From NCBI RefSeq assembly GCF_019469265.1, contig NZ_CP048268.1, positions 899,501 to 963,500 on the forward strand: a DNA stretch of 64,000 bases, given 5' to 3'. The stretch comes from Lactobacillus panisapium. Lineage in GTDB: Bacteria > Bacillota > Bacilli > Lactobacillales > Lactobacillaceae. The stretch's first letter is position 1; every line of letters starts with the position of its first letter. The notes below the pieces were generated by a model, which saw nothing but the letters and a program-made list of their open reading frames with translations, ran no database searches and was not told where the DNA came from. The position numbers and the translations under genes were made by a program. Positions 1 to 64,000 of this stretch are shown here, one piece after another.

Positions 1-1
1 T

Positions 2-3000
2 AAAAAAACTGAAACCCAGGACACTCAATCTGACGCTACAAAAGAAAATGACTCCAAGCTGTCTACTTTTACTGGCTTAACTTCATTTTTTAAAGGTACT
101 GATAAGGTAACTGTGAAAAATGCTGATAATAAGACTGTAACTGAGACTGAGCAGAATAAAGCTAATAGTACTTCTGATGAGCCAACAAGCAGCCAGGATT
201 CTTCTACTGCTGATCATGAAAAAACTGATGAATTAATTACAAGTGACAATCAAAGTCTCGCCTCCTCTAATCAAGAGCAAAAAGTTCAGACTAAGGTTAA
301 TGCATCAACAGCGCAAGTTTATAACTGGGATGATTTTAAAAAAGCATTTCAAGATGTCAATATTTCAGAAATTGATATTATGAAAGATATTGCTAACCCT
401 AATGGTAACGATCAAGAAACAGGTTTTAACATTCCCGGAAGAACACTATTAATTACATCAGGTGGTAATACTAGGCATATTATTGATTTTAAGGGTTCAC
501 ATCCTAATTTAACTGGTAGCGAAAAACTCCAGATAACTTATCGTAACTTAACAGTTTGGTGTTCAGATTGGTACGGTATAATTAGAACCTACGAATACAA
601 TTATGATGCGGCTAAGCAAAATACAGCGATTATTACACTGGATGATATTGATTTCCATGGTTCCCAAATGTTATATGTTGGTAGCCATAACGAAATTCAC
701 TTGAAGAATAACATTACTGCAGAAACAATTAATTATAGTTATACCAGTCCTGTAGATGGCGGCACAGCAGGTGGTAAAGATAATAAACAACAACTATTTG
801 AATTTACTTCTGACTATAATAATATCTATTTCGATAAAGGCTGTACTTTCACAGGTACAACTTATGGCGGTAATGTTATCCAGATGTCACAAGGCAACGG
901 CAATATCCATATTGAACAAGGTGCCACTGTTACATTAAATCCATTAGGTAATGCAGATGGTTCTTTAGGTAACAATCCTGGTGAAACTACTGGTACTACA
1001 TATGGCATTTACCTAGCTGGTTCAGGAAAGATAGACGTTGAAGGTGCTTTAAACATTAACGTCGGCAAGAGCAAATCTAATGCCCCTCAGGCTATTTATA
1101 ATGGAACACGAAATGCTGTGCAAGCAAAGGCTATTGGACTTTATGATGCTAATTCATCGTTTAATATTGGATCCGGCGGCAGTGTTAACATTACTACTAA
1201 CGGTAATATTTCTAATAATACTAATACCAGCTTAATTTTCGACGGCGGTAATTTCATTATTAATCCCAATGGTTCTTTGAAAATAACCGGGGAAGATATG
1301 GGCGACTATAGCGGTACATTAGTTGCAATTGCCAGCAGTGCAGACATTGAAAATGGTACTTTTGAAATTCGCTTGAAAAATGGTGGATCGACTAATGCAG
1401 GTAATGGAGCCATTACACTAATTGATGCGACTGGTAATTTGACAGTTAATAACCCCGAATCCTTAGTTCTAGATGCACATCTTAACAAGAATCCCGCTAC
1501 CAGTCTCATCGGCAATAACCAGGTTACCATTACCAACGTACGGCAAAAGTTAAATCTTTCTAGTATTGTTCCTAGTCTCAAAGATCTAACATTGCCACCA
1601 TATCACCTGTTAAAGGTTAATAAGGACAGTAATGGAAATATCCAAGTTGCTCCAAATGGTATTGAAGTATTAAACGGTCAGCAAGTTTTTGATACAGCTA
1701 CTCTTCAAAAAATCCAGGATGATAAAGACTTAGGCCCTATATTTAAAAATTTACCAGATAATATTCTAAGTGAATTAAAGCAGCTTGCCGGTAGTGGCAG
1801 TGCCACATATGATGATGTCTTTAGTGGAATTATCAATTACGCCTTTAGCGATCCTTCAAACATAGGCTATAACGATATTAGCTTTATTCCAGCCAACCCA
1901 AGTGGCTTTTTGGATATTGATCCTGCTAATGTTAAAGTATCGTATAACGAAGATGGCACTAGCACTATCACTGGAGCAATTTTGAATTATACAGAGGCAA
2001 CAGATGGTGTGAACAGTGACGGCCTATTTAGTAAGATTCTTCCAGGTGGAACCAATGCTTATGTAAGAGCTTATGTCAAAGATTCATCTGGTAAAGAAAC
2101 AGCTATTAAGGCTAACAGCGGAATAGATGATCCTTATAATCAAACAGCAGATTCCGGTAAGACTTTGTCTCATGACTTTACTGCTATGGCTAAGTATAAT
2201 GAACAAACTGGCCGTTACGAATTTAGTTTTAACATTCCAGCTGAAACAACCAAAGCCCTGAAAAAAGGCGATAAAATCGAATTATATCCTAATGCTAATT
2301 TTATCGAATATAATCCACTGGCAACTAAATTGCCTGAATCAGATTCAAACCACAGACCAATTGCTGTTGACGTTTTAGCAGCGGCTCAAGATACAGCAGC
2401 CCAGGAAATCAATGATGAGTTACAAAAGATTAATAATGATCAATCAATAAAACATAATAAAGATTTAGACGATGCTATTGCCAATGCAAAACAGGTTGCT
2501 GCTAAGTCAGATTCAAGCAACTATGATTCTGGCAAATCAGTTTATGGTGCTGATAATATTCCAGAAGTAGAAAAGAGAAAGAAAGATGCTTTAAGTGATT
2601 TACAAACAGCTTATGAGACGGCCCAGAAGGAGTCGCAAGCTTTAAGTGACCAGGTAAAAGCTTCTAAGACAGCGATTACGAATGCTGCAAAAGAAGCTGA
2701 GAATAGAGTACGTAGTACCAGCCTTACTAATGATGAGCAACAAACATATATTGATGCAATTGAAAAGGCCAAGGATGAAGCTTTAGCAACGAAAGATGAC
2801 GCTAATTTCGATCCTGCGAAGTCGATTTATGGCAGTGACAACGTTGATGACGTTAAGAATAAAGAGACTAAAGCTACTAACATTTTTAACAAGGAAGCTG
2901 CCAAAGGTGAACTTGACGGTTTTGCCAAAGACTGTGAAACAACATTAGGCTTAGACTCAACAAATAATAAGGGTGTTGAAGATGCTAAGACAGCTGCAAT

Positions 3001-6000
3001 TACTGCTATTGATAACATATCTGATAGTGCTGTGCCTGCTAGTGATAACACAACAGAAGTAAACAACAGTGAAAATGATGGTAAAACTAATATTTTAGAT
3101 GCCGTTAAAGCCGCTGCTAAGGATCAGCTATCTAATAGTAATACTTCTGTGCAAGGTGCTATTGGTAAAATTGATGGTCTGTCTGAAAAAGAGAAAGCCG
3201 ATTATAAAGCTCAAGCAGATGAGCTAGTTACAAACGATAAAAAAACTGGCTATGCAGATTTAATTGATCAAGATCCAACTGCTGCTGATATCAAAGGTCA
3301 CTTAAATGATGGAATAGCAGCGCTAAATGAACTGGAAACTAAAGCAAAGGCTATTGGCCGTATTAATGACGCTGCAACTAATGCAAAAGCACAGATTGAT
3401 CAGAATAACGACTTAACTGCTGCGCAAAAAACTAAATATGAAGGTGATATTAGTACTTTAGTTAGCGAAGGAACGCAAGCTGTTAAGAATGCTAAAAGTG
3501 CAGATATTGATACTACAGCACAGGAATATATTGATCAAATTAATAATGTTCCGAAAACGGCTGGAAGCGATTTATTAGATGCTCAACGTAATACTGCCAA
3601 AGAAGCAGTTGAAGCTGCAGCTAAAAAGGCAAGTGATGCTATTTCTGCAATTTCTGATGATTTACTTGATCCAGCAACAAAGACTAAATACAACAAGCAA
3701 ATTACAGATGCTGAAAATGCCGCAACATCAGCTATTGATGCCGCTACAACTTCAGACGCAATTACTTCTGAACAAACAAAAGGTATAAACGATATTAACG
3801 ATATCTACCAAGACGCCTTACTTGCCAAAGAAAAAGCTAGCGCATTAACTGATTTAGCTGCTGCTAAGGATAAAGATCTTGGTCTTATAGACGCTGACCT
3901 TAAGGATGGCTCCATTGATGATGAAACAGCACAAAATGCAAAAGCTAATATAAATAGTATTTATACGCAAGCAGTTGTTAAAATCACAACCAAGGATAAT
4001 GATATCAAGACAGTCGATGATGATAAAAACAAAGCCATCGATGACATGGATAAGATTGCAGAAAACATCAAGGGTAGTCAAGAAGAACAAGATGTAAGAA
4101 AAGCAAAAAAGACTGCAATTGATGAACTAGCGGGATTAGCTGATAAAGTTAAGACTGAGATTGCCGCTGATAAGAACTTATCCCAAGTCGAAAAAGATGG
4201 CTATACAGATCAAGTTGATCAAGCTTTAGCTGATGCTAAGAATAAAATCAACGCTGCCACAACTACAGATGAAGTTACAAAGAATGAAGCTGCGGGTAAA
4301 GCAAATATAACCCAAGTTGAAAATGATGCATCACTTCAATCTGCTAAAGATCTAGGCTTAGCAGATATTCAGAAGGCCAAGAAGGACGCTCTTGATCAAG
4401 TTAAGAAATTAACTAATGTTGATGACGATACCAAGAATCAGTTAAATAATGAAATAAATGATGCTTATGATGCAGCTAAAGACAAGATTGAAAGTCCCGA
4501 CCCAGCAACAGCAGACCAAGTTAATAAGAACGCTCAAGAAGGCGTGACAAACATCAACAACGTGGTTAGTGATCTTAATGTTGCCAAAGCGGCAAATAAA
4601 CGGAAACTTGCCAAATATGCCGAAAAGGCAATTGATCGCATTGATGCCAATACGGATTTAACTGCTGATGATAAGACAAAAATAGAACAAGCAATTAACG
4701 ATGCTCGCGATAAGGGCATAACTAATATTGATGCAGTTACAACCACGGTAGCTGATGTTGAGGCAGCAGAAAAAGAAGCTGAGGAAAACATTGATGTTGC
4801 GGCAACAGCTGGAGACAATTTATTAAATACTCAACGTAATACAGCAAAACAAGCAGTTGAAGATGCAGCAACAAAGGCCAAGAATGCCATTGAAAACAAT
4901 AAATTTCTTGATGCTGACAGCAAGACGAAATATGAAGATAAAATTGAGGCTGCTCAGAAAGCCGCAGAAACAGCTATCGATGCCGCTACAACCGCAAACG
5001 CAATTACCTCTGCACAAAACACCGGTATTAATAATATTAGTGATGTCTCACTTGCTGCAGAAAAAGCCAGTGCATTAACTGAATTAGTTACTGCTAAGAA
5101 TAAAGATCTTGATACTGTAAATGCTGCTCATGATAGGGGTTCAGTTGACGATTCAAATTGGAAAGATGCAGTAAATGAGATAAATAGTATTTATGATGCT
5201 GCCGTTAAGAAAATTACGAACGATGATGATATTACTACAATCGGTACGGATAAAACCAAAGCCATCGATGACATGGATAAGATTGCAGAAAACATCAATG
5301 GCAGTCAGGCAGAACAAGATTTAAGAAAAGCGAAAAAGAATGCAATTGATGATCTAACGGAATCGGCTGATAAAGTTAAGACTGAGATTGCCAATGATAA
5401 GAACTTATCCCAAGTCGAAAAAGATGGCTATACAGATCAAGTTGATCAAGCTTTAGCTGATGCTAAGAATAAAATCAACGCTGCCACAACTACAGATGAA
5501 GTTACAAAGAATGAAGATGCGGGTAAAGCAAATATAACCCAAGTTGAAAATGATGCATCACTTCAATCCGCTAAAGATTTAGGCTTAGCAGATATTCAGA
5601 AGGCCAAGAAGGACGCTCTTGACCAAGTTAAGAAATTAACTAATGTTGATGACGATACCAAGAATCAGCTAAATAGTGAAATAAATGATGCTTATGATGC
5701 CGCTAAAGACAAGATTGAAAATCCTGATCCAGCAACAGCAGACCAAGTTAATAAGAACGCTCAAGAAGGCGTGACAAACATCAACAACGTGGTTAGTGAT
5801 CTTAATGTTGCCAAAGCAGCAAACAAACGGAAACTTGCCAAATATGCCGAAAAGGCAATTGACCGCATTGATGCCAATACGGACTTAGCGGCTGACGATA
5901 AGACAAAAATAGAACAAGCAATTAACGATGCTCGTGATAAGGGCATAACTGATATTGATGCAGTTACAACCACGGCAGCTGATGTTGAGGCAGCAGAAAA

Positions 6001-9000
6001 AGAAGCTGAGGAAAACATTGATGTTGCGGCAACAGTAAGCCTTGATACCAATAAGACTGCTGCAAAACAAGCAGTTGAAGATGCAGCAACAAAGGCCAAG
6101 AGTGACATTGATAACAATAAATCTCTTGATGCTGTCAGCAAGAAGAAATATGAAGATAAAATTGAAGCTGCCAAGAAAGCCGCAGAAACAGCTATTGATG
6201 CCGCTACAACCGCAACTGCAATTACTTCTGAACAAACAAGAGGTATTAACGATATTAACAATATCTACCAAGACGCCTCGCTTGCTGCAGAAAAAGCCAG
6301 TGCATTAACTGAATTAACTGCTGCTAAGAATAAAGATCTTGATACTGTAAATGCTGCTCATGATAAGGGTTCAGTTGACGATCCAAATTGGAAAGATGCA
6401 GTAAATGATATAAATAGTATTTATGATGCTGCCGTTAAGAAAATTACGAACGATGATGATGTTACTACAGTCGGTACGGATAAAAATGACGCTATCAGTG
6501 CCATGGATAAGATTGCAAATGGCATTGATGGCGATCAGGATGCACAAGATTTAAGATCTGCGAAAAATAAGGCGATTAATGAATTAGCGGGATTAGCTGA
6601 TCAAGTTAAGAATGAGATTACCAATGATAAGAACTTAACCCAACTTGAAAAAGATGGCTATACAGATCGAGTTGATCAAGCTTTAGCTAATGCTAAGAAT
6701 GAGATCAACGCTGCTACAAATATAGATGAAGTTACAAAGAATGAGGCTGCGGGTAAAGAAGACATAACCAAAGTTGAAAATGATGCATCACTTCAATCTG
6801 CTAAAGATCTAGGCTTAAATAACATCCAACAAGCTAAGAAGGACGCTCTTGACCAAGTTAAGAAATTAACTAATGTTGATGAAGATACCAAGAATCAGCT
6901 AAATAGTGAAATAAATGATGCTTATGATGCCGCTAAAGACAAGATTGAAAGTCCTGATCCAGCAACAGCAGACCAAGTTAATAAGAACGCTCAAGAAGGC
7001 GTGACAAACATCAACAACGTGGTTAGTGATCTTAATGTTGCCAAAGCAGCAAACAAACGGAAACTTGCCAAATATGCCGAAAAGGCAATCGATCGCATTG
7101 ATGCCAATACGGATTTAACGGCTGATGATAAGACAAAAATAGAACAAGCAATTAACGATGCTCGCGATAAGGGCATAACTGATATTGATGCAGCTACAAC
7201 TTCTGCAAACGTTGAGACAGCAGAAAAAGCTGCTGAGAATGCAATTGATGTTGCGGCAACAGTAAACCTTGATACTAATAAGAATTCAGCCAAGAGTGCT
7301 TTGGATACTACAGCTGCAAATGCTAAGACTGATCTTAAGAATATTTATGATAAGTTAACTACTGACTATCAAAAGTTAACTGATGATCAAAAAGCAACAG
7401 CAAAAGCTGATTATGATAAAGCAACCCAAGCTTATGAGGATGCTACTAAGGATGGTGGTACAATCGATCAGGCTTGTGCTGCTGCAAAAGCAAAAGTTGA
7501 TTCAGCTAAAAATAAAGATGAATTAAACAAGGTAATAACTGATGGAAACTCCAGCATTTTAAATGAAGAGTCAACAGCTTCCTTGGCAATAATTAAGGCT
7601 CAAGCTAAGCAAGACATTCAAAAAGCGGTGGATGAAGCTAAAGCTGAACTTAAGGACAAGAATAATGAAATTAATCTAAGTGATCAGAGTGCCTTAGACG
7701 AAGTTCAAAAACTTGGTAATTCAGATATTGATGCAGAAACTAATGCAGAAACCGTTTCAACAATCAGAGATAATACGATTAAGGGCATTAATAACATTGT
7801 CACTAATGCTAAGGCAACAAATGCAGATCAAATTAGAAAAGATCGCGACGATGCCATCAAAGAACTTGATAAGGTCCTTAAAGGTGATAAAGATGCTGGC
7901 ATTTCTGGAGTACTAGACAAGATTGATGCTCTTGAAGATGATACTGGTAAAACCGGCTTAACAGCTGATGAAATAACTAAGTTTAAAGAACAAGCTCAAA
8001 AAGCTCATGATGAAGCCGTAGCAGCAATTAGTGGCGCTACTGATGATCAAATCAATGATTTGAAACAAAAGGGAATTGATGCAATAAATCAAGCTTTAAT
8101 TGATGCACAAATCCAGGCGGCTAAGCGTAAGGGCAATAGTGATCTAGATACTGCTGCCAAAGAAGCTAAAGACAAGATCGCACAATCTAATAATCTTACA
8201 GACACTGAAAAAGCTGAAGCCAACCAAGCAATCGATGATGCTACAACTACAGCTAAAAAAGATGTTGATGCAGCTACTAGTGTGGACGAAGTTAATAAGG
8301 CTGTTTCTGACGGTAAGGATGCAATCAATGATGCTGTTACAAAGGCAAATAGCGCCAAGGACTTGACTTCTAAAAAGAAAGATGCCAAAGATGCTATTGA
8401 TGCTGAAGCGGCAGTAATTAAAAAGAGAATTAATAGTGATGCCAACTTATCTAGGTCAGAAAGACTTAGCCAATCTGCAAATGTTGATCTTGAAGCAGGC
8501 AAAGCCAAAAATGCAATTGATCGTGCTGATAACGTTGCAGATGTAATTAAGCAACGTGATACTGGTGTAAATGCAATTGATGCGCAATACGTATCTGGTA
8601 AGCCACTTGCTGATCAAAAGACTGATGCTATTAAAGAAATCACTAGTGTTGCCACTGAAGCTGCAAATAAGGTTGACAAAGATGACTCGAAGTCAGCTAA
8701 CGAGAAAGATAAAGAAAAGAAAGCGATTGCTGATGCTGCAGCAGAAGCAAAAGATGCAATTAATAGAGCAAAAGGAGCTGAAGGTGTTAATAAAGCCAAG
8801 GTAGATGGTATTGCAAAAATTGAAGCTGCACAAAAACCAGTCATTACTCTTGCTGATCAAAAGAAAACAGCAAAAGATGCAATTGATGATGCTGCTAATA
8901 AGGCCAAGAATAAGATTTCTCAAGATCCAGGATTAACTAATGATGAAAAAGCTACTGCTAATAAAGAGATTGATAGTCTAGCAGATGATGCTAAAAATAA

Positions 9001-12000
9001 TATTGATCAAGCAACAAATATTGATGAAGTTGAAAAAGCAGAGGCTGAAGGAACTGCGAATATAACCCAGGTACAGAGTAAAGTTAATATTCAGAAGAAA
9101 AAGGATCGCGCCAAGAAGATTATTAATGATGAAGGTATTGACGCTAAGAAAGATATTGATCGTGCTTCTGTAAGTGATAGTGAAAAGCAAGCCGCAAAAG
9201 CTAAAGTTGATCAAGCAGTTAAAGATGAACAGGCTAAAGTTGACAAAGCTAATGATGGAGACGAGATCTTAGATATAATTGATGAGTCCCAAGAAATCAT
9301 TCATTCATTTGTTCCTGAAACAAGTGGCTCCGGCAGCAATGGTTCTGACTCAAACGGTTCAGGCTCGAATGGTTCAGGCAGCAACGGTTCTGGTTCAAAC
9401 GGTTCAGGCAGCAACGGTTCTGGTTCAAACGGTTCAGGCAGCAATGGCTCCGGATCAAACGGTTCTGACTCAAATGGTTCAGGCAGCAACGGTTCTGGTT
9501 CAAACGGTTCTGACTCAAATGGTTCAGGATCAAATGGTTCAGGATCAAATGGCTCCGGCAGCAATGGTTCAGATTCCAATGGCTCCGGCTCTAACGGTTC
9601 CGACTCCAATGGTTCCGGCTCAAACGGTTCAGGATCAAACGGTTCAGGATCAAATGGTTCAGGCAGCAACGGCTCTGGCTCAAATGGTTCAGGCAGTAAC
9701 GGCTCAGGTTCAAATGGTTCAGGCAGCAATGGTTCCGGCTCTAACGGTTCAGGCTCAAATGGCTCCGGCTCTAACGGTTCAGGATCAAATGGCTCAGGCT
9801 CTAATGGTTCAGGCAGCAATGGTTCTGGCTCAAATGGTTCCGGCAGCAACGGTTCTGGCTCAAATGGTTCCGGCTCAAATGGTTCCGGCAGCAACGGTTC
9901 TGGCTCAAATGGCTCAGGATCCAATGGTTCCGGCAGTAACGGCTCTGGATCAAATGGTTCCGGCAGCAATGGCTCAGGCAGCAATGGTTCAGGCAGCAAC
10001 GGCTCGGGCTCAAATGGCTCAGGCAGCAATGGTTCCGGCAGCAACGGCTCCGGCTCAAATGGTTCCGGTTCAAATGGTTCAGACTCCAACGGTTCAGGCA
10101 GCAATGGTTCCGGTTCAAACGGTTCCGGTAGCAACGGCTCCGGTTCAAACGGTTCTGGCAGCAATGGTTCTGGCTCAAATGGCTCAGGCAGCAATGGTTC
10201 CGGCAGCAACGGCTCGGGCTCAAATGGTTCCGGCTCAAATGGCTCAGGCTCTAATGGTTCAGGCAGCAATGGTTCAGGCAGCAATGGCTCTGGATCAAAT
10301 GGTTCAGGCAGCAATGGCTCTGGATCAAATGGTTCAGGCAGCAACGGCTCAGGTTCAAATGGTTCCGGCTCAAACGGCTCAGGCAGCAATGGTTCTGGCA
10401 GCAACGGCTCTGGATCAAATGGCTCCGGCTCGAACGGCTCTGGTTCAAATGGTTCTGGCTCCAACGGTTCCGGCTCCAACGGTTCTGGCTCTAATGGCTC
10501 CGGCAGCAACGGTTCAGGCTCCAATGGCTCCGGCAGCAACGGTTCCGGCTCGAACGGCTCCGGCAGCAATGGTTCTGACTCCAATGGCTCAGGCTCCAAC
10601 GGTTCTGGTTCAAATGGCTCAGGCTCCAACGGTTCAGGCTCAAATGGTTCAGACTCCAACGGTTCCGGCAGCAATGGCTCAGGATCAAATGGATCAGACT
10701 CCAACGGTTCCGGCAGCAATGGTTCCGGTTCAAATGGTTCAGACTCCAACGGCTCCGGCTCAAATGGTTCAGGCAGCAACGGCTCCGGCTCCAATGGTTC
10801 TGGCTCGAATGGCTCCGGATCAAACGGCTCCGGTTCAAATGGTTCAGGTTCAAACGGCTCAGGCAGCAACGGCTCCGGTAGCAATGGCTCTGGTAGCAAT
10901 GGCTCAGGCTCCAATGGTTCTGGATCAAACGGCTCCGGCAGCAACGGCTCCGGCTCCAATGGCTCCGGCAGCAACGGTTCCGGCTCGAACGGCTCCGGCT
11001 CGAACGGCTCAGGCTCCAATGGTTCCGGCTCGAACGGCTCAGGCAGCAATGGTTCCGGTTCAAACGGCTCCGGCAGCAATGGCTCCGGCAGCAATGGTTC
11101 TGGCAGCAACGGCTCAGGCTCGAATGGCTCTGGATCAAATGGTTCCGGCTCGAACGGCTCAGGTTCTAATGGTTCTGGCTCCAACGGTTCCGGCTCGAAC
11201 GGCTCAGGTTCTAATGGTTCTGGCTCCAACGGTTCCGGCTCGAACGGCTCCGGATCCAACGGTTCTGGCTCGAACGGCTCCGGATCCAACGGTTCTGGCT
11301 CGAATGGCTCAGGCTCCAATGGCTCCGGCAGCAACGGTTCCGGCTCGAACGGCTCCGGCAGCAATGGCTCCGGCTCAAATGGCTCAGGCTCAAACGGCTC
11401 AGGTAGCAACGGCTCCGGATCAAACGGCTCAGGCTCAAATGGTTCTGGATCAAATGGTTCCGGCTCGAACGGCTCAGGTAGCAACGGTTCCGGTTCAAAT
11501 GGCTCAGGCAGCAATGGCTCCGGATCAAATGGCTCCGGCAGCAACGGCTCAGGTAGCAATGGCTCCGGCAGCAATGGTTCTGGCTCTAATGGCTCAGGTT
11601 CTAATGGCTCAGGCTCCAACGGCTCCGGTTCAAATGGTTCAGGTTCAAACGGCTCAGGCAGCAACGGCTCCGGTAGCAATGGCTCCGGTAGCAATGGCTC
11701 AGGCTCCAACGGCTCAGGCAGCAACGGCTCCGGTAGCAATGGCTCAGGCTCCAACAGCTCAGGTTCTAATGGTTCAGGTTCAAACGGCTCTGGCTCGAAT
11801 GGCTCAGGTAGCAATGGTTCCGGCTCAAACGGCTCAGGCAGCAACGGCTCCGGTAGCAATGGTTCTGGCTCTAACGGTTCCGGCAGCAATGGCTCTGACT
11901 CAAATGGTTCAGGCTCCAACGGTTCTGACTCCAATGGCTCAGGCTCGAATGGTTCAGGCTCAAATGGCTCAGGCAGCAATGGTTCAGGATCAAATGGCTC

Positions 12001-13585
12001 AGGCTCCAACGGTTCTGACTCCAATGGCTCTGACTCCAACGGTTCAGGTTCAAACGGCTCAGGCAGCAACGGCTCCGGTAGCAATGGCTCCGGTAGCAAT
12101 GGCTCCGGTAGCAATGGCTCCGGCTCCAACGGCTCCGGCAGCAATGGTTCAGGTTCTAATGGCTCCGGCTCAAACGGCTCAGGTTCCAATGGTTCCGGCT
12201 CCAACGGCTCCGGCTCCAATGGTTCTGGATCAAACGGCTCAGGCAGCAACGGCTCCGGCTCGAATGGTTCCGGCTCCAACGGCTCCGGTAGCAATGGCTC
12301 AGGTAGCAATGGCTCAGGCTCCAACGGCTCAGGCTCCAACGGCTCAGGTTCTAATGGCTCTGGCTCGAATGGCTCAGGTAGCAATGGTTCCGGCTCCAAC
12401 GGCTCAGGTAGCAATGGTTCCGGCAGCAATGGTTCTGGCTCCAACGGCTCCGGCTCAAACGGCTCCGGCAGCAACGGCTCCGGCAGCAATGGTTCTGGTT
12501 CAAATGGCTCCGGCTCAAACGGCTCGGGCTCAAACGGCTCGGGCTCAAACGGCTCAGGTTCTAATGGTTCCGGCTCCAACAGCTCGGGTTCCAATGGTTC
12601 CGGTTCAAATGGCTCAGGCAGCAATAGTTCCGATTCTCAGGGCACTGGAACAGCTGGTAATATTGCCGGCAATGGTGACATTAACAGCAATAATGCTACA
12701 AATAAGAATCCTGGAACTAGTGGCTCAGAAACTGGAAGTTCAACAGAAAATGTTGATGTTGATTTGAACAACAGCAAAGAAGTAAAATTAATGCACAATG
12801 CCTATGTTTACGATATTCATGGTAATCGGGCAAATCAGATTACATTAGGTGCTGGTTCAATTATCAGATTTTATGGCATCAAGAATATTGCTGGTGTAGA
12901 CTACTATATTGTTGTTGACCAAGGAGAAGATAATGAGAAGCTCTTCGTTAAAGTTGCCAATGCTGAAGCTGCAAAACTGAAGCTAAAGCATAATAGTTAT
13001 GTTTATAACAAGCATGGCAAACGAGTAAAGAAAGACGGTGTTCTTAAGAAGGGTGTACTTGTTAATATCTACGGTGGCGCAGTTAAAATACGTGGTAAGA
13101 AATACTATATTATTGACAGCAATCGTTACATTAAAGCTGCTAACGTTACTGTAAAATCAAGCTCAGCCAAGACTTCTAAAGCTGAGGTAGTACCAGTCAA
13201 CTTGCCAACTAATACCAATACTCAAAATATCGTTGAAAAGGATATCATTCATAATTCATATTTGTATGATGACAAAGGCAAAAGAGCAAATAAATTAATC
13301 TTTTTAGGTGGCTCAATAGTTAATACGACTAGTCAAAGAATGATTGATGGCAAGTTATACTATGAGCTAGATGATGGCCTTTACATCAAGGTAAACAATA
13401 TTGATGGTAAAAAGAGTAAATTAACCCACAATGCGTTTATCTATAGTAAACACGGTAATAGAATTGGAAAGAAGGTCTTGAAGAAGAATAGTTTGGTAAA
13501 AACTTATGGTGCTGCTGTTAAGATTAATCATAAGAAGTTCTATCTTATTGACAAAGATAAATATGTAAAAGAGGCTAATTTCTAA
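2..13585 (+). CDS. Giant SLAP-anchored surface adhesin 1 (5' end outside window)
   Basis: The frame is open from base 2 (4,527 visible codons), so the gene starts upstream. The GTG at 113 is internal. Aligning the STFTGL motif (bases 62-79) with gene 2 suggests about 65 codons, including the signal peptide, are missing. Visible order: Ser/Thr-rich linker; pectate-lyase-like adhesive region (about 320-1620); second beta-type module with FIPANPSGFLDIDP (from 1883); about 2,300 residues of DUF1542-like helical repeats (about 2400-9320); NGSGS array (9323-12634); four SLAP-like modules (about 12778-13585), each with an HN(A/S)(Y/F)(V/L/I)Y motif. SLAP modules are known to bind wall polymers non-covalently, and no LPXTG is present. 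Role inferred: long cell-surface adhesin with a Gly/Ser/Asn stalk near the wall. The ligand is unknown. It is followed by a strong terminator, so probably monocistronic. Confidence 0.9.
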   Translation, partial: KKTETQDTQSDATKENDSKLSTFTGLTSFFKGTDKVTVKNADNKTVTETEQNKANSTSDEPTSSQDSSTADHEKTDELITSDNQSLASSNQEQKVQTKVNASTAQVYNWDDFKKAFQDVNISEIDIMKDIANPNGNDQETGFNIPGRTLLITSGGNTRHIIDFKGSHPNLTGSEKLQITYRNLTVWCSDWYGIIRTYEYNYDAAKQNTAIITLDDIDFHGSQMLYVGSHNEIHLKNNITAETINYSYTSPVDGGTAGGKDNKQQLFEFTSDYNNIYFDKGCTFTGTTYGGNVIQMSQGNGNIHIEQGATVTLNPLGNADGSLGNNPGETTGTTYGIYLAGSGKIDVEGALNINVGKSKSNAPQAIYNGTRNAVQAKAIGLYDANSSFNIGSGGSVNITTNGNISNNTNTSLIFDGGNFIINPNGSLKITGEDMGDYSGTLVAIASSADIENGTFEIRLKNGGSTNAGNGAITLIDATGNLTVNNPESLVLDAHLNKNPATSLIGNNQVTITNVRQKLNLSSIVPSLKDLTLPPYHLLKVNKDSNGNIQVAPNGIEVLNGQQVFDTATLQKIQDDKDLGPIFKNLPDNILSELKQLAGSGSATYDDVFSGIINYAFSDPSNIGYNDISFIPANPSGFLDIDPANVKVSYNEDGTSTITGAILNYTEATDGVNSDGLFSKILPGGTNAYVRAYVKDSSGKETAIKANSGIDDPYNQTADSGKTLSHDFTAMAKYNEQTGRYEFSFNIPAETTKALKKGDKIELYPNANFIEYNPLATKLPESDSNHRPIAVDVLAAAQDTAAQEINDELQKINNDQSIKHNKDLDDAIANAKQVAAKSDSSNYDSGKSVYGADNIPEVEKRKKDALSDLQTAYETAQKESQALSDQVKASKTAITNAAKEAENRVRSTSLTNDEQQTYIDAIEKAKDEALATKDDANFDPAKSIYGSDNVDDVKNKETKATNIFNKEAAKGELDGFAKDCETTLGLDSTNNKGVEDAKTAAITAIDNISDSAVPASDNTTEVNNSENDGKTNILDAVKAAAKDQLSNSNTSVQGAIGKIDGLSEKEKADYKAQADELVTNDKKTGYADLIDQDPTAADIKGHLNDGIAALNELETKAKAIGRINDAATNAKAQIDQNNDLTAAQKTKYEGDISTLVSEGTQAVKNAKSADIDTTAQEYIDQINNVPKTAGSDLLDAQRNTAKEAVEAAAKKASDAISAISDDLLDPATKTKYNKQITDAENAATSAIDAATTSDAITSEQTKGINDINDIYQDALLAKEKASALTDLAAAKDKDLGLIDADLKDGSIDDETAQNAKANINSIYTQAVVKITTKDNDIKTVDDDKNKAIDDMDKIAENIKGSQEEQDVRKAKKTAIDELAGLADKVKTEIAADKNLSQVEKDGYTDQVDQALADAKNKINAATTTDEVTKNEAAGKANITQVENDASLQSAKDLGLADIQKAKKDALDQVKKLTNVDDDTKNQLNNEINDAYDAAKDKIESPDPATADQVNKNAQEGVTNINNVVSDLNVAKAANKRKLAKYAEKAIDRIDANTDLTADDKTKIEQAINDARDKGITNIDAVTTTVADVEAAEKEAEENIDVAATAGDNLLNTQRNTAKQAVEDAATKAKNAIENNKFLDADSKTKYEDKIEAAQKAAETAIDAATTANAITSAQNTGINNISDVSLAAEKASALTELVTAKNKDLDTVNAAHDRGSVDDSNWKDAVNEINSIYDAAVKKITNDDDITTIGTDKTKAIDDMDKIAENINGSQAEQDLRKAKKNAIDDLTESADKVKTEIANDKNLSQVEKDGYTDQVDQALADAKNKINAATTTDEVTKNEDAGKANITQVENDASLQSAKDLGLADIQKAKKDALDQVKKLTNVDDDTKNQLNSEINDAYDAAKDKIENPDPATADQVNKNAQEGVTNINNVVSDLNVAKAANKRKLAKYAEKAIDRIDANTDLAADDKTKIEQAINDARDKGITDIDAVTTTAADVEAAEKEAEENIDVAATVSLDTNKTAAKQAVEDAATKAKSDIDNNKSLDAVSKKKYEDKIEAAKKAAETAIDAATTATAITSEQTRGINDINNIYQDASLAAEKASALTELTAAKNKDLDTVNAAHDKGSVDDPNWKDAVNDINSIYDAAVKKITNDDDVTTVGTDKNDAISAMDKIANGIDGDQDAQDLRSAKNKAINELAGLADQVKNEITNDKNLTQLEKDGYTDRVDQALANAKNEINAATNIDEVTKNEAAGKEDITKVENDASLQSAKDLGLNNIQQAKKDALDQVKKLTNVDEDTKNQLNSEINDAYDAAKDKIESPDPATADQVNKNAQEGVTNINNVVSDLNVAKAANKRKLAKYAEKAIDRIDANTDLTADDKTKIEQAINDARDKGITDIDAATTSANVETAEKAAENAIDVAATVNLDTNKNSAKSALDTTAANAKTDLKNIYDKLTTDYQKLTDDQKATAKADYDKATQAYEDATKDGGTIDQACAAAKAKVDSAKNKDELNKVITDGNSSILNEESTASLAIIKAQAKQDIQKAVDEAKAELKDKNNEINLSDQSALDEVQKLGNSDIDAETNAETVSTIRDNTIKGINNIVTNAKATNADQIRKDRDDAIKELDKVLKGDKDAGISGVLDKIDALEDDTGKTGLTADEITKFKEQAQKAHDEAVAAISGATDDQINDLKQKGIDAINQALIDAQIQAAKRKGNSDLDTAAKEAKDKIAQSNNLTDTEKAEANQAIDDATTTAKKDVDAATSVDEVNKAVSDGKDAINDAVTKANSAKDLTSKKKDAKDAIDAEAAVIKKRINSDANLSRSERLSQSANVDLEAGKAKNAIDRADNVADVIKQRDTGVNAIDAQYVSGKPLADQKTDAIKEITSVATEAANKVDKDDSKSANEKDKEKKAIADAAAEAKDAINRAKGAEGVNKAKVDGIAKIEAAQKPVITLADQKKTAKDAIDDAANKAKNKISQDPGLTNDEKATANKEIDSLADDAKNNIDQATNIDEVEKAEAEGTANITQVQSKVNIQKKKDRAKKIINDEGIDAKKDIDRASVSDSEKQAAKAKVDQAVKDEQAKVDKANDGDEILDIIDESQEIIHSFVPETSGSGSNGSDSNGSGSNGSGSNGSGSNGSGSNGSGSNGSGSNGSGSNGSDSNGSGSNGSGSNGSDSNGSGSNGSGSNGSGSNGSDSNGSGSNGSDSNGSGSNGSGSNGSGSNGSGSNGSGSNGSGSNGSGSNGSGSNGSGSNGSGSNGSGSNGSGSNGSGSNGSGSNGSGSNGSGSNGSGSNGSGSNGSGSNGSGSNGSGSNGSGSNGSGSNGSGSNGSGSNGSGSNGSGSNGSGSNGSGSNGSGSNGSGSNGSDSNGSGSNGSGSNGSGSNGSGSNGSGSNGSGSNGSGSNGSGSNGSGSNGSGSNGSGSNGSGSNGSGSNGSGSNGSGSNGSGSNGSGSNGSGSNGSGSNGSGSNGSGSNGSGSNGSGSNGSGSNGSGSNGSGSNGSGSNGSGSNGSGSNGSGSNGSGSNGSGSNGSDSNGSGSNGSGSNGSGSNGSGSNGSDSNGSGSNGSGSNGSDSNGSGSNGSGSNGSDSNGSGSNGSGSNGSGSNGSGSNGSGSNGSGSNGSGSNGSGSNGSGSNGSGSNGSGSNGSGSNGSGSNGSGSNGSGSNGSGSNGSGSNGSGSNGSGSNGSGSNGSGSNGSGSNGSGSNGSGSNGSGSNGSGSNGSGSNGSGSNGSGSNGSGSNGSGSNGSGSNGSGSNGSGSNGSGSNGSGSNGSGSNGSGSNGSGSNGSGSNGSGSNGSGSNGSGSNGSGSNGSGSNGSGSNGSGSNGSGSNGSGSNGSGSNGSGSNGSGSNGSGSNGSGSNGSGSNGSGSNGSGSNGSGSNGSGSNGSGSNGSGSNGSGSNGSGSNGSGSNGSGSNGSGSNGSGSNSSGSNGSGSNGSGSNGSGSNGSGSNGSGSNGSGSNGSGSNGSGSNGSDSNGSGSNGSDSNGSGSNGSGSNGSGSNGSGSNGSGSNGSDSNGSDSNGSGSNGSGSNGSGSNGSGSNGSGSNGSGSNGSGSNGSGSNGSGSNGSGSNGSGSNGSGSNGSGSNGSGSNGSGSNGSGSNGSGSNGSGSNGSGSNGSGSNGSGSNGSGSNGSGSNGSGSNGSGSNGSGSNGSGSNGSGSNGSGSNGSGSNGSGSNGSGSNGSGSNGSGSNGSGSNGSGSNSSGSNGSGSNGSGSNSSDSQGTGTAGNIAGNGDINSNNATNKNPGTSGSETGSSTENVDVDLNNSKEVKLMHNAYVYDIHGNRANQITLGAGSIIRFYGIKNIAGVDYYIVVDQGEDNEKLFVKVANAEAAKLKLKHNSYVYNKHGKRVKKDGVLKKGVLVNIYGGAVKIRGKKYYIIDSNRYIKAANVTVKSSSAKTSKAEVVPVNLPTNTNTQNIVEKDIIHNSYLYDDKGKRANKLIFLGGSIVNTTSQRMIDGKLYYELDDGLYIKVNNIDGKKSKLTHNAFIYSKHGNRIGKKVLKKNSLVKTYGAAVKINHKKFYLIDKDKYVKEANF
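3836..7300 (+). repeat. About 1,230-bp tandem triplication within the DUF1542-like array
   Basis: The start of the ASALT-coding segment recurs at 3836, 5066 and 6296, exactly 1,230 bp (410 codons) apart. A second anchor (tcacttcaat) recurs at 4331, 5558 and 6788. Large parts are almost identical in DNA, for example the segment encoding NNVVSDLNVAKAANKRKL. The third copy diverges after about 7300. This indicates recent in-frame unequal recombination lengthening the helical stalk by multiples of several DUF1542 units. Confidence 0.9.
9323..12634 (+). repeat. About 220-unit 15-bp repeat encoding (NGSGS)n
   Basis: The five-residue unit N-G-S-G-S repeats without a break for about 1,100 residues. 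The main variation is NGSDS (14 units seen), plus rare NSSGS. The DNA is heavily varied at synonymous sites (GGT/GGC/GGA, TCN/AGC, AAT/AAC), yet the protein is nearly invariant. The block is visibly much richer in G+C than the surrounding coding sequence. It lies between the helical array and the SLAP modules, as a flexible wall-spanning stalk would. Comparable Ser-rich repeats in other Gram-positive adhesins are often O-glycosylated. That is a possibility here, not shown. Confidence 0.97.
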
Positions 13586-13616
13586 TTAGTAATTTTACTT
13601 AGTTAAATAAAAAAAT

Positions 13617-13655
13617 GTCACAAGTTATTTTTGTAATAGCTTGTGGCATTTTTTT
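13617..13655 (+). terminator. Rho-independent terminator of adhesin gene 1
   Basis: A 13-bp stem (13617-13629 with 13635-13647, including two G-T pairs) closes a 5-nt loop and is followed by a run of T, 32 bases after the stop codon. Confidence 0.93.
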
Positions 13656-13977
13656 GTTTAAACTTTATGCATATATATAATTCGCTCTTATTATCTATAT
13701 AAATATATAAAATAAAAAAGATATAATATATTTTTATTAAATAAACTTAATTTTTTCAAAAATATATTATCTTCTATTTGCTAAATTGATGGTTGGACTT
13801 GTTTCCTAGTGTTTTCAGGAAATTAAGTTATTGTGCAAAATTTTTAAAATATAAAAATGATTATTTAAGATAACAATAACTACTGTATTTTTAATATAAT
13901 AACAAGCAATATATTAGCATTTATTAGCCGTGCCAATAAAATGAAAGATATAAGGTGTCTTTATAGGGAGGCTAATT
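13656..13977 (+). promoter_or_regulatory. AT-rich intergenic region and RBS of adhesin gene 2
   Basis: No gene is visible here. It is very AT-rich. TATAAT at 13895-13900 is the best -10 candidate, but no convincing -35 lies 16-18 bp upstream. A weak TTTCCT/AGGAAA hairpin lies in the 13800-13825 area. A strong ribosome binding site AGGGAGG (13965-13971) sits 6 nt before the ATG of gene 2. The promoter call is tentative and the RBS is clear. Confidence 0.45.
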
Positions 13978-16900
13978 ATGTTAGGAAAAAATAATTTGAA
14001 CGAAAAGAAAAGAAAAATGAACATGCAAAATAAAAAGGAGCGATTTTCAATTAGGAAATTCACTGTTGGCGCTGCTTCTGTTTTGCTTGGTTTTACTTTT
14101 TTTGGAATGAATACTCAATTTGTAAAAGCCGATAATATTAGTTCAGAACAGGAAGAAAAAAAAGAAAATATTGATACAACCCAATCTGATACAACGTTAA
14201 ATAAGACAGATCAAAATGTAAAGCCGGATTTATCTACATACTCCGGACTGACCTCATTTTTAAAGGCAAGTACTGTTCCTCAAACTGGCTCAACCAAACT
14301 TCAAACTAGTTCGTCAGGTTCAACTAGTAGCGAAACAAACAAAGATAATCACGTTAATAATGATCAAAATAGTCAAACACAAAATTCAAATGGCACTAAT
14401 ACTTCAGATCAAACGGACAAATTAAATCAGAATGGTTCGAATTCAGACCAAACGGATAAAACTAATTCAAATGGTTCGAATTCAGATCAAACGGATAAAA
14501 ATAACTCAAAAGGTTCGAATTCAGATCAATCCTCTGATATTACTGGATCAGGTGATAATAGCAAGGATAATGGTAAACTACCAGATAATTCAAAAGACAA
14601 TAATGATCCAGCAAATACTGGTGATCAATCAGGAAAAACTCCTGACAGCATTAAGAAAAAAGACACTGACTTAACTGCAAACGATAATAAAACCGGTTAT
14701 CTGCCAACAATTGTTAATGGTGCAGCTCACGTATATAATTGGGCACAATTTAGAAATGCATATCAAAATAAAACTATTAATGAAATCGATATTATGCAAA
14801 ATATTGTTGCTGATAATAACATCAACTGGGTTGGATTCGACTTTGATGGTAGAACCCTACTTATTAAGAGTTATGATGCTGATAAAAGAACGGATAAATA
14901 TACAATCAATTTCAAAGGTAATCACCCTAATTTAAATGGATATACTTCTTTGGACTTAACTTATGAAAACCTGAACATTTGGAGTGCTGACTTTTATGGT
15001 ATTGCAAGGGCATATGATTTGATAGGTAATAATTATGCTAACATCACTTTTAAAAATGTTGATTTTCATGGTTCTCAGATGATATATACCAACAATAATA
15101 CGCATATTTTCTTTGTCGGTAATAACACTGCAGAAACAGTTAAGACACCATATGATGTCAATGGTCCTTCCGATGGTAATAACCAGCAATTATTCCAATA
15201 TACTGGTAATAACAACTCAATTACTTTTTCAGGAACATTTGTTGGTAAAACATATGGCGGTAATGTAATTGAAATGTCTGGTGATTATAACAAGGTCACT
15301 ATTGATAAAGGAGCAACAGTTAGCTTGTATCCTCGTGGTAATAGTGACGGTACTAGTTGGATTAGTAATCCTGCAGAAACGACTGGAACCATTTTCGCTA
15401 TTGTTTTAAGAGGTAATAATGAATCCGTTGATGTTAACGGGACGCTTAATATTGTAGTTCAAAATGATAAATATAAAGGGCAATATGATAATAACCAGGC
15501 TACTGCCATTTACATAAATGATAGTACAACTTCGACCTTTAATATTTTAAATGACGCCACGGTAAATATAAATACTAACGGCGATATCGCTGATTTTAAC
15601 TATAGAAGAAATGTTATTTACGATGGTGGTAATTTTAATATTCGGCCAAGAGGGACACTGAATGTTACTGGTCAAAATATGGGTAACTATTCAGATACAT
15701 TGGTTTATATCAAAGGTAAAGCTGATATCGAAAATGGTGCTTTTAATATCAGATTGTTGGATAATGCGGGTACTGGTGCTATTACTCTAGTTGATGTCCA
15801 GGGTGGTACTTTAATTGTTAATAACCCGACTTCTTTAATTTTGGATGCACACTTAAATAAAAACCCTAATACCAGTATTATTGGTTCAATGCCAATAACT
15901 ATTACTAACGTTAGACAAAAATTTGATTTAAGTGGATTAGGCATTAATATTAATGAGCTTCAGTTGCCACCATTCCATGTTTTAAAGGTTAGGAAGACTA
16001 ATCAAACAATTTCTGTTGATAATATTGAATTACTGAATGGACTTCGTAAAATTACCCAAAAGGATTTGACTGATTTAAAGGACAAAATGGCCAATTCTGG
16101 GATTAAGTTCGAAGCTTTACCACCAGACGTAATCACTTCTTTACAAACGGCTGCAAGTACTAATGCCACTTATGACAGTCTTTTTAAAGATATCATTCAG
16201 AAGGCCTTTAATAACCAAAATAATTTCGGTTATAACAACATTAGTTTTATTCCAGCTAATCCAAGTGGATTTTTGGATATTGATCCAAGTAAAGTTGATG
16301 TTGTTAGAAATAATGATGGATCCCAAACAATTTCAGGTAAGGCAGGAAGCGTAATTAATTATGATGCTGCCTTGGACGGGCCAGATACTGATTTGCAACA
16401 TCCAAAAAACATCTTTAGTTTAGTTTTACCTGTGGCTACTAAGGCTTATATCACAGCAAACTTAGTTGACGGTAATAAAAATAAGTCTGTTTGGTCACCA
16501 AAAGATGCGAACGGTAATGAACTAATAGCCAATCCGTATGCGGATACAAATGATTCATTACGAGATACAGGCAATAGCTCTCTTGATCCATTACCTACAC
16601 AATTTGTTGCTGTTGTTAATGATGATGGTTCCTTTGAATTTACGATTCCAGCCGAGCAAGTACTTAAGTTGAATAAAGCATATTCAGTAGAACTATCTCC
16701 AAGTGCCAACTTTATTGGCTATGATCAAACCGAAATTAATTCAGGAAGTAGGCCAATTTCTAAGAACTTAAATATTCAAACTCTTAACGAAGCGCGTAAT
16801 CATGCAGCTCAAGAAATTAACGATGCTATTAATAATGCAAAAACTAATCTACCGAATAATCTGACTCCAGAACAAAATGCAGCATTTAATGATGCCATTG

Positions 16901-19900
16901 CTAAAGCAGCTGCAGCAGCTTCACAAACAATTACGGATGATAATAAAACTACCTCGGTTTACGATCCAAGTGCAAATACCTATGTTGAAGTTAATAATCG
17001 GAAGCAAGCAGCTATAGATATCATTGAGCAAGCACTAAAAAATGCTAAGTCATCTTCAGAAACTGAAACTAATCGTGCAGATGCAATTAATGAGTTAAAT
17101 GATGCTGCCAATAAACAAATCAGTTCTTATCCATCTCAAACCACTGCAATAAATCAAGCGCGGGATAATGCCATTAACCAAGTTAAAGCTGCAAAAACTC
17201 CTGAAGAAATTACCAAGGCAAAGGATACGGGTGTTGATACAATTAATCATGTAGCACAAGAATATAAAAATGCTATTAAGGCAGATTTAAATAATCAAAT
17301 TAAGCAAGTTAAATCGGCTTTGCAAGGTATTGCAGAAGATACAAATCTAGATCAAAAGCAAAAAGATGATATCTTAGCACTGGCTGATCGACTTAATCGA
17401 CCGCAGGCAATCATTGCAGATAAGGGTGACATTGATAAAGATGAAGATCAGTCGTCCGTTGAAAGTCATCAAAAAGAGGCACAAGATGCAATTACTGCTT
17501 TACAAAATACAATTAATGCAATAACCAAGCTTGAAAATTCTGCTAAGGATCAAATTACAAAGCATACCGATAAAGCTGAACAAATAAAGGATGCACTAAA
17601 TAAGACGGTTCATGACGTCATAACAGGGGATGATCCTGATGGCTCTAAAGGTCTAGAGGTAATTGATAAGGTATATGCTGACCAAGAAGCAGAAAACATT
17701 ATTAATGCTGCACAGGCAGCTAAAAAGCGTGTGCAAGAATCAGGGTTATCAGCTGATGATCAAGCTAGCTATTTAGCCGAAATTGATAATGCAGTTAAAT
17801 TAGCTACAGCACAGCCTGGAACTGATGGTTATGATGCTAATGAATCTATCTATGGCACTTCGGATGAAAATGCTATCAAGCAGAGAATTACCAAGGCACA
17901 AAATGCTTTTGCTAAAGCGGCAGCTAAGGCTGAATTGGTAGGATTTGGTCAAACAAGTAACACCAATATCGGTGTTACTACGACTCCTGCAATTGACCAA
18001 GCAATTAAAGCTGGCTTGACTGCTATTGATCAAGCAACTGATATTGATGCTGCAGAAGAACAAGCAAAGAAAAATGTTTTGAAAGAAATTTCTAAGAAGA
18101 AGTTAAATGATGCTGAATCAGATTTCGAAAATCAACTAGATAATGTTACTGGCTTGACTGCAAAAGATATTGATGATGTCAAAGAGCAGGCAAGAAAATT
18201 AATCAATAATGAGCAAAAGCCAGTTGGCTATAATCAAAAGATTGATCAGGCAGATAGTTTAGAAGCAATTGATTCTGTCAGAAACGATGGAATTGACGCT
18301 TTAAGCAAATTGCTAGCTGCTCAAACAGAAAAGGGTCAACTTAATAAGCAAATCACTGAAGCTACGCAAAAGCTTCGTCAAAAGCAAGAGCAGGCCAATC
18401 AGGCTATCGATAATATTAATTCTTTAACTGACGAACAAAAAGCCGCATATCATAAGCAGGTTAATGATTTAGCCGATCAAGGAGTTAATGATTTAGCAAC
18501 GACAGAAAGTTCTAAGATTGATGATTTGGTAAATACAGTTAATGGCAACATTGATAACGTGGTAACCAAAGCTCAAGGTAAAGCTAATGAAGTAGTAGAA
18601 ACTGCTAAAACTTCAGCTAAACAAAAACTTGCAGATGAAGCAACTGCTGCTAAGAATGCAATTGACCAAATTCCTGATAGCCAACTTAGTCAAACAAGTA
18701 AGGATTACTACAAGGACTTAATTGATAAGCATGTTAAGGAAGCTACAGATAAAATTGATGCGACTACAGTTGTTGATGCAATAGCTTCAATTCAAAAAGA
18801 TGGTGAAGCTAATATTAACCGTGATTTGAATGATGCTCAGATTTCGGCTGCTAGGTCAAAAGCTATTAAAGATTTACGTGATGCCAAAGAAGCAGCTAAA
18901 AAAGTGCTCAATGACGCGCATGATGCAAAATCAATTAGTGATAGTAGTTGGCAAGATAAGCTTAATCAAATTGATAAATACTATGATCAAGCCACCGAGG
19001 CAATAGCTGTAGATTACCAGCTTGGAGATATCACCAATCATGCTACAAAAGGAATAGCAGATATTAAGAGTGTAGCCGATAGTATTTCATCCGATATTGA
19101 ATCGCAAAAATTAGCACAACAAAAGCAAAATGCGCTTAATGATTTACAAAAAGCGGTAGACAATGTCCGGAATCATATTACAAATGATCCTAATTTATCA
19201 CCTACAGAAAAGACTAAATATTATAATCAAATTACCGAAAAGTTTAATAATGCTCAATCTGCTATTCAAGCGGCTGGTAAGGATCAAGTACAAGCAGCTT
19301 TAAACGATGGTAAAGCGGAATTAAATAAAATTCAAGAAGATGCTGATATTCAATCAGCCAAGGATAAGGCAATTTCTGAATTATTAGCTGAGAAAAACAC
19401 AATTTACCAAAAGATCGGTAACTTGGATGAAGTCACAAGCGCAAACAAAGATCAGCTGCGGAAAAAAGTTGATGCTGCATATGATGCTGCAATAAGTAAA
19501 GTTAATAATCCTTCTCCTGCAACAATTGACCAAATTACCTCGGAAAAAGAGCAAGGTAAAAAGAATATTGACGATGTTATTACAGATTTAAATATCAACA
19601 AGATTATTAATCAACAAAAGCTTGATCAGTATGCTGAACAAGCTATTAATCGGATTCAATCTTCAACGGACATTTCGCAAGATCTTAAGAGTCAAACAAT
19701 TACCGCAATTCAGTCAGCTCGTGACAGTGCGAAAGCAAAAGTAACTAACCAAACTGATATCGCTTCAGCTAATAGTGCTGAAAAAGACGGTGAAAAAGCA
19801 ATTGATTTGGCTGAGTCACAAGGTAATGGCTTAGATACTCTTAAAAATAATGCAAGTAAGCAAATTGATGATGCCGCTGATTCGGCCATTAAGCGCTTAA

Positions 19901-22900
19901 ATGATTTATATAACTCCTTAAGTGATGAGGCTAAAACTGAACTTAAATCTACTTTTGATGACGTCACTAATAGTATTAATACAACTGCGCAAAATGCAAA
20001 AGCTCAGATTAAAAAAGCCACGAACAAGCAGAATGTTTCTGATATTTATAATGACGCAATTAATTCTATTGGAAACGCGGAATCAAAGGCCAACCTGTCA
20101 GCAACTAAATCGCAAGCTAAAGAAGCTATTCAAAAAGCAGCAGACGAAGCTAAAAAGAATCTATCTGATCCCAAAGATCAAGATGCTATCGATGTTGTTG
20201 CCAAGCTGGGAGTATCTGATGTTGACGCAGCGCAAGATATTGATACTGTAAACAAGATAAAAGGTAATGCTATTGATGGCATTAAGAATATCACATCAAT
20301 TGCTCAATCAAGTGATGCAGAAAACACTCGGAGATTAAAGCAAGAAGCAATCGATGCTTTAAATCAAAAACTAGGAGACAAGACACAAAATACTGGTGCA
20401 TTAGGTGATGTTGGCAATCTGATAGACTTAACTGACCAGCAAAAAGCAGACTACCAAAATGCATTGCAACAAGCGCATGATCGTGCAGTTGCAAATGTTG
20501 AGGGTGCTACTAAGGAAAATATTGATACTGAAAAGAACACCGGATTAAAGAACATTGATGACATTGTCACAGCGGCAAAATTGCAAGCAGCAAAGAATAG
20601 GGCAAAAGCTGATTTGGATCACCTTGCTCAAGATGCTGTTAATAAAGATAAGAAAGATGAAACTACAATTAATGCTGAACGTGACAAGGCAAAAGCAAAT
20701 GTTGATAAAGCTCAAAACCAAGATGAAGTTAAGACAGCTAAAGATAATGGGACAACCACAATAACTAATATTGTTAATACAGCTGATAACGAACAGCTTA
20801 CTGCTAATAAAGCAGCAGCTAAATCTAGTTTTGAAGAAGCAGTAAATAAGTTGCAAACTCAGCTTAATAATGATTTAGCGAATAAAAAGATTGGTCAAGA
20901 TCAGTTTGATGACTTAAAGAGCAAGCTTGACAAGGTACGTAGTGATGGTGAAACCAGAATTACTTCTTCTACAAAGCAAACAGACCTGGATGATGCGATT
21001 GCTAAAAATACATCTGATTTGAATGGCATCAGCTCTGCAATCACCAGCGCAGAGAACTTAAATGAAGCACTGGCAAAATTACAAGATGCAGTTAATAAAG
21101 CAACTGCTTCCGCTAATAAGATCGCTAACGATGATCCTGATTTAGCTGGAAGAATGAGAGAACAGATTGAACAAGAACGTTCTAAAGCTGCTAAAAATAT
21201 TCAAGCTGCTAAAAATAGTTCCCAAGATGCTAATGTAGCCATAAATGAGGCAGCGGCTGATGGTGTTAATGCATTAAATCATTTAACCGAACGCTTTGAG
21301 CAAAAGAATAAGGTAATTAATGATTTAAAGCAGTATTCTCAATCTGCTAAAACAAGTTTACAAGATCCAAATTTATCTTCGACAGAAGTTGCTACTGGTG
21401 AGCAAGCTATCAACCAAGCATTACAACAAGGAATTACTAATATTTATCAAGCAACAGATACTGATGATTTAGCTAAAATCGAAGATACAATTAAGCAAAA
21501 CATTGATAATGCTAAATTACCAACTAGTTTATTAGCAGAGAAGAATAAGCAGATTAGTGCATTAGATCAATATGTAAAAGATAAGGGCGATATCAATAGT
21601 ATTGCCAAAGATCTAAGCGATGAGCAAAAGCAAGACTTACAAAATCAGGTTGATCAGGCAATTAAAAAGGCAAAAGAAAAGATTCAGGCAATTAATTTAC
21701 CTGAAAACGCGCAGGCTGCTGACTTAGAAACTGCAAAGAATAAGCTTTCGAATGCTGAAAAAGGTATTCCAGAAAACGGAGAAACCGCCGACTTTGGTGA
21801 AGCAGGTGTTGACAAAGTTTACACTTTGGCAAAGACAAAAGAAGCAATATTCCAAGCTAAACAGGAGGCAATTGCTGAATTACAACAAAATAAAAATGCA
21901 GCTAATGAAGCCGTCGAAAAATCAGGGTTGTCTGCCAGCGATCAAGCAAAACAAAAGCAAAAGATTCAAGATATCTTTGACAGCAGTAAGGATAAAATTA
22001 ATAATATTTCTGATAAAAAGCCAGATGGAACTGATAAGACCGTAGAAGAAGTTATCCAAGAAGCAAAGGCCATTGTTGATGCCGCTTCTAAGGGTTATCA
22101 AGGACCAAATGGTGAAAAAATACCAGGATTTGATCAAGTCAAAAATGATGCTGATCTTGCGGGTGCCAAGACTACTGCTGAAGGAATTCTGCAAAATAAA
22201 CAGACTCAGGCTAAGCAAACAATTGATCAGTCACAGCTGACCCAAGAGCAAAAGACTGCTGCTAAAAATGCAGTAGATACTGCCTATGAAAATGCCAAAA
22301 CTGAGATTGAAAAGCAAACAGATATTAGTAAAATTCCAACTGATGAAGCACAAATTGGTCAAGAGATTGATAACATTATTAAGAATTCATCTAGTTGGGT
22401 TAAAACTGATCAAACCAATGCATTGAATGGTACTGAAGGTATTGATGGTTTGCAAGAGCAATTTGACAAGTTAACTGCCGAACAGAAAGCAAATCCTGAA
22501 TATAGTGGCAACATTAAGGACATTACTGATAGCATCACTGCAATTAAGCAAGCTGACAACATTCAAGCAATCAGTGCAGCCTATGACAAGGGAATAACTG
22601 CCTTGAATAAGCTCAAGGGAATGGAAACTATCAATGAAAGCCTTAATAAAGCTAAAGCTAATATTAATGCTAACAATGATTTGGATCAAGATAAGAAAAA
22701 TGAGCTTATTCAGAATGCAGAGAATCATGCTAAGGAAGGTAAGCAAAATATCGCTAACGTAACTGCTCCGACTGGTGATCCTGAAGCAAAGAAGAATCAG
22801 ATTTCGCAGGCAGCTGCCACTGCGGTAAATGATATCCAAAGTGAAGTTAACAAAGCAACTGATGCAAGTAGAACTAAAGCTGATGATGAACTAAAACAAA

Positions 22901-25900
22901 AGTATCAAGAAGCAATTGACAAGCTTCACAAGGAATACGGTACGCAAGCTATCACGAGTGCAACCGATAGTGCTTGGAATACTCATCAACATGTTACTGG
23001 TGATACTCCTGAAGAGATTCAAAAGAGTAAACTCGATGCAGAAAAGGCAATTGCCAAGGGTGCAGTAGATGATGCCGCTGCCAATGCCAAGAACAAGCTT
23101 GATAAAGATGAGACCAAGAAACCGGATGGTTCAAAATACACTGACAAAGAAAAGCAGGATATTAAGGATCAGATTGATAAAAATTCTAAGGATGCTAAAG
23201 ATAAAATAGATCAAACTACAGGTAAGAAAGACGATAAAACCGGTAAAACTGATACTGATGATGCCCGTGATGAAGGAATTACCATTATTGGTGGATCTGA
23301 AGTTGGAATTGATAAGGCTGCTGCGCAAACTAAATTTGATCAAGACACTGCTAAATTGCAAAAACAAATTGACGATGATTTAGCTGCTAAGAAGTTAAGT
23401 CAAGATCAATATGATCAATTAAAGGAACAGATTAGTCAGGTCAAACAAGATGGTACAAAACGGATTAGCGAGTCGACTACTGCTGAAGAATTAACTAAAG
23501 CACAGGAAAACAATCAAGCAGATTTAAGTAATATAAGTTCTGCTATTACTAGAATTGAAGCAATCAATCAAATCAAGCAAAATGCAATTAATGAATTGCA
23601 AGTAAATAAAGCTGCTGCTGATCAAGCTATCGAAAAATCAGGATTGTCTGCTAGCGATCAAGCCAAACAAAAGCAAAAGATTCAAGATATCTTTGACAGC
23701 AGTAAAAGTAAAATCAACAGTATTTCTGATAAAAAGCCGGATGGAACAGATAAGACGATTGATGAGATAACCCAAGAAGCAAAGGCCATTGTTGATGCCG
23801 CTTCTAAGGGCTCTCAAGGATCAAATGGTGAAAAAATACCAGGATTTGATCAAATCAAGAACGATGTTGATCTTGCGGGTGCCAAGACTACTGCTGAAGG
23901 AATCTTGCAGAATAAGCAGGCTCAGGCCAAGCAAATAATTGATCAATCACAGTTGACTCAAGTGCAAAAGACAATTGCTAAAAATTTAGTAGATACTGCC
24001 TGTGAAAATGCTAAAACTGAGATTGAAAAGCAAACAGATATTAGCCAGATACCAACCGATGAAGCACAAATTGGTCGAGAAATTGACGATATTATTAAAA
24101 ATTCTTCTAAGTGGGTCACTATTGATAAAAATAATGCGCTGGTTGGTGACGGTGATGTTGCAGGTCTGCAGACGGGTCTTGACGAATTAGCTGATAGACA
24201 AAAATCGAATCCAGATTATGCTGCTGATATTAAAGATATTACAGATAGCATTGAAGGAATAAAAAATGCTAGTGAAATGGAAAAGGTCACTGCCGCATAC
24301 AATAAGGGTATGACAGCCTTGAACAAGCTTAAGGGTAAGGAAACTGTCCAAGTTGCTTCTGATAAAGCAATCAGCGAACTTATTCAAAATGATGATATTG
24401 ACGAAAACACGAAAAATCAGATGATAGCTGCGATTAAAGACCAAGCCAAAAAAGGTAAGGAAAACATTTCTAACATTTCTAATTCAGCTAGTGATCTAGA
24501 AACGATAAAAGGTCAAATTAGCGATGCTGCTAACAATGCGGTAAATGAAATTCAAAGCATAGTTAACAAAGCTACGAATGAAAGTAGAACTAAAGCTGAT
24601 CAAGAGCTGCAACAAAAGTATCAAGAAGCAATTGATAAACTCCATAAGGAATACGGTGCTCAAGCTATCACGAGTGCAACTGATAGTGCTTGGAATACTC
24701 ATCAACATGTTACTGGTGATACTTTCGATGAGATTAAAAAGAGTAAGCTCGATGCAGAAAAAGCAATTGCCAAGGGTGCAGTAGATGATACCGCTGCCAA
24801 TGCCAAGAACAAGCTTGATAAAGATGAGACCAAGAAACCGGATGGTTCAAAATACACTGACAAAGAAAAGCAGGATATTAAGGATCAGATCGATAAAAAT
24901 TCTAAGGATGCTAAAGATAAAATAGATCAAACTACAGGTAAAAAGGACGATAAAACCGGTAAAACAGATACAGATGATGCTCGTGATGAAGGAACCAAAC
25001 AAATCAAAGATACTCTGGATAATGGTTCATCTAATAATTCTAATTCGGGTGGCTCTGGAAGTTCATCAGACGGTTCTGGTAATTCACAAGTACCTGTAGC
25101 AACTAAGCCAGGAACTGATGGAGATAAGGATGTTGATACCTCTGTAGCCAATGCCGAGGAAGTTACCTTAATGCATAATGCTTATGTTTATGACCTTGAC
25201 GGCAAGCGGTGCAATAAGATTATTCTTGGAGCCGGGTCAATTGTTAAGACTTATGGTATAGAAAATATTAATGGCAATCAGTACTACATTTTGATTGATC
25301 GAGGTGATAATAATAGAAAATACTATTTGGCGATTGGCAATGTTAAGTATTTGGTACAAAAACTAAAGAATGATGCCTCAGTCTATGATAAGTACGGCAA
25401 TAAGATTAAGAATCAGGGCGTTATTAAGAAAGGTGAGACCGTTCATACTTATGGCGATGTAGTCAACATTCGTGGTGAAAAGTACTTTATCATTGGTACA
25501 AACCAATACATTAAGGCAAGCAAGGTTAATATTGAGAAGATTGTTCCTAAGACAGAAAATGCTGAGGTTACGCCAGTAAGCGTTCCTGAAAGCACGAAAG
25601 AAAACGCAACTGTCGAAAAAACAATCATGCATAATGCTTATCTATATGATGAAAAAGGTGTGAGATGCAACAAATTGATTTTTGGAGCCGGTTCGATCAT
25701 TGATACGGTTGGCATTAAGCGCATTAATAATAAGCTCTACTATGGTTTGGCTGATGGAATGTATATAGCTGCTGGCAATATTGATCCGAAGCAATTGAAA
25801 CTAAAGCATAATGCCTTTATTTACGGTCAATATGGTAATCGCATAAGTAAGAGAATTCTACGCAAGCATAAGAAAGTAAGGACATATGGTGCACCAGTAA

Positions 25901-25965
25901 AAATTAAAAATAAGCTTTATTACATTGTTGCTAAAAACAAATATGTAAAGAAGGCCAATTTTTAA
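13978..25965 (+). CDS. Giant YSIRK/SLAP surface adhesin 2
   Basis: This is a complete 3,995-residue protein. The ATG is supported by AGGGAGG 6 nt upstream. The YSIRK-type signal (FSIRKFTVGAASVLLGF, residues 23-39) is followed by a probable cleavage after FVKA near residue 51. Next come a polar linker with 13-residue repeats (14404-14532), a pectate-lyase-like adhesive region (about 14729-15990), a conserved FIPANPSGFLDIDP module (from 16246) and about 2,700 residues of DUF1542-like helical repeats. The latter include a 1.7-kb internal duplication carrying the HQHVTGDT motif. A short Gly/Ser/Asn linker (25020-25090) precedes four SLAP-like modules (about 25155-25965). There is no LPXTG. Paralogue of its two neighbours, separated from each by a terminator. 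Surface adhesion is inferred from the domains, and the ligand is unknown. Confidence 0.93.
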   Translation: MLGKNNLNEKKRKMNMQNKKERFSIRKFTVGAASVLLGFTFFGMNTQFVKADNISSEQEEKKENIDTTQSDTTLNKTDQNVKPDLSTYSGLTSFLKASTVPQTGSTKLQTSSSGSTSSETNKDNHVNNDQNSQTQNSNGTNTSDQTDKLNQNGSNSDQTDKTNSNGSNSDQTDKNNSKGSNSDQSSDITGSGDNSKDNGKLPDNSKDNNDPANTGDQSGKTPDSIKKKDTDLTANDNKTGYLPTIVNGAAHVYNWAQFRNAYQNKTINEIDIMQNIVADNNINWVGFDFDGRTLLIKSYDADKRTDKYTINFKGNHPNLNGYTSLDLTYENLNIWSADFYGIARAYDLIGNNYANITFKNVDFHGSQMIYTNNNTHIFFVGNNTAETVKTPYDVNGPSDGNNQQLFQYTGNNNSITFSGTFVGKTYGGNVIEMSGDYNKVTIDKGATVSLYPRGNSDGTSWISNPAETTGTIFAIVLRGNNESVDVNGTLNIVVQNDKYKGQYDNNQATAIYINDSTTSTFNILNDATVNINTNGDIADFNYRRNVIYDGGNFNIRPRGTLNVTGQNMGNYSDTLVYIKGKADIENGAFNIRLLDNAGTGAITLVDVQGGTLIVNNPTSLILDAHLNKNPNTSIIGSMPITITNVRQKFDLSGLGININELQLPPFHVLKVRKTNQTISVDNIELLNGLRKITQKDLTDLKDKMANSGIKFEALPPDVITSLQTAASTNATYDSLFKDIIQKAFNNQNNFGYNNISFIPANPSGFLDIDPSKVDVVRNNDGSQTISGKAGSVINYDAALDGPDTDLQHPKNIFSLVLPVATKAYITANLVDGNKNKSVWSPKDANGNELIANPYADTNDSLRDTGNSSLDPLPTQFVAVVNDDGSFEFTIPAEQVLKLNKAYSVELSPSANFIGYDQTEINSGSRPISKNLNIQTLNEARNHAAQEINDAINNAKTNLPNNLTPEQNAAFNDAIAKAAAAASQTITDDNKTTSVYDPSANTYVEVNNRKQAAIDIIEQALKNAKSSSETETNRADAINELNDAANKQISSYPSQTTAINQARDNAINQVKAAKTPEEITKAKDTGVDTINHVAQEYKNAIKADLNNQIKQVKSALQGIAEDTNLDQKQKDDILALADRLNRPQAIIADKGDIDKDEDQSSVESHQKEAQDAITALQNTINAITKLENSAKDQITKHTDKAEQIKDALNKTVHDVITGDDPDGSKGLEVIDKVYADQEAENIINAAQAAKKRVQESGLSADDQASYLAEIDNAVKLATAQPGTDGYDANESIYGTSDENAIKQRITKAQNAFAKAAAKAELVGFGQTSNTNIGVTTTPAIDQAIKAGLTAIDQATDIDAAEEQAKKNVLKEISKKKLNDAESDFENQLDNVTGLTAKDIDDVKEQARKLINNEQKPVGYNQKIDQADSLEAIDSVRNDGIDALSKLLAAQTEKGQLNKQITEATQKLRQKQEQANQAIDNINSLTDEQKAAYHKQVNDLADQGVNDLATTESSKIDDLVNTVNGNIDNVVTKAQGKANEVVETAKTSAKQKLADEATAAKNAIDQIPDSQLSQTSKDYYKDLIDKHVKEATDKIDATTVVDAIASIQKDGEANINRDLNDAQISAARSKAIKDLRDAKEAAKKVLNDAHDAKSISDSSWQDKLNQIDKYYDQATEAIAVDYQLGDITNHATKGIADIKSVADSISSDIESQKLAQQKQNALNDLQKAVDNVRNHITNDPNLSPTEKTKYYNQITEKFNNAQSAIQAAGKDQVQAALNDGKAELNKIQEDADIQSAKDKAISELLAEKNTIYQKIGNLDEVTSANKDQLRKKVDAAYDAAISKVNNPSPATIDQITSEKEQGKKNIDDVITDLNINKIINQQKLDQYAEQAINRIQSSTDISQDLKSQTITAIQSARDSAKAKVTNQTDIASANSAEKDGEKAIDLAESQGNGLDTLKNNASKQIDDAADSAIKRLNDLYNSLSDEAKTELKSTFDDVTNSINTTAQNAKAQIKKATNKQNVSDIYNDAINSIGNAESKANLSATKSQAKEAIQKAADEAKKNLSDPKDQDAIDVVAKLGVSDVDAAQDIDTVNKIKGNAIDGIKNITSIAQSSDAENTRRLKQEAIDALNQKLGDKTQNTGALGDVGNLIDLTDQQKADYQNALQQAHDRAVANVEGATKENIDTEKNTGLKNIDDIVTAAKLQAAKNRAKADLDHLAQDAVNKDKKDETTINAERDKAKANVDKAQNQDEVKTAKDNGTTTITNIVNTADNEQLTANKAAAKSSFEEAVNKLQTQLNNDLANKKIGQDQFDDLKSKLDKVRSDGETRITSSTKQTDLDDAIAKNTSDLNGISSAITSAENLNEALAKLQDAVNKATASANKIANDDPDLAGRMREQIEQERSKAAKNIQAAKNSSQDANVAINEAAADGVNALNHLTERFEQKNKVINDLKQYSQSAKTSLQDPNLSSTEVATGEQAINQALQQGITNIYQATDTDDLAKIEDTIKQNIDNAKLPTSLLAEKNKQISALDQYVKDKGDINSIAKDLSDEQKQDLQNQVDQAIKKAKEKIQAINLPENAQAADLETAKNKLSNAEKGIPENGETADFGEAGVDKVYTLAKTKEAIFQAKQEAIAELQQNKNAANEAVEKSGLSASDQAKQKQKIQDIFDSSKDKINNISDKKPDGTDKTVEEVIQEAKAIVDAASKGYQGPNGEKIPGFDQVKNDADLAGAKTTAEGILQNKQTQAKQTIDQSQLTQEQKTAAKNAVDTAYENAKTEIEKQTDISKIPTDEAQIGQEIDNIIKNSSSWVKTDQTNALNGTEGIDGLQEQFDKLTAEQKANPEYSGNIKDITDSITAIKQADNIQAISAAYDKGITALNKLKGMETINESLNKAKANINANNDLDQDKKNELIQNAENHAKEGKQNIANVTAPTGDPEAKKNQISQAAATAVNDIQSEVNKATDASRTKADDELKQKYQEAIDKLHKEYGTQAITSATDSAWNTHQHVTGDTPEEIQKSKLDAEKAIAKGAVDDAAANAKNKLDKDETKKPDGSKYTDKEKQDIKDQIDKNSKDAKDKIDQTTGKKDDKTGKTDTDDARDEGITIIGGSEVGIDKAAAQTKFDQDTAKLQKQIDDDLAAKKLSQDQYDQLKEQISQVKQDGTKRISESTTAEELTKAQENNQADLSNISSAITRIEAINQIKQNAINELQVNKAAADQAIEKSGLSASDQAKQKQKIQDIFDSSKSKINSISDKKPDGTDKTIDEITQEAKAIVDAASKGSQGSNGEKIPGFDQIKNDVDLAGAKTTAEGILQNKQAQAKQIIDQSQLTQVQKTIAKNLVDTACENAKTEIEKQTDISQIPTDEAQIGREIDDIIKNSSKWVTIDKNNALVGDGDVAGLQTGLDELADRQKSNPDYAADIKDITDSIEGIKNASEMEKVTAAYNKGMTALNKLKGKETVQVASDKAISELIQNDDIDENTKNQMIAAIKDQAKKGKENISNISNSASDLETIKGQISDAANNAVNEIQSIVNKATNESRTKADQELQQKYQEAIDKLHKEYGAQAITSATDSAWNTHQHVTGDTFDEIKKSKLDAEKAIAKGAVDDTAANAKNKLDKDETKKPDGSKYTDKEKQDIKDQIDKNSKDAKDKIDQTTGKKDDKTGKTDTDDARDEGTKQIKDTLDNGSSNNSNSGGSGSSSDGSGNSQVPVATKPGTDGDKDVDTSVANAEEVTLMHNAYVYDLDGKRCNKIILGAGSIVKTYGIENINGNQYYILIDRGDNNRKYYLAIGNVKYLVQKLKNDASVYDKYGNKIKNQGVIKKGETVHTYGDVVNIRGEKYFIIGTNQYIKASKVNIEKIVPKTENAEVTPVSVPESTKENATVEKTIMHNAYLYDEKGVRCNKLIFGAGSIIDTVGIKRINNKLYYGLADGMYIAAGNIDPKQLKLKHNAFIYGQYGNRISKRILRKHKKVRTYGAPVKIKNKLYYIVAKNKYVKKANF
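14404..14532 (+). repeat. 39-bp direct repeats in linker of adhesin 2
   Basis: Three 39-bp (13-codon) units start at 14404, 14443 and 14482, followed by a partial unit at 14521. Each reads approximately SDQTDKxNxxGSN. They lie between the signal peptide and the adhesive region and act as a polar spacer of recombination-prone length. Confidence 0.9.
21866..24992 (+). repeat. 1,716-bp direct duplication in adhesin 2
   Basis: Two homologous segments of about 1.4 kb (about 21866-23276 and 23582-24992) are offset by exactly 1,716 bp. Anchors are tctgcYagcg at 21931/23647 and gataaagatg at 23101/24817. They are separated by about 0.3 kb that is not part of the copy but resembles an earlier module near 20800-21050. 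The copies encode the GLSASDQAKQKQKIQDIFDS and HQHVTGDT segments. This is segmental in-frame duplication extending the wall-proximal part of the stalk. Confidence 0.88.
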
Positions 25966-25988
25966 AAGCTAAATAGATAAAATAAAAG

Positions 25989-26028
25989 TGGTACAACTTG
26001 TTGAAGATACAGGTTGTACCATTTTTTT
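25989..26028 (+). terminator. Rho-independent terminator of adhesin gene 2
   Basis: A 13-bp stem (25989-26001 with 26009-26021, one G-T pair) has a 7-nt loop and is followed by seven T residues. It lies 23 bases after the stop codon. Confidence 0.93.
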
Positions 26029-26263
26029 ATATTTGATTTAGTTTTGTCTTATATTATATGTATACATAGATACGTATAAACTAGATTTATTAATAAAAAA
26101 ATAGGAAAAATAGGCCTATGATGATAATAATTTTAGCGTTCTAATAATTACTTTTACTATAATCTTTTATAAAATATATTAAAAAAGCTTTAAAATTGAC
26201 TTTAATAATTACAGATATTACGGTATAGATGTATAGGCTATGGTTAATAGAAAGGATATCTGT
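26029..26263 (+). promoter_or_regulatory. Intergenic promoter region and RBS of adhesin gene 3
   Basis: Very AT-rich with no gene. It contains a 12-bp perfect palindrome TATGTATACATA (26057-26068), TATAAT at 26158-26163 without a good -35, and a TTGACT box near 26197 without a good -10 at the right distance. An AAAGGA ribosome binding site (26251-26256) lies 7 nt before the chosen ATG at 26264. The promoter itself is not resolved. Confidence 0.4.
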
Positions 26264-29200
26264 ATGTTAGGTAAAAATAATTTTCAAGAACGATTGAAGC
26301 AAATGGAAATGCAAGATAAGCATGACCAGTATTCAATTCGTAAATTGAGTATTGGTGCAGTTTCTGTTTTATTAGGCTTTTCATTTTTCGGTATAAATGC
26401 TGAATCTGTTAAGGCAAGCGAAATTAGTCCTGAACAACAAACAAGTCAGGTTGCCACTGATTCGACTACCAAAACGGCAAATAATGTAGTAAAAGAAAAT
26501 AATCATACTGACTTAAATGAAGAAAAAAGTAATAAGCCAGATTTGACAACATATTCTGGTTTAAGCTTGTTTTTTAAAGAAAGCAATGTAGATCAATCTT
26601 CAGCTTCTCAAACAAAGCAGGACAGTAAGGTGTCGAAAGTCACCCAAAAAGCTATTAATGATTCATCTGCTCCTAACCATGAAGAGACAGAAAAGAGCAA
26701 TTCTTCTACTGAAGTGGCCGACTCTAAGGAAAATAATGATACAAATGACAATGCTTCTGCTAACTCTGGAACTAGTAATAGTAACCAAAAGCAAGATAAG
26801 CAAAATAAAGACGACCAAACTAATAATGATTTAGAGCAAAATAAGCTGCCAGATGATTCTTCCAATAAGCAACCGACTAAGCCGGCCAAACAACAACCTA
26901 AAGCTAACCAAAATCTAGGCTTGGTGGATATAATAGGTGATACACCGCAAGTAGAAGGCAATGTTGCTAAGGTATATAATTGGCGTCAATTTGTTAATGC
27001 CTATCAGCAAAAAAAGATTCCTGCTAATACGACAATTAACGAAATCGATATTATGAATGATATTTCAGCTGACCAAGATAATGGCACTACCGGTTTTGAT
27101 TTTACAGGAAGAAAATTGCTGATTAAATCGTCTGGTTTGGGTAGACACAAAATTGATTTTAAAGGCAACCATCCTAACTTAACTTCTGCTAATTCTCTAG
27201 ACTTGACCTATGAAAATTTAGAGTTATACAGTGCTGATTTCTTTGGTGTTATTGATACGGCTAATGTTGGTAATCAAAAAGAAGCAGTAATTACATTTAA
27301 AAACGTTCTTTTCCATGGTTCACAGATGGTTTATTCAAGTTCTAGAACGCACATCCATTTTGTTGGTGACCAAAACGTGGCGGAAACAATTCATTGCCCA
27401 TATCCTGGTACTACTGCTTCCAATGGAGATAACCAGCAATTATTTGAGTTTACCAAATCTGATAACACAATTGATTTTGACGAAGGTAACTTTATCGGCA
27501 AAACAATTGCGGGTAACATCATTCAGATGGATGGTAGCAATAATACCGTCAACGTAGCTAAGGGTGCAACAGTCACCTTAGATCCTCGTGGTAACGCCGA
27601 TGGTATTAATGCGACTAAAGCTAATCCAGCAGAAGGTACTGGAACTGTTTTTGCAATCGTAATGCGAGGCGATAAAGAAACGGTTAATGTTCAAGGCGAT
27701 TTGAATATTAATATTGGTTCAGGTATCTTTTCAGATTACGATTACAAACAGGCTTCTGCCATTTATATTAATAAAACCACTAAGGGTAACACTTCCGCCT
27801 TTAATATTCTAAATGGCGGAAATGTCAAAATTAATACTAATGGTGATATTGCTGCTTTTAATAAGAGAAGAAATTTATTGTATGATGGTGGCGACATTAA
27901 TATTCGACCAAGAGGTTCTTTAACCATCATTGGCCAGAACATGGGCATATATAACGATACTTTGGTTCTGATTGAAGGAACTGCTACTGTTCAAAATGGT
28001 AGTTTTGAAGCTCGACTAGAAGGAGTAGATACTGGTAGAAACGCTATTATCTTGGTGGATACTGGCCAGGGTGGTTCAATTATTGTTAATAACCCTCGTT
28101 CCTTAATATTGGATGCACATTTAAATAAGAATCCAGGAACCAGCATTATCGGGAACAATAAGATTTCAATTACTAACGTCCGCCAGGCACTTGATCTAGG
28201 TGACTTACTCAATGGGATTGGTCTTACGGGATCAATTGCGCTTCCGCCATACCATGTTTTGCAGGTTCAAAAGGGTAGTGACACACTCAACGTTAATAAA
28301 ATTGAAATGTTAAATGGTAATACCAAGATTACATCTGATTATGTAAAAGAGTTAGAGAAAAAACCTGTTGTTTCAGCTATTTTAAACCAGATACCGTTCT
28401 TAAAGACAATTTTAGAAGATGCAGGTAAACAAAATTCAACTTTTGATACAGTCTTTGCTCAGGTAATTTCTAAGATTTTTGCCAATAGCTTACTTCCCGG
28501 ATATAACAACGCTCGCTTTATTCCAGCTAATACAAGTGGTTTTTTGGACATAGATCCAACTAAAGTTAGTGTTGTCACCAATGAAGATGGCTCAAGAGAA
28601 GTCGTTGGTGCTCCTGGATCTGTGCTAAATTATCAAGAAAGCAAGGATGGACCCGAAAGTGATGGCTTATTCAATAAGATTCTTCCGGGCGGAACTGATG
28701 CCTATATTTTAGCTAGCCTAAAGAGTCCTAGTGGCAAAATAACTAGCTGGTTCCCGAAAAACGAACAAAATGGCAATATGATTGAGAGCCCATATGGTAA
28801 AACCGCAGATTCCGATGGAAGTCTTAAACAAAAGCAATTTGCTGCCAAAGTCAACAATGACGGTTCCTTTAGGTTAGTTTTACCGACATCAACTACAGCT
28901 AATCTTGATGAAAAAACCCAAATTTTATTGACACCGCATGCTAACTTCGTTGAATATGATCCGCTCGCTCTTGATGAAGGATCACGGCCAGTTGCAATTG
29001 ACTTGAAAATTGCTTCATTAGCTAATGCGCAAAAAGAAGCGGCACAAGCAATCAAAGCAGCAATTACCCAAGCCAAAAATAATTTACCGGCAAGCCTAAC
29101 TCCAGAGCAGGCCGCTGCTTTCAACCAAGCAATGGCCCAGGCAGATGCTTACACGAAACAACCAACCGAAAAGGGTTATGATGAAAATACTTCTGTATAT

Positions 29201-32200
29201 GGGGCAAAAGATCATTTGTCCGTAAGTAGTAGGCAAAAGAAAGCGCTAGCAATAATTCAAGCGGCAATTGATACGGCTAATGCTCATGATAATTTACAAA
29301 CCCAAAAGTCTAAGGCAATTGACGAATTACAATCATTAGCTAATGATCAGTCGGCTGCTTATCCATCAATTAAAGACAAAATTAACCAAGCGTTGGTAAC
29401 TGCTACAAACAATATTAAGTCATCTACTACCACTGCAGATAATTTAGCTGACATTTTGGCTAGTGAAAAAGAGAATATTAACGGAGTTGTAAAATCTTAT
29501 AAGAATAATTTTAAACAAGAACTGAGTGAGTCGTTAAGCAGTGTTAAAGAAGATTTAAAAGCTGCAGGGGGAGATAATAATTTAACTGAAACGCAGCAAA
29601 CTGCAATTAATGGATTGATTGATGGCCAAGAAATTACTGCGGTCAAGGATGCTATCAAACGAGACGGTGCCATTGATCTAGCTCAAAATGAAGACCAAGT
29701 TAAGACCGCAGATGAACAAGCCAAAGGTAATTTAAAATTAATTCAAGATAAAATTGCGGCTATAAAATTAGTTGAGCAAGAAGCCAATAAGCAAATTGAG
29801 CAGCACAGCCAAGATGCTAGTGAGATTAAGGACGCTTTGAATCAAGCTGTTAGTGCAATTCTTGCTGGTAGTGATCACGATGGTTCTGCAGGAAGGGATG
29901 CTATTGCCAATGTCCATAATGAAAAGACACTTGCCGCTGCTAAAATCGAAATAGCTAATGCTGCCAGTGCTGCTAAACTGAAATTGCAAAACAGTGGCTT
30001 AAACGTTGATGAACAGCAGAAGTACCTAAATGCAATTGATCAAGCTGTTTTAGTTGTGACTGCTCAAAAAGATTCTCCTTCTTTTGATGAAAATAAATCA
30101 ATTTATGGTAGTAACAATGATCAAGAGATAGCAAATAAAGTTATGCAGGCCAAGAATCTCTTTGAAAAGGAAGTTGCTAAAGCTGAACTTGCCGCTTATG
30201 TTAATGAGATTGAGCAGGCATTAGAAACAACTACTGCTGAAAATGACAAAATTAGCACCGAGCAAAAAAATGGTACTGCCAATATAGAATCAGTAAGCGA
30301 CAAGAATGAGGATGGTTCTATTGCTGATATTGCCGAAAAAGTTTCTGCAGCCAAAGCAACTGCAAAAGAAAATATTTTAAATGAAGTTAAAATTCTCGCA
30401 AAAAAGAGACTTGAGGACAAACGTGATACTGTCTTAGATAATATTAGAAATATTTCTGGTTTAACAAGTGAGAATATTGCTAATAACGAAAAAGAAGCTA
30501 ATAACTTATTAACTTCACAAGACAAAACTGGCTATAGCGATTTAATTGACACTAGTCAAGACTTTAGTGAAATAAAGACGCATATTAGTGAAGGAATTAA
30601 AGCATTAGCAGATTTGCAAGCAGCTGCTAATGAAACTGCTCAGCGCAATAATGCCATCAGTAACGCCAATAATGCAATCGTTGCTAAGCAAAATGAAGTC
30701 AATAAAAAGATTGACGAGTTAGATGTTTTAAATGATCAAGAAAAGCAGAGCTTTAAAGATCAAATTGCTGCTGCAATTGTTAGTTACAATAATGCGGTAG
30801 AAAAAACGCCAACTTCTGCTATCAGTAAGTTAGCAGATGCACTGGTTTCACAAATCGATAACATTCTTCAGGATGCAACTGGAAAAGTTTCTACCGAATT
30901 TAAGGCACAAAAAGAAGCTGCATTATCTAGTATTAGTAAGCAGGCACAAGATGCACGTGATCAAATTAGTAAAATTAGTGATGAGCAATTAAGTTCCACT
31001 AATAAAGAATATTATAATGACCTAATTAATCAAGCTGAACAGTTGGCAACAACCCAGATTAAGGCCGCACAAAATACTACAGATTTAAATGCGGCTGCAA
31101 ATCAAGGAAAAGTTGATATTCAGGATGCTCTTACTAAGGCGTTAGTTGAGGCTGCAAGATCAGCAGCAATCAATGATTTGTTAACTGCCAAAAAGAAAAA
31201 TGTTGCAGTAATTGAGCAAGCTTCAACTGATCATAAGATAAGTAAGGAAAGTGCACAAAAATACATTGATTCAATTACGGGCTATTATGATAAGGCTGTT
31301 GGTCTAGTTAAAAATGATACCAGTATTGTTGACATCAATTCAGACAGTACGCTGGGTATTAGTAGCATGAACAATGTTGCTAATAGTATTGCCGATGATG
31401 AAGAAGTTCAGCAACTAGCAAAGCATAAGCAAGATGCTTTGGCTGAACTTGACCGGTTGGCTAATTCTACATTAGCCGAAATTAAGGCTAATGCCTCACT
31501 GTCTGGCGTAGAAAAAGATCAGTATGAAAGCCAAATTACAGATGCACTTTCTCAAGCTAAAATAGCAATTGAGGCAGAGACTGCTATTGATGGAATTGAT
31601 CGCCAAAAAGATGTTGCTAAGGCAAAATTAGCTAATATTGGTACGACAGCAGCATTCCAAGGAGCTAAAGAGGAAGCTTGGAACAAGTTAAATACTGCTA
31701 AGAGCATTGTGACTGATCAAATTAATAAGCTTGATAGCATTGATCTTCCAACTAAGAATAAGTTTTTGAAAGAGGTTCAAGATAGCTATGATAAGTCATA
31801 TGCTGCAATAAAGGACCCTAATCCGGAAACGATTGAGCAAATTAAACAAAGTGCCGATGATGGGGTAACAGAGCTTAAAAACATTGTTAGTGATGTCAAT
31901 GTTGCTATTGCCATCAGTCAGCAGAACTTAAATAATCACGTTGCCAAGGTAATTCAGGAAATTAATAATTCTAGCGCTCTAACAGATGATGCTAAGAAAG
32001 AAACAATTGCAAAGATTGAAGATGCTTCGGCAACTGCAATCCAAAATATCGGAAAGGCTACTTCCGAACAAGATGCCAAAAAGGCGGAAACTGACGGAGA
32101 AAATGTAATTGATAAAATTGCTGCAGAAAGTTTAGACCTTGCAGGCTCAAAAGAACAGGCGAAAGCTTCAATCGCAACAGCGGCTAATAGTGCTAAGAGC

Positions 32201-35200
32201 GATCTAAAAACTCAATATGATCAGTTTATTAAAGACTATAATGATTTTATTCAAAATAATCCTAATTTGACTACTGCTGAAAAAGCAGCAATTAAAGAAG
32301 ATTATGATAATGCAAGTAGTGCTTACGAAAAAGCGACAAATAGCGGACAGTTAATCGATACAGCATTAACAACTGCTACGACAAAAATTGATAAAGCTAA
32401 GAATAAGTCTGAAGTAAGCGATGCATTAGTTGATGGCAACCATCAAATTACAACTATTGAACAAGAAGCATCACTAGCAATCAATAAAGCACAGGCAAAA
32501 CTTAATATCAGAAAGGCCAGCGCTGATGCCCATACTAAATTAACTGATGAAAAAGATATAACTGCTTTAAACGATGTGGTTAACCAAGGTTTGGCTAACA
32601 TTGATGCTGAAACTGATGCTGGACTTGTTGCTAAAGATGAAAAAAATGCGCTTAATGGCATTAACAACGTTATTTCGATTGCTAATTCTGAAAATACTAA
32701 GAAACAGCGAGAAGCTGCTTTAAATGAATTGGCTGCTATTTTAAATGGTGATCCTGAAACTGGCACGGAAGGAATTCTTAAGCAAATTGCTGATCTTTTA
32801 GATGAGAATGGAAAACAGGGATTGACTCCTGAACAAGTAGCTGCTTTCCAGCAAAAAGCACAAAATGCTTATGATACTGCAAAAGGTATTATTAGTGGTG
32901 CTGATGCAAAAGATATTGCCGGTTTAAAGGCAGAAGCAATCGCAAATATTAATCAAGCATTGATAGATGCTAAGTTGCAAGTTGCTAAAAATAAGGCAAT
33001 AAATGAGCTCAATAACATTGCCGATCAGGCGCGCGATGATGCTCCCAAGGAGAAGGATGCAATTGAGCAGAGCCTAAAAGATGCAATAGCAACTATCAAT
33101 CAAGCCACTGATGTCAATTCAGTTGATGCTGCTAAGTCAGCTGGTGAAAAGGCGCTTAACGGTATTGTAGCCCAAGCCAAAGATTCGGCACTGAAAAATG
33201 AAAAAGTGGCAGCTAGGGATGACCTGACTAAACAGGCCGGTAAACTCAAAGATCAAATTAGTCAATCGTGGCAAAATCATTTGATTGATCAAACACAATA
33301 TGATCGCTTAACCAATCAAGTTAACGAAGCACTTACAGCTATCAATTTGGCTCTTGATGGTGCAGGCAGTATTGATGAAGTAAGACTTGCTAAAGGAAAT
33401 GGGCAGACAAGTTTGGATCAGATTAAGACAGATCTTGATCAATCTGAAGCGTTAAACAAGGCCCTGAGTGATTTGGATAAGGCAAGTCAGAATGCATATC
33501 AAATCGTTGATCAGGTGGCAGCTCAAATTGGTAAGACCCCTGAAGAAATAAGTCAAATAGCTAATACAATGAAGGGTCTGATTGACAAGGAGCACGATAA
33601 GGCAGTTAACGATGTGAAGACGGCTCAAACCGGCGTAAAGCCAATTTCAACCATGAAGCAAATTGTTAAAGATGCCCAAGATGCTGTTACCAATTTGACT
33701 GATGGCTTCCAGCAGAAAAATGAGTTGATTGGCGAGTTAAATAAACATGCGGATGAAATTAAAGCAGCGCTGTCTGATCCGAGTTCCAAACTTGATCCAC
33801 TTCAAATTACAGCTGGTGAAAATAAGATTGATCAGGCACTGCAAAATGGTATTTCTGCTATTCTAAAAGCAGATAAGACTGCTGATTTGCAATCATTAAA
33901 AGATAATGCAATTACAGCAATCGATAATGCTAAATTACCAAGTGATCTTTTGACTGAGAAGAACACTGCGATTGCAGCGATTAATGATTATGCCGTTCAA
34001 GCTAAGAAGACCATCGATCAAAATCAAAAATCTGATGAAAATCCGAATGGTTTGGCAAAAGAATTGATTGATTCGCTAAAAGATCAGGTTGAACAGGCTA
34101 GAAAGAAGACCATTGATCAGATTAATAACGTTAACTTAACTGCTTTAACTCCAGACAGTTTGAATGACGCCAAAGCTAATATTAGTGCAGCTTTAAACGG
34201 TAGTGTACCTGAAGGACAAGTTCCTGATTTTGGTAAAAAGGGAATTGACGTTATTGTTAATTTGACGAAACAAAAAGCAGGAGTTGTACAGGCAAAGCAA
34301 GAAGCAATTGCCAAGCTAGAAAATGAAAGAGCTGCTGCTTTAACTGCTATTATTAATTCTAATCTGTTGCCAGATGAGCAAATACCATTTAAGAATAAAT
34401 TGCAACAATTATATGACAGCAGTAAGCAAGCTATTAATGATCTTACCGATTCAGATGAACAGGAAGTTAAGAAGAAGGCAGATGACATAATTGCTAATGC
34501 TGGTTTTGCCGATTTAATATCGCAGGCAAAACAGCAAGGCAATAAGTCAACTGCTCTGCGTGACCTTGTTTCTAAAAAGGCCAAAGCATCTAAAATTATT
34601 AATGCTTCTCAACTATCGCCGGATGATAAAAAAGATGCATTAGCAGAAATTGACCAACTATTTACTGCTGCTAGTGATAAGGTTAATGAAGGTAAAGACA
34701 TACCAGAAGATGTTGGTAAGGAAATTGATGAATTATGGCAAAGTGGTCATAAGCCAAATGACTGGTTTGCCAAAGCAAAAGAAAATGCTCTGAGTGGATC
34801 AGATCAGATTGGCGGCTTGCAAACCGAATTTAATAAATTGACTGATGATCAGCGTAATAATGAAGCTTATAAACAATATCTTGCGGATATCAATGACGGT
34901 ATTAGTGCATTTGGTCAAGCTAATACGATGGAAAACATCAATGACGCTTACGACAAAGGAATGACTGCAATTAACAAGCTTAATGCGCAGGAAGAGATTT
35001 CACGGAATCTTGAACGTGCTAAAAATGAAATTAACTCTCATCAAAGCTTGAGTCAGCAGGATAAAGATAAATTAATTGAGAAAGTAAAGGATCATGCAAA
35101 AAGCAGCCGGAATGAGATTGATAACATTGTGGCTCCAGTTGGCGATACTACAGGTAAAGCTGAGCAGATTAAATCTGCAATTGATAATTTTAAAGCCAAC

Positions 35201-36559
35201 ATTGAAAGTTATATCAATCAAGCTAAGACTCTCGCCAAAAACAATGCTGACCAAGAAATCAAGGAGACGTATCAACATGCATTAGAGCAACTGAATGAAA
35301 AGTTTGGTTCACACTCAGTTACTGCAGCTACTGCTAAAGCATATAACGATCATGAACATGTAACAGGTGACACACCTGAAGCAATTGAGGCTGATAAGCT
35401 AACTGCAATTAAGGAAATAGCTAATGCAGCAATTACGGACGCAATCAGTAGTGCACAAAAAGTTGTGGCTGAACTCAAGCATAAGGACGGATCTGATTAT
35501 TCGGCTGCTGACAAGGCAATTCTTACTAAGGAAATTGCTAAGCAAGGAAAAACTTTAACTGATAATCTTGCTTCGATATCCGATCCTGAGCAAATTAAAG
35601 CACTAATTACGCAAGCAGTTAGTCATTTATCCTTAATTAGTTCTGACCCTAAGACTATTTCTGAGATTTTGCAAAACAATTATCCAAAAGATAGCAATAT
35701 TAGTAATCCTGTTGTTAACCCAATAACTAATTCGGATAATAATAATCCTGAGAATAAGACAGAAGAAGTAATGTTAATGCACAATGCATACTTGTATAAT
35801 GCTAATGGTCAGCGTGATAATCAAATTATTTTAGGTGCTGGCTCAATCGTTACCAGTCATGGCATTACCCGAATTAATGGTCGCGATTTCTACATTTTGG
35901 TAGATCAAGGTGCAAAACAGAAGAAGTATTACTTAGCTGTTGGTAATGTGCAATCTACTAGCCGGATTTTACGTCATAATGCATTTGTCTACAATAAGCA
36001 TGGCAAACGAATTATGAGTGCAGGTATCCGTTATAAGGGCAAGCAAATTAAAACTTACGGCTCTCAAGTTACAATTAAAGGCAAGAAATACTATATTATT
36101 GCCCATAACCGCTATGTCAAAGCAGCAAATGTTGGCAGTAAGCTTATTCAAAATGCTCAAACGGCTAATGTTGCCGCATCCAGCGCTTTAACTAGCCAAA
36201 ATATCATTGAAAAAAGAGTTATGCATAATTCATATCTGTATGATCAAAGTGGTATTCGAGCTAACAGATTAATTGTTTTGGCAGGCTCAAAGCTTAATTT
36301 TGAAAAACAAACGACTATCAATGGTCGTCCATTCTATCGTTTGAGTGATGGCTTGTATATTGCTGCCAACAATATTGATGGTCAAAGTGTTGCGTTAAAG
36401 CACAATGCATATATTTATAATCAACACGGAGAGCGTCAAACTAGAAGAATGCTAAGAAAGAGTCAGCAGATAAGAGTTTATGGTGATCCAATCAAGATTA
36501 ATGGTCACAAATATTATATTTGCGATATCAATAAATTCGTGAAAGCTGCTAACTTCTAG
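26264..36559 (+). CDS. Giant YSIRK/SLAP surface adhesin 3
   Basis: This is a 3,431-residue protein. The ATG at 26264 is chosen over the in-frame ATG at 26240 because AAAGGA lies 7 nt upstream and the protein then begins MLGKNN, exactly like gene 2. YSIRKLSIGAVSVLLGF forms the signal peptide, with probable cleavage after SVKA. Next are the polar linker with TTYSGLSLFFK, a pectate-lyase-like adhesive region (about 26970-28270), the FIPANTSGFLDIDP module (from 28517), roughly 2,200 residues of DUF1542-like helical repeats (about 29010-35680) with EHVTGDTPE near 35350, and four SLAP-like modules (about 35770-36559). It has no Gly/Ser/Asn stalk and no LPXTG. It ends at a bidirectional terminator shared with rarA. 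Role inferred as surface adhesin, ligand unknown. Confidence 0.93.
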   Translation: MLGKNNFQERLKQMEMQDKHDQYSIRKLSIGAVSVLLGFSFFGINAESVKASEISPEQQTSQVATDSTTKTANNVVKENNHTDLNEEKSNKPDLTTYSGLSLFFKESNVDQSSASQTKQDSKVSKVTQKAINDSSAPNHEETEKSNSSTEVADSKENNDTNDNASANSGTSNSNQKQDKQNKDDQTNNDLEQNKLPDDSSNKQPTKPAKQQPKANQNLGLVDIIGDTPQVEGNVAKVYNWRQFVNAYQQKKIPANTTINEIDIMNDISADQDNGTTGFDFTGRKLLIKSSGLGRHKIDFKGNHPNLTSANSLDLTYENLELYSADFFGVIDTANVGNQKEAVITFKNVLFHGSQMVYSSSRTHIHFVGDQNVAETIHCPYPGTTASNGDNQQLFEFTKSDNTIDFDEGNFIGKTIAGNIIQMDGSNNTVNVAKGATVTLDPRGNADGINATKANPAEGTGTVFAIVMRGDKETVNVQGDLNINIGSGIFSDYDYKQASAIYINKTTKGNTSAFNILNGGNVKINTNGDIAAFNKRRNLLYDGGDINIRPRGSLTIIGQNMGIYNDTLVLIEGTATVQNGSFEARLEGVDTGRNAIILVDTGQGGSIIVNNPRSLILDAHLNKNPGTSIIGNNKISITNVRQALDLGDLLNGIGLTGSIALPPYHVLQVQKGSDTLNVNKIEMLNGNTKITSDYVKELEKKPVVSAILNQIPFLKTILEDAGKQNSTFDTVFAQVISKIFANSLLPGYNNARFIPANTSGFLDIDPTKVSVVTNEDGSREVVGAPGSVLNYQESKDGPESDGLFNKILPGGTDAYILASLKSPSGKITSWFPKNEQNGNMIESPYGKTADSDGSLKQKQFAAKVNNDGSFRLVLPTSTTANLDEKTQILLTPHANFVEYDPLALDEGSRPVAIDLKIASLANAQKEAAQAIKAAITQAKNNLPASLTPEQAAAFNQAMAQADAYTKQPTEKGYDENTSVYGAKDHLSVSSRQKKALAIIQAAIDTANAHDNLQTQKSKAIDELQSLANDQSAAYPSIKDKINQALVTATNNIKSSTTTADNLADILASEKENINGVVKSYKNNFKQELSESLSSVKEDLKAAGGDNNLTETQQTAINGLIDGQEITAVKDAIKRDGAIDLAQNEDQVKTADEQAKGNLKLIQDKIAAIKLVEQEANKQIEQHSQDASEIKDALNQAVSAILAGSDHDGSAGRDAIANVHNEKTLAAAKIEIANAASAAKLKLQNSGLNVDEQQKYLNAIDQAVLVVTAQKDSPSFDENKSIYGSNNDQEIANKVMQAKNLFEKEVAKAELAAYVNEIEQALETTTAENDKISTEQKNGTANIESVSDKNEDGSIADIAEKVSAAKATAKENILNEVKILAKKRLEDKRDTVLDNIRNISGLTSENIANNEKEANNLLTSQDKTGYSDLIDTSQDFSEIKTHISEGIKALADLQAAANETAQRNNAISNANNAIVAKQNEVNKKIDELDVLNDQEKQSFKDQIAAAIVSYNNAVEKTPTSAISKLADALVSQIDNILQDATGKVSTEFKAQKEAALSSISKQAQDARDQISKISDEQLSSTNKEYYNDLINQAEQLATTQIKAAQNTTDLNAAANQGKVDIQDALTKALVEAARSAAINDLLTAKKKNVAVIEQASTDHKISKESAQKYIDSITGYYDKAVGLVKNDTSIVDINSDSTLGISSMNNVANSIADDEEVQQLAKHKQDALAELDRLANSTLAEIKANASLSGVEKDQYESQITDALSQAKIAIEAETAIDGIDRQKDVAKAKLANIGTTAAFQGAKEEAWNKLNTAKSIVTDQINKLDSIDLPTKNKFLKEVQDSYDKSYAAIKDPNPETIEQIKQSADDGVTELKNIVSDVNVAIAISQQNLNNHVAKVIQEINNSSALTDDAKKETIAKIEDASATAIQNIGKATSEQDAKKAETDGENVIDKIAAESLDLAGSKEQAKASIATAANSAKSDLKTQYDQFIKDYNDFIQNNPNLTTAEKAAIKEDYDNASSAYEKATNSGQLIDTALTTATTKIDKAKNKSEVSDALVDGNHQITTIEQEASLAINKAQAKLNIRKASADAHTKLTDEKDITALNDVVNQGLANIDAETDAGLVAKDEKNALNGINNVISIANSENTKKQREAALNELAAILNGDPETGTEGILKQIADLLDENGKQGLTPEQVAAFQQKAQNAYDTAKGIISGADAKDIAGLKAEAIANINQALIDAKLQVAKNKAINELNNIADQARDDAPKEKDAIEQSLKDAIATINQATDVNSVDAAKSAGEKALNGIVAQAKDSALKNEKVAARDDLTKQAGKLKDQISQSWQNHLIDQTQYDRLTNQVNEALTAINLALDGAGSIDEVRLAKGNGQTSLDQIKTDLDQSEALNKALSDLDKASQNAYQIVDQVAAQIGKTPEEISQIANTMKGLIDKEHDKAVNDVKTAQTGVKPISTMKQIVKDAQDAVTNLTDGFQQKNELIGELNKHADEIKAALSDPSSKLDPLQITAGENKIDQALQNGISAILKADKTADLQSLKDNAITAIDNAKLPSDLLTEKNTAIAAINDYAVQAKKTIDQNQKSDENPNGLAKELIDSLKDQVEQARKKTIDQINNVNLTALTPDSLNDAKANISAALNGSVPEGQVPDFGKKGIDVIVNLTKQKAGVVQAKQEAIAKLENERAAALTAIINSNLLPDEQIPFKNKLQQLYDSSKQAINDLTDSDEQEVKKKADDIIANAGFADLISQAKQQGNKSTALRDLVSKKAKASKIINASQLSPDDKKDALAEIDQLFTAASDKVNEGKDIPEDVGKEIDELWQSGHKPNDWFAKAKENALSGSDQIGGLQTEFNKLTDDQRNNEAYKQYLADINDGISAFGQANTMENINDAYDKGMTAINKLNAQEEISRNLERAKNEINSHQSLSQQDKDKLIEKVKDHAKSSRNEIDNIVAPVGDTTGKAEQIKSAIDNFKANIESYINQAKTLAKNNADQEIKETYQHALEQLNEKFGSHSVTAATAKAYNDHEHVTGDTPEAIEADKLTAIKEIANAAITDAISSAQKVVAELKHKDGSDYSAADKAILTKEIAKQGKTLTDNLASISDPEQIKALITQAVSHLSLISSDPKTISEILQNNYPKDSNISNPVVNPITNSDNNNPENKTEEVMLMHNAYLYNANGQRDNQIILGAGSIVTSHGITRINGRDFYILVDQGAKQKKYYLAVGNVQSTSRILRHNAFVYNKHGKRIMSAGIRYKGKQIKTYGSQVTIKGKKYYIIAHNRYVKAANVGSKLIQNAQTANVAASSALTSQNIIEKRVMHNSYLYDQSGIRANRLIVLAGSKLNFEKQTTINGRPFYRLSDGLYIAANNIDGQSVALKHNAYIYNQHGERQTRRMLRKSQQIRVYGDPIKINGHKYYICDINKFVKAANF

Positions 36560-36579
36560 TTTTAAATAAGCGATAAAAA

Positions 36580-36618
36580 AAGAAGTCGTAAACCGATAAA
36601 GTCGGTTTACGGCTTCTT
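36580..36618. terminator. Bidirectional terminator between adhesin 3 and rarA
   Basis: A 17-bp stem (36580-36596 with 36602-36618, one G-T pair) closes a 5-nt loop between convergent genes. On the minus strand it is followed by a clean T run (plus-strand A run at about 36574-36580), so it suits rarA best. On the plus strand the tail is TGTATT, which is weaker. Confidence 0.92.
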
Positions 36619-36644
36619 TGTATTATAAAAATGCATGACTGGAC

Positions 36645-37961
36645 TTAATTATGAGACTTTTTACGTAAGCCTTCGTCTTGCATTTGTCGTAAAATCTCGT
36701 ATTGCTTTTTAAGGGCTTTTTCTATTTTTGAATTTCCTTTGGGCGCAAAATATTGTTTACCAGTTAATTTGTCTGGCAGGTATTGCTGAGCCACCCAGTC
36801 GCCGGAGTATGAATGCGGGTATACATAGCCAGTGCCATGTCCTAATTTTTTTGCTCCAGAATAGTGTGCATCTTTTAAATCATCAGGGATACTGCCGTAA
36901 TCAGTACTTCGAACATCGTTTAAAGCGGAATCAATTGCGCTAATCGCACTATTACTTTTGGGCGATAACGACAATTCAATAACCGCACTGGCAAGAGGGA
37001 TTCTCGCTTCGGGAAAGCCTAAACTTTGCGCAGCTTGAATGGCTGTAATGGCATGTTGGGCAGCAGCGGGGTTAGCAAGACCAATATCTTCATAGGCAAT
37101 TACGCTAAGCCGGCGGCAGATTGAGATTAAATCGCCAGATTCAATTAAACGCGCTAAATAATGTAAAGCAGCGTCCGTATCAGAGCCGCGAATTGATTTC
37201 TGGAAAGCGGAAACTAAATCATAGTGTCCATCACCATGAGCATCAAAATTTTGACTACGCATTTGAATTGAATTAGCCATCTCGTCTTGGTTAATAGTAA
37301 AACCTTTTTCGGGATCTTTTTTAGCCATAATGAGTTCTTGCTTTGTAGAACGCACAGCTAATTCAAGTCCATTCAGGGTAGAACGAAGGTCGCCATTTCC
37401 TTTTTGAATTAATAATTGCTTGGCATCTGCAGTTAGCTTAACTTTATATTTGCCTAAGCCTTCGGTCTGATTGCTTAAAGCACGGTCAATTGCTTTAGCA
37501 ACATCAGTTTCAGCAAGCGGTTTAAGTTCAAAAATTTGGCAACGTGACCTAATGGCAGGCGAAATCGAGATATAAGGATTTTCAGTTGTAGCACCAATCA
37601 AAATGATTTGACCGGATTCTAATAATGGTAAAAGAAAATCCTGCTTAACTTTGTCTAAACGATGAATCTCATCGAGCAGGAGGATTACTGTTCCGCTCAT
37701 TTTACCTTCAGCTGCAACTTGTTCAAGCTGTTTTTTACTATCAGTTGCTGCATTAAGTTTACGAAAAGCGTATTTGGTTGAACCAGCAATTGCACTAGCG
37801 ATACTTGTTTTACCTATGCCTGGTGGCCCATAAAGAATCATTGAGGAAAGAAGTTTGGCCTCAACCATTCGGCGAATTATCTTGCCGGGCCCGGTTAAAT
37901 GTTGTTGTCCCACAACTTCATCTAAGTTTTGTGGTCGCATTCGATATGCTAAAGGTTTCAT
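36645..37961 (-). CDS. rarA: Replication-associated recombination protein A (RarA/MgsA AAA+ ATPase)
   Basis: 438 residues. It starts at MKPLAYRMRP (37961), preceded by GGAG 7 nt upstream. The upstream in-frame ATG at 37991 lacks such support and would overlap the neighbouring gene more. Walker A GPPGIGKT (residues 45-52), Walker B LLLDEIHR (about 94-101) and the sensor-like GATTENP segment are visible, as is the C-terminal half typical of the MgsA/RarA family. The family acts at stalled replication forks and interacts with single-stranded DNA binding protein. The start overlaps the stop of the YueI-family gene as TAATG, implying translational coupling in one transcript. Confidence 0.96.
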   Translation of the reverse strand: MKPLAYRMRPQNLDEVVGQQHLTGPGKIIRRMVEAKLLSSMILYGPPGIGKTSIASAIAGSTKYAFRKLNAATDSKKQLEQVAAEGKMSGTVILLLDEIHRLDKVKQDFLLPLLESGQIILIGATTENPYISISPAIRSRCQIFELKPLAETDVAKAIDRALSNQTEGLGKYKVKLTADAKQLLIQKGNGDLRSTLNGLELAVRSTKQELIMAKKDPEKGFTINQDEMANSIQMRSQNFDAHGDGHYDLVSAFQKSIRGSDTDAALHYLARLIESGDLISICRRLSVIAYEDIGLANPAAAQHAITAIQAAQSLGFPEARIPLASAVIELSLSPKSNSAISAIDSALNDVRSTDYGSIPDDLKDAHYSGAKKLGHGTGYVYPHSYSGDWVAQQYLPDKLTGKQYFAPKGNSKIEKALKKQYEILRQMQDEGLRKKSHN

Positions 37962-38431
37962 TATTTGTCTCCATGAAAAATCCGTTTCCAAAAACCGACT
38001 TTTTTAGGTTTAGTTGGTTGGCTCAGCTCCGTTTTAGGTATTTCTGGTGGATAAACTTGCGCAATTTCGATTCGCATTTTATTAATTGCTGTTTGCGCAA
38101 CTACCAAAATCGCCGTATCATCTGGGCCAGTTTTAGCAGTTTCGTCACTGACAATGGTAAATGGAATGTTATTTTGACTGCATTGGGTTTCTACTTGACT
38201 TAAAAAGTCATCATTTACATTGCAGTTAATTAAAAGTGAATATTTAAGATAGTCCTGAAAGTGAGCTAAAAATAGGTCAGTTAATTTTTTATTTTCAACT
38301 TCCGCATTTGTCATTCTGACAAAAACCCGCTCACGTAGTGATCCTAAGAAGCGCCTGCGTTCATCAGGCTTTGTCTGGGGGGTGATTCCTTGTGCTGCAT
38401 TGGCAACTCTGGTATTTAAATCATCGGACAT
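37961..38431 (-). CDS. yueI: YueI family protein (DUF1694)
   Basis: 156 residues from MSDDLNTRV. AAAGGAA lies about 9 nt upstream, so this start is preferred to an ATG nine codons earlier. The segment KPDERRRFLGSLRERV and the later IPFTIVSDE stretch match the YueI/DUF1694 family as I remember it. These are small cytoplasmic proteins of unknown function, often with a fold resembling ribosomal L7Ae-type proteins. The C-terminus is basic (KPKKVGFWKRIFHGDK). It is coupled to rarA by a TAATG overlap. The rpsD terminator lies in its leader, so it depends either on read-through or on a promoter inside rpsD. Confidence 0.82.
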   Translation of the reverse strand: MSDDLNTRVANAAQGITPQTKPDERRRFLGSLRERVFVRMTNAEVENKKLTDLFLAHFQDYLKYSLLINCNVNDDFLSQVETQCSQNNIPFTIVSDETAKTGPDDTAILVVAQTAINKMRIEIAQVYPPEIPKTELSQPTKPKKVGFWKRIFHGDK

Positions 38432-38456
38432 TGTTTGCTTGTTCCTTTCGAGTAAC

Positions 38457-38483
38457 AAAAAACCCTTTCCATGTAGGAAAGGG
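38457..38483 (-). terminator. Rho-independent terminator of rpsD
   Basis: On the minus strand an 8-bp stem (CCCTTTCC / GGAAAGGG, plus-strand 38463-38483) with a 5-nt loop is followed by six T residues (plus-strand A run 38457-38462). It lies just ahead of the YueI ribosome binding site. Confidence 0.88.
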
Positions 38484-38500
38484 GATTTGCGGATAAAAAA

Positions 38501-39112
38501 TTAAAGTAACTTGTTGTAGTATTCAACAACTAAAGCTTCATTAATTTCTGGTTCCATTTCATCACGTTCTGGAAGACGTACAAGTGAACCTTCCAATTTG
38601 TTGTCATCAAATGAAACAAATGATGGACGGGATGCAGCTGCTTCAAGTGCATCTTTAACTTGTTGTAAGTTCTTTGACTTTTCCTTAAGGCCAATAACTT
38701 GACCAACTTTAACTTCGTAAGATGGAATGTCAACACGTTTGCCATCAACAGTAATGTGACCGTGGTTTACTAATTGTCTAGCTTGTTCTCTAGTAGTAGC
38801 TAAGCCTAGACGGTAAACAAGACTGTCTAAACGGCATTCAAGTAAAATCATGAAGTTAGTACCGTGCTCACCTTCACGGATTTTACCAGCGCGCTTGAAC
38901 AAAGTTCTAAATTGACGCTCGTTTAAGCCGTACATCCAGCGCAACTTTTGCTTTTCGTGAAGTTGCTCACCGTATTCTGACAAACGACCACGTGAATTAG
39001 GACCGTGTTGACCAGGAGCATAGTTACGACGGCTAAGTTCCTTACCAGTACCTGAAAGTGAAATACCTAATCTTCTTGAACGTTTCCAACTTGGACCTGT
39101 ATATCTTGACAT
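38501..39112 (-). CDS. rpsD: 30S ribosomal protein S4
   Basis: 203 residues, standard for S4. The start [16 protein letters not shown] at 39112 is preceded by GGAGGA. A longer reading back to 39175 would include the leader and is rejected. The N-terminal S4 domain and the S4 RNA-binding fold ([11 protein letters not shown] ... [18 protein letters not shown]) are both clear. S4 nucleates 16S rRNA assembly and in many Firmicutes represses its own mRNA. The long structured leader here fits that. Own promoter and own terminator are visible. Confidence 0.98.
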
Positions 39113-39180
39113 AAAATCCTCCAATAAAATCTGATAACAGTTTTTGGAGTAAAATATTACGTATAAGTTCAACATTCGTG

Positions 39181-39245
39181 CATCTTAATTTTCATTTTCG
39201 CCTGTTGCAGCGTCGGTTACTCGTTCACTTAAACGTATTAAGATG
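39181..39245 (-). ncRNA. Candidate structured rpsD leader (possible S4 autoregulatory element)
   Basis: The transcript from the predicted promoter would carry a leader of about 170 nt. Within it CATCTTAAT (plus strand 39181-39189) is the exact complement of ATTAAGATG (39237-39245). This gives a 9-bp helix closing about 47 nt that contains a further short CGTT/AACG hairpin. S4 autoregulation through its mRNA leader is established in several Firmicutes. Equating this structure with that element is inference from position and pairing, since I did not match it to a covariance model. Confidence 0.5.
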
Positions 39246-39291
39246 TTGACGTTCTTGTCACTTATAGCTGCAAATATTTTACAACCCCTAC

Positions 39292-39320
39292 ATTATAGCG
39301 AGCTGTTCCTACTAAATCAA
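39292..39320 (-). promoter_or_regulatory. Sigma-A type promoter of rpsD
   Basis: Reading the minus strand, TTGATT (plus 39315-39320), a 17-bp spacer and a perfect TATAAT (plus 39292-39297). This is about 180 bases upstream of the rpsD start. Confidence 0.85.
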
Positions 39321-39505
39321 GAAAAAAGTTAAATGAATACTAATTCTGTAGTAAAGTCGTCAGTACTAAATTTTTACTTGTAACGAAAATAATCGCAAAA
39401 AACTATTATATAGGTAAAATTTAGTAAAGAATTAGCTCTGATAATTCATGAACTAGATACTTCTGGCACTTCTTGAAATCAGGTTCCCACACTGGTAAAG
39501 AAGTT

Positions 39506-39514
39506 TGGTATAAT
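39506..39514 (+). promoter_or_regulatory. Extended -10 promoter of ezrA
   Basis: TGG directly followed by TATAAT (TATAAT at 39509-39514) forms an extended -10 about 25 bases before the ezrA start. No good -35 is present. The 185 bases between this and the rpsD promoter hold no gene. Confidence 0.65.
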
Positions 39515-39538
39515 TGGAAGTAGTTTTGGAGGAAAAAT

Positions 39539-41254
39539 ATGTCATCAACTCAGTCAATTATTGTAATAATTGCAATTTTAATCATCATTCTAATTATAGC
39601 ATTTATGCTCATCGTTAATCGGAAGCAGCTGCGGGAAATAATTGAGCTTGACGACTTGATTACCAAGATTGAGAAAATGAACTTGGACGCAGACATTATC
39701 AAGCTGGATAAAATGGATCTTGCGGGAGAGAGTTTAACGACATTAACTACTTGGCGCAAAAATTATGATCAAACCACAACGAAGAAGATTCCAGAAGTTC
39801 AGGATTTGATTGAAAAGGCTGCTGAACAAAACGCTCATTATCAGCTTTTTAAGGCTAAGAAAAATATCAATCAAGCTCAGGAAGTTATGAGACCGACTTT
39901 TGATGATGCCAAAAATACTAAGGAAGTCTTTACTGAACTTTTAGAGTCAAATCGTGAAAATCAAATGCAGCTTGATGATTTAAATAAAAATTATCAGGAT
40001 ATGCGCAAGCAGGTTTTGGCTGATTCCTTTGAGTATGGTCAAGCATTGGACCAAATTGAAAGTGAGCTGTCCGCAATAGAAGGTGACTTTACCGAAGCCA
40101 AAAGTCTAACTGCACAAGGTGATCAAGTTGAAGCAAAAAGAGTCTTGTCAAAAATCAAGGTTGCATTAACTGGTGTGAAAACTAAATTACCAGAAATCAG
40201 ACAGGCTCGTCATGAACTTGATACGGTTTTCCAGGATCAACTACGGGAAATTTCTGATTCATACAAAAAGATGATGTCGTCGAAGTATTACATTACCAAG
40301 ATTGATGTACTAGCAGAAATTAAAAATGTGCGGACTGAAGTTGATGATGCGCGTAAGTTGTTACAAGATCTAAAAATCGATGAACTTAATAAGAAGATTA
40401 GTAAAATTCAAAAAGAAATTGCCAACTTATACGATGTCTTAGCGAAAGAATACAAGGCTCGTCCTTTTGTTGAGGAAAATCAGGACAAAATTCAGCGCCT
40501 TCTTTCTCACGAACAAGTTGAATCGAAAAAATTAGTTGAGAAGTTGCGTCATATTGATGAAAGTTACGAGTTAACTCACGGTGAATTAGCTGAAAGTCGG
40601 CAGTTAGAGCAAGAAGTAAATGACATGAATCGGCAATATACCGTTGATACGCAAAATATTGCTGACGGAAACGGAGTCTATTCCGATATTAAGGCTTCTT
40701 GGTTAAGCATGCTTGAGCGGCTGCGCGAAATTTCTGATAAGCAGACCAAGATGGCACAAGACGTTGATGGCTTATATGATTCCGAAAATGTTGCTAACGA
40801 CTCAATCAATCGCTTTAAGCAAGAAGTTTCATTAGTATACCGCCGCTTGGAGCGGAAAAATCTGCCGGGTAATCCTGATACTTTTGTACAGATGTACACC
40901 TTGGTAGTAAATGAAATCGGTCATGTTGCTAAGGAACTTAGCGAAGTAAGAATTAACATGGAAAAAATTTCTAATGAATTAATTCAGATTTCAGATGACG
41001 TTGAACGTTTGAAAAGAGAAGCAGACGAAATTATTAACTGTGCCGATTTAGTAGAACTGACCTTGCAATATTCTAATAAGTATTCAAGTAATGAGACAAT
41101 TAAAAAAGCGCAAACTAAGGCAATGGAATTGTATAGCCAAGAATTTAATTACAAAGATGCTCTTGACACCATCGCCACTGCTCTTGAAAAAGTGGAACCA
41201 GGATCATATCAACGCTTAGAAAATGCTTATTATTCAGATAAGAAAAATAACTAA
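39539..41254 (+). CDS. ezrA: Septation ring formation regulator EzrA
   Basis: 571 residues, the usual family length. The start follows GGAGG at a 6-nt spacing. One N-terminal membrane helix (about residues 7-27, very rich in Ile and Leu) is followed by basic NRKQLRE and then by long heptad-rich, charged coiled-coil sequence with spectrin-like repeats to the end. EzrA is a membrane-anchored cytoplasmic protein that binds FtsZ, limits extra Z-rings and links PBPs to the septum. It stands directly before nifS-thiI, as in many Firmicutes, but a strong terminator separates them. Confidence 0.95.
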   Translation: MSSTQSIIVIIAILIIILIIAFMLIVNRKQLREIIELDDLITKIEKMNLDADIIKLDKMDLAGESLTTLTTWRKNYDQTTTKKIPEVQDLIEKAAEQNAHYQLFKAKKNINQAQEVMRPTFDDAKNTKEVFTELLESNRENQMQLDDLNKNYQDMRKQVLADSFEYGQALDQIESELSAIEGDFTEAKSLTAQGDQVEAKRVLSKIKVALTGVKTKLPEIRQARHELDTVFQDQLREISDSYKKMMSSKYYITKIDVLAEIKNVRTEVDDARKLLQDLKIDELNKKISKIQKEIANLYDVLAKEYKARPFVEENQDKIQRLLSHEQVESKKLVEKLRHIDESYELTHGELAESRQLEQEVNDMNRQYTVDTQNIADGNGVYSDIKASWLSMLERLREISDKQTKMAQDVDGLYDSENVANDSINRFKQEVSLVYRRLERKNLPGNPDTFVQMYTLVVNEIGHVAKELSEVRINMEKISNELIQISDDVERLKREADEIINCADLVELTLQYSNKYSSNETIKKAQTKAMELYSQEFNYKDALDTIATALEKVEPGSYQRLENAYYSDKKNN

Positions 41255-41265
41255 CCTTAAATTCG

Positions 41266-41305
41266 AAAAAGTACTGTATCAATGGCAAAATACGGTACTT
41301 TTTTT
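41266..41305 (+). terminator. Rho-independent terminator of ezrA
   Basis: A 14-bp stem (41266-41279 with 41290-41303, one T-G pair) has a 10-nt loop and ends in a run of T, 12 bases after the stop codon. Confidence 0.92.
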
Positions 41306-41527
41306 GTTGGCAAAGTAAAATTTTTGAACTATTCACAAAAATAGTGTTACTATTTTAGAGCAATTTTCCATCTAATATTAAGGAAGTAGCTGTTCTTTCT
41401 AACTTATCACTGCAAAAAGAGAATTATAATTTCCTTATCTAAATTGCAATTGAAGCGTTGGGGCTTTTAAGTTACAATTTATTAGTTAACAATAGCTATT
41501 TAGAGCTTTTTGAGGGGAGTAAAGTTT

Positions 41528-42685
41528 GTGATTTATTTTGACAATAGTGCAACGACTAAAATTGATCCGTCTGTTTTAAGTACCTATGATCAAGTTGCGC
41601 AAACCATTTGGGGCAATCCGTCAAGTTTGCACAAATTAGGTGATCGGGCGTTTCAATTATTGGAAAGCTCCCGAAAACAAATCGCTAGTTTATTAGGAAC
41701 ACAAACCGAGGAAATCTTTTATACTTCTGGTGGAACTGAATCTAATAATTTGGCGATTAAAGGAACGGCTTTTCAGAAAAGAAAATTTGGCAAACACTTG
41801 ATAACTTCTAGTGTTGAACATGCGTCTGTCACAAATGCTTTTAATACTTTGGAGTACCTCGGCTTTCGGGTTACGCACTTGCCAGTTGATAAACAAGGGC
41901 GGGTTAATGTCAATGACCTTCGCAACGCAATTGATTCAGATACTACCTTAGTTTCAATAATGGGTGTTAATAATGAAATTGGCACTATTCAGCCAATTGA
42001 TGAGATTAGCGATCTGTTAAGCAATTATCCGACTATCAATTTTCATGTAGATAATGTTCAGGCATTAGGCAAAAATATTTGGTCACGCGTATTCACCCCG
42101 CGGGTCGATTTTTCCAGTCTTTCGGCGCATAAATTCCACGGACCACGCGGTATTGGCGTTTTCTATAAAAGAGAAGGTAAGATGCTTGCACCCCTTCACG
42201 ATGGTGGAGGGCAAGAAAAAGGCATGCGTTCAGGAACCGAAAATTTACCGGCAATCGCGGCAATGGCGAAAGCGATGCGTTTAGTCTTAACTGATGAAAA
42301 AGCTAAGGCTGATAAAGAAGCAGCAATTAAAGCTAAGATTGTTGATTATCTGCAGAAAAAGCCAGGAATTAAAATATTTTCACCAGTTAACGATAATTTT
42401 GCTCCGCACATTCTATGCTTTTCACTAGAAGGCATTCGGGGCGAAACACTTGTCCATACTTTGGAAGAACATGATATTTATACTTCCACAACCTCTGCTT
42501 GTGCTTCAACCAAGGTAGATGAGGCAAGTACTCTTATTGCTATGCATATTGATGATAAAATCGCGACTAGTGCCATTAGGCTGAGCTTTGATGAAACGAA
42601 TACACTTGAAGAAGCGGATGAATTTATCGCGGTTTTTGACCAGATTTACCGTCACTTTGCTCGAATTAATCATTTAGGAGAATAA
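41528..42685 (+). CDS. nifS: Cysteine desulfurase (NifS/IscS-like, NifZ type)
   Basis: 385 residues from a GTG start (VIYFDNSATT) with GAGGGGAG (41512-41519) 8 nt upstream. An in-frame TTG at 41510 overlaps the ribosome binding site and is rejected. Class V aminotransferase fold: N-terminal YFDNSATT, GGTESNN, the PLP-lysine segment SAHKFHGPRG, and the active-site cysteine loop TSACAST. It removes sulfur from cysteine as an enzyme persulfide. Because thiI begins 6 bases later, the likely acceptor is ThiI for tRNA 4-thiouridine, as for the NifZ-ThiI pair of Bacillus subtilis. A role in Fe-S cluster supply cannot be excluded. Confidence 0.93.
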   Translation: MIYFDNSATTKIDPSVLSTYDQVAQTIWGNPSSLHKLGDRAFQLLESSRKQIASLLGTQTEEIFYTSGGTESNNLAIKGTAFQKRKFGKHLITSSVEHASVTNAFNTLEYLGFRVTHLPVDKQGRVNVNDLRNAIDSDTTLVSIMGVNNEIGTIQPIDEISDLLSNYPTINFHVDNVQALGKNIWSRVFTPRVDFSSLSAHKFHGPRGIGVFYKREGKMLAPLHDGGGQEKGMRSGTENLPAIAAMAKAMRLVLTDEKAKADKEAAIKAKIVDYLQKKPGIKIFSPVNDNFAPHILCFSLEGIRGETLVHTLEEHDIYTSTTSACASTKVDEASTLIAMHIDDKIATSAIRLSFDETNTLEEADEFIAVFDQIYRHFARINHLGE

Positions 42686-42691
42686 TTTTTA

Positions 42692-43909
42692 ATGAAATAT
42701 ACTGAAGTTATGGTTCGCTATGGTGAACTTTCAACTAAGGGAAAAAATCGCAAAGATTTTATTGGTCGTTTGGCTGGTAATGTTACCAAAGTATTGCGTG
42801 ACTATCCACAAGTTGAGATTCACCCTAAACATGACAGAATGCACATTGTATTGAATGGTGCACCGTTTGAAGAAATAGACCAACATTTGAAAAAGGTGTT
42901 TGGCATCCAGACATATTCACCGACAATTAAGGTTGATAAAACGCTTGAGGCAATTGAAGAAACTGCTCTTGCCTTGATGAAAGAAACTTACCAAAAAGGC
43001 ATGACATTTAAAGTCAATACCAAGCGTAGTGATCATCATTTTGCTTATGATACCAATGAATTAAATTTAATGATTGGTGATTATCTTTTTGATCATATGT
43101 CTGATTTAAAAGTTGAAATGAAACATCCCGATCTTGTTTTACGTATAGAGGTTCGCCAGGACGCAATCTATCTTTCAAACCAATTATTGCGCGGCGCAGG
43201 CGGAATGCCTGTTGGAACAGGTGGGCGTGCTGTTATGATGCTTTCTGGTGGGATTGATTCTCCTGTCGCATCGTATCTTGCCTTAAAACGTGGCGTTGAT
43301 ATTGAAATGGTCCACTTTTACAGTCCGCCTTATACGACAGAGAAGGCTTTGAATAAGGCCAAGGAGTTAACAGGAATTTTGGCTAATTATGCCGGACGAA
43401 TTAACTTTATTGCTGTTCCGTTTGCGGAAATTCAAGAAATAATTAAAGAAAAAATTCCTGAAGGTTACTTAATGACGGTTCAGCGCCGCTTTATGTTGCG
43501 ACTGGCTGACCAAATTCGGGCAAAAAGAAAAGACCTAGCAATTTTCAACGGTGAATCTGTTGGTCAAGTTGCTTCGCAAACGCTTGAATCAATGACGGCC
43601 ATTAATGATGTAACAACGACTCCCGTATTGCGTCCCGTTGCTACGATGGATAAAACAGAGATTATCAGTTTAGCTGAAAAAATTGGAACATTTGATTTAT
43701 CAATTCAACCATTTGAAGACTGTTGTACAATTTTTGCTCCACCACGTCCTAAAACTAAGCCTAGACTTGATAAGGCACGGGAATATGAAGCTCGGCTTGA
43801 TGTTGATGGCTTAATTCAGCGTGCGCTTGCTGGTATTAAAGTAACGCCAATTTATCCTGACGAAAAGTTCTTGGCTGATAAAGCCGAAGAAGATACTGCA
43901 CTACTTTAA
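42692..43909 (+). CDS. thiI: tRNA 4-thiouridine synthase ThiI
   Basis: 405 residues with AGGAG 11 nt before the ATG. N-terminal ferredoxin-like and THUMP domains (about 1-165) are followed by a PP-loop ATP pyrophosphatase domain with [11 protein letters not shown] near residue 185. The C-terminal rhodanese domain of the Escherichia coli protein is absent, as is usual in Firmicutes. A Cys pair in [10 protein letters not shown] near residue 345 corresponds to the region of the resolving cysteine. It adenylates U8 of tRNA and transfers sulfur received from the desulfurase encoded just upstream. The 3' end of the gene is followed immediately by the valS promoter. Confidence 0.96.
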
Positions 43910-43915
43910 AAAACA

Positions 43916-43924
43916 TGTTATAAT
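43916..43924 (+). promoter_or_regulatory. Extended -10 promoter of the valS T-box transcript
   Basis: TGT followed by a perfect TATAAT (43919-43924) lies 7 bases after the thiI stop and about 16 bases before the T-box stem I. The -35 would fall inside thiI and is not well matched. Confidence 0.65.
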
Positions 43925-43939
43925 GCTAGCAAAGCAAAA

Positions 43940-44166
43940 ATCAAGAGGTATTAACCTTATAAATAGAGAAAGGCCCAATGTTGGTGAAAGGCCGAATGAA
44001 GGTTAATTGGTAGCTTGATTAAGCTGGTTAGCTGAACTATTAGTAGGCTAATCCGGTAAGTTCACCGTTATCACTTTCAAGAGAAGCAAGTTTTTAACTT
44101 GCTTAACCTTAGGTGGTACCGCGGTTAAATTAGATCGTCCTAGACAATTTGTCTAGGATTTTTTTA
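43940..44166 (+). ncRNA. Valine-specific T-box riboswitch upstream of valS
   Basis: Stem I base ATCAAG (43940-43945) pairs with CTTGAT (44014-44019), and the next helix ATTAACC (43950-43956) pairs with GGTTAAT (44001-44007). The specifier loop between them holds GTA (44010-44012), a valine codon followed by a purine as expected. The conserved T-box AGGTGGTACCGCGG (44111-44124) includes TGGT, able to pair with an ACCA tRNA end. It is followed by the terminator stem. Uncharged tRNA-Val stabilises the antiterminator and allows valS transcription. Confidence 0.95.
44138..44166 (+). terminator. T-box attenuator terminator
   Basis: A perfect stem TCCTAGAC / GTCTAGGA (44138-44145 with 44151-44158) has a 5-nt loop and a T run. 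Its 5' arm overlaps the region that would form the antiterminator with the T-box sequence. Confidence 0.93.
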
Positions 44167-44180
44167 TTGGGAGAAAAATT

Positions 44181-46820
44181 ATGTCAGATTTAGCACCTAA
44201 ATATGATCCCCATGAGGTTGAAGAAGGCCGGTATCAAGAATGGCTTGATCAAGATCTTTTTAAACCTTCTGGAGATAAAAAAGCTCACCCTTATTCAATT
44301 GTTATTCCTCCACCCAATGTTACTGGTAAGTTGCATTTGGGTCATGCTTGGGATACAGCGATTCAAGACACGTTAATAAGATATAAACGAATGCAAGGTT
44401 ATGACACACTCTATTTGCCCGGAATGGATCATGCCGGAATTGCTACACAGGCTAAAGTTGAGGCAAAACTGCGTAAGCAGGGCAAAGACCGTCATCAGAT
44501 GGGCAGAGAAGCTTTCGTTAAGCAAGTTTGGGACTGGAAAGATGAATACGCCAATATTATTAAGAGTCAATGGGCAAAGATGGGCTTGTCACTTGACTAT
44601 TCTCGCGAACGGTTCACTTTAGATGAAGGCTTGTCCAAAGCGGTTCGGCGGGTTTTCGTTCAACTATACAACGAAGGATTAATTTACCGTGGTGAATATA
44701 TCATTAATTGGGATCCAGAACTGCAAACGGCACTGAGTGATATTGAAGTTATTCACCAAGACGATAAAGGTGCTTTTTATCATATTAAATATCCATTTGC
44801 CGATGGTTCTGGGTTTGTTGAAATTGCAACTACTCGTCCAGAAACCATGTTTGGTGATACTGCTGTTGCGGTAGCTCATGGAGATGAACGATACAAAGAT
44901 ATTGTCGGTAAAGAATTGATTTTACCACTTGTTGGCCGTCATATTCCGATTATTGAAGATCAACATGTTGATCCGGAATTTGGAACTGGTTTAGTAAAGA
45001 TTACACCAGCTCACGACCCGAATGACTTTGCCGTAGGCAATCGTCACAATTTGAAGCGAATTAATGTCATGAATGATGACGGTACGATGAACGAAAATGC
45101 TGGTAAATACGAAGGCATGGATCGTTTCGAATGTCGTGAAGCAGTTGTCAAAGATTTAAAAGATCAAGGCTATTTAATTAAAGTTAAGCCAATTGTTCAC
45201 TCTGTTGGTCATTCAGAGCGTTCTGGTGTTCAAGTTGAGCCTCGTCTGTCTACCCAATGGTTCGTTAAAATGAAGCCGTTAGCAGAAAAGGCATTGCAAA
45301 ATCAGGAAACTGAAAATAAAGTGACATTTATACCTGAAAGATTTGAGCAGGCTTTTAAACAATGGATGGAGAATGTTCATGATTGGGTAATTTCGCGCCA
45401 GTTATGGTGGGGGCACCAAATTCCAGCTTGGTATAACAAAAAAACTGGTGAAATATACGTTGGCGAGCATGAACCAAAGGATAGCGAAAATTGGGAGCAA
45501 GACCCAGATGTTTTAGATACTTGGTTTTCAAGCGCATTGTGGCCATTTTCAACGATGGGCTGGCCTGATGAAAATTCTGCGGATTACCAACGCTATTTCC
45601 CGACAAATACTCTAGTCACTGGTTACGATATTTTGCCTTTCTGGGTTTCACGTATGATTTTCCAAAGTCTTCATTTTACCAAGAAACGTCCGTTTAAAGA
45701 TGTTGTTCTCCACGGCTTAATTCGTGATGAACAAGGCAGAAAGATGAGTAAATCGCTCGGTAACGGTGTTGATCCGATGGATATTGTTGATCAATACGGC
45801 GCAGATGCTTTAAGATGGTTTTTACTTAATGGAACTGCTCCTGGCCAAGATACACGTTATAACCCTAAGAAGCTTGCTTCGGCATGGAATTTTATTAATA
45901 AAATTTGGAATGCCGCACGGTTTGTAATTATGAACTTGCCAGCAAATGCCCAGCCAGCTCATATGCCAGATACTGCCAATTTTGACCTGGCAGACAGTTG
46001 GATTTTCGACCGCTTAAATCACACTGTTAGTGAAGTTATTCGGTTGTTTGATGAGTATAAATTTGGTGAGGCTGGCCGAGAATTATACAACTTTATCTGG
46101 AATGACTTTTGTGACTGGTATATTGAAATCTCAAAGGTTGCTTTAAACAGTGAAAATGAAGAACTGAAGACAAGAAAGCAAGCTAACCTCGTTTGGATTC
46201 TTGACCAAACTTTGCGACTTTTGCACCCAATTATGCCGTTTGTTACTGAAAAGCTTTGGCTGTCAATGCCGCATGATGGTCAGTCAATCATGACTGCTAA
46301 ATATCCAGAAGTACACCCAGAATTTGCTAATGAAAAAGCAAATCACGATATGGCTTTCTTAATTGAAGTGATCAAGGCTGTTCGGAACATCCGTACTGAA
46401 GTTAATGCTCCATTATCATCACCAATTGACATCATGATTCAACTTGAAGATGCCGAAAACGAACAAATTCTGACTGATAATGAAGAGTACGTTAAGAACT
46501 TTTTGCACCCAAAGAAGTTGACTATTGCAACTGAACTTGCTGCACCAAAATTAGCTAAGACAGCAGTTATTTCAGGAGCACAAATCTTTGTTCCATTAGC
46601 TGATTTGGTTAACATTGACGATGAAATCAAGCGAATGGAAAAAGAAGAAAAAGATCTGGTTAGTGAAGTTGAGCGTTCAACCAAGAAGCTGAACAATCAA
46701 GGTTTTGTTGCCCATGCTCCTGAAGCTGTTATCGACAAAGAAAAAGCTAAAAAAGCTGATTATGAAAGCCAACTTGACAGTGTTCGCCAGAGAATTGAAG
46801 AATTGAAAAAGAGTGAATAA
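44181..46820 (+). CDS. valS: Valyl-tRNA synthetase
   Basis: 879 residues, the normal bacterial length. The start follows GGGAGAAA. Class I signatures are HLGH within [16 protein letters not shown] (about residues 44-60) and KMSKS in [14 protein letters not shown] (about 524-538). The editing CP1 insertion lies between them ([15 protein letters not shown]). An anticodon-binding domain and a C-terminal coiled coil with alternating Glu/Lys close the protein, as in ValRS. It charges tRNA-Val with valine. Expression is controlled by the T-box. folC follows without a gap, so both are probably on one transcript. Confidence 0.98.
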
Positions 46821-46821
46821 T

Positions 46822-48108
46822 GTGAATTTTACCAATACTCAAGATGTGATTAGTTATTTATATTCGCTACCGAAGTTTCATGAAAAAGCAGATTTATCAT
46901 ACATTAAAAGAACTTTGGCTGCTTTACACAATCCTCAGGATAAAGTAAAAACCGTTCATGTCACGGGCACTAATGGTAAGGGTTCAACTTGTTATTATTT
47001 AAGTAATTTGTTGCAAAAGGCTGGTCAAAAGACCGGTCTTTTTGTTTCACCCTATGTTTTCGAATTTAATGAACGAATTCAGTTAAATGGACAAAACATC
47101 AGTGATGACCGTCTCATTGATTTGGCTAATCAGATTGAAAAAGTTCTTAGCAAGATTCGTCAAACTGAACCTGACTTTGCATTAGCGACTTTTGAATATG
47201 AAGTGGCGATGGCTTTTCTTTATTTTGCTCAGGAAAAGTGCGACTTTGCCGTGATTGAAGTAGGCATCGGTGGTGAACATGACAAAACTAATGTGATTAC
47301 CCCAGAAGTAAGTATCATCACAACAGTAGGGCTTGATCACGAACAAATTATTGGCCCAACACTTGAGGATATTGCTCGCGAAAAAAGTGGCATTATCAAG
47401 AAAAATCGGCCGGTAGTTTTAGGCAATATTCCCGAAGAAGTATTACAAATTATTTTAGCTAAGGCCAATGACGAAAATGCCCCTGTGAAGCTCTGGAACA
47501 AGAATTTTAGAATGGAAACTGAGCAAAATAAGGACATGATATATCGTGACGGAAACAGCACCCTATCTTTTACCGCCCGGCCTAGAGTAGAAGGAATTGA
47601 TATTTCCGTGGCTGTTCGGGCTTTTAAGTTATTCAATTTGAAGTTAACTGATCTTCAAATTGAAAGAGCAATTAATGAAACTGTTATTCCAGGTCGCTAT
47701 CAAATTTTGGCGACCAAACCGCTAATTATTCTTGATGGTGCTCATAATATTCAAGCAATGAAAAATCTGTTAACTTTTGCTCACGAGCAGCAGCAAAAAC
47801 GGCATGGAACAATTAGAATTTTAATCATGATGATGAAAGATAAAGATTTAACAGAAGTTTTTGCTCTATTTAAACCTACTGACCGCGTCATGCTTACGAC
47901 AATTGACTATCCACGGGCGGCTAAAGAAGCCGATTTTCCACCAGAAGTTCGGGGAAAATACGAATATCATTCGGATTGGCAAAAAACCTATACCCAGATG
48001 AGACAAGCTAGCCAGGCAAATGATATACTGCTAGTAACAGGTTCATTTTATTTGGTGGGCAATATCCTGCAAATGGAGGAAAAGAATGAGGATAGAAAAC
48101 AGCACTGA
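46822..48108 (+). CDS. folC: Folylpolyglutamate synthase / dihydrofolate synthase
   Basis: 428 residues from a GTG right after the valS stop, with a weak AAAGAG upstream. An in-frame GTG at 46813, overlapping valS, is the alternative start. P-loop VTGTNGKGST (about residues 49-58), the Mur-ligase-like central domain with EVGIGGEHDKTN and the C-terminal ILDGAHN are all present. The enzyme adds glutamate to reduced folates in the cytoplasm, retaining them in the cell. The valS-folC order is common in lactobacilli. The next gene overlaps by 23 bases. Confidence 0.94.
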   Translation: MNFTNTQDVISYLYSLPKFHEKADLSYIKRTLAALHNPQDKVKTVHVTGTNGKGSTCYYLSNLLQKAGQKTGLFVSPYVFEFNERIQLNGQNISDDRLIDLANQIEKVLSKIRQTEPDFALATFEYEVAMAFLYFAQEKCDFAVIEVGIGGEHDKTNVITPEVSIITTVGLDHEQIIGPTLEDIAREKSGIIKKNRPVVLGNIPEEVLQIILAKANDENAPVKLWNKNFRMETEQNKDMIYRDGNSTLSFTARPRVEGIDISVAVRAFKLFNLKLTDLQIERAINETVIPGRYQILATKPLIILDGAHNIQAMKNLLTFAHEQQQKRHGTIRILIMMMKDKDLTEVFALFKPTDRVMLTTIDYPRAAKEADFPPEVRGKYEYHSDWQKTYTQMRQASQANDILLVTGSFYLVGNILQMEEKNEDRKQH

Positions 48109-48766
48109 CGAAATTAATGGTGTGCTTTTTGATATGGATGGCTTACTGGTTAATTCAGAAGAATTATACTGGCAGGCGAATATTCAAGCGTCTCATGAAG
48201 CCAATTTATCAACTCCAGATGATATGTACTTAAAATTGGTTGGTTCAACTAATAATGATATGCAAAATTTTTATAATGAGTATTTTGAAAGTAATGCTCA
48301 ACGTGATCAGTTTATTAAAAGAACTGATGAACTGGTGTGGCAATGGACTGACCAGGGTAAGCTGAAGCTGCGTCCGGGAGTGCAAGAAACTTTAGATTTT
48401 TTGTATGAGCGTGACATACCGATGGCTATTGTCACTAGTAATACAGAGAATGTGGTAGAGCATAATTTATGGGTGACGGGAACGCGAAATTATTTTCAGT
48501 TTCACTTAAATTATGATGACGTTTTAAAAAATTACGTTAGGCCTAAACCAGCACCGGATATTTACTTGTTGGCTGCCAAAAAGATTGGGGTTGCAAAAAC
48601 TAATTTGCTGGCATTTGAAGATTCTTCACCAGGGCTGCAATCAGCGGTAAATGCTGGAATCAAATGCATGATGGTTCCAGAACTAATACCGGCTAGCAAA
48701 AAGGATCATGAAATTGCCACGTGCATTTGTAAAGACTTTTTTGCAGTTTTAAAGCAATTTCGGTGA
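48086..48766 (+). CDS. HAD superfamily (subfamily IA) phosphatase / phosphoglucomutase-like
   Basis: 226 residues. The ATG follows GGAGG and lies inside folC (23-base overlap), implying translational coupling. HAD motifs are visible: LFDMDGLLVNSE (nucleophile Asp and acid Asp), the TSNT segment for motif II, Lys in RPKPAPDIY for motif III, and FEDSSPG for motif IV. An alpha-helical cap lies between motifs I and II, as in beta-phosphoglucomutase-like enzymes. It is likely a small-metabolite phosphatase. The substrate cannot be told from the sequence. Confidence 0.88.
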   Translation: MRIENSTDEINGVLFDMDGLLVNSEELYWQANIQASHEANLSTPDDMYLKLVGSTNNDMQNFYNEYFESNAQRDQFIKRTDELVWQWTDQGKLKLRPGVQETLDFLYERDIPMAIVTSNTENVVEHNLWVTGTRNYFQFHLNYDDVLKNYVRPKPAPDIYLLAAKKIGVAKTNLLAFEDSSPGLQSAVNAGIKCMMVPELIPASKKDHEIATCICKDFFAVLKQFR

Positions 48767-48801
48767 TTTTCTACGTATTTAATAGTGAAAGGAATGATTT
48801 A

Positions 48802-49425
48802 ATGAAAATTATGAAGTCCAAGCACTATTTAATTAATACGGATATGGAATTGTTGAGTACTTTATTTGGTCAATTAAAGGAAGAGGGAATTACTGAATTT
48901 GAACAACTAATCCAAAAAATAAAAGGATTAGGGTTAAATGATTTTAACGATTTATTTAAATATTTATCGGGCGCAAATTGTCCTGAGAACATAGCTATTA
49001 TAAGTGAAGATTTGCTTGAAAGATTGCGAATGGCCTCATTTGATCGTGATGATGTGTTGACTTCTAGTAATGAGGTAGGCATGTATCTGACTAATAAATT
49101 AGCCAATCGCAAGCAAGAAGAACTGTGGGCTTTTTATATTGATAACAGCAATCATATTATTGCTGAAAAATGTCTGTTTAGGGGAACTTTGGATAAATCT
49201 GTTGCACATCCACGTGAGATTTTCCGCTGGGCAGTAATATATCCTTGTGCAGGTATATTCGTAGTTCACAATCATCCCAGTGGTAACTTGATTCCTTCAC
49301 AAAGTGATTTGGAATTAACCAAAATGTTGCAAAAAGCATCAGAGATGATGCATGTTGATTTTTTAGACCATTTTATTGTAGGAAAAGGGCGTTATTTAAG
49401 TATGCGCGAACACCAATTGTTTTAA
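48802..49425 (+). CDS. radC: RadC family JAB/MPN-domain protein
   Basis: 207 residues from MKIMKSKHYL, with GAAAGGA 9 nt upstream. A GTG at 48763 overlapping the HAD gene is less likely. The metal-binding MPN/JAB signature HNHPSGNLIPSQSDLELT is present near residues 154-171. An N-terminal helical segment corresponds to the UPF0758 N-terminal region. Despite the name, a DNA repair role is not established for this family, and the biochemical activity is unknown. It often sits just before mreB in Firmicutes, as here. Confidence 0.9.
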   Translation: MKIMKSKHYLINTDMELLSTLFGQLKEEGITEFEQLIQKIKGLGLNDFNDLFKYLSGANCPENIAIISEDLLERLRMASFDRDDVLTSSNEVGMYLTNKLANRKQEELWAFYIDNSNHIIAEKCLFRGTLDKSVAHPREIFRWAVIYPCAGIFVVHNHPSGNLIPSQSDLELTKMLQKASEMMHVDFLDHFIVGKGRYLSMREHQLF

Positions 49426-49471
49426 GTTCGTCTTAAAGTTACACCGCAAATCTTTTTTAAATTGCACTTTA

Positions 49472-49480
49472 TGCTATAAT
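49472..49480 (+). promoter_or_regulatory. Extended -10 promoter of mreBCD
   Basis: TGC directly followed by TATAAT (49475-49480) lies about 40 bases ahead of the mreB start in a 96-base AT-rich gap. No strong -35. Confidence 0.65.
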
Positions 49481-49521
49481 TATTCAAGATTTAGAGACTG
49501 CAGGAATAAGGAGAGATTTTC

Positions 49522-50526
49522 GTGTTTGGATTAGGAGCAAAAAACATTGGCATCGATTTAGGAACCGCCAATACGCTTGTCTATATGGAAGGCAAAGGTA
49601 TTGTATTAAGGGAGCCTTCCGTTGTTGCCAAAAATACACAAACTAATAAAGTGATTGCTGTCGGTTCAGAAGCAAGAGAAATGATTGGTAGAACACCATC
49701 ATCAATTGTTGCAATTCGACCAATGAAAGACGGTGTGATTGCGGATTATGATACAACCGCATCGATGCTCAAGTACTTTATTGAAAAAACAGTTGGTAAC
49801 GCGAAACCTTCAGTAATGATTTGCGTTCCTTCAGGAGTAACTGAAGTAGAAAAGCGGGCTGTCATCGATGCCGCTCGTGTTGCTGGTGCTCGTGAAGCTT
49901 ATGTAATTGAAGAACCTTTTGCCGCAGCTATTGGTGCCGGTCTTCCAGTAATGGACCCAACTGGCTCAATGGTTGTTGATATTGGTGGGGGAACAACTGA
50001 TGTTGCTACTATTTCGTTAGGCGGGATAGTTTCTTCAACTTCAATTCGTCAAGCTGGTGATAAGTTTAATGCTGCTATTGTGAATTACGTTCACTCAAAC
50101 TTTAACTTGCTTATTGGTGAACGGACAGCTGAAGATATTAAAATCCAGATTGGCTCAGCTTCGGTTGATAAAGCAAAGGATATTGAGGCAGTGAATATTC
50201 GCGGACGTGATTTAGTCACGGGTCTGCCAAAATCCGTTGATGTAAAAGCTGTCGATGTTTCTGAGGCAATTCAGGATGTTGTCCAAGATATTATTGTTGC
50301 AATTAAAGAAACACTTGAGCAAACTTCACCAGAAATTGCTGCTGATGTGATTGATCACGGAATAGTTTTAACTGGTGGTGGCGCACTGCTTAAGAACTTA
50401 CCAGATGTAATTTCAGAAGCTACTAAAGTTCCTGTCTTTATTGCCCAAGATCCGCTTGACTGTGTTGCAATCGGCACCGGCGAGTCTCTTAAAAATATCG
50501 AAGTAATGCGTAGAAGTCGCAGATAA
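49522..50526 (+). CDS. mreB: Rod-shape determining protein MreB
   Basis: 334 residues from a GTG start with AAGGAGAG upstream. Actin-fold phosphate loops are GIDLGTANT (residues 10-18) and [10 protein letters not shown] (about 154-163), and the adenosine motif is VLTGGGALL near 291. It forms membrane-associated filaments that guide lateral wall synthesis. It heads mreBCD, but a terminator-like hairpin stands between mreB and mreC, so MreB could be made in excess over MreC and MreD. Confidence 0.97.
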
Positions 50527-50533
50527 TATTAAA

Positions 50534-50561
50534 AGTCGGCTGTTTATGCCGGCTTTTCTTT
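50534..50561 (+). terminator. Terminator-like hairpin between mreB and mreC
   Basis: A 7-bp stem AGTCGGC / GCCGGCT (50534-50540 with 50548-50554, one T-G pair) has a 7-nt loop and is followed by TTTCTTT. It is weaker than the other terminators here and lies immediately before the mreC ribosome binding site, so partial attenuation is more likely than a full stop. Confidence 0.65.
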
Positions 50562-50576
50562 AGGGATCAATTCCAG

Positions 50577-51428
50577 ATGAAGAAGTTTCTACAAAACAAA
50601 AAATTATTATCAGTTTGTATTGCCGTTATCGTGATTTTTTCAATCATTGGCGGATCTGTAAGCTTGCGGAATAAAAGAAGCACACCATTAGTTGTTCAAA
50701 GCTTTGGCAATGATATTGTTGCTGTAGGAGCAAGAATTGTTGATTTTCCAATTGGACTTGTCTCTGGCAGTTTTAACACGGTTCATGACTTACTAAATAC
50801 ACAAAATGAAAATAATTATCTGAAAAGTCGGGTAACAGAGTTAGAACAAACGAAGACACGGAATGCCAGTCTAGAGGCTGAAAATCGTCAATTAAAAGAA
50901 GCGTTAAAAGTGAAGAAGACTCTAACCGACTTTGATATGATTAATGCTTCTGTGATTTCTCGTTCACCTGATAGTTGGACAGATTTACTTGTGATTAATA
51001 AAGGTGCAACTGCTGGCCTCAAGAAAAATATGGCGGTTATGTCTGGTGGCGGTGTTATCGGTCGGATTATTGAAGTCAGTGCAGCTTCAGCAAAGGTTGA
51101 ATTGATTACTGCGACTGATAAGTCTGCTAACCGGTTTGCTGTCGAAGCAGAAGCAACCAATGGCAAAAAGGTTCATGGCATAATTACTGTTATTGGCAAT
51201 AAAACTTTAGCTTTCACTCAAGCAATTGATAGCAAAAAGCTAAAACAGGGGACTAAAATTTATACCAGTGGAATGGGTGGTAATTCTCCTAAGGGATTAT
51301 TAGTTGGTAAAGTAGCAACTACGACTCATGATTCCTTTGGCTTATCAGATTTAATTAGAATAGACCCAGCTGGTGAATTGAACGATCCGTCTGTTGTAAC
51401 CGTTATTAAAAGGACGGTGACGGATTAA
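50577..51428 (+). CDS. mreC: Rod-shape determining protein MreC
   Basis: 283 residues with AGGGA 10 nt upstream. There is a single N-terminal membrane helix (about residues 10-27), a coiled coil (about 75-110, ESRV-like heptads with LEQTKTRNASLEAENRQLK) and the C-terminal MreC beta-domain. It is an extracytoplasmic scaffold linking MreB and the elongation PBPs through MreD and RodA. It overlaps mreD as TAATG. Confidence 0.96.
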   Translation: MKKFLQNKKLLSVCIAVIVIFSIIGGSVSLRNKRSTPLVVQSFGNDIVAVGARIVDFPIGLVSGSFNTVHDLLNTQNENNYLKSRVTELEQTKTRNASLEAENRQLKEALKVKKTLTDFDMINASVISRSPDSWTDLLVINKGATAGLKKNMAVMSGGGVIGRIIEVSAASAKVELITATDKSANRFAVEAEATNGKKVHGIITVIGNKTLAFTQAIDSKKLKQGTKIYTSGMGGNSPKGLLVGKVATTTHDSFGLSDLIRIDPAGELNDPSVVTVIKRTVTD

Positions 51429-51955
51429 TGCGTTCTTTACGAAAATTTACGCTGGCTCTATGGTTATTTGTGGCCTTAGTTTTAAATGGTAGTCTATCAA
51501 TGTACTTGCATCCTTTTTTCAACGTGGGTGTAAATCAACTAATGCCGATTGGGATGATGTTGATTGCCTTATTTGATGACACTAATTCCAAAGAATTATG
51601 GTTAGCCATAGGAGCAGGTGTAATTAGTGACATTTACTTTTTTGGTGTTTTAGGACTTTATTCTGTTTGCTTGCCTTGTGTGTGCTGGCTATTGCAAAAG
51701 GTTGCACGGTTCTTTCCCGAAGTTTTTTGGGTAAGGCTGATAGCAGTCTTACTAGGTACAATATTAATTAATAGTTATAATTGGTTAGTTTTGAACTTAA
51801 TGGGTATCAGCAACATTTCCGTTTCTGCATTACTTGGCAGTTTTTTGCCAACTATTGGTTGGTCACTTGTATTTGCAGTAGTTACGTATAAAATTTGGGG
51901 CAGTCTAGCTGATAATTTTCCATTTATGGTAAAACTCGAAAATTATCAAAATTAA
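51428..51955 (+). CDS. mreD: Rod-shape determining protein MreD
   Basis: 175 residues, almost wholly hydrophobic with about five membrane helices. It starts in the TAATG overlap with mreC. The MreD family is recognised from position, size and topology. It is an integral membrane partner of MreC in the elongasome. It ends the operon at a strong terminator. Confidence 0.94.
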   Translation: MRSLRKFTLALWLFVALVLNGSLSMYLHPFFNVGVNQLMPIGMMLIALFDDTNSKELWLAIGAGVISDIYFFGVLGLYSVCLPCVCWLLQKVARFFPEVFWVRLIAVLLGTILINSYNWLVLNLMGISNISVSALLGSFLPTIGWSLVFAVVTYKIWGSLADNFPFMVKLENYQN

Positions 51956-51986
51956 AAAACGTGAGAAATTATTTCTCACGTTTTTT
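51954..51986. terminator. Bidirectional terminator between mreD and the DUF4044-like gene
   Basis: A perfect 15-bp stem AAAAAACGTGAGAAA / TTTCTCACGTTTTTT (51954-51968 with 51972-51986) has a 3-nt loop. Its A and T runs allow it to act for both convergent genes. Its left arm starts in the mreD stop codon, and its right arm abuts the minus-strand stop. Confidence 0.93.
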
Positions 51987-52116
51987 ATTCGAAAATTCCC
52001 AGGCCCATTAAAACGTTAACTAAAACAGCCGCTAAGGTTATAATTGCCATTAGCCAAGCCATGAAGATAGTTAATCTTTCAAAACCTGATTTTTTCTTTT
52101 TGTGTTTCCGTGCCAT
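51985..52116 (-). CDS. Small membrane protein, DUF4044-like
   Basis: 43 residues, found by reading the minus strand. AGGAGG (plus 52124-52129) stands 7 nt before the ATG. The protein starts with MARKHKKKKSGFERLT, followed by one hydrophobic helix (about residues 17-41) and ends GIFE. The highly basic N-terminus then a single membrane segment fits the small DUF4044-type proteins that I recall beside mraZ in lactobacilli. Function is unknown. It has its own promoter and a shared terminator. Confidence 0.85.
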   Translation of the reverse strand: MARKHKKKKSGFERLTIFMAWLMAIITLAAVLVNVLMGLGIFE

Positions 52117-52140
52117 TACTAGACCTCCTATTTGAACAAT

Positions 52141-52169
52141 ATTTTATTCTACTTAATGGTTTTTTTCAA
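52141..52169 (-). promoter_or_regulatory. Promoter of the DUF4044-like gene
   Basis: On the minus strand TTGAAA (plus 52164-52169), a 17-bp spacer and TAAAAT (plus 52141-52146) lie about 25 bases before the start codon. Confidence 0.65.
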
Positions 52170-52218
52170 ACAGCTATTAAGCTAAAATGGAAATTAAGTA
52201 ATAGTAGAGGACAAAAAT

Positions 52219-52545
52219 ATGCTTTTAATTTTTTTATTACCACTTATTGGGATTTTTTTGGCAGTTTTATTAAATAGGCTTTTTCCAAAAGCACAGTTTC
52301 ATGGGTATGATATTCTCCCATTTTTCTTAGTGATTGCCTGCCACTTAATTGTGGTTCAGGAAAAAAGACCTGAATTTTTACCATACGGATTTTTGTTGTT
52401 TTTTATTTTAGTAATAATAATCGCAATATCCGAGGCAGTTAAAAACAAAAATATTTCTTTGGGCAAAATTTTTCGTGAAATCTGGGACTTTCTCACCATG
52501 AACACGATATTCTGGTACATCGGATTATTATTTATGATGATTTAA
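52219..52545 (+). CDS. DUF3397-like integral membrane protein
   Basis: 108 residues with GAGGA before the ATG. There are about four hydrophobic helices: residues 1-20, 31-46, 55-75 and 90-108. The size, topology and place just upstream of mraZ fit DUF3397 proteins of Lactobacillales. Function is unknown. It is flanked by its own terminator and is divergent from the DUF4044-like gene, so it does not appear to be part of the dcw transcript. Confidence 0.8.
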   Translation: MLLIFLLPLIGIFLAVLLNRLFPKAQFHGYDILPFFLVIACHLIVVQEKRPEFLPYGFLLFFILVIIIAISEAVKNKNISLGKIFREIWDFLTMNTIFWYIGLLFMMI

Positions 52546-52580
52546 TGGGCTGACGTGACACCAGCAAAATAACCTTAAAG

Positions 52581-52615
52581 GGTCGAAATCTCGCATGGGA
52601 TTTCGATCTTTTTTT
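52581..52615 (+). terminator. Rho-independent terminator after the DUF3397-like gene
   Basis: A stem of about 12 bp (52581-52592 with 52597-52608, including G-T and T-G pairs) has a GCAT loop and is followed by seven T residues. Confidence 0.92.
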
Positions 52616-52660
52616 GCTTTTAAACATGGATAAATAAAAAATGTAAATTTTATACTAAAA

Positions 52661-52690
52661 AGTGGTAGGAAGTGGTGAAATGTGGTAAAT
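52661..52690 (+). promoter_or_regulatory. Putative MraZ operator: three 10-bp direct repeats
   Basis: Three consecutive decamers share GTGGT in register: AGTGGTAGGA, AGTGGTGAAA and TGTGGTAAAT. They lie just downstream of a possible -10 (TATACT, 52651-52656) and 24 bases before mraZ. MraZ is known to bind tandem GTGG-type repeats about 10 bp apart upstream of its own gene, so autoregulation of the dcw cluster is the natural reading. Confidence 0.82.
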
Positions 52691-52714
52691 TATTATTTGG
52701 AAGGGGGCTAGACC

Positions 52715-53146
52715 ATGTTCATGGGTGAATATCATCACAATCTTGACAGTAAAGGGCGGTTAATTATTCCCGCTCGTTTGCGTACTCAGATTGGTGACAA
52801 GATGATTTTTACTCGTGGAATGGAAGGCTGCATTTTTGGCTATACTACTGAAGCATGGCAAAAAATTGAGGCTAAGTTAGCACAACTTCCGTTGACTAAG
52901 AGAAATGCGCGTAGTTTTACGCGTTTGTTCTACTCTGGTGCAATGGAATGCGAATTCGATAAGCAGGGACGTGTTAATCTGACCACAACACTGAAGAAAC
53001 ACGCATCCCTGATTAAAGAATGTGTCATTGTTGGCGTTTCAGACCGGATTGAAATTTGGTCAAAAGAACGTTGGGAAGAATTTAGCGACCAAGCTAATGA
53101 TAACTATGATGACATCGCAGAAGATTTGGACGATATTGAGCTTTAA
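52715..53146 (+). CDS. mraZ: Transcriptional regulator MraZ
   Basis: 143 residues, the standard length. GGAAGGGGG precedes the ATG. It has two AbrB/MazE-like swapped-hairpin repeats, each with the DxKGR-type signature: LDSKGRLIIPARLR (about residues 10-23) and FDKQGRVNLTTTL (about 80-92). MraZ is a ring-shaped DNA-binding regulator of the division and wall cluster, acting on the repeats directly upstream. It is the first gene of the cluster, and rsmH begins one base after its stop codon. Confidence 0.97.
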   Translation: MFMGEYHHNLDSKGRLIIPARLRTQIGDKMIFTRGMEGCIFGYTTEAWQKIEAKLAQLPLTKRNARSFTRLFYSGAMECEFDKQGRVNLTTTLKKHASLIKECVIVGVSDRIEIWSKERWEEFSDQANDNYDDIAEDLDDIEL

Positions 53147-53147
53147 T

Positions 53148-54101
53148 ATGACTATGGAATTCAAACACACCAGTGTACTCTTACATGAAACAATTGAAAA
53201 TTTAAAACCCCATGATGGTGGTCTTTACGTAGACGCAACTTTCGGTGGTGGCGGACATGCAAAATATTTGCTAAGCAAAATTGATCGAGGAACACTAATT
53301 GGTTTCGATCAAGATGAATATGCAATAAAGTCAGCACAGTTAAACTTTGCGGATTTGTTAAATCCTGATAGTGAACCCAAGTTAGAGCTTGTACACGACA
53401 ATTTTAGTCATTTGAAGGAGAACCTAGTAGATCTTGGTTATCAAAATGGCATTGACGGTATATACTATGATTTGGGGGTTTCATCTCCTCAATTTGATCA
53501 AGCAGGACGCGGCTTTTCATACCGTTTCGATGCTAGACTAGATATGAGAATGGATCAAAGCCAAGAACTTGATGCATACCAATTAGTTAACAATTCGAGT
53601 CAGAAAGAATTAGCTAATATTTTGTATAAGTTTGGGGATGAAAAATATTCCCGCCAAATTTCTCGCAAAATCGTCGAAAGAAGACAAAAGAAACCAATAG
53701 AAACAACTTTTGAATTGGTAGAGGTTATTAAGGAAGCAATTCCTGCGTTTGCACGCCGGACTGGAGGGCATCCTGCAAAGAAGACATTTCAAGCTTTAAG
53801 AGTAGCAGTTAACCACGAACTTGATGTTTTGCAGGAATCACTTGAAGAAGCCATTGAGCTTTTGAAGCCAAGCGGTAGAATTAGTGTGATAACTTTTCAG
53901 TCTGACGAAGACAAAATCGTAAAAAACATTTTTAAGAAATACTCAGAAGTTGAAGTTCCGAGAGGAATGCCGATGATACCAGATAGTATGAAGCCAACAC
54001 TTCGCTTGGTTAATCGAAAACCAATCATTGCTTCAGATGAAGAGTTAAAAAACAATAACCGCTCACACAGTGCAAAGTTGCGGGTTGCGGAAAAATTGTG
54101 A
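53148..54101 (+). CDS. rsmH: 16S rRNA m4C1402 methyltransferase RsmH (MraW)
   Basis: 317 residues beginning MTMEFKHTSVLLHE, one base after the mraZ stop. The second ATG (53154) is an alternative start. A longer reading into mraZ is rejected because no homologue has that extension. The SAM-binding motif DATFGGGGHA (about residues 25-34), the YYDLGVSSPQFD motif and the FARRTGGHPAKKTFQALR segment identify the family. It N4-methylates C1402 in the ribosomal P site. There is no strong RBS, so translational coupling to mraZ is likely. Confidence 0.97.
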   Translation: MTMEFKHTSVLLHETIENLKPHDGGLYVDATFGGGGHAKYLLSKIDRGTLIGFDQDEYAIKSAQLNFADLLNPDSEPKLELVHDNFSHLKENLVDLGYQNGIDGIYYDLGVSSPQFDQAGRGFSYRFDARLDMRMDQSQELDAYQLVNNSSQKELANILYKFGDEKYSRQISRKIVERRQKKPIETTFELVEVIKEAIPAFARRTGGHPAKKTFQALRVAVNHELDVLQESLEEAIELLKPSGRISVITFQSDEDKIVKNIFKKYSEVEVPRGMPMIPDSMKPTLRLVNRKPIIASDEELKNNNRSHSAKLRVAEKL

Positions 54102-54114
54102 AGAGGAAATAGCA

Positions 54115-54477
54115 ATGGCTGATAGTTTAGCAAGAAAAGTAGAATTTAATCCTAATAAACAACAAGAGCCCGAGCAACGAAAAAGACAGGTCTTAGATCA
54201 TAGTCGCGTTGCTTGGAATGGCCTAGAAAAGTTTTTACTTGTTCTAGGAACCATTATTACACTGGGATTAATGACCCTATTAGTTTCTTCAAGCATTTCT
54301 GCCACTTCAGCACAACATGAATTAACCAGTGTGCAACGTGCAGTTGCAAAAGGGCAAAATCAAGTTAGTGATTTACATCAAGAATTAGGTGAGTTAACCT
54401 CAAGTGCAAGAATGAATAAAATTGCTAAGAGTAAAGGGTTGACTCTAATTGAAAAAAATATTAGGACTATTCGCTAA
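54115..54477 (+). CDS. ftsL: Cell division protein FtsL
   Basis: 120 residues from MADSLARKVEF, with AGAGGAAA upstream. A longer reading overlapping rsmH is rejected. One membrane helix (about residues 40-60) is followed by an extracytoplasmic coiled coil ending MNKIAKSKGLTLIEKNIRTI. FtsL joins DivIB and DivIC in the septal complex that activates FtsW and the class B PBP. FtsL sequences are weakly conserved, so the call rests on size, topology and position between rsmH and the PBP gene. It overlaps the PBP gene as TAATG. Confidence 0.92.
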   Translation: MADSLARKVEFNPNKQQEPEQRKRQVLDHSRVAWNGLEKFLLVLGTIITLGLMTLLVSSSISATSAQHELTSVQRAVAKGQNQVSDLHQELGELTSSARMNKIAKSKGLTLIEKNIRTIR

Positions 54478-56642
54478 TGAAAAAGCACAATAGTAATTTA
54501 AATTCGCAAAAATCCAAAGCTCACAAATACCGTTTTACAGTAGGTAGATTCCTCCAGGTAGCCGTAGCTTTGGTTTTTCTTGTATTTATAGGCAGATTTT
54601 TGTATATTGGAATCTCCAAGACTGTTAGTGGAGAAGATTTAACTAAAAAGACAGAACAGCTTTATATGCGTAATCAAGTTCTGAAGGCAACTAGGGGAAC
54701 GATTTATGATCGAAATGGTTTAGCGGTTGCACAGGACTCGCATCTATATACTGTTTATGCCATCTTGGATAAGTCTTCGATCAATTATAAAAATAAGCCT
54801 GAATACGTTGTAAATAAAGAAGAAACGGCTGCCAAGTTAGCTAAGGTGCTGCCATTATCAAGTAGTCAAATACTGCATTATTTGAATCCTGCTCAGCCTG
54901 TTTTTCAAGTTCAATTTGGGACTGCGGGAATTGGTTTAACCAAGAAGCAAAAGGATCAAATTGAAAAGATGAAGCTTCCGGGAATTAAATTCTTCGAAAC
55001 GCAATCGCGCCTATATCCTAACGGTAATTTTGCTTCTCATGTGATTGGGATAGCAAGCCCCGAATATGATAAGAAGAAGCGAACTCAGAACTTAGTCGGT
55101 ACAATGGGTTTGGAAGCCTGGTATAACGATGAACTATCTGGTAAGGATGGTTATCAAATTTCATCAGTCGATGCGTCTAATTTTCAAACTCCGAATAGTG
55201 TTCAAAACTTCCAACCACCCAAGAATGGTAATAATCTTTACCTAACTATTGATTCTCAACTTCAAGAATATCTTGAAAGTCGCTTGTCGTATGTTCAAAA
55301 TAATTTTGCCCCAGTTTCAATGACGGCTGTGGTTGAAGACATGAAAACGGGTAAGATTTTGGCTGCTTCACAAAGGCCAACTTTTAATCCGCAAACAAAA
55401 AAGGGCATAGAACATTCTTACCGTAACATTTTAGTGCAAGATACTTATGAACCGGGTTCAGTTTTCAAGGTATTAACGCTATCTGCGGCAGTTAATAGTG
55501 GCAGTTACCATCCAAATCAGTACTACAATTCAGGATCAGTCACGGTTAGTGGTTCTGTAATTCATGACTGGCAACCGCATGGCTGGGGTAGTATTCCATT
55601 TTCTCAAGCATTCCCACGTTCCAGTAATACCGGGTTTGTTCACATTGAGCAACAAATGGGTGCAAAAACTTGGCGTAAATATCTGAATAAATTTCATATT
55701 GGGCAAAAAACGAATGTAACGTTACCAGGGGAACAACCAGGTTTAATTGCGTTTAAGTCGCCAATTGACCAAGCGGTTACCAGTTTTGGTCAAGGTGTTA
55801 ACGTCAATGTGATGCAAATGATGCAGGCATTCAGCAGTTTGGCTAATGATGGTCAAATGGTTAAGCCCCAATTCGTTGAGAAAATTACTAATGCGGAAGG
55901 CAAAACAATTTCTGGCTACCAAGTAAAAAATGTTGGCCAACCGATTTATTCAAAAGAGACGGCTCAAGTTGTTTTGGCAAATATGCGGCGGGTCTTAAAT
56001 AAACAAATTGGGACAGGTTCTGTTTACCGCATTAAAGGTGAAAGTATTGCCGTTAAAACTGGTACGGCGCAAATTGCTAATCTTAAAGGTGGAGGCTACC
56101 TCAAGGGCGATAACAATTATACTTTTTCAGTTGTCGGTGTGACACCAGCTAAGCATCCGCGGTATTGTATCTATATTACTGTAAAGCAGCCACGTAAAAT
56201 GACTAAACCAGCAGAAGTAATCTTGTCATCAATTTTTAAGCCAGTGATGAACCGGGTCATTTTAATGTCGAAAAATGAGGTCGATGATTCAACGATTGTT
56301 AAAATACCTAACTTCACAGGAATGACTTATTCTGAGGCACAAAAAAAGGCTCGTCAACTGGGCTTAAGGCTTGCCAAGATAGGTAGTGGTGATAAAATAA
56401 CTGAACAGTCAATTAAACAGAACCAGAAGCAAGAAGCCGGAAAGCGAATGTTTGTTATGACTTCCGGCAAGATTACTTGTCCAAATATGAAAAACTGGAC
56501 AATTGACGATTTGCACCAGTTTGCTGACTTGACTGGCGCAAAAATTACAATTCAGGGAAGTGGCGTCGTGCAAGAGCAAAGTCGTTCCGTGAATTCAACC
56601 ATAAAGTCGGGAACAAAAATCAAAGTTAAATTAAAGGAGTAG
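54477..56642 (+). CDS. pbpX: Septal class B penicillin-binding protein with PASTA domains (PBP2X/PBP2B type)
   Basis: 721 residues. N-terminal membrane helix about 27-46, a PBP dimerisation domain with RGTIYDRNG near 78, then the transpeptidase domain: SVFK with nucleophile Ser328, SSN at 382-384 and KTG at 527-529. Two PASTA domains follow from about residue 610 ([13 protein letters not shown]). The enzyme cross-links septal peptidoglycan outside the membrane. Cluster position and PASTA domains match PBP2X-type FtsI. Translation is coupled to ftsL by the TAATG overlap. Confidence 0.95.
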
Positions 56643-56650
56643 CACTTTTT

Positions 56651-57613
56651 ATGCTAGTAATCAGCATCATTGCATTAGTTAGTTCATTAGTCTTAACCGG
56701 TATTTTTTTACCGTGGATGATTATTTTTATGCGGAGCCATCATGAAGGACAAGAAATTCGAGATGAAGGTCCAAAGTGGCACGAAAAAAAATCAGGAACG
56801 CCAACGATGGGTGGTGTTGTTTTTGTTCTTTCGACGGTTATTTCCACCGTATGGGTTGCCTGCTGGCAAAATCAATTAAATAAATTAATCTGGATTTTAT
56901 TAATCAGTTTATTAGGATACGGTATTATTGGCTTTTTAGACGATGGTATTAAGCTATTTTATAAACGCAATCTTGGATTAAAAGCCTGGCAAAAGTTTGC
57001 ACTACAGATTTTGATTGCAGTCATTATTATTGGTATTGCAGCAACGGATCACTTTAGTTTTGGTCTATATATTCCCTTTATTGGCACTGTCACTAGCGTT
57101 GTTCTATTCACAATTTTTGAAATTTTCTGGCTGGTTGGCTTTTCAAACGCAGTTAACTTGTCAGATGGGTTAGATGGGCTAGCAACAGGGTTATCAATCA
57201 TTGCATATGCGACATATGCCTATTTGGCTCTTAAGCAAAAGAATTTTGCGGTTCTCATTTTCTGTATGAGTGTTATCGGCGGTTTAATTTCATTTTTTAT
57301 TTTTAACCATAAACCTGCTAAAATTTTTATGGGTGATGCCGGCTCCTTAGCACTTGGTGGCGGATTAGCTGCTGTTAGTTTATTCTTAAATAGACCGTGG
57401 TCATTGCTTTTGATTGGAATTGTTTTTGTTTGCGAAACGGCTAGTGTAATTCTTCAAGTTATTTCTTACCAAACTACAGGCAAAAGAATATTCAAAATGA
57501 CGCCGATCCATCACCATTTTGAGATGCTTGGCTATTCCGAATGGAAAGTTGATATCATTTTTTGGATTGTTGGTTTAATTGGTAGTATTTTATATTTAAT
57601 AATTTGGGGTTAA
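56651..57613 (+). CDS. mraY: Phospho-N-acetylmuramoyl-pentapeptide transferase
   Basis: 320 residues with about ten membrane helices. GGAG stands upstream at a long spacing (about 13 nt). Motifs are [10 protein letters not shown], the catalytic Asp segment [22 protein letters not shown] and the C-terminal TPIHHHFE. It transfers phospho-MurNAc-pentapeptide to undecaprenyl phosphate, giving lipid I. It is followed closely by murD and then murG, so the lipid I and II steps are adjacent. Confidence 0.97.
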
Positions 57614-57620
57614 AAAAATA

Positions 57621-59000
57621 ATGAGGCAAATAAAAAAATATGTCGATAAGAATATTTTGGTTTTAGGCCTAGGAAAAAGTGGTTTTGCAGTAAGTATGTT
57701 GTTGCTTAAACTTGGTGCAAAGCTGACTTTGAACGACCAGGCAGAACTTGCACAAAACGAGCATGCCCAAAAGCTCAAGGAATTAGGTGTACGCGTAATT
57801 GGTGGTCATCATCCAGTTGAACTATTAAGTGACGAGCACTTTGATTATTTAGTCAAAAATCCTGGTATTCCGTATGACAATCCAATGGTAAAAAAAGCTC
57901 TTGATTTGTCTATTCCAGTAATTACTGAACCAGAAATTGCCCTAAACGTGAGTGAGGCACCCTATGTTTGTGTCACCGGTTCAAATGGTAAGACTACGAC
58001 AGTTATGCTGACGCAGCAAATACTTGAGCATCATTTAGCCCCGCAAAATCACCATGCTTATGCTGTTGGGAATATCGGAGTTCCAATTTCTGAGGTGGTC
58101 GAAAAAGCTACCAAGGATGACATTCTAGTTGTTGAAATGTCGAGCTTTCAATTATTGGGAGTGACTGACATTGACCCTAAAGTTGCAGCAATCGTTGATA
58201 TTTATCACAATGTCCACTTGGATTACCACAAGACATTTGCTAATTATGTTAATGCCAAATTAAATGTTACGCGAACGCAAACGTCCCAAGATTATTTTTT
58301 GGCTAACTTTGATCAAAAGGAAATTTTAGCAAAAGAAAAAGAAGCAACCAAGGCTAAGGTACTAACCTTTTCTGAGAATGATCAAGCAGCAGATTATTTT
58401 ATTGCTGATGGTTATTTGCAGAGCCATGAAGGTAAGATTATGAAGACGCAGGACATGAAGCTCCCGGGAATTCATAATCAGCAAAATGCTCTTGTTGCCA
58501 GTGCAATTGCGCAGATGATGGGCGCAAATGATGACGATATTCGCAAGGTGTTAACCACATTTACCGGAGCTAAGCACCGATTGCAATATGTTATGACATT
58601 AGACGACCGAAAAATATATAATGATTCAAAGTCAACTAATATCGAGGCTGCAACCGTGGCCATACCTTCTTTTAGTGAACCAGAAGTGCTGATTGCTGGC
58701 GGTCTTGATCGCGGATTTAATTTTGATTCATTGGTGCCGCTACTAAAAAAGCACGTCAAAGCAATCGTGCTGTATGGTGAGACGCGCTATTTACTGGCTG
58801 ATGCAGCTAGAAAGGCCGGTATCAAGGAAATTGTTATTGAAAACTCGCTTCAAGAAGCTGTCCCTAAGGCCTATGAGTTAACCAGTCCAGGTGATGTTTT
58901 GCTATTTTCACCAGCCTGTGCTTCTTGGGATCAGTTTAGAACCTTTGAAGAACGTGGCGATTATTTTGTAAATTTTGTTAAGGAACTTAAAACGAAGTAA
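57621..59000 (+). CDS. murD: UDP-N-acetylmuramoylalanine--D-glutamate ligase
   Basis: 459 residues. The RBS is weak (GGGG at the end of mraY). N-terminal UDP-binding domain with VLGLGKSGFAV, ATP-binding P-loop CVTGSNGKTTT (about residue 118), a central ligase domain, and a C-terminal domain with YNDSKSTNIEA and LLFSPACASWDQF. It adds D-Glu to UDP-MurNAc-L-Ala in the cytoplasm. murE, murF and murC are not in this cluster, as is usual in lactobacilli. Confidence 0.97.
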   Translation: MRQIKKYVDKNILVLGLGKSGFAVSMLLLKLGAKLTLNDQAELAQNEHAQKLKELGVRVIGGHHPVELLSDEHFDYLVKNPGIPYDNPMVKKALDLSIPVITEPEIALNVSEAPYVCVTGSNGKTTTVMLTQQILEHHLAPQNHHAYAVGNIGVPISEVVEKATKDDILVVEMSSFQLLGVTDIDPKVAAIVDIYHNVHLDYHKTFANYVNAKLNVTRTQTSQDYFLANFDQKEILAKEKEATKAKVLTFSENDQAADYFIADGYLQSHEGKIMKTQDMKLPGIHNQQNALVASAIAQMMGANDDDIRKVLTTFTGAKHRLQYVMTLDDRKIYNDSKSTNIEAATVAIPSFSEPEVLIAGGLDRGFNFDSLVPLLKKHVKAIVLYGETRYLLADAARKAGIKEIVIENSLQEAVPKAYELTSPGDVLLFSPACASWDQFRTFEERGDYFVNFVKELKTK

Positions 59001-59001
59001 A

Positions 59002-60108
59002 ATGAGGATTATTTTTACAGGTGGCGGTACAGGTGGCCACATTTATCCAATAATGGCATTAATCGAGAGATTAAAAGAAAGAAATATTGCAACAAATGAT
59101 GAAATTCTGTTTGTTGGGACTAAAAAAGGACTTGAAGCGAAGATAGTTCCTGCAGCAGGGGTTAACTTTCAGACAATTGAAATTCAAGGATTTAGTCGGA
59201 AACATTTATTAAGTAATTTTGCCACTGTTAACCTATTTATGAAGGCTACTAAAAAGGCTAAGAAGATTATTACTGATTTTAAGCCTGACGTAGTTGTCGG
59301 AACTGGGGGCTATGTTAGTGGAGCAATAGTCTTTGCTGCAGCCAAATTGCATGTTCCCACGATGATTCACGAATCTAATTCAGTTGTCGGTGTGGCAAAT
59401 AAGTTTTTAGGTCATTATGTTGATAAAATATGTTACACCTTTGACGATGCTGCTAAACAATTTCGGGAAAAGAAAAAGCTGGTTAAAACTGGTAACCCTC
59501 GTTCGCAACAAGTTTTAGGTTTGGCTGCCTCGAAGGTGGATTTGCAGAGTAAGTGGGGCTTAAATCCTAAAACTCCTACTGTCCTAGTCTTTGGGGGTTC
59601 CCGCGGAGCATTAGCGATTAATCGGATTATGTTAAAATCGTTAACTAAATTGGAAAAGAAGCCTTATCAAATTATTTGGGTAACTGGAACTTATTATTAT
59701 GACGAAATCCAGAAGAAACTAGCAGGTATTGATTACGGAAAAACAATTAAAATTCTTCCTTATGTCAAAGATATGCCAGCGTTACTACCGAAAATGACGT
59801 GTGTAGTTTCAAGATCAGGTGCGACAAGTATAGCGGAATTTACGGCTCTTGGCGTACCGGCAATTTTAATTCCGAGTCCTAATGTGACTCATAATCATCA
59901 AATGATTAATGCACTCGACCTTGAGAAAAAGGGTGCGGCAACAGTAATTGCTGAAAACGACCTTAATCCTAATAACTTTATTTCTTCAATCGACCATATT
60001 TTGCTTGATAGCAAATATGCAGATGAAATGAGTAATGCTTCTAAAAAGCTTGGCGTTCCAAATGCTTCTGACCAAGTAATAAAGGTAATGCAAGAAATCG
60101 CAAAATAA
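59002..60108 (+). CDS. murG: Lipid II synthase MurG (UDP-GlcNAc transferase)
   Basis: 368 residues from MRIIFTGGGTGGH, one base after the murD stop. Nine upstream in-frame codons inside murD are not supported. Glycine-rich loops TGGGTGGHIYP and VVGTGGYVSG, plus the second-domain GGSRGA, are typical. It is a GT-B glycosyltransferase at the inner membrane face, adding GlcNAc to lipid I to form lipid II. Coupled translation with murD is likely. Confidence 0.97.
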   Translation: MRIIFTGGGTGGHIYPIMALIERLKERNIATNDEILFVGTKKGLEAKIVPAAGVNFQTIEIQGFSRKHLLSNFATVNLFMKATKKAKKIITDFKPDVVVGTGGYVSGAIVFAAAKLHVPTMIHESNSVVGVANKFLGHYVDKICYTFDDAAKQFREKKKLVKTGNPRSQQVLGLAASKVDLQSKWGLNPKTPTVLVFGGSRGALAINRIMLKSLTKLEKKPYQIIWVTGTYYYDEIQKKLAGIDYGKTIKILPYVKDMPALLPKMTCVVSRSGATSIAEFTALGVPAILIPSPNVTHNHQMINALDLEKKGAATVIAENDLNPNNFISSIDHILLDSKYADEMSNASKKLGVPNASDQVIKVMQEIAK

Positions 60109-60129
60109 TTAAGAGTGGAGGTGAGACAG

Positions 60130-60981
60130 TTGACAAAAAAGCGGATAACTAAGATTGATCCCAAGGAAAAGCTATCACGCTATTTGGATCATCAATCTAA
60201 GCAAAAGAAAAGAAAAAACCAAACTAAAATCTCTGCCTCACTTTCTAAATTGCACAGTGAGCGTAAAAACGCTCTTTTTAAGCGACTAGGCTTAATTGTG
60301 GGCATCTCTATTTTATTTATCATTGCCTTGGGCTATTATATTTCACCACTGGCCAACATTCAGAGTGTCAAAATCGAAGGTGGAACAGATTTACCACTTA
60401 AGGAAGTAGTTAAAACTTCCGAAATTAGACCGAGTGACAAGGTTATTGATTATTTACTTCATTTAAATGATGTTAATAATAAGTTAACTGATAAATATAC
60501 CGAGGTAAAAAATGTTAATATTAGCGTAAACCATTTTAATCAACTAGTTTTACAGATTAATGAATATAAAACGATTGGTTATATTAAAAAAGAAAATGGA
60601 TATTGTAAAATATTATCCCACGGAAAGTTAGGTACGCAATTATTACCTTGGAATAAAGTAAGTCAAGATAAGCCGGTTTTTATTGGCTACAATCATGAGG
60701 TTTCGTTGAAAAACAATCTCAAATTATTTAATAGCTTGCCAAGTGACTTTCAGAGTCAGATCAAGCTTTTGAGTGGAAATACCCGTCGTAAATCGCAAGT
60801 GATTTTTTTGATGAAAGATGGAAACGTAGTCATCGGCAACGTCTCAACCCTCAAAAGCAAATTAAAGTATTATAATGAAATAAAGACTAAAGTAGGAAAA
60901 AACAGTTTGATTGATTTGGAAGTAGGAGCATTTAGTCGCCCACTTACTCCAAATGAAAAGCGGGCTTATGGCTTAACATAA
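60130..60981 (+). CDS. divIB: Cell division protein DivIB/FtsQ
   Basis: 283 residues from a TTG (MTKKRITKIDPKEK). GGAGGTGA (60117-60124) lies 5 nt upstream. A GTG at 60115 would overlap that Shine-Dalgarno and is rejected. There is a basic cytoplasmic N-terminus with long KKRKN-type stretches (to about residue 52), one membrane helix (about 55-75), then the extracytoplasmic POTRA domain starting IQSVKIEGG and the beta domain. It acts with FtsL and DivIC at the septum. Confidence 0.94.
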   Translation: MTKKRITKIDPKEKLSRYLDHQSKQKKRKNQTKISASLSKLHSERKNALFKRLGLIVGISILFIIALGYYISPLANIQSVKIEGGTDLPLKEVVKTSEIRPSDKVIDYLLHLNDVNNKLTDKYTEVKNVNISVNHFNQLVLQINEYKTIGYIKKENGYCKILSHGKLGTQLLPWNKVSQDKPVFIGYNHEVSLKNNLKLFNSLPSDFQSQIKLLSGNTRRKSQVIFLMKDGNVVIGNVSTLKSKLKYYNEIKTKVGKNSLIDLEVGAFSRPLTPNEKRAYGLT

Positions 60982-61013
60982 GCTGAATTTATGCTTTTTT
61001 TATGTTAAACTTT
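60973..61013 (+). other. Hairpin between divIB and ftsA, possible weak terminator
   Basis: TTAACATAA at the end of divIB (60973-60981) is the exact complement of TTATGTTAA (61000-61008), and CTTTTT follows. The stem is AT-only apart from one C-G pair, and the loop is long (18 nt). It may attenuate or protect mRNA. Evidence for termination is weak. Confidence 0.35.
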
Positions 61014-61041
61014 TTAAAAGAGCATCGACGGGGGGTTAATT

Positions 61042-62400
61042 TTGGACAATACAAATCTTTTGGTGGGACTGGATATAGGTACTACCAGCGTTAAAGCAGT
61101 TGTTGCGGATTCAGGCAAAGTAATAGGTGCGGTGGCAGTTCCGAATAAAGGAATGCGGCATGGTAATATCGTTGATATTGATGAAACAGCGGATGCGATT
61201 GGACGAGCATTAAAAGAAATTGCGAATAAGACTAATGCAAAAATTTATCGTGTTGTAACGGGCATTCCGGTAGGAATGTTGCAGCTTGAAACAGCAAGCG
61301 ATTTAATTAATGTAAGTGACAACGGTCAAGAAGTCGGTAATAACGATGTTAGACGGGTTGTTCGAGCAGCGATTAAATCTGCAGTTAAAAGTGAAAGGGA
61401 ACCAATCGCCTTTTTACCTAGTCGATTTTTAATCGATGGTAGAACCGAAGTTGACGATCCCCGTAAAATGATTGCACATTCTTTGGCAGTGCAGGGGATT
61501 TTGTTAACAGCGCCTGCGAGCCCGTTGCATAATATCAAAAAGGCAGTCGAGCGTGCGGGCTATCAAAATAACTTCTTTATCCCAACCCCTCTTGCTATTG
61601 CTAGTGTTGCTCTTGATGAAAGTGAGCGCACATTTGGTTCAATCATTCTTGATTTAGGTGGTGGAGTAACCACTGCAACAGTTATTCATAATGGCCAAAT
61701 CAAGTACGCAAATATTGACTTTGAAGGCGGTAGTGATATTTCAAATGATGTTTCTGCCGTTTTGAGCACATCTAAGAGTGATGCAGAGCAAATTAAGCTA
61801 GATTATGGCTACGCTGATCCAAATTTAGCGTCAGCTAAGAATAAATTTGCGGTTAACAGTGTTGGTTCTAACGGCCAGCAAATGGTTGATGAAGTCTATC
61901 TAAGTGAAATTATTAATGCACGAATTTTGCAAATTATCAGTCGAATTGAAAAAGGCTTAGTAAAGCATGACGCACTCAAACTTCCGGGTGGGATTGTGAT
62001 TACTGGTGGCAATAGTTTGCTTCAGGGAATTGATAATATCATTGCTTCGAAACTGAATATTAAAACGCGGATATATCAACCTGATCAAATTGGGATGCGT
62101 AATCCAGTTTATTCGGCTGCTTATGGTATAGTAAACTATGCATATAAAATGTCTGATATTGACTTTTTGGTTATCAGTGCCATTTACGGTAAAGACTTAC
62201 TGGGAGAACCGGAAGAGCACAACGAAAAAATTGCTAAAAATTCAAAAAGAGCAGTTGCTGGTAATGAAACCAAAGTAAAAGAAGAATATAATAGACATGA
62301 GTTGTTAAAGCGAGAGAAGAGATCGCAAGGCAAATCAAAAAATAATACGCAAAATAAAGATAAAAGCATTAAGAATTTCTTTAAAAAGTTCTTTGATTAA
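61042..62400 (+). CDS. ftsA: Cell division protein FtsA
   Basis: 452 residues from a TTG (MDNTNLLVGLDIGTTSVK) with a G-rich Shine-Dalgarno (GGGGGG) 6 nt upstream. Actin-like ATP motifs are GLDIGTTSVK and ILDLGGGVTT, and the adenosine motif is VITGGNSLL. A charged linker (about 390-440) leads to an amphipathic C-terminal segment IKNFFKKFFD, the membrane-targeting helix. FtsA tethers FtsZ to the membrane. It lies directly before ftsZ. Confidence 0.97.
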   Translation: MDNTNLLVGLDIGTTSVKAVVADSGKVIGAVAVPNKGMRHGNIVDIDETADAIGRALKEIANKTNAKIYRVVTGIPVGMLQLETASDLINVSDNGQEVGNNDVRRVVRAAIKSAVKSEREPIAFLPSRFLIDGRTEVDDPRKMIAHSLAVQGILLTAPASPLHNIKKAVERAGYQNNFFIPTPLAIASVALDESERTFGSIILDLGGGVTTATVIHNGQIKYANIDFEGGSDISNDVSAVLSTSKSDAEQIKLDYGYADPNLASAKNKFAVNSVGSNGQQMVDEVYLSEIINARILQIISRIEKGLVKHDALKLPGGIVITGGNSLLQGIDNIIASKLNIKTRIYQPDQIGMRNPVYSAAYGIVNYAYKMSDIDFLVISAIYGKDLLGEPEEHNEKIAKNSKRAVAGNETKVKEEYNRHELLKREKRSQGKSKNNTQNKDKSIKNFFKKFFD

Positions 62401-62414
62401 AGGTGGTTAATTAG

Positions 62415-63752
62415 ATGGATTTCACATTCGATTCGGACGACAATAAAAATGCTGTCATCAAGGTGATTGGTGTCGGCGGTGCTGGTGGTAATGCTGTTAA
62501 TCGAATGATCGATGACGGCGTACAAGGAGTTTCTTTTGTAGCTGCGAATACTGATGTTCAGGCTCTTAATAGTAATAAGGCAGAAACTAAAATTCAGCTT
62601 GGGCCAAAACTAACTCGTGGTTTAGGTGCAGGTTCACATCCTGAAGTAGGTCAAAAAGCTGCAGAAGAGAGTGAACAAACAATCGAAGATGCACTAAAGG
62701 GTGCAGATATGATTTTTATTACCGCAGGAATGGGTGGTGGTACTGGTACCGGTGCCGCACCTGTTGTGGCAAAAATTGCGCGTGAAACTGGTGCCTTAAC
62801 TGTTGGTGTAGTCACACGACCATTCACATTTGAAGGCCCGAAGCGTTCAAAAAATGCGGCTGAGGGTATTTCGCAATTAAAGCAATATGTTGATACACTT
62901 GTTATTATTGCAAATAACCGGTTGCTTGAGATGGTTGACAAGAAGACACCAATGATGGATGCCTTTAAAGAAGCTGATAATGTATTAAAGCAAGGTGTTC
63001 AAGGTATTTCAGATTTGATTACTTCAACTGATTACGTTAACCTCGACTTCGCTGACGTTAAGACAGTTATGGCTAATCAAGGCGCTGCTTTAATGGGAAT
63101 TGGCCGCGCTAGTGGTGAAAATAGAACAGTTGAAGCTACTAAGTTGGCAATTTCTTCACCACTTCTTGAAGTTTCAATTGATGGTGCTCGGCAAGTTCTA
63201 TTGAACATTACTGGTGGACCTGATTTGACTCTATTTGAAGCACAAGATGCTTCAGAAATAGTTTCGAAGGCCGCTGGTGATGATGTCAACATTATCTTTG
63301 GTACTTCAATTAATCCTAATTTAGGAGACGAAGTTGTTGTGACTGTTATTGCAACAGGAATTAGTTCGCAGGCTGAAGAAGAGGCTTCAAAGCAGCTACC
63401 TGGCCGCAGTCATCAAGTTAAGGCTCAACCAAGCAAAGAGTCACGCTCACAAGTACCAGAACAAGGTACTGCAAAACCTGCTGCTGAAGAAGAAACGGCG
63501 GTTAACCAACAAACACAAGTACAACCAGCACCTAAGCATAAGACTATGGTTGACCCTACAAGTGTTTGGGGCTTAAATAGTGATGACACCCAAGAAACTA
63601 GACGTTCGACACCAGCCAGTGTTGAATCTAGTGAAAGACAGACTTCTTTTGATGATGACGACCAAAGCAGTATTTCACAAATTGAAACGAGTGCTATTGA
63701 CGACGATGATACAGATGATATCCCGTTTTTTAGACACCGTGGTGAAAACTAA
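62415..63752 (+). CDS. ftsZ: Cell division protein FtsZ
   Basis: 445 residues with AAAGGTGG upstream. The tubulin signature [10 protein letters not shown] (about residues 107-116) and the T7 synergy-loop region (NLDFADVK, about 206-213) are present, as is the N-terminal [13 protein letters not shown]. After about residue 320 there is a long acidic, Gln- and Ser-rich linker, then the conserved C-terminal peptide [12 protein letters not shown], which binds FtsA, EzrA and SepF. It is a GTPase forming the Z-ring. Confidence 0.98.
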
Positions 63753-63766
63753 TAGGAGGCAGTGTA

Positions 63767-64000
63767 ATGGCTTTTAGTAAAATAGGTAAGTTTTTCGGTG
63801 TTTCTGATGACGAAGACGAGTTATTAGACGGCGAAGAATATGTTGATGACCAAGAAATAACCGATGAGGATAATATTCCAAATGGTGCGATTGATCATGA
63901 TAAAGTGGTTTCCATCAAATCTGGAATCAATTCTGCTAAAAGCAAAATTGTTTTGTATGAACCCCGTGTTTATTCAGACGCAAAAGATGTTGCACAAAAC
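63767..64000 (+). CDS. sepF: Cell division protein SepF (3' end outside window)
   Basis: 78 visible codons, open at the right edge. AGGAGG (63754-63759) lies 7 nt before the ATG. The protein begins MAFSKIGKFFGVSDDEDE, a membrane-targeting amphipathic start, followed by an acidic linker and the beginning of the SepF core (IVLYEPRVYSDAKDVAQN). SepF bundles FtsZ filaments and anchors them to the membrane. Position directly after ftsZ supports the call. Confidence 0.93.
   Translation, partial: MAFSKIGKFFGVSDDEDELLDGEEYVDDQEITDEDNIPNGAIDHDKVVSIKSGINSAKSKIVLYEPRVYSDAKDVAQN

Follow-up and report, generated by a model that had tools for sequence, protein, structure and literature searches.

Tandem giant SLAP-anchored surface proteins of Lactobacillus panisapium: a modular family at the usp–rarA site that includes a stalk chimera

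The three tandem giant genes A1, A2 and A3 of Lactobacillus panisapium are likely to mark one of two chromosomal sites at which adhesive fibres, anchored non-covalently to the cell wall, evolve as modules with exchange of stalk cassettes. They lie in the window, that is, the whole 64 000-nucleotide stretch of DNA analysed here (G000:C1:899501-963500), in the gene order atpC-mreB-rodA-usp-A1-A2-A3-rarA-hyp-rpsD-ezrA. The proteins share one architecture of head, stalk and anchor, and A1 is a chimera: its head, proximal stalk and anchor are of the A type, while its distal stalk and SGSNG array match the giants B1 and B2 of the second site.

The original prediction had placed three same-strand giants in the window, the last ending at 36559, and the open reading frames bear out both coordinates and lengths (Table 1). 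The A1 frame is open over 4527 codons; the complete protein of 4604 residues begins at an ATG at L006:9771, 230 bases beyond the window edge and preceded by AGGAAAGGATG. The A3 frame spans 26240–36559, and the ATG preceded by AGAAAGGAT gives 3431 codons. The location of A1–A3 on a single 2.19 Mb contig and the absence of internal stops argue against an artefact. A2 is identical to P0007, labelled Lactobacillus panisapium, at 3818 of 3995 aligned positions (96%), and A3 finds a 98% full-length match in P0005. The species is said to have been described from Apis cerana bee bread (PMC5882092). Together, A1–A3, B1 and B2 occupy 65.2 of 2188 kb, about 3% of the genome.

Table 1. Features of the A locus, in window positions.
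Feature	Position	Strand	Basis or remark
Giant gene A1	2..13585	+	Open reading frame listing; 5' end outside window
A1 motif LSTFTGLTSFFK in the linker from signal to head	59..94	+	
A1 head region, PF20585 in first part	317..2371	+	Pfam
A1 stalk, three tandem units of ~410 residues	3950..7711	+	86% and 62% identity to first unit
A1 distal stalk, grouping with B-locus giants	8147..9313	+	Windowed matches, tree, AU tests
A1 SGSNG array, 1105 residues	9323..12637	+	
A1 anchor, four SlpA motifs	12782..13582	+	Pfam
Terminator-like hairpin 3' of A1	13608..13656	+	Fold versus shuffles
Giant gene A2	13978..25965	+	3995 aa
A2 head, modelled beta-solenoid, SRRP-like fold	14731..16767	+	Pfam and model
A2 stalk piece, helices throughout in model	16975..18327	+	Structure model
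A2 anchor, four SlpA motifs	25162..25962	+	Pfam
Terminator-like hairpin 3' of A2	25984..26026	+	Pattern scan and fold
Giant gene A3	26264..36559	+	3431 aa
A3 head region, PF20585 in first part	26972..29002	+	Pfam
A3 anchor, four SlpA motifs	35768..36556	+	Matches solved SlpA/SlpX wall domains
Bidirectional terminator-like hairpin, A3/rarA interval	36579..36619	.	Fold versus shuffles
rarA, right border gene of island	36645..37991	-	

The common plan proposed for the three proteins was recovered by Pfam, with a head, DUF1542 and a SLAP anchor in each. The PF20585 head is missed when whole proteins are scanned and is detected in A1, A2 and A3 once their N-terminal parts are given separately; DUF1542 is present as 13 stretches in A1 and three each in A2 and A3, and PF03217 as four stretches apiece. 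A YSIRK signal is called by Pfam/NCBIfam in A2 and A3 and is recognized by eye in A1, where it falls outside the window. The three heads are 41–50% identical. The sharp differences in stalk composition that had been claimed hold for A1, with its 1105-residue SGSNG array, but not for A2 compared with A3, which are alike in composition. The lengths make fibres of different reach plausible. Scaled from the 0.2 um estimated for Giant3 of A. kunkeei, which has 51 repeats of 103 residues (PMC12863079), the helical stalks would extend for roughly 85–105 nm.

Each gene is followed by a hairpin that folds far better than shuffled sequences (z of -10.5, -7.0 and -9.8 after A1, A2 and A3, respectively), and the third is T-rich-tailed on both strands, in agreement with the predicted terminators, although the stems comprise 22, 18 and 19 pairs including A/T runs and not the proposed 13. 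A pattern scan returned no terminator after A1, though folding gives one. Promoter-like matches show no excess over shuffles upstream of either A2 (7 versus 5.4) or A3 (4 versus 5.1), so that the idea of independently expressed genes is half supported: what points to separate expression is the hairpins and the gaps of 392 and 274 bases.

The A2 head was modelled as a beta-solenoid (pLDDT 90.1 and pTM 0.90 from a 20-row alignment), for which the sole PDB matches at E<=0.001 were four chains of L. reuteri SRRP binding regions, at 15–16% identity; sequence searches of the PDB with head and stalk profiles gave no match. A 451-residue piece of the A2 stalk is all helix in its model (pLDDT 93.5, pTM 0.64, 12 rows). 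At the other end of the fibre, the A3 anchor has matches among solved structures, the wall domains of SlpA/SlpX (E 4e-19 to 7e-10), in which teichoic acid is bound by paired motifs (PMC11181022). The phosphate-binding pattern of SlpA, YxYx4KxxN (PMC11181022), is strictly matched in one of the four motifs of A1 and of A2, in two of those of B1 and of B2 and in none of those of A3, which makes teichoic-acid binding by A3 less sure.

In the mechanism that we propose, the giants would be exported through the YSIRK signal and the general Sec pathway (a single SecA was found), and the four C-terminal SlpA motifs, arranged as two tandem two-motif domains, would hold the fibre on wall teichoic acid. 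The DUF1542-type helical rod would carry the solenoid tip outward, and the tip, with its SRRP-binding-region fold, may bind a glycan; our guess is a host glycan or the pectin of pollen. Pectin suggests itself because polygalacturonic acid and rhamnogalacturonan I are ligands, at acid pH, of the L. reuteri binding region SRRP53608-BR (PMC6973325). Between rod and anchor of A1, the SGSNG leash could serve as a flexible hinge. Head and anchor would stay together over time, with the distal stalk swapped as a cassette and repeats gained or lost. A different reading, which we hold to be unlikely, takes the giants as armour or spacers of an S-layer-type coat and the solenoid tip as having lost its binding. 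The 60 SlpA-motif matches across many proteins of the host genome suggest that such a coat is rich, and rods and disordered arrays require no ligand; against this, the tip appears in the model to retain an SRRP-like fold, the L. reuteri region has the ligands just mentioned, and the differences between A1 and its two orthologues are concentrated in the tip. Within the first 1000 residues, A1 departs most from these orthologues, P0071 and P0072, at window positions 371–820 (residues ~201–350), where identity drops to 56–68% in three 25-residue windows.

In 200-residue windows, the matches of A1 are A-type up to about residue 2800, and its anchor is A-type again beyond the array; the last two stalk windows are 60% and 53% identical to B2 and 39% and 50% identical to B1, as against 24–26% for A2 and A3. 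The trees of distal stalk and SLAP anchor were calculated from 42 chosen rows, 34 A-type and 8 B-type, among which two have fewer than half of their columns filled and one A-type row covers part of a split L. helsingborgensis gene. In the distal-stalk tree, for which the program warned of long branches and of uneven composition, A1, P0071 and P0072 group with B2 (99/94) and then with B1 (98/93) inside the B clade (100/99), and P0069, which is A1-like in head and anchor, groups with A2 (100/99). In the SLAP tree A1 joins P0069 (100/100), with the B locus apart. AU tests reject the A1 distal stalk being forced together with P0069 (p 4.8e-6) or with A2, A3 and their kin (p 2.4e-48). The odd stalk of A1 did not come about through in-place divergence alone, the distal part being that of the second giant family.

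Two other sources of this similarity were weighed. Stalk compositions are all biased and similar, so that low-complexity helical repeats rich in A, K and D might have converged; this is extremely improbable in view of the low identity reached by the like-composed A2 and A3 in the same windows and of the long starred branch in the distal-stalk tree. An assembly join of two repeat-rich loci would find its raw material in the SGSNG arrays present at both sites, 0.66 Mb apart, and in the exact repeats of up to 311 bp in the B2 array. We regard it as highly improbable, since P0071 and P0072, from other assemblies, keep the module order of A1, and the longest exact stretch found in common between the A1 and B2 arrays is 45 bp (in steps of 5). 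Nor is the distal stalk a copy of the B locus, as it is only 53–60% identical to B2. Exchange of a stalk cassette, the reading that we prefer, may have run in either direction: the AU tests reject neither B1 and B2 grouping without A1 (p 0.166) nor all B-locus rows doing so (p 0.096). Transfer from B to A would be favoured by the short G/S/N-rich pre-anchor arrays in four of the six KxYKxGKxW giants of L. xylocopicola and by the lack of an array in P0069 and P0086, the A1-type relatives.

The history of the three heads is likewise more involved than had been supposed. It had been proposed that the genes arose by duplication followed by stalk diversification, and tandem, modular, SLAP-anchored paralogues are indeed what is found; simple local duplication is contradicted by the tree tests and by the B-type distal stalk of A1. 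The head tree contains 37 giants of no fewer than 1400 aa that have MLGKNN by residue 60, to the exclusion of B-type heads, 1.5-kb-codon fifth giants and broken genes; 13 rows have the head start defaulted to residue 200, and the L. laiwuensis 20068 row starts inside the head. With this model and these 37 heads, a clade of A1, A2 and A3 is rejected (p-AU 0.0003), and the A2 head has giant 3 from other species as its neighbour (94/89, unstarred). In most stalk windows, A2 shows 45–61% identity with the second and third giants of other bee lactobacilli and 26–38% with A1 or A3. Recent tandem duplication within the lineage, with the stalks then diverging in place, would account for the tandem order, the related heads and the common plan, and a sisterhood of A2 and A3 alone is not rejected (p 0.087); on balance, we consider it improbable.

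B1 (4134 aa) and B2 (5553 aa) are encoded on the - strand at G000:C1:1593661-1623653 (L007, L008), approximately 0.66 Mb from the A locus. Both have a PF20585 match, four SlpA motifs and stalk repeats of 81 residues, and blastp finds no match between B and A heads at E 1e-3. The KxYKxGKxW signal barely passes in B2 (18.3, with a cut-off of 18) and is not called in B1, whose start is similar by eye. B-type heads occur in five of the 75 genus genomes. L. xylocopicola (G074; L186-L189, L197) carries six clustered giants with KxYKxGKxW-like starts (2097–5036 aa), of which four match the B head, and Fructobacillus tropaeoli has a relative (40% over 99% of the head). A1 has its distal stalk and SGSNG leash in common with the KxYKxGKxW giants of this second locus.

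A further element joins the two signal types. A 12-residue pattern resembling LSTYxGLxSFLK sits in the disordered and otherwise variable linker between signal and head (59-94 in A1, 14230-14265 in A2 and 26543-26578 in A3). Of the 50 giants whose starts are intact, 41 have it, YSIRK and KxYKxGKxW types alike, and the nine that lack it are mostly B-type. It occurs in none of 2500 shuffled linkers and nowhere in the remaining 168,233 residues of those proteins, to which the pattern was fitted. The counts are descriptive, as many rows are close relatives. It is conceivable, if rather doubtful, that the two unlinked loci, despite distinct export signals, make up a single system of exchange, in which heads and anchors are locus-specific, SGSNG leashes and the stalk cassettes near the wall pass from one locus to the other, with lengths varying by strain, and the linker motif acts as a shared signal for export or fibre assembly. 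Were this so, the lineage would retune the reach and flexibility of its fibres with the binding target unchanged.

Length differences between the compared sequences are seen in the repeats. The A1 array comprises 215 S-(G/D)-S-N-G units in the examined stretch, in 84 different 15-base versions, compared with 121 units in P0071 and 117 in P0072; pairwise identity is 90% over the first two codon positions and 44% over the third, a pattern that agrees with selection on the peptide. The longest exact repeat within the A1 array is 68 bp, which together with the variety of unit versions also speaks against an artefact. The ~410-residue stalk unit is present three times in A1 and twice in P0071, and relatives of B1 have 3638, 3654 and 3955 aa. 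The A2 head is 99–100% identical in P0007 and P0008, and one distal window falls to 67% in P0007. Repeats may have collapsed in some of the compared sequences, P0069, P0071 and P0072 among them. A probe for SGSNG arrays finds them in three of the 75 genus genomes, namely the window genome, W8174 and L. melliventris; the arrays of the last two are part of proteins of ~900–1250 aa with another N-terminus, most with a tail that looks sortase-like by eye. Clusters of surface proteins of ~900–1450 aa are also seen at L190 (G065) and L191 (G025); SGSNG arrays, or related ones rich in G/S, occur in some of these proteins, as do tails that look sortase-like by eye. A reverse-strand open frame of 1107 aa covers the A1 array (window 9301-12624, -), as similar frames cover that of B2, and is probably a by-product of the repeat codons.

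The site itself was surveyed in 75 genus genomes, in which rarA was matched in 71, rodA in 73 and both on one contig in 60. Among these 60, the rodA-rarA gap measures 1.1–1.3 kb in 37, 2.4–2.8 kb in six, 6.3–8.0 kb in three and 11.7–53.5 kb in 14, and A-type giants are found in 12 of the 17 genomes with a gap of at least 6 kb. Their number per site is three in the window genome, one in L. apis, four in L. helsingborgensis (one split), five in W8174 and in L. kullabergensis, one in G048, one in G050 (6899 aa), two in G051 and one in ESL0701; head positions give two in ESL0679 and four in G066, and the single giant of ESL0246 (G041, L193) is broken into two frames, of 166 and 1381 aa. The expected synteny upstream of rarA is upheld: usp and rarA bound the island at a constant position, and bee-associated species have one to five giants there. 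A-type heads also occur in G007, G019, G028, G031 and G063, where rodA and rarA are on different contigs. Further genomes, L. melliventris (G065) and L. xylocopicola (G074) among them, have their giants elsewhere and a short site. Across 397 family genomes, head-profile matches were obtained in 21, mostly weak, nine of the 21 being within the genus. In G009, G010, G018, G027 and G067 (L198-L202), with gaps of at least 6 kb, unrelated genes lie between rodA and usp, several with zinc-ribbon-like starts by eye.

The giant family as found here was already known from the Firm-5 bee lactobacilli, in which tandem YSIRK/DUF1542/SLAP genes of 1500 to 4600 aa are reported in variable number at two distant locations (Ellegaard 2015, PMC4449606). 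These resemble A1–A3 in signal, DUF1542 stalk, SLAP anchor, tandem arrangement and paired locations; the Firm-5 species L. kullabergensis and L. helsingborgensis have homologous tandem genes at the usp–rarA site, as here. The report describes two SLAP domains, whereas A1–A3 have four PF03217 stretches each, and neither the B-type distal stalk of A1 with its SGSNG array nor the KxYKxGKxW pair B1/B2 was met in the portions of it consulted (PMC4449606). What is added here is the usp–rarA site, short or filled, the finding that A1–A3 are not one clade and the cross-locus chimera A1. In the parts consulted of the published accounts of Firm-5 and Apilactobacillus giants, no cross-locus chimera, short-or-filled usp–rarA site or linker motif was found, the searches not being aimed at the motif.

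Giant1-5 of Apilactobacillus kunkeei are also encoded by consecutive genes and share a beta-solenoid N-terminal domain, an alpha-helical rod, SH3b-like C-terminal domains and recombination within the cluster (PMC4494060, PMC12863079); the models of the A2 head and stalk piece show such a solenoid and rod. They differ in their DUF5776 anchor, their purB/pyrB and rlmD/rsmG flanks and their genus (PMC4494060, PMC12863079); Pfam scans of A1–A3 return SlpA but not DUF5776. The Apilactobacillus giants are reported to have positional homologues and to recombine, among other places at hotspots in their helical repeats (PMC12863079, PMC4494060); where the tip is similar, the SRRP ligand residues are not conserved (PMC12863079). 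The binding regions of L. reuteri SRRPs (PDB 5nxk, 5ny0; PMC6973325) are like the A2 head in fold only, as beta-solenoid tips, and SRRPs differ in their accessory Sec export and serine-rich stalks. Membership of the SRRP family was rejected: the single SecA match of the genome scores 891 bits, below the SecA2 cut-off of 930, and the best match to the GtfA-type glycosyltransferase TIGR02918 reaches 125.7 bits, with a cut-off of 574.6. SlpA and SlpX (PMC11181022) share the C-terminal SlpA motifs, but as one pair rather than four, and outside these motifs the domain content has nothing in common; the phosphate motif is partly kept in the giants. By description only, the staphylococcal SasC and Embp, from another genus, are likewise large surface proteins, with DUF1542 (SasC) or helical repeats (Embp) (PMC2761602, PMC7587433).

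In four Firm-5 species, transcripts of surface-protein clusters (LRR, LPXT, SLAP), which may or may not include the giants, are raised in pollen-fed bees, and most putative adhesin genes raised in vivo are not raised in pollen culture (PMC8456714). The share of the genome given to five giants is a cost that should pay off in the bee niche. The short rodA-usp-rarA interval of most testable genomes and the one to five giants of bee species make a clean comparison pair. The A1 chimera demonstrates separate histories for stalk and tip, a warning that trees of whole giants mix histories, and the independence of the two modules would allow reach and binding to be tested separately through stalk exchange.
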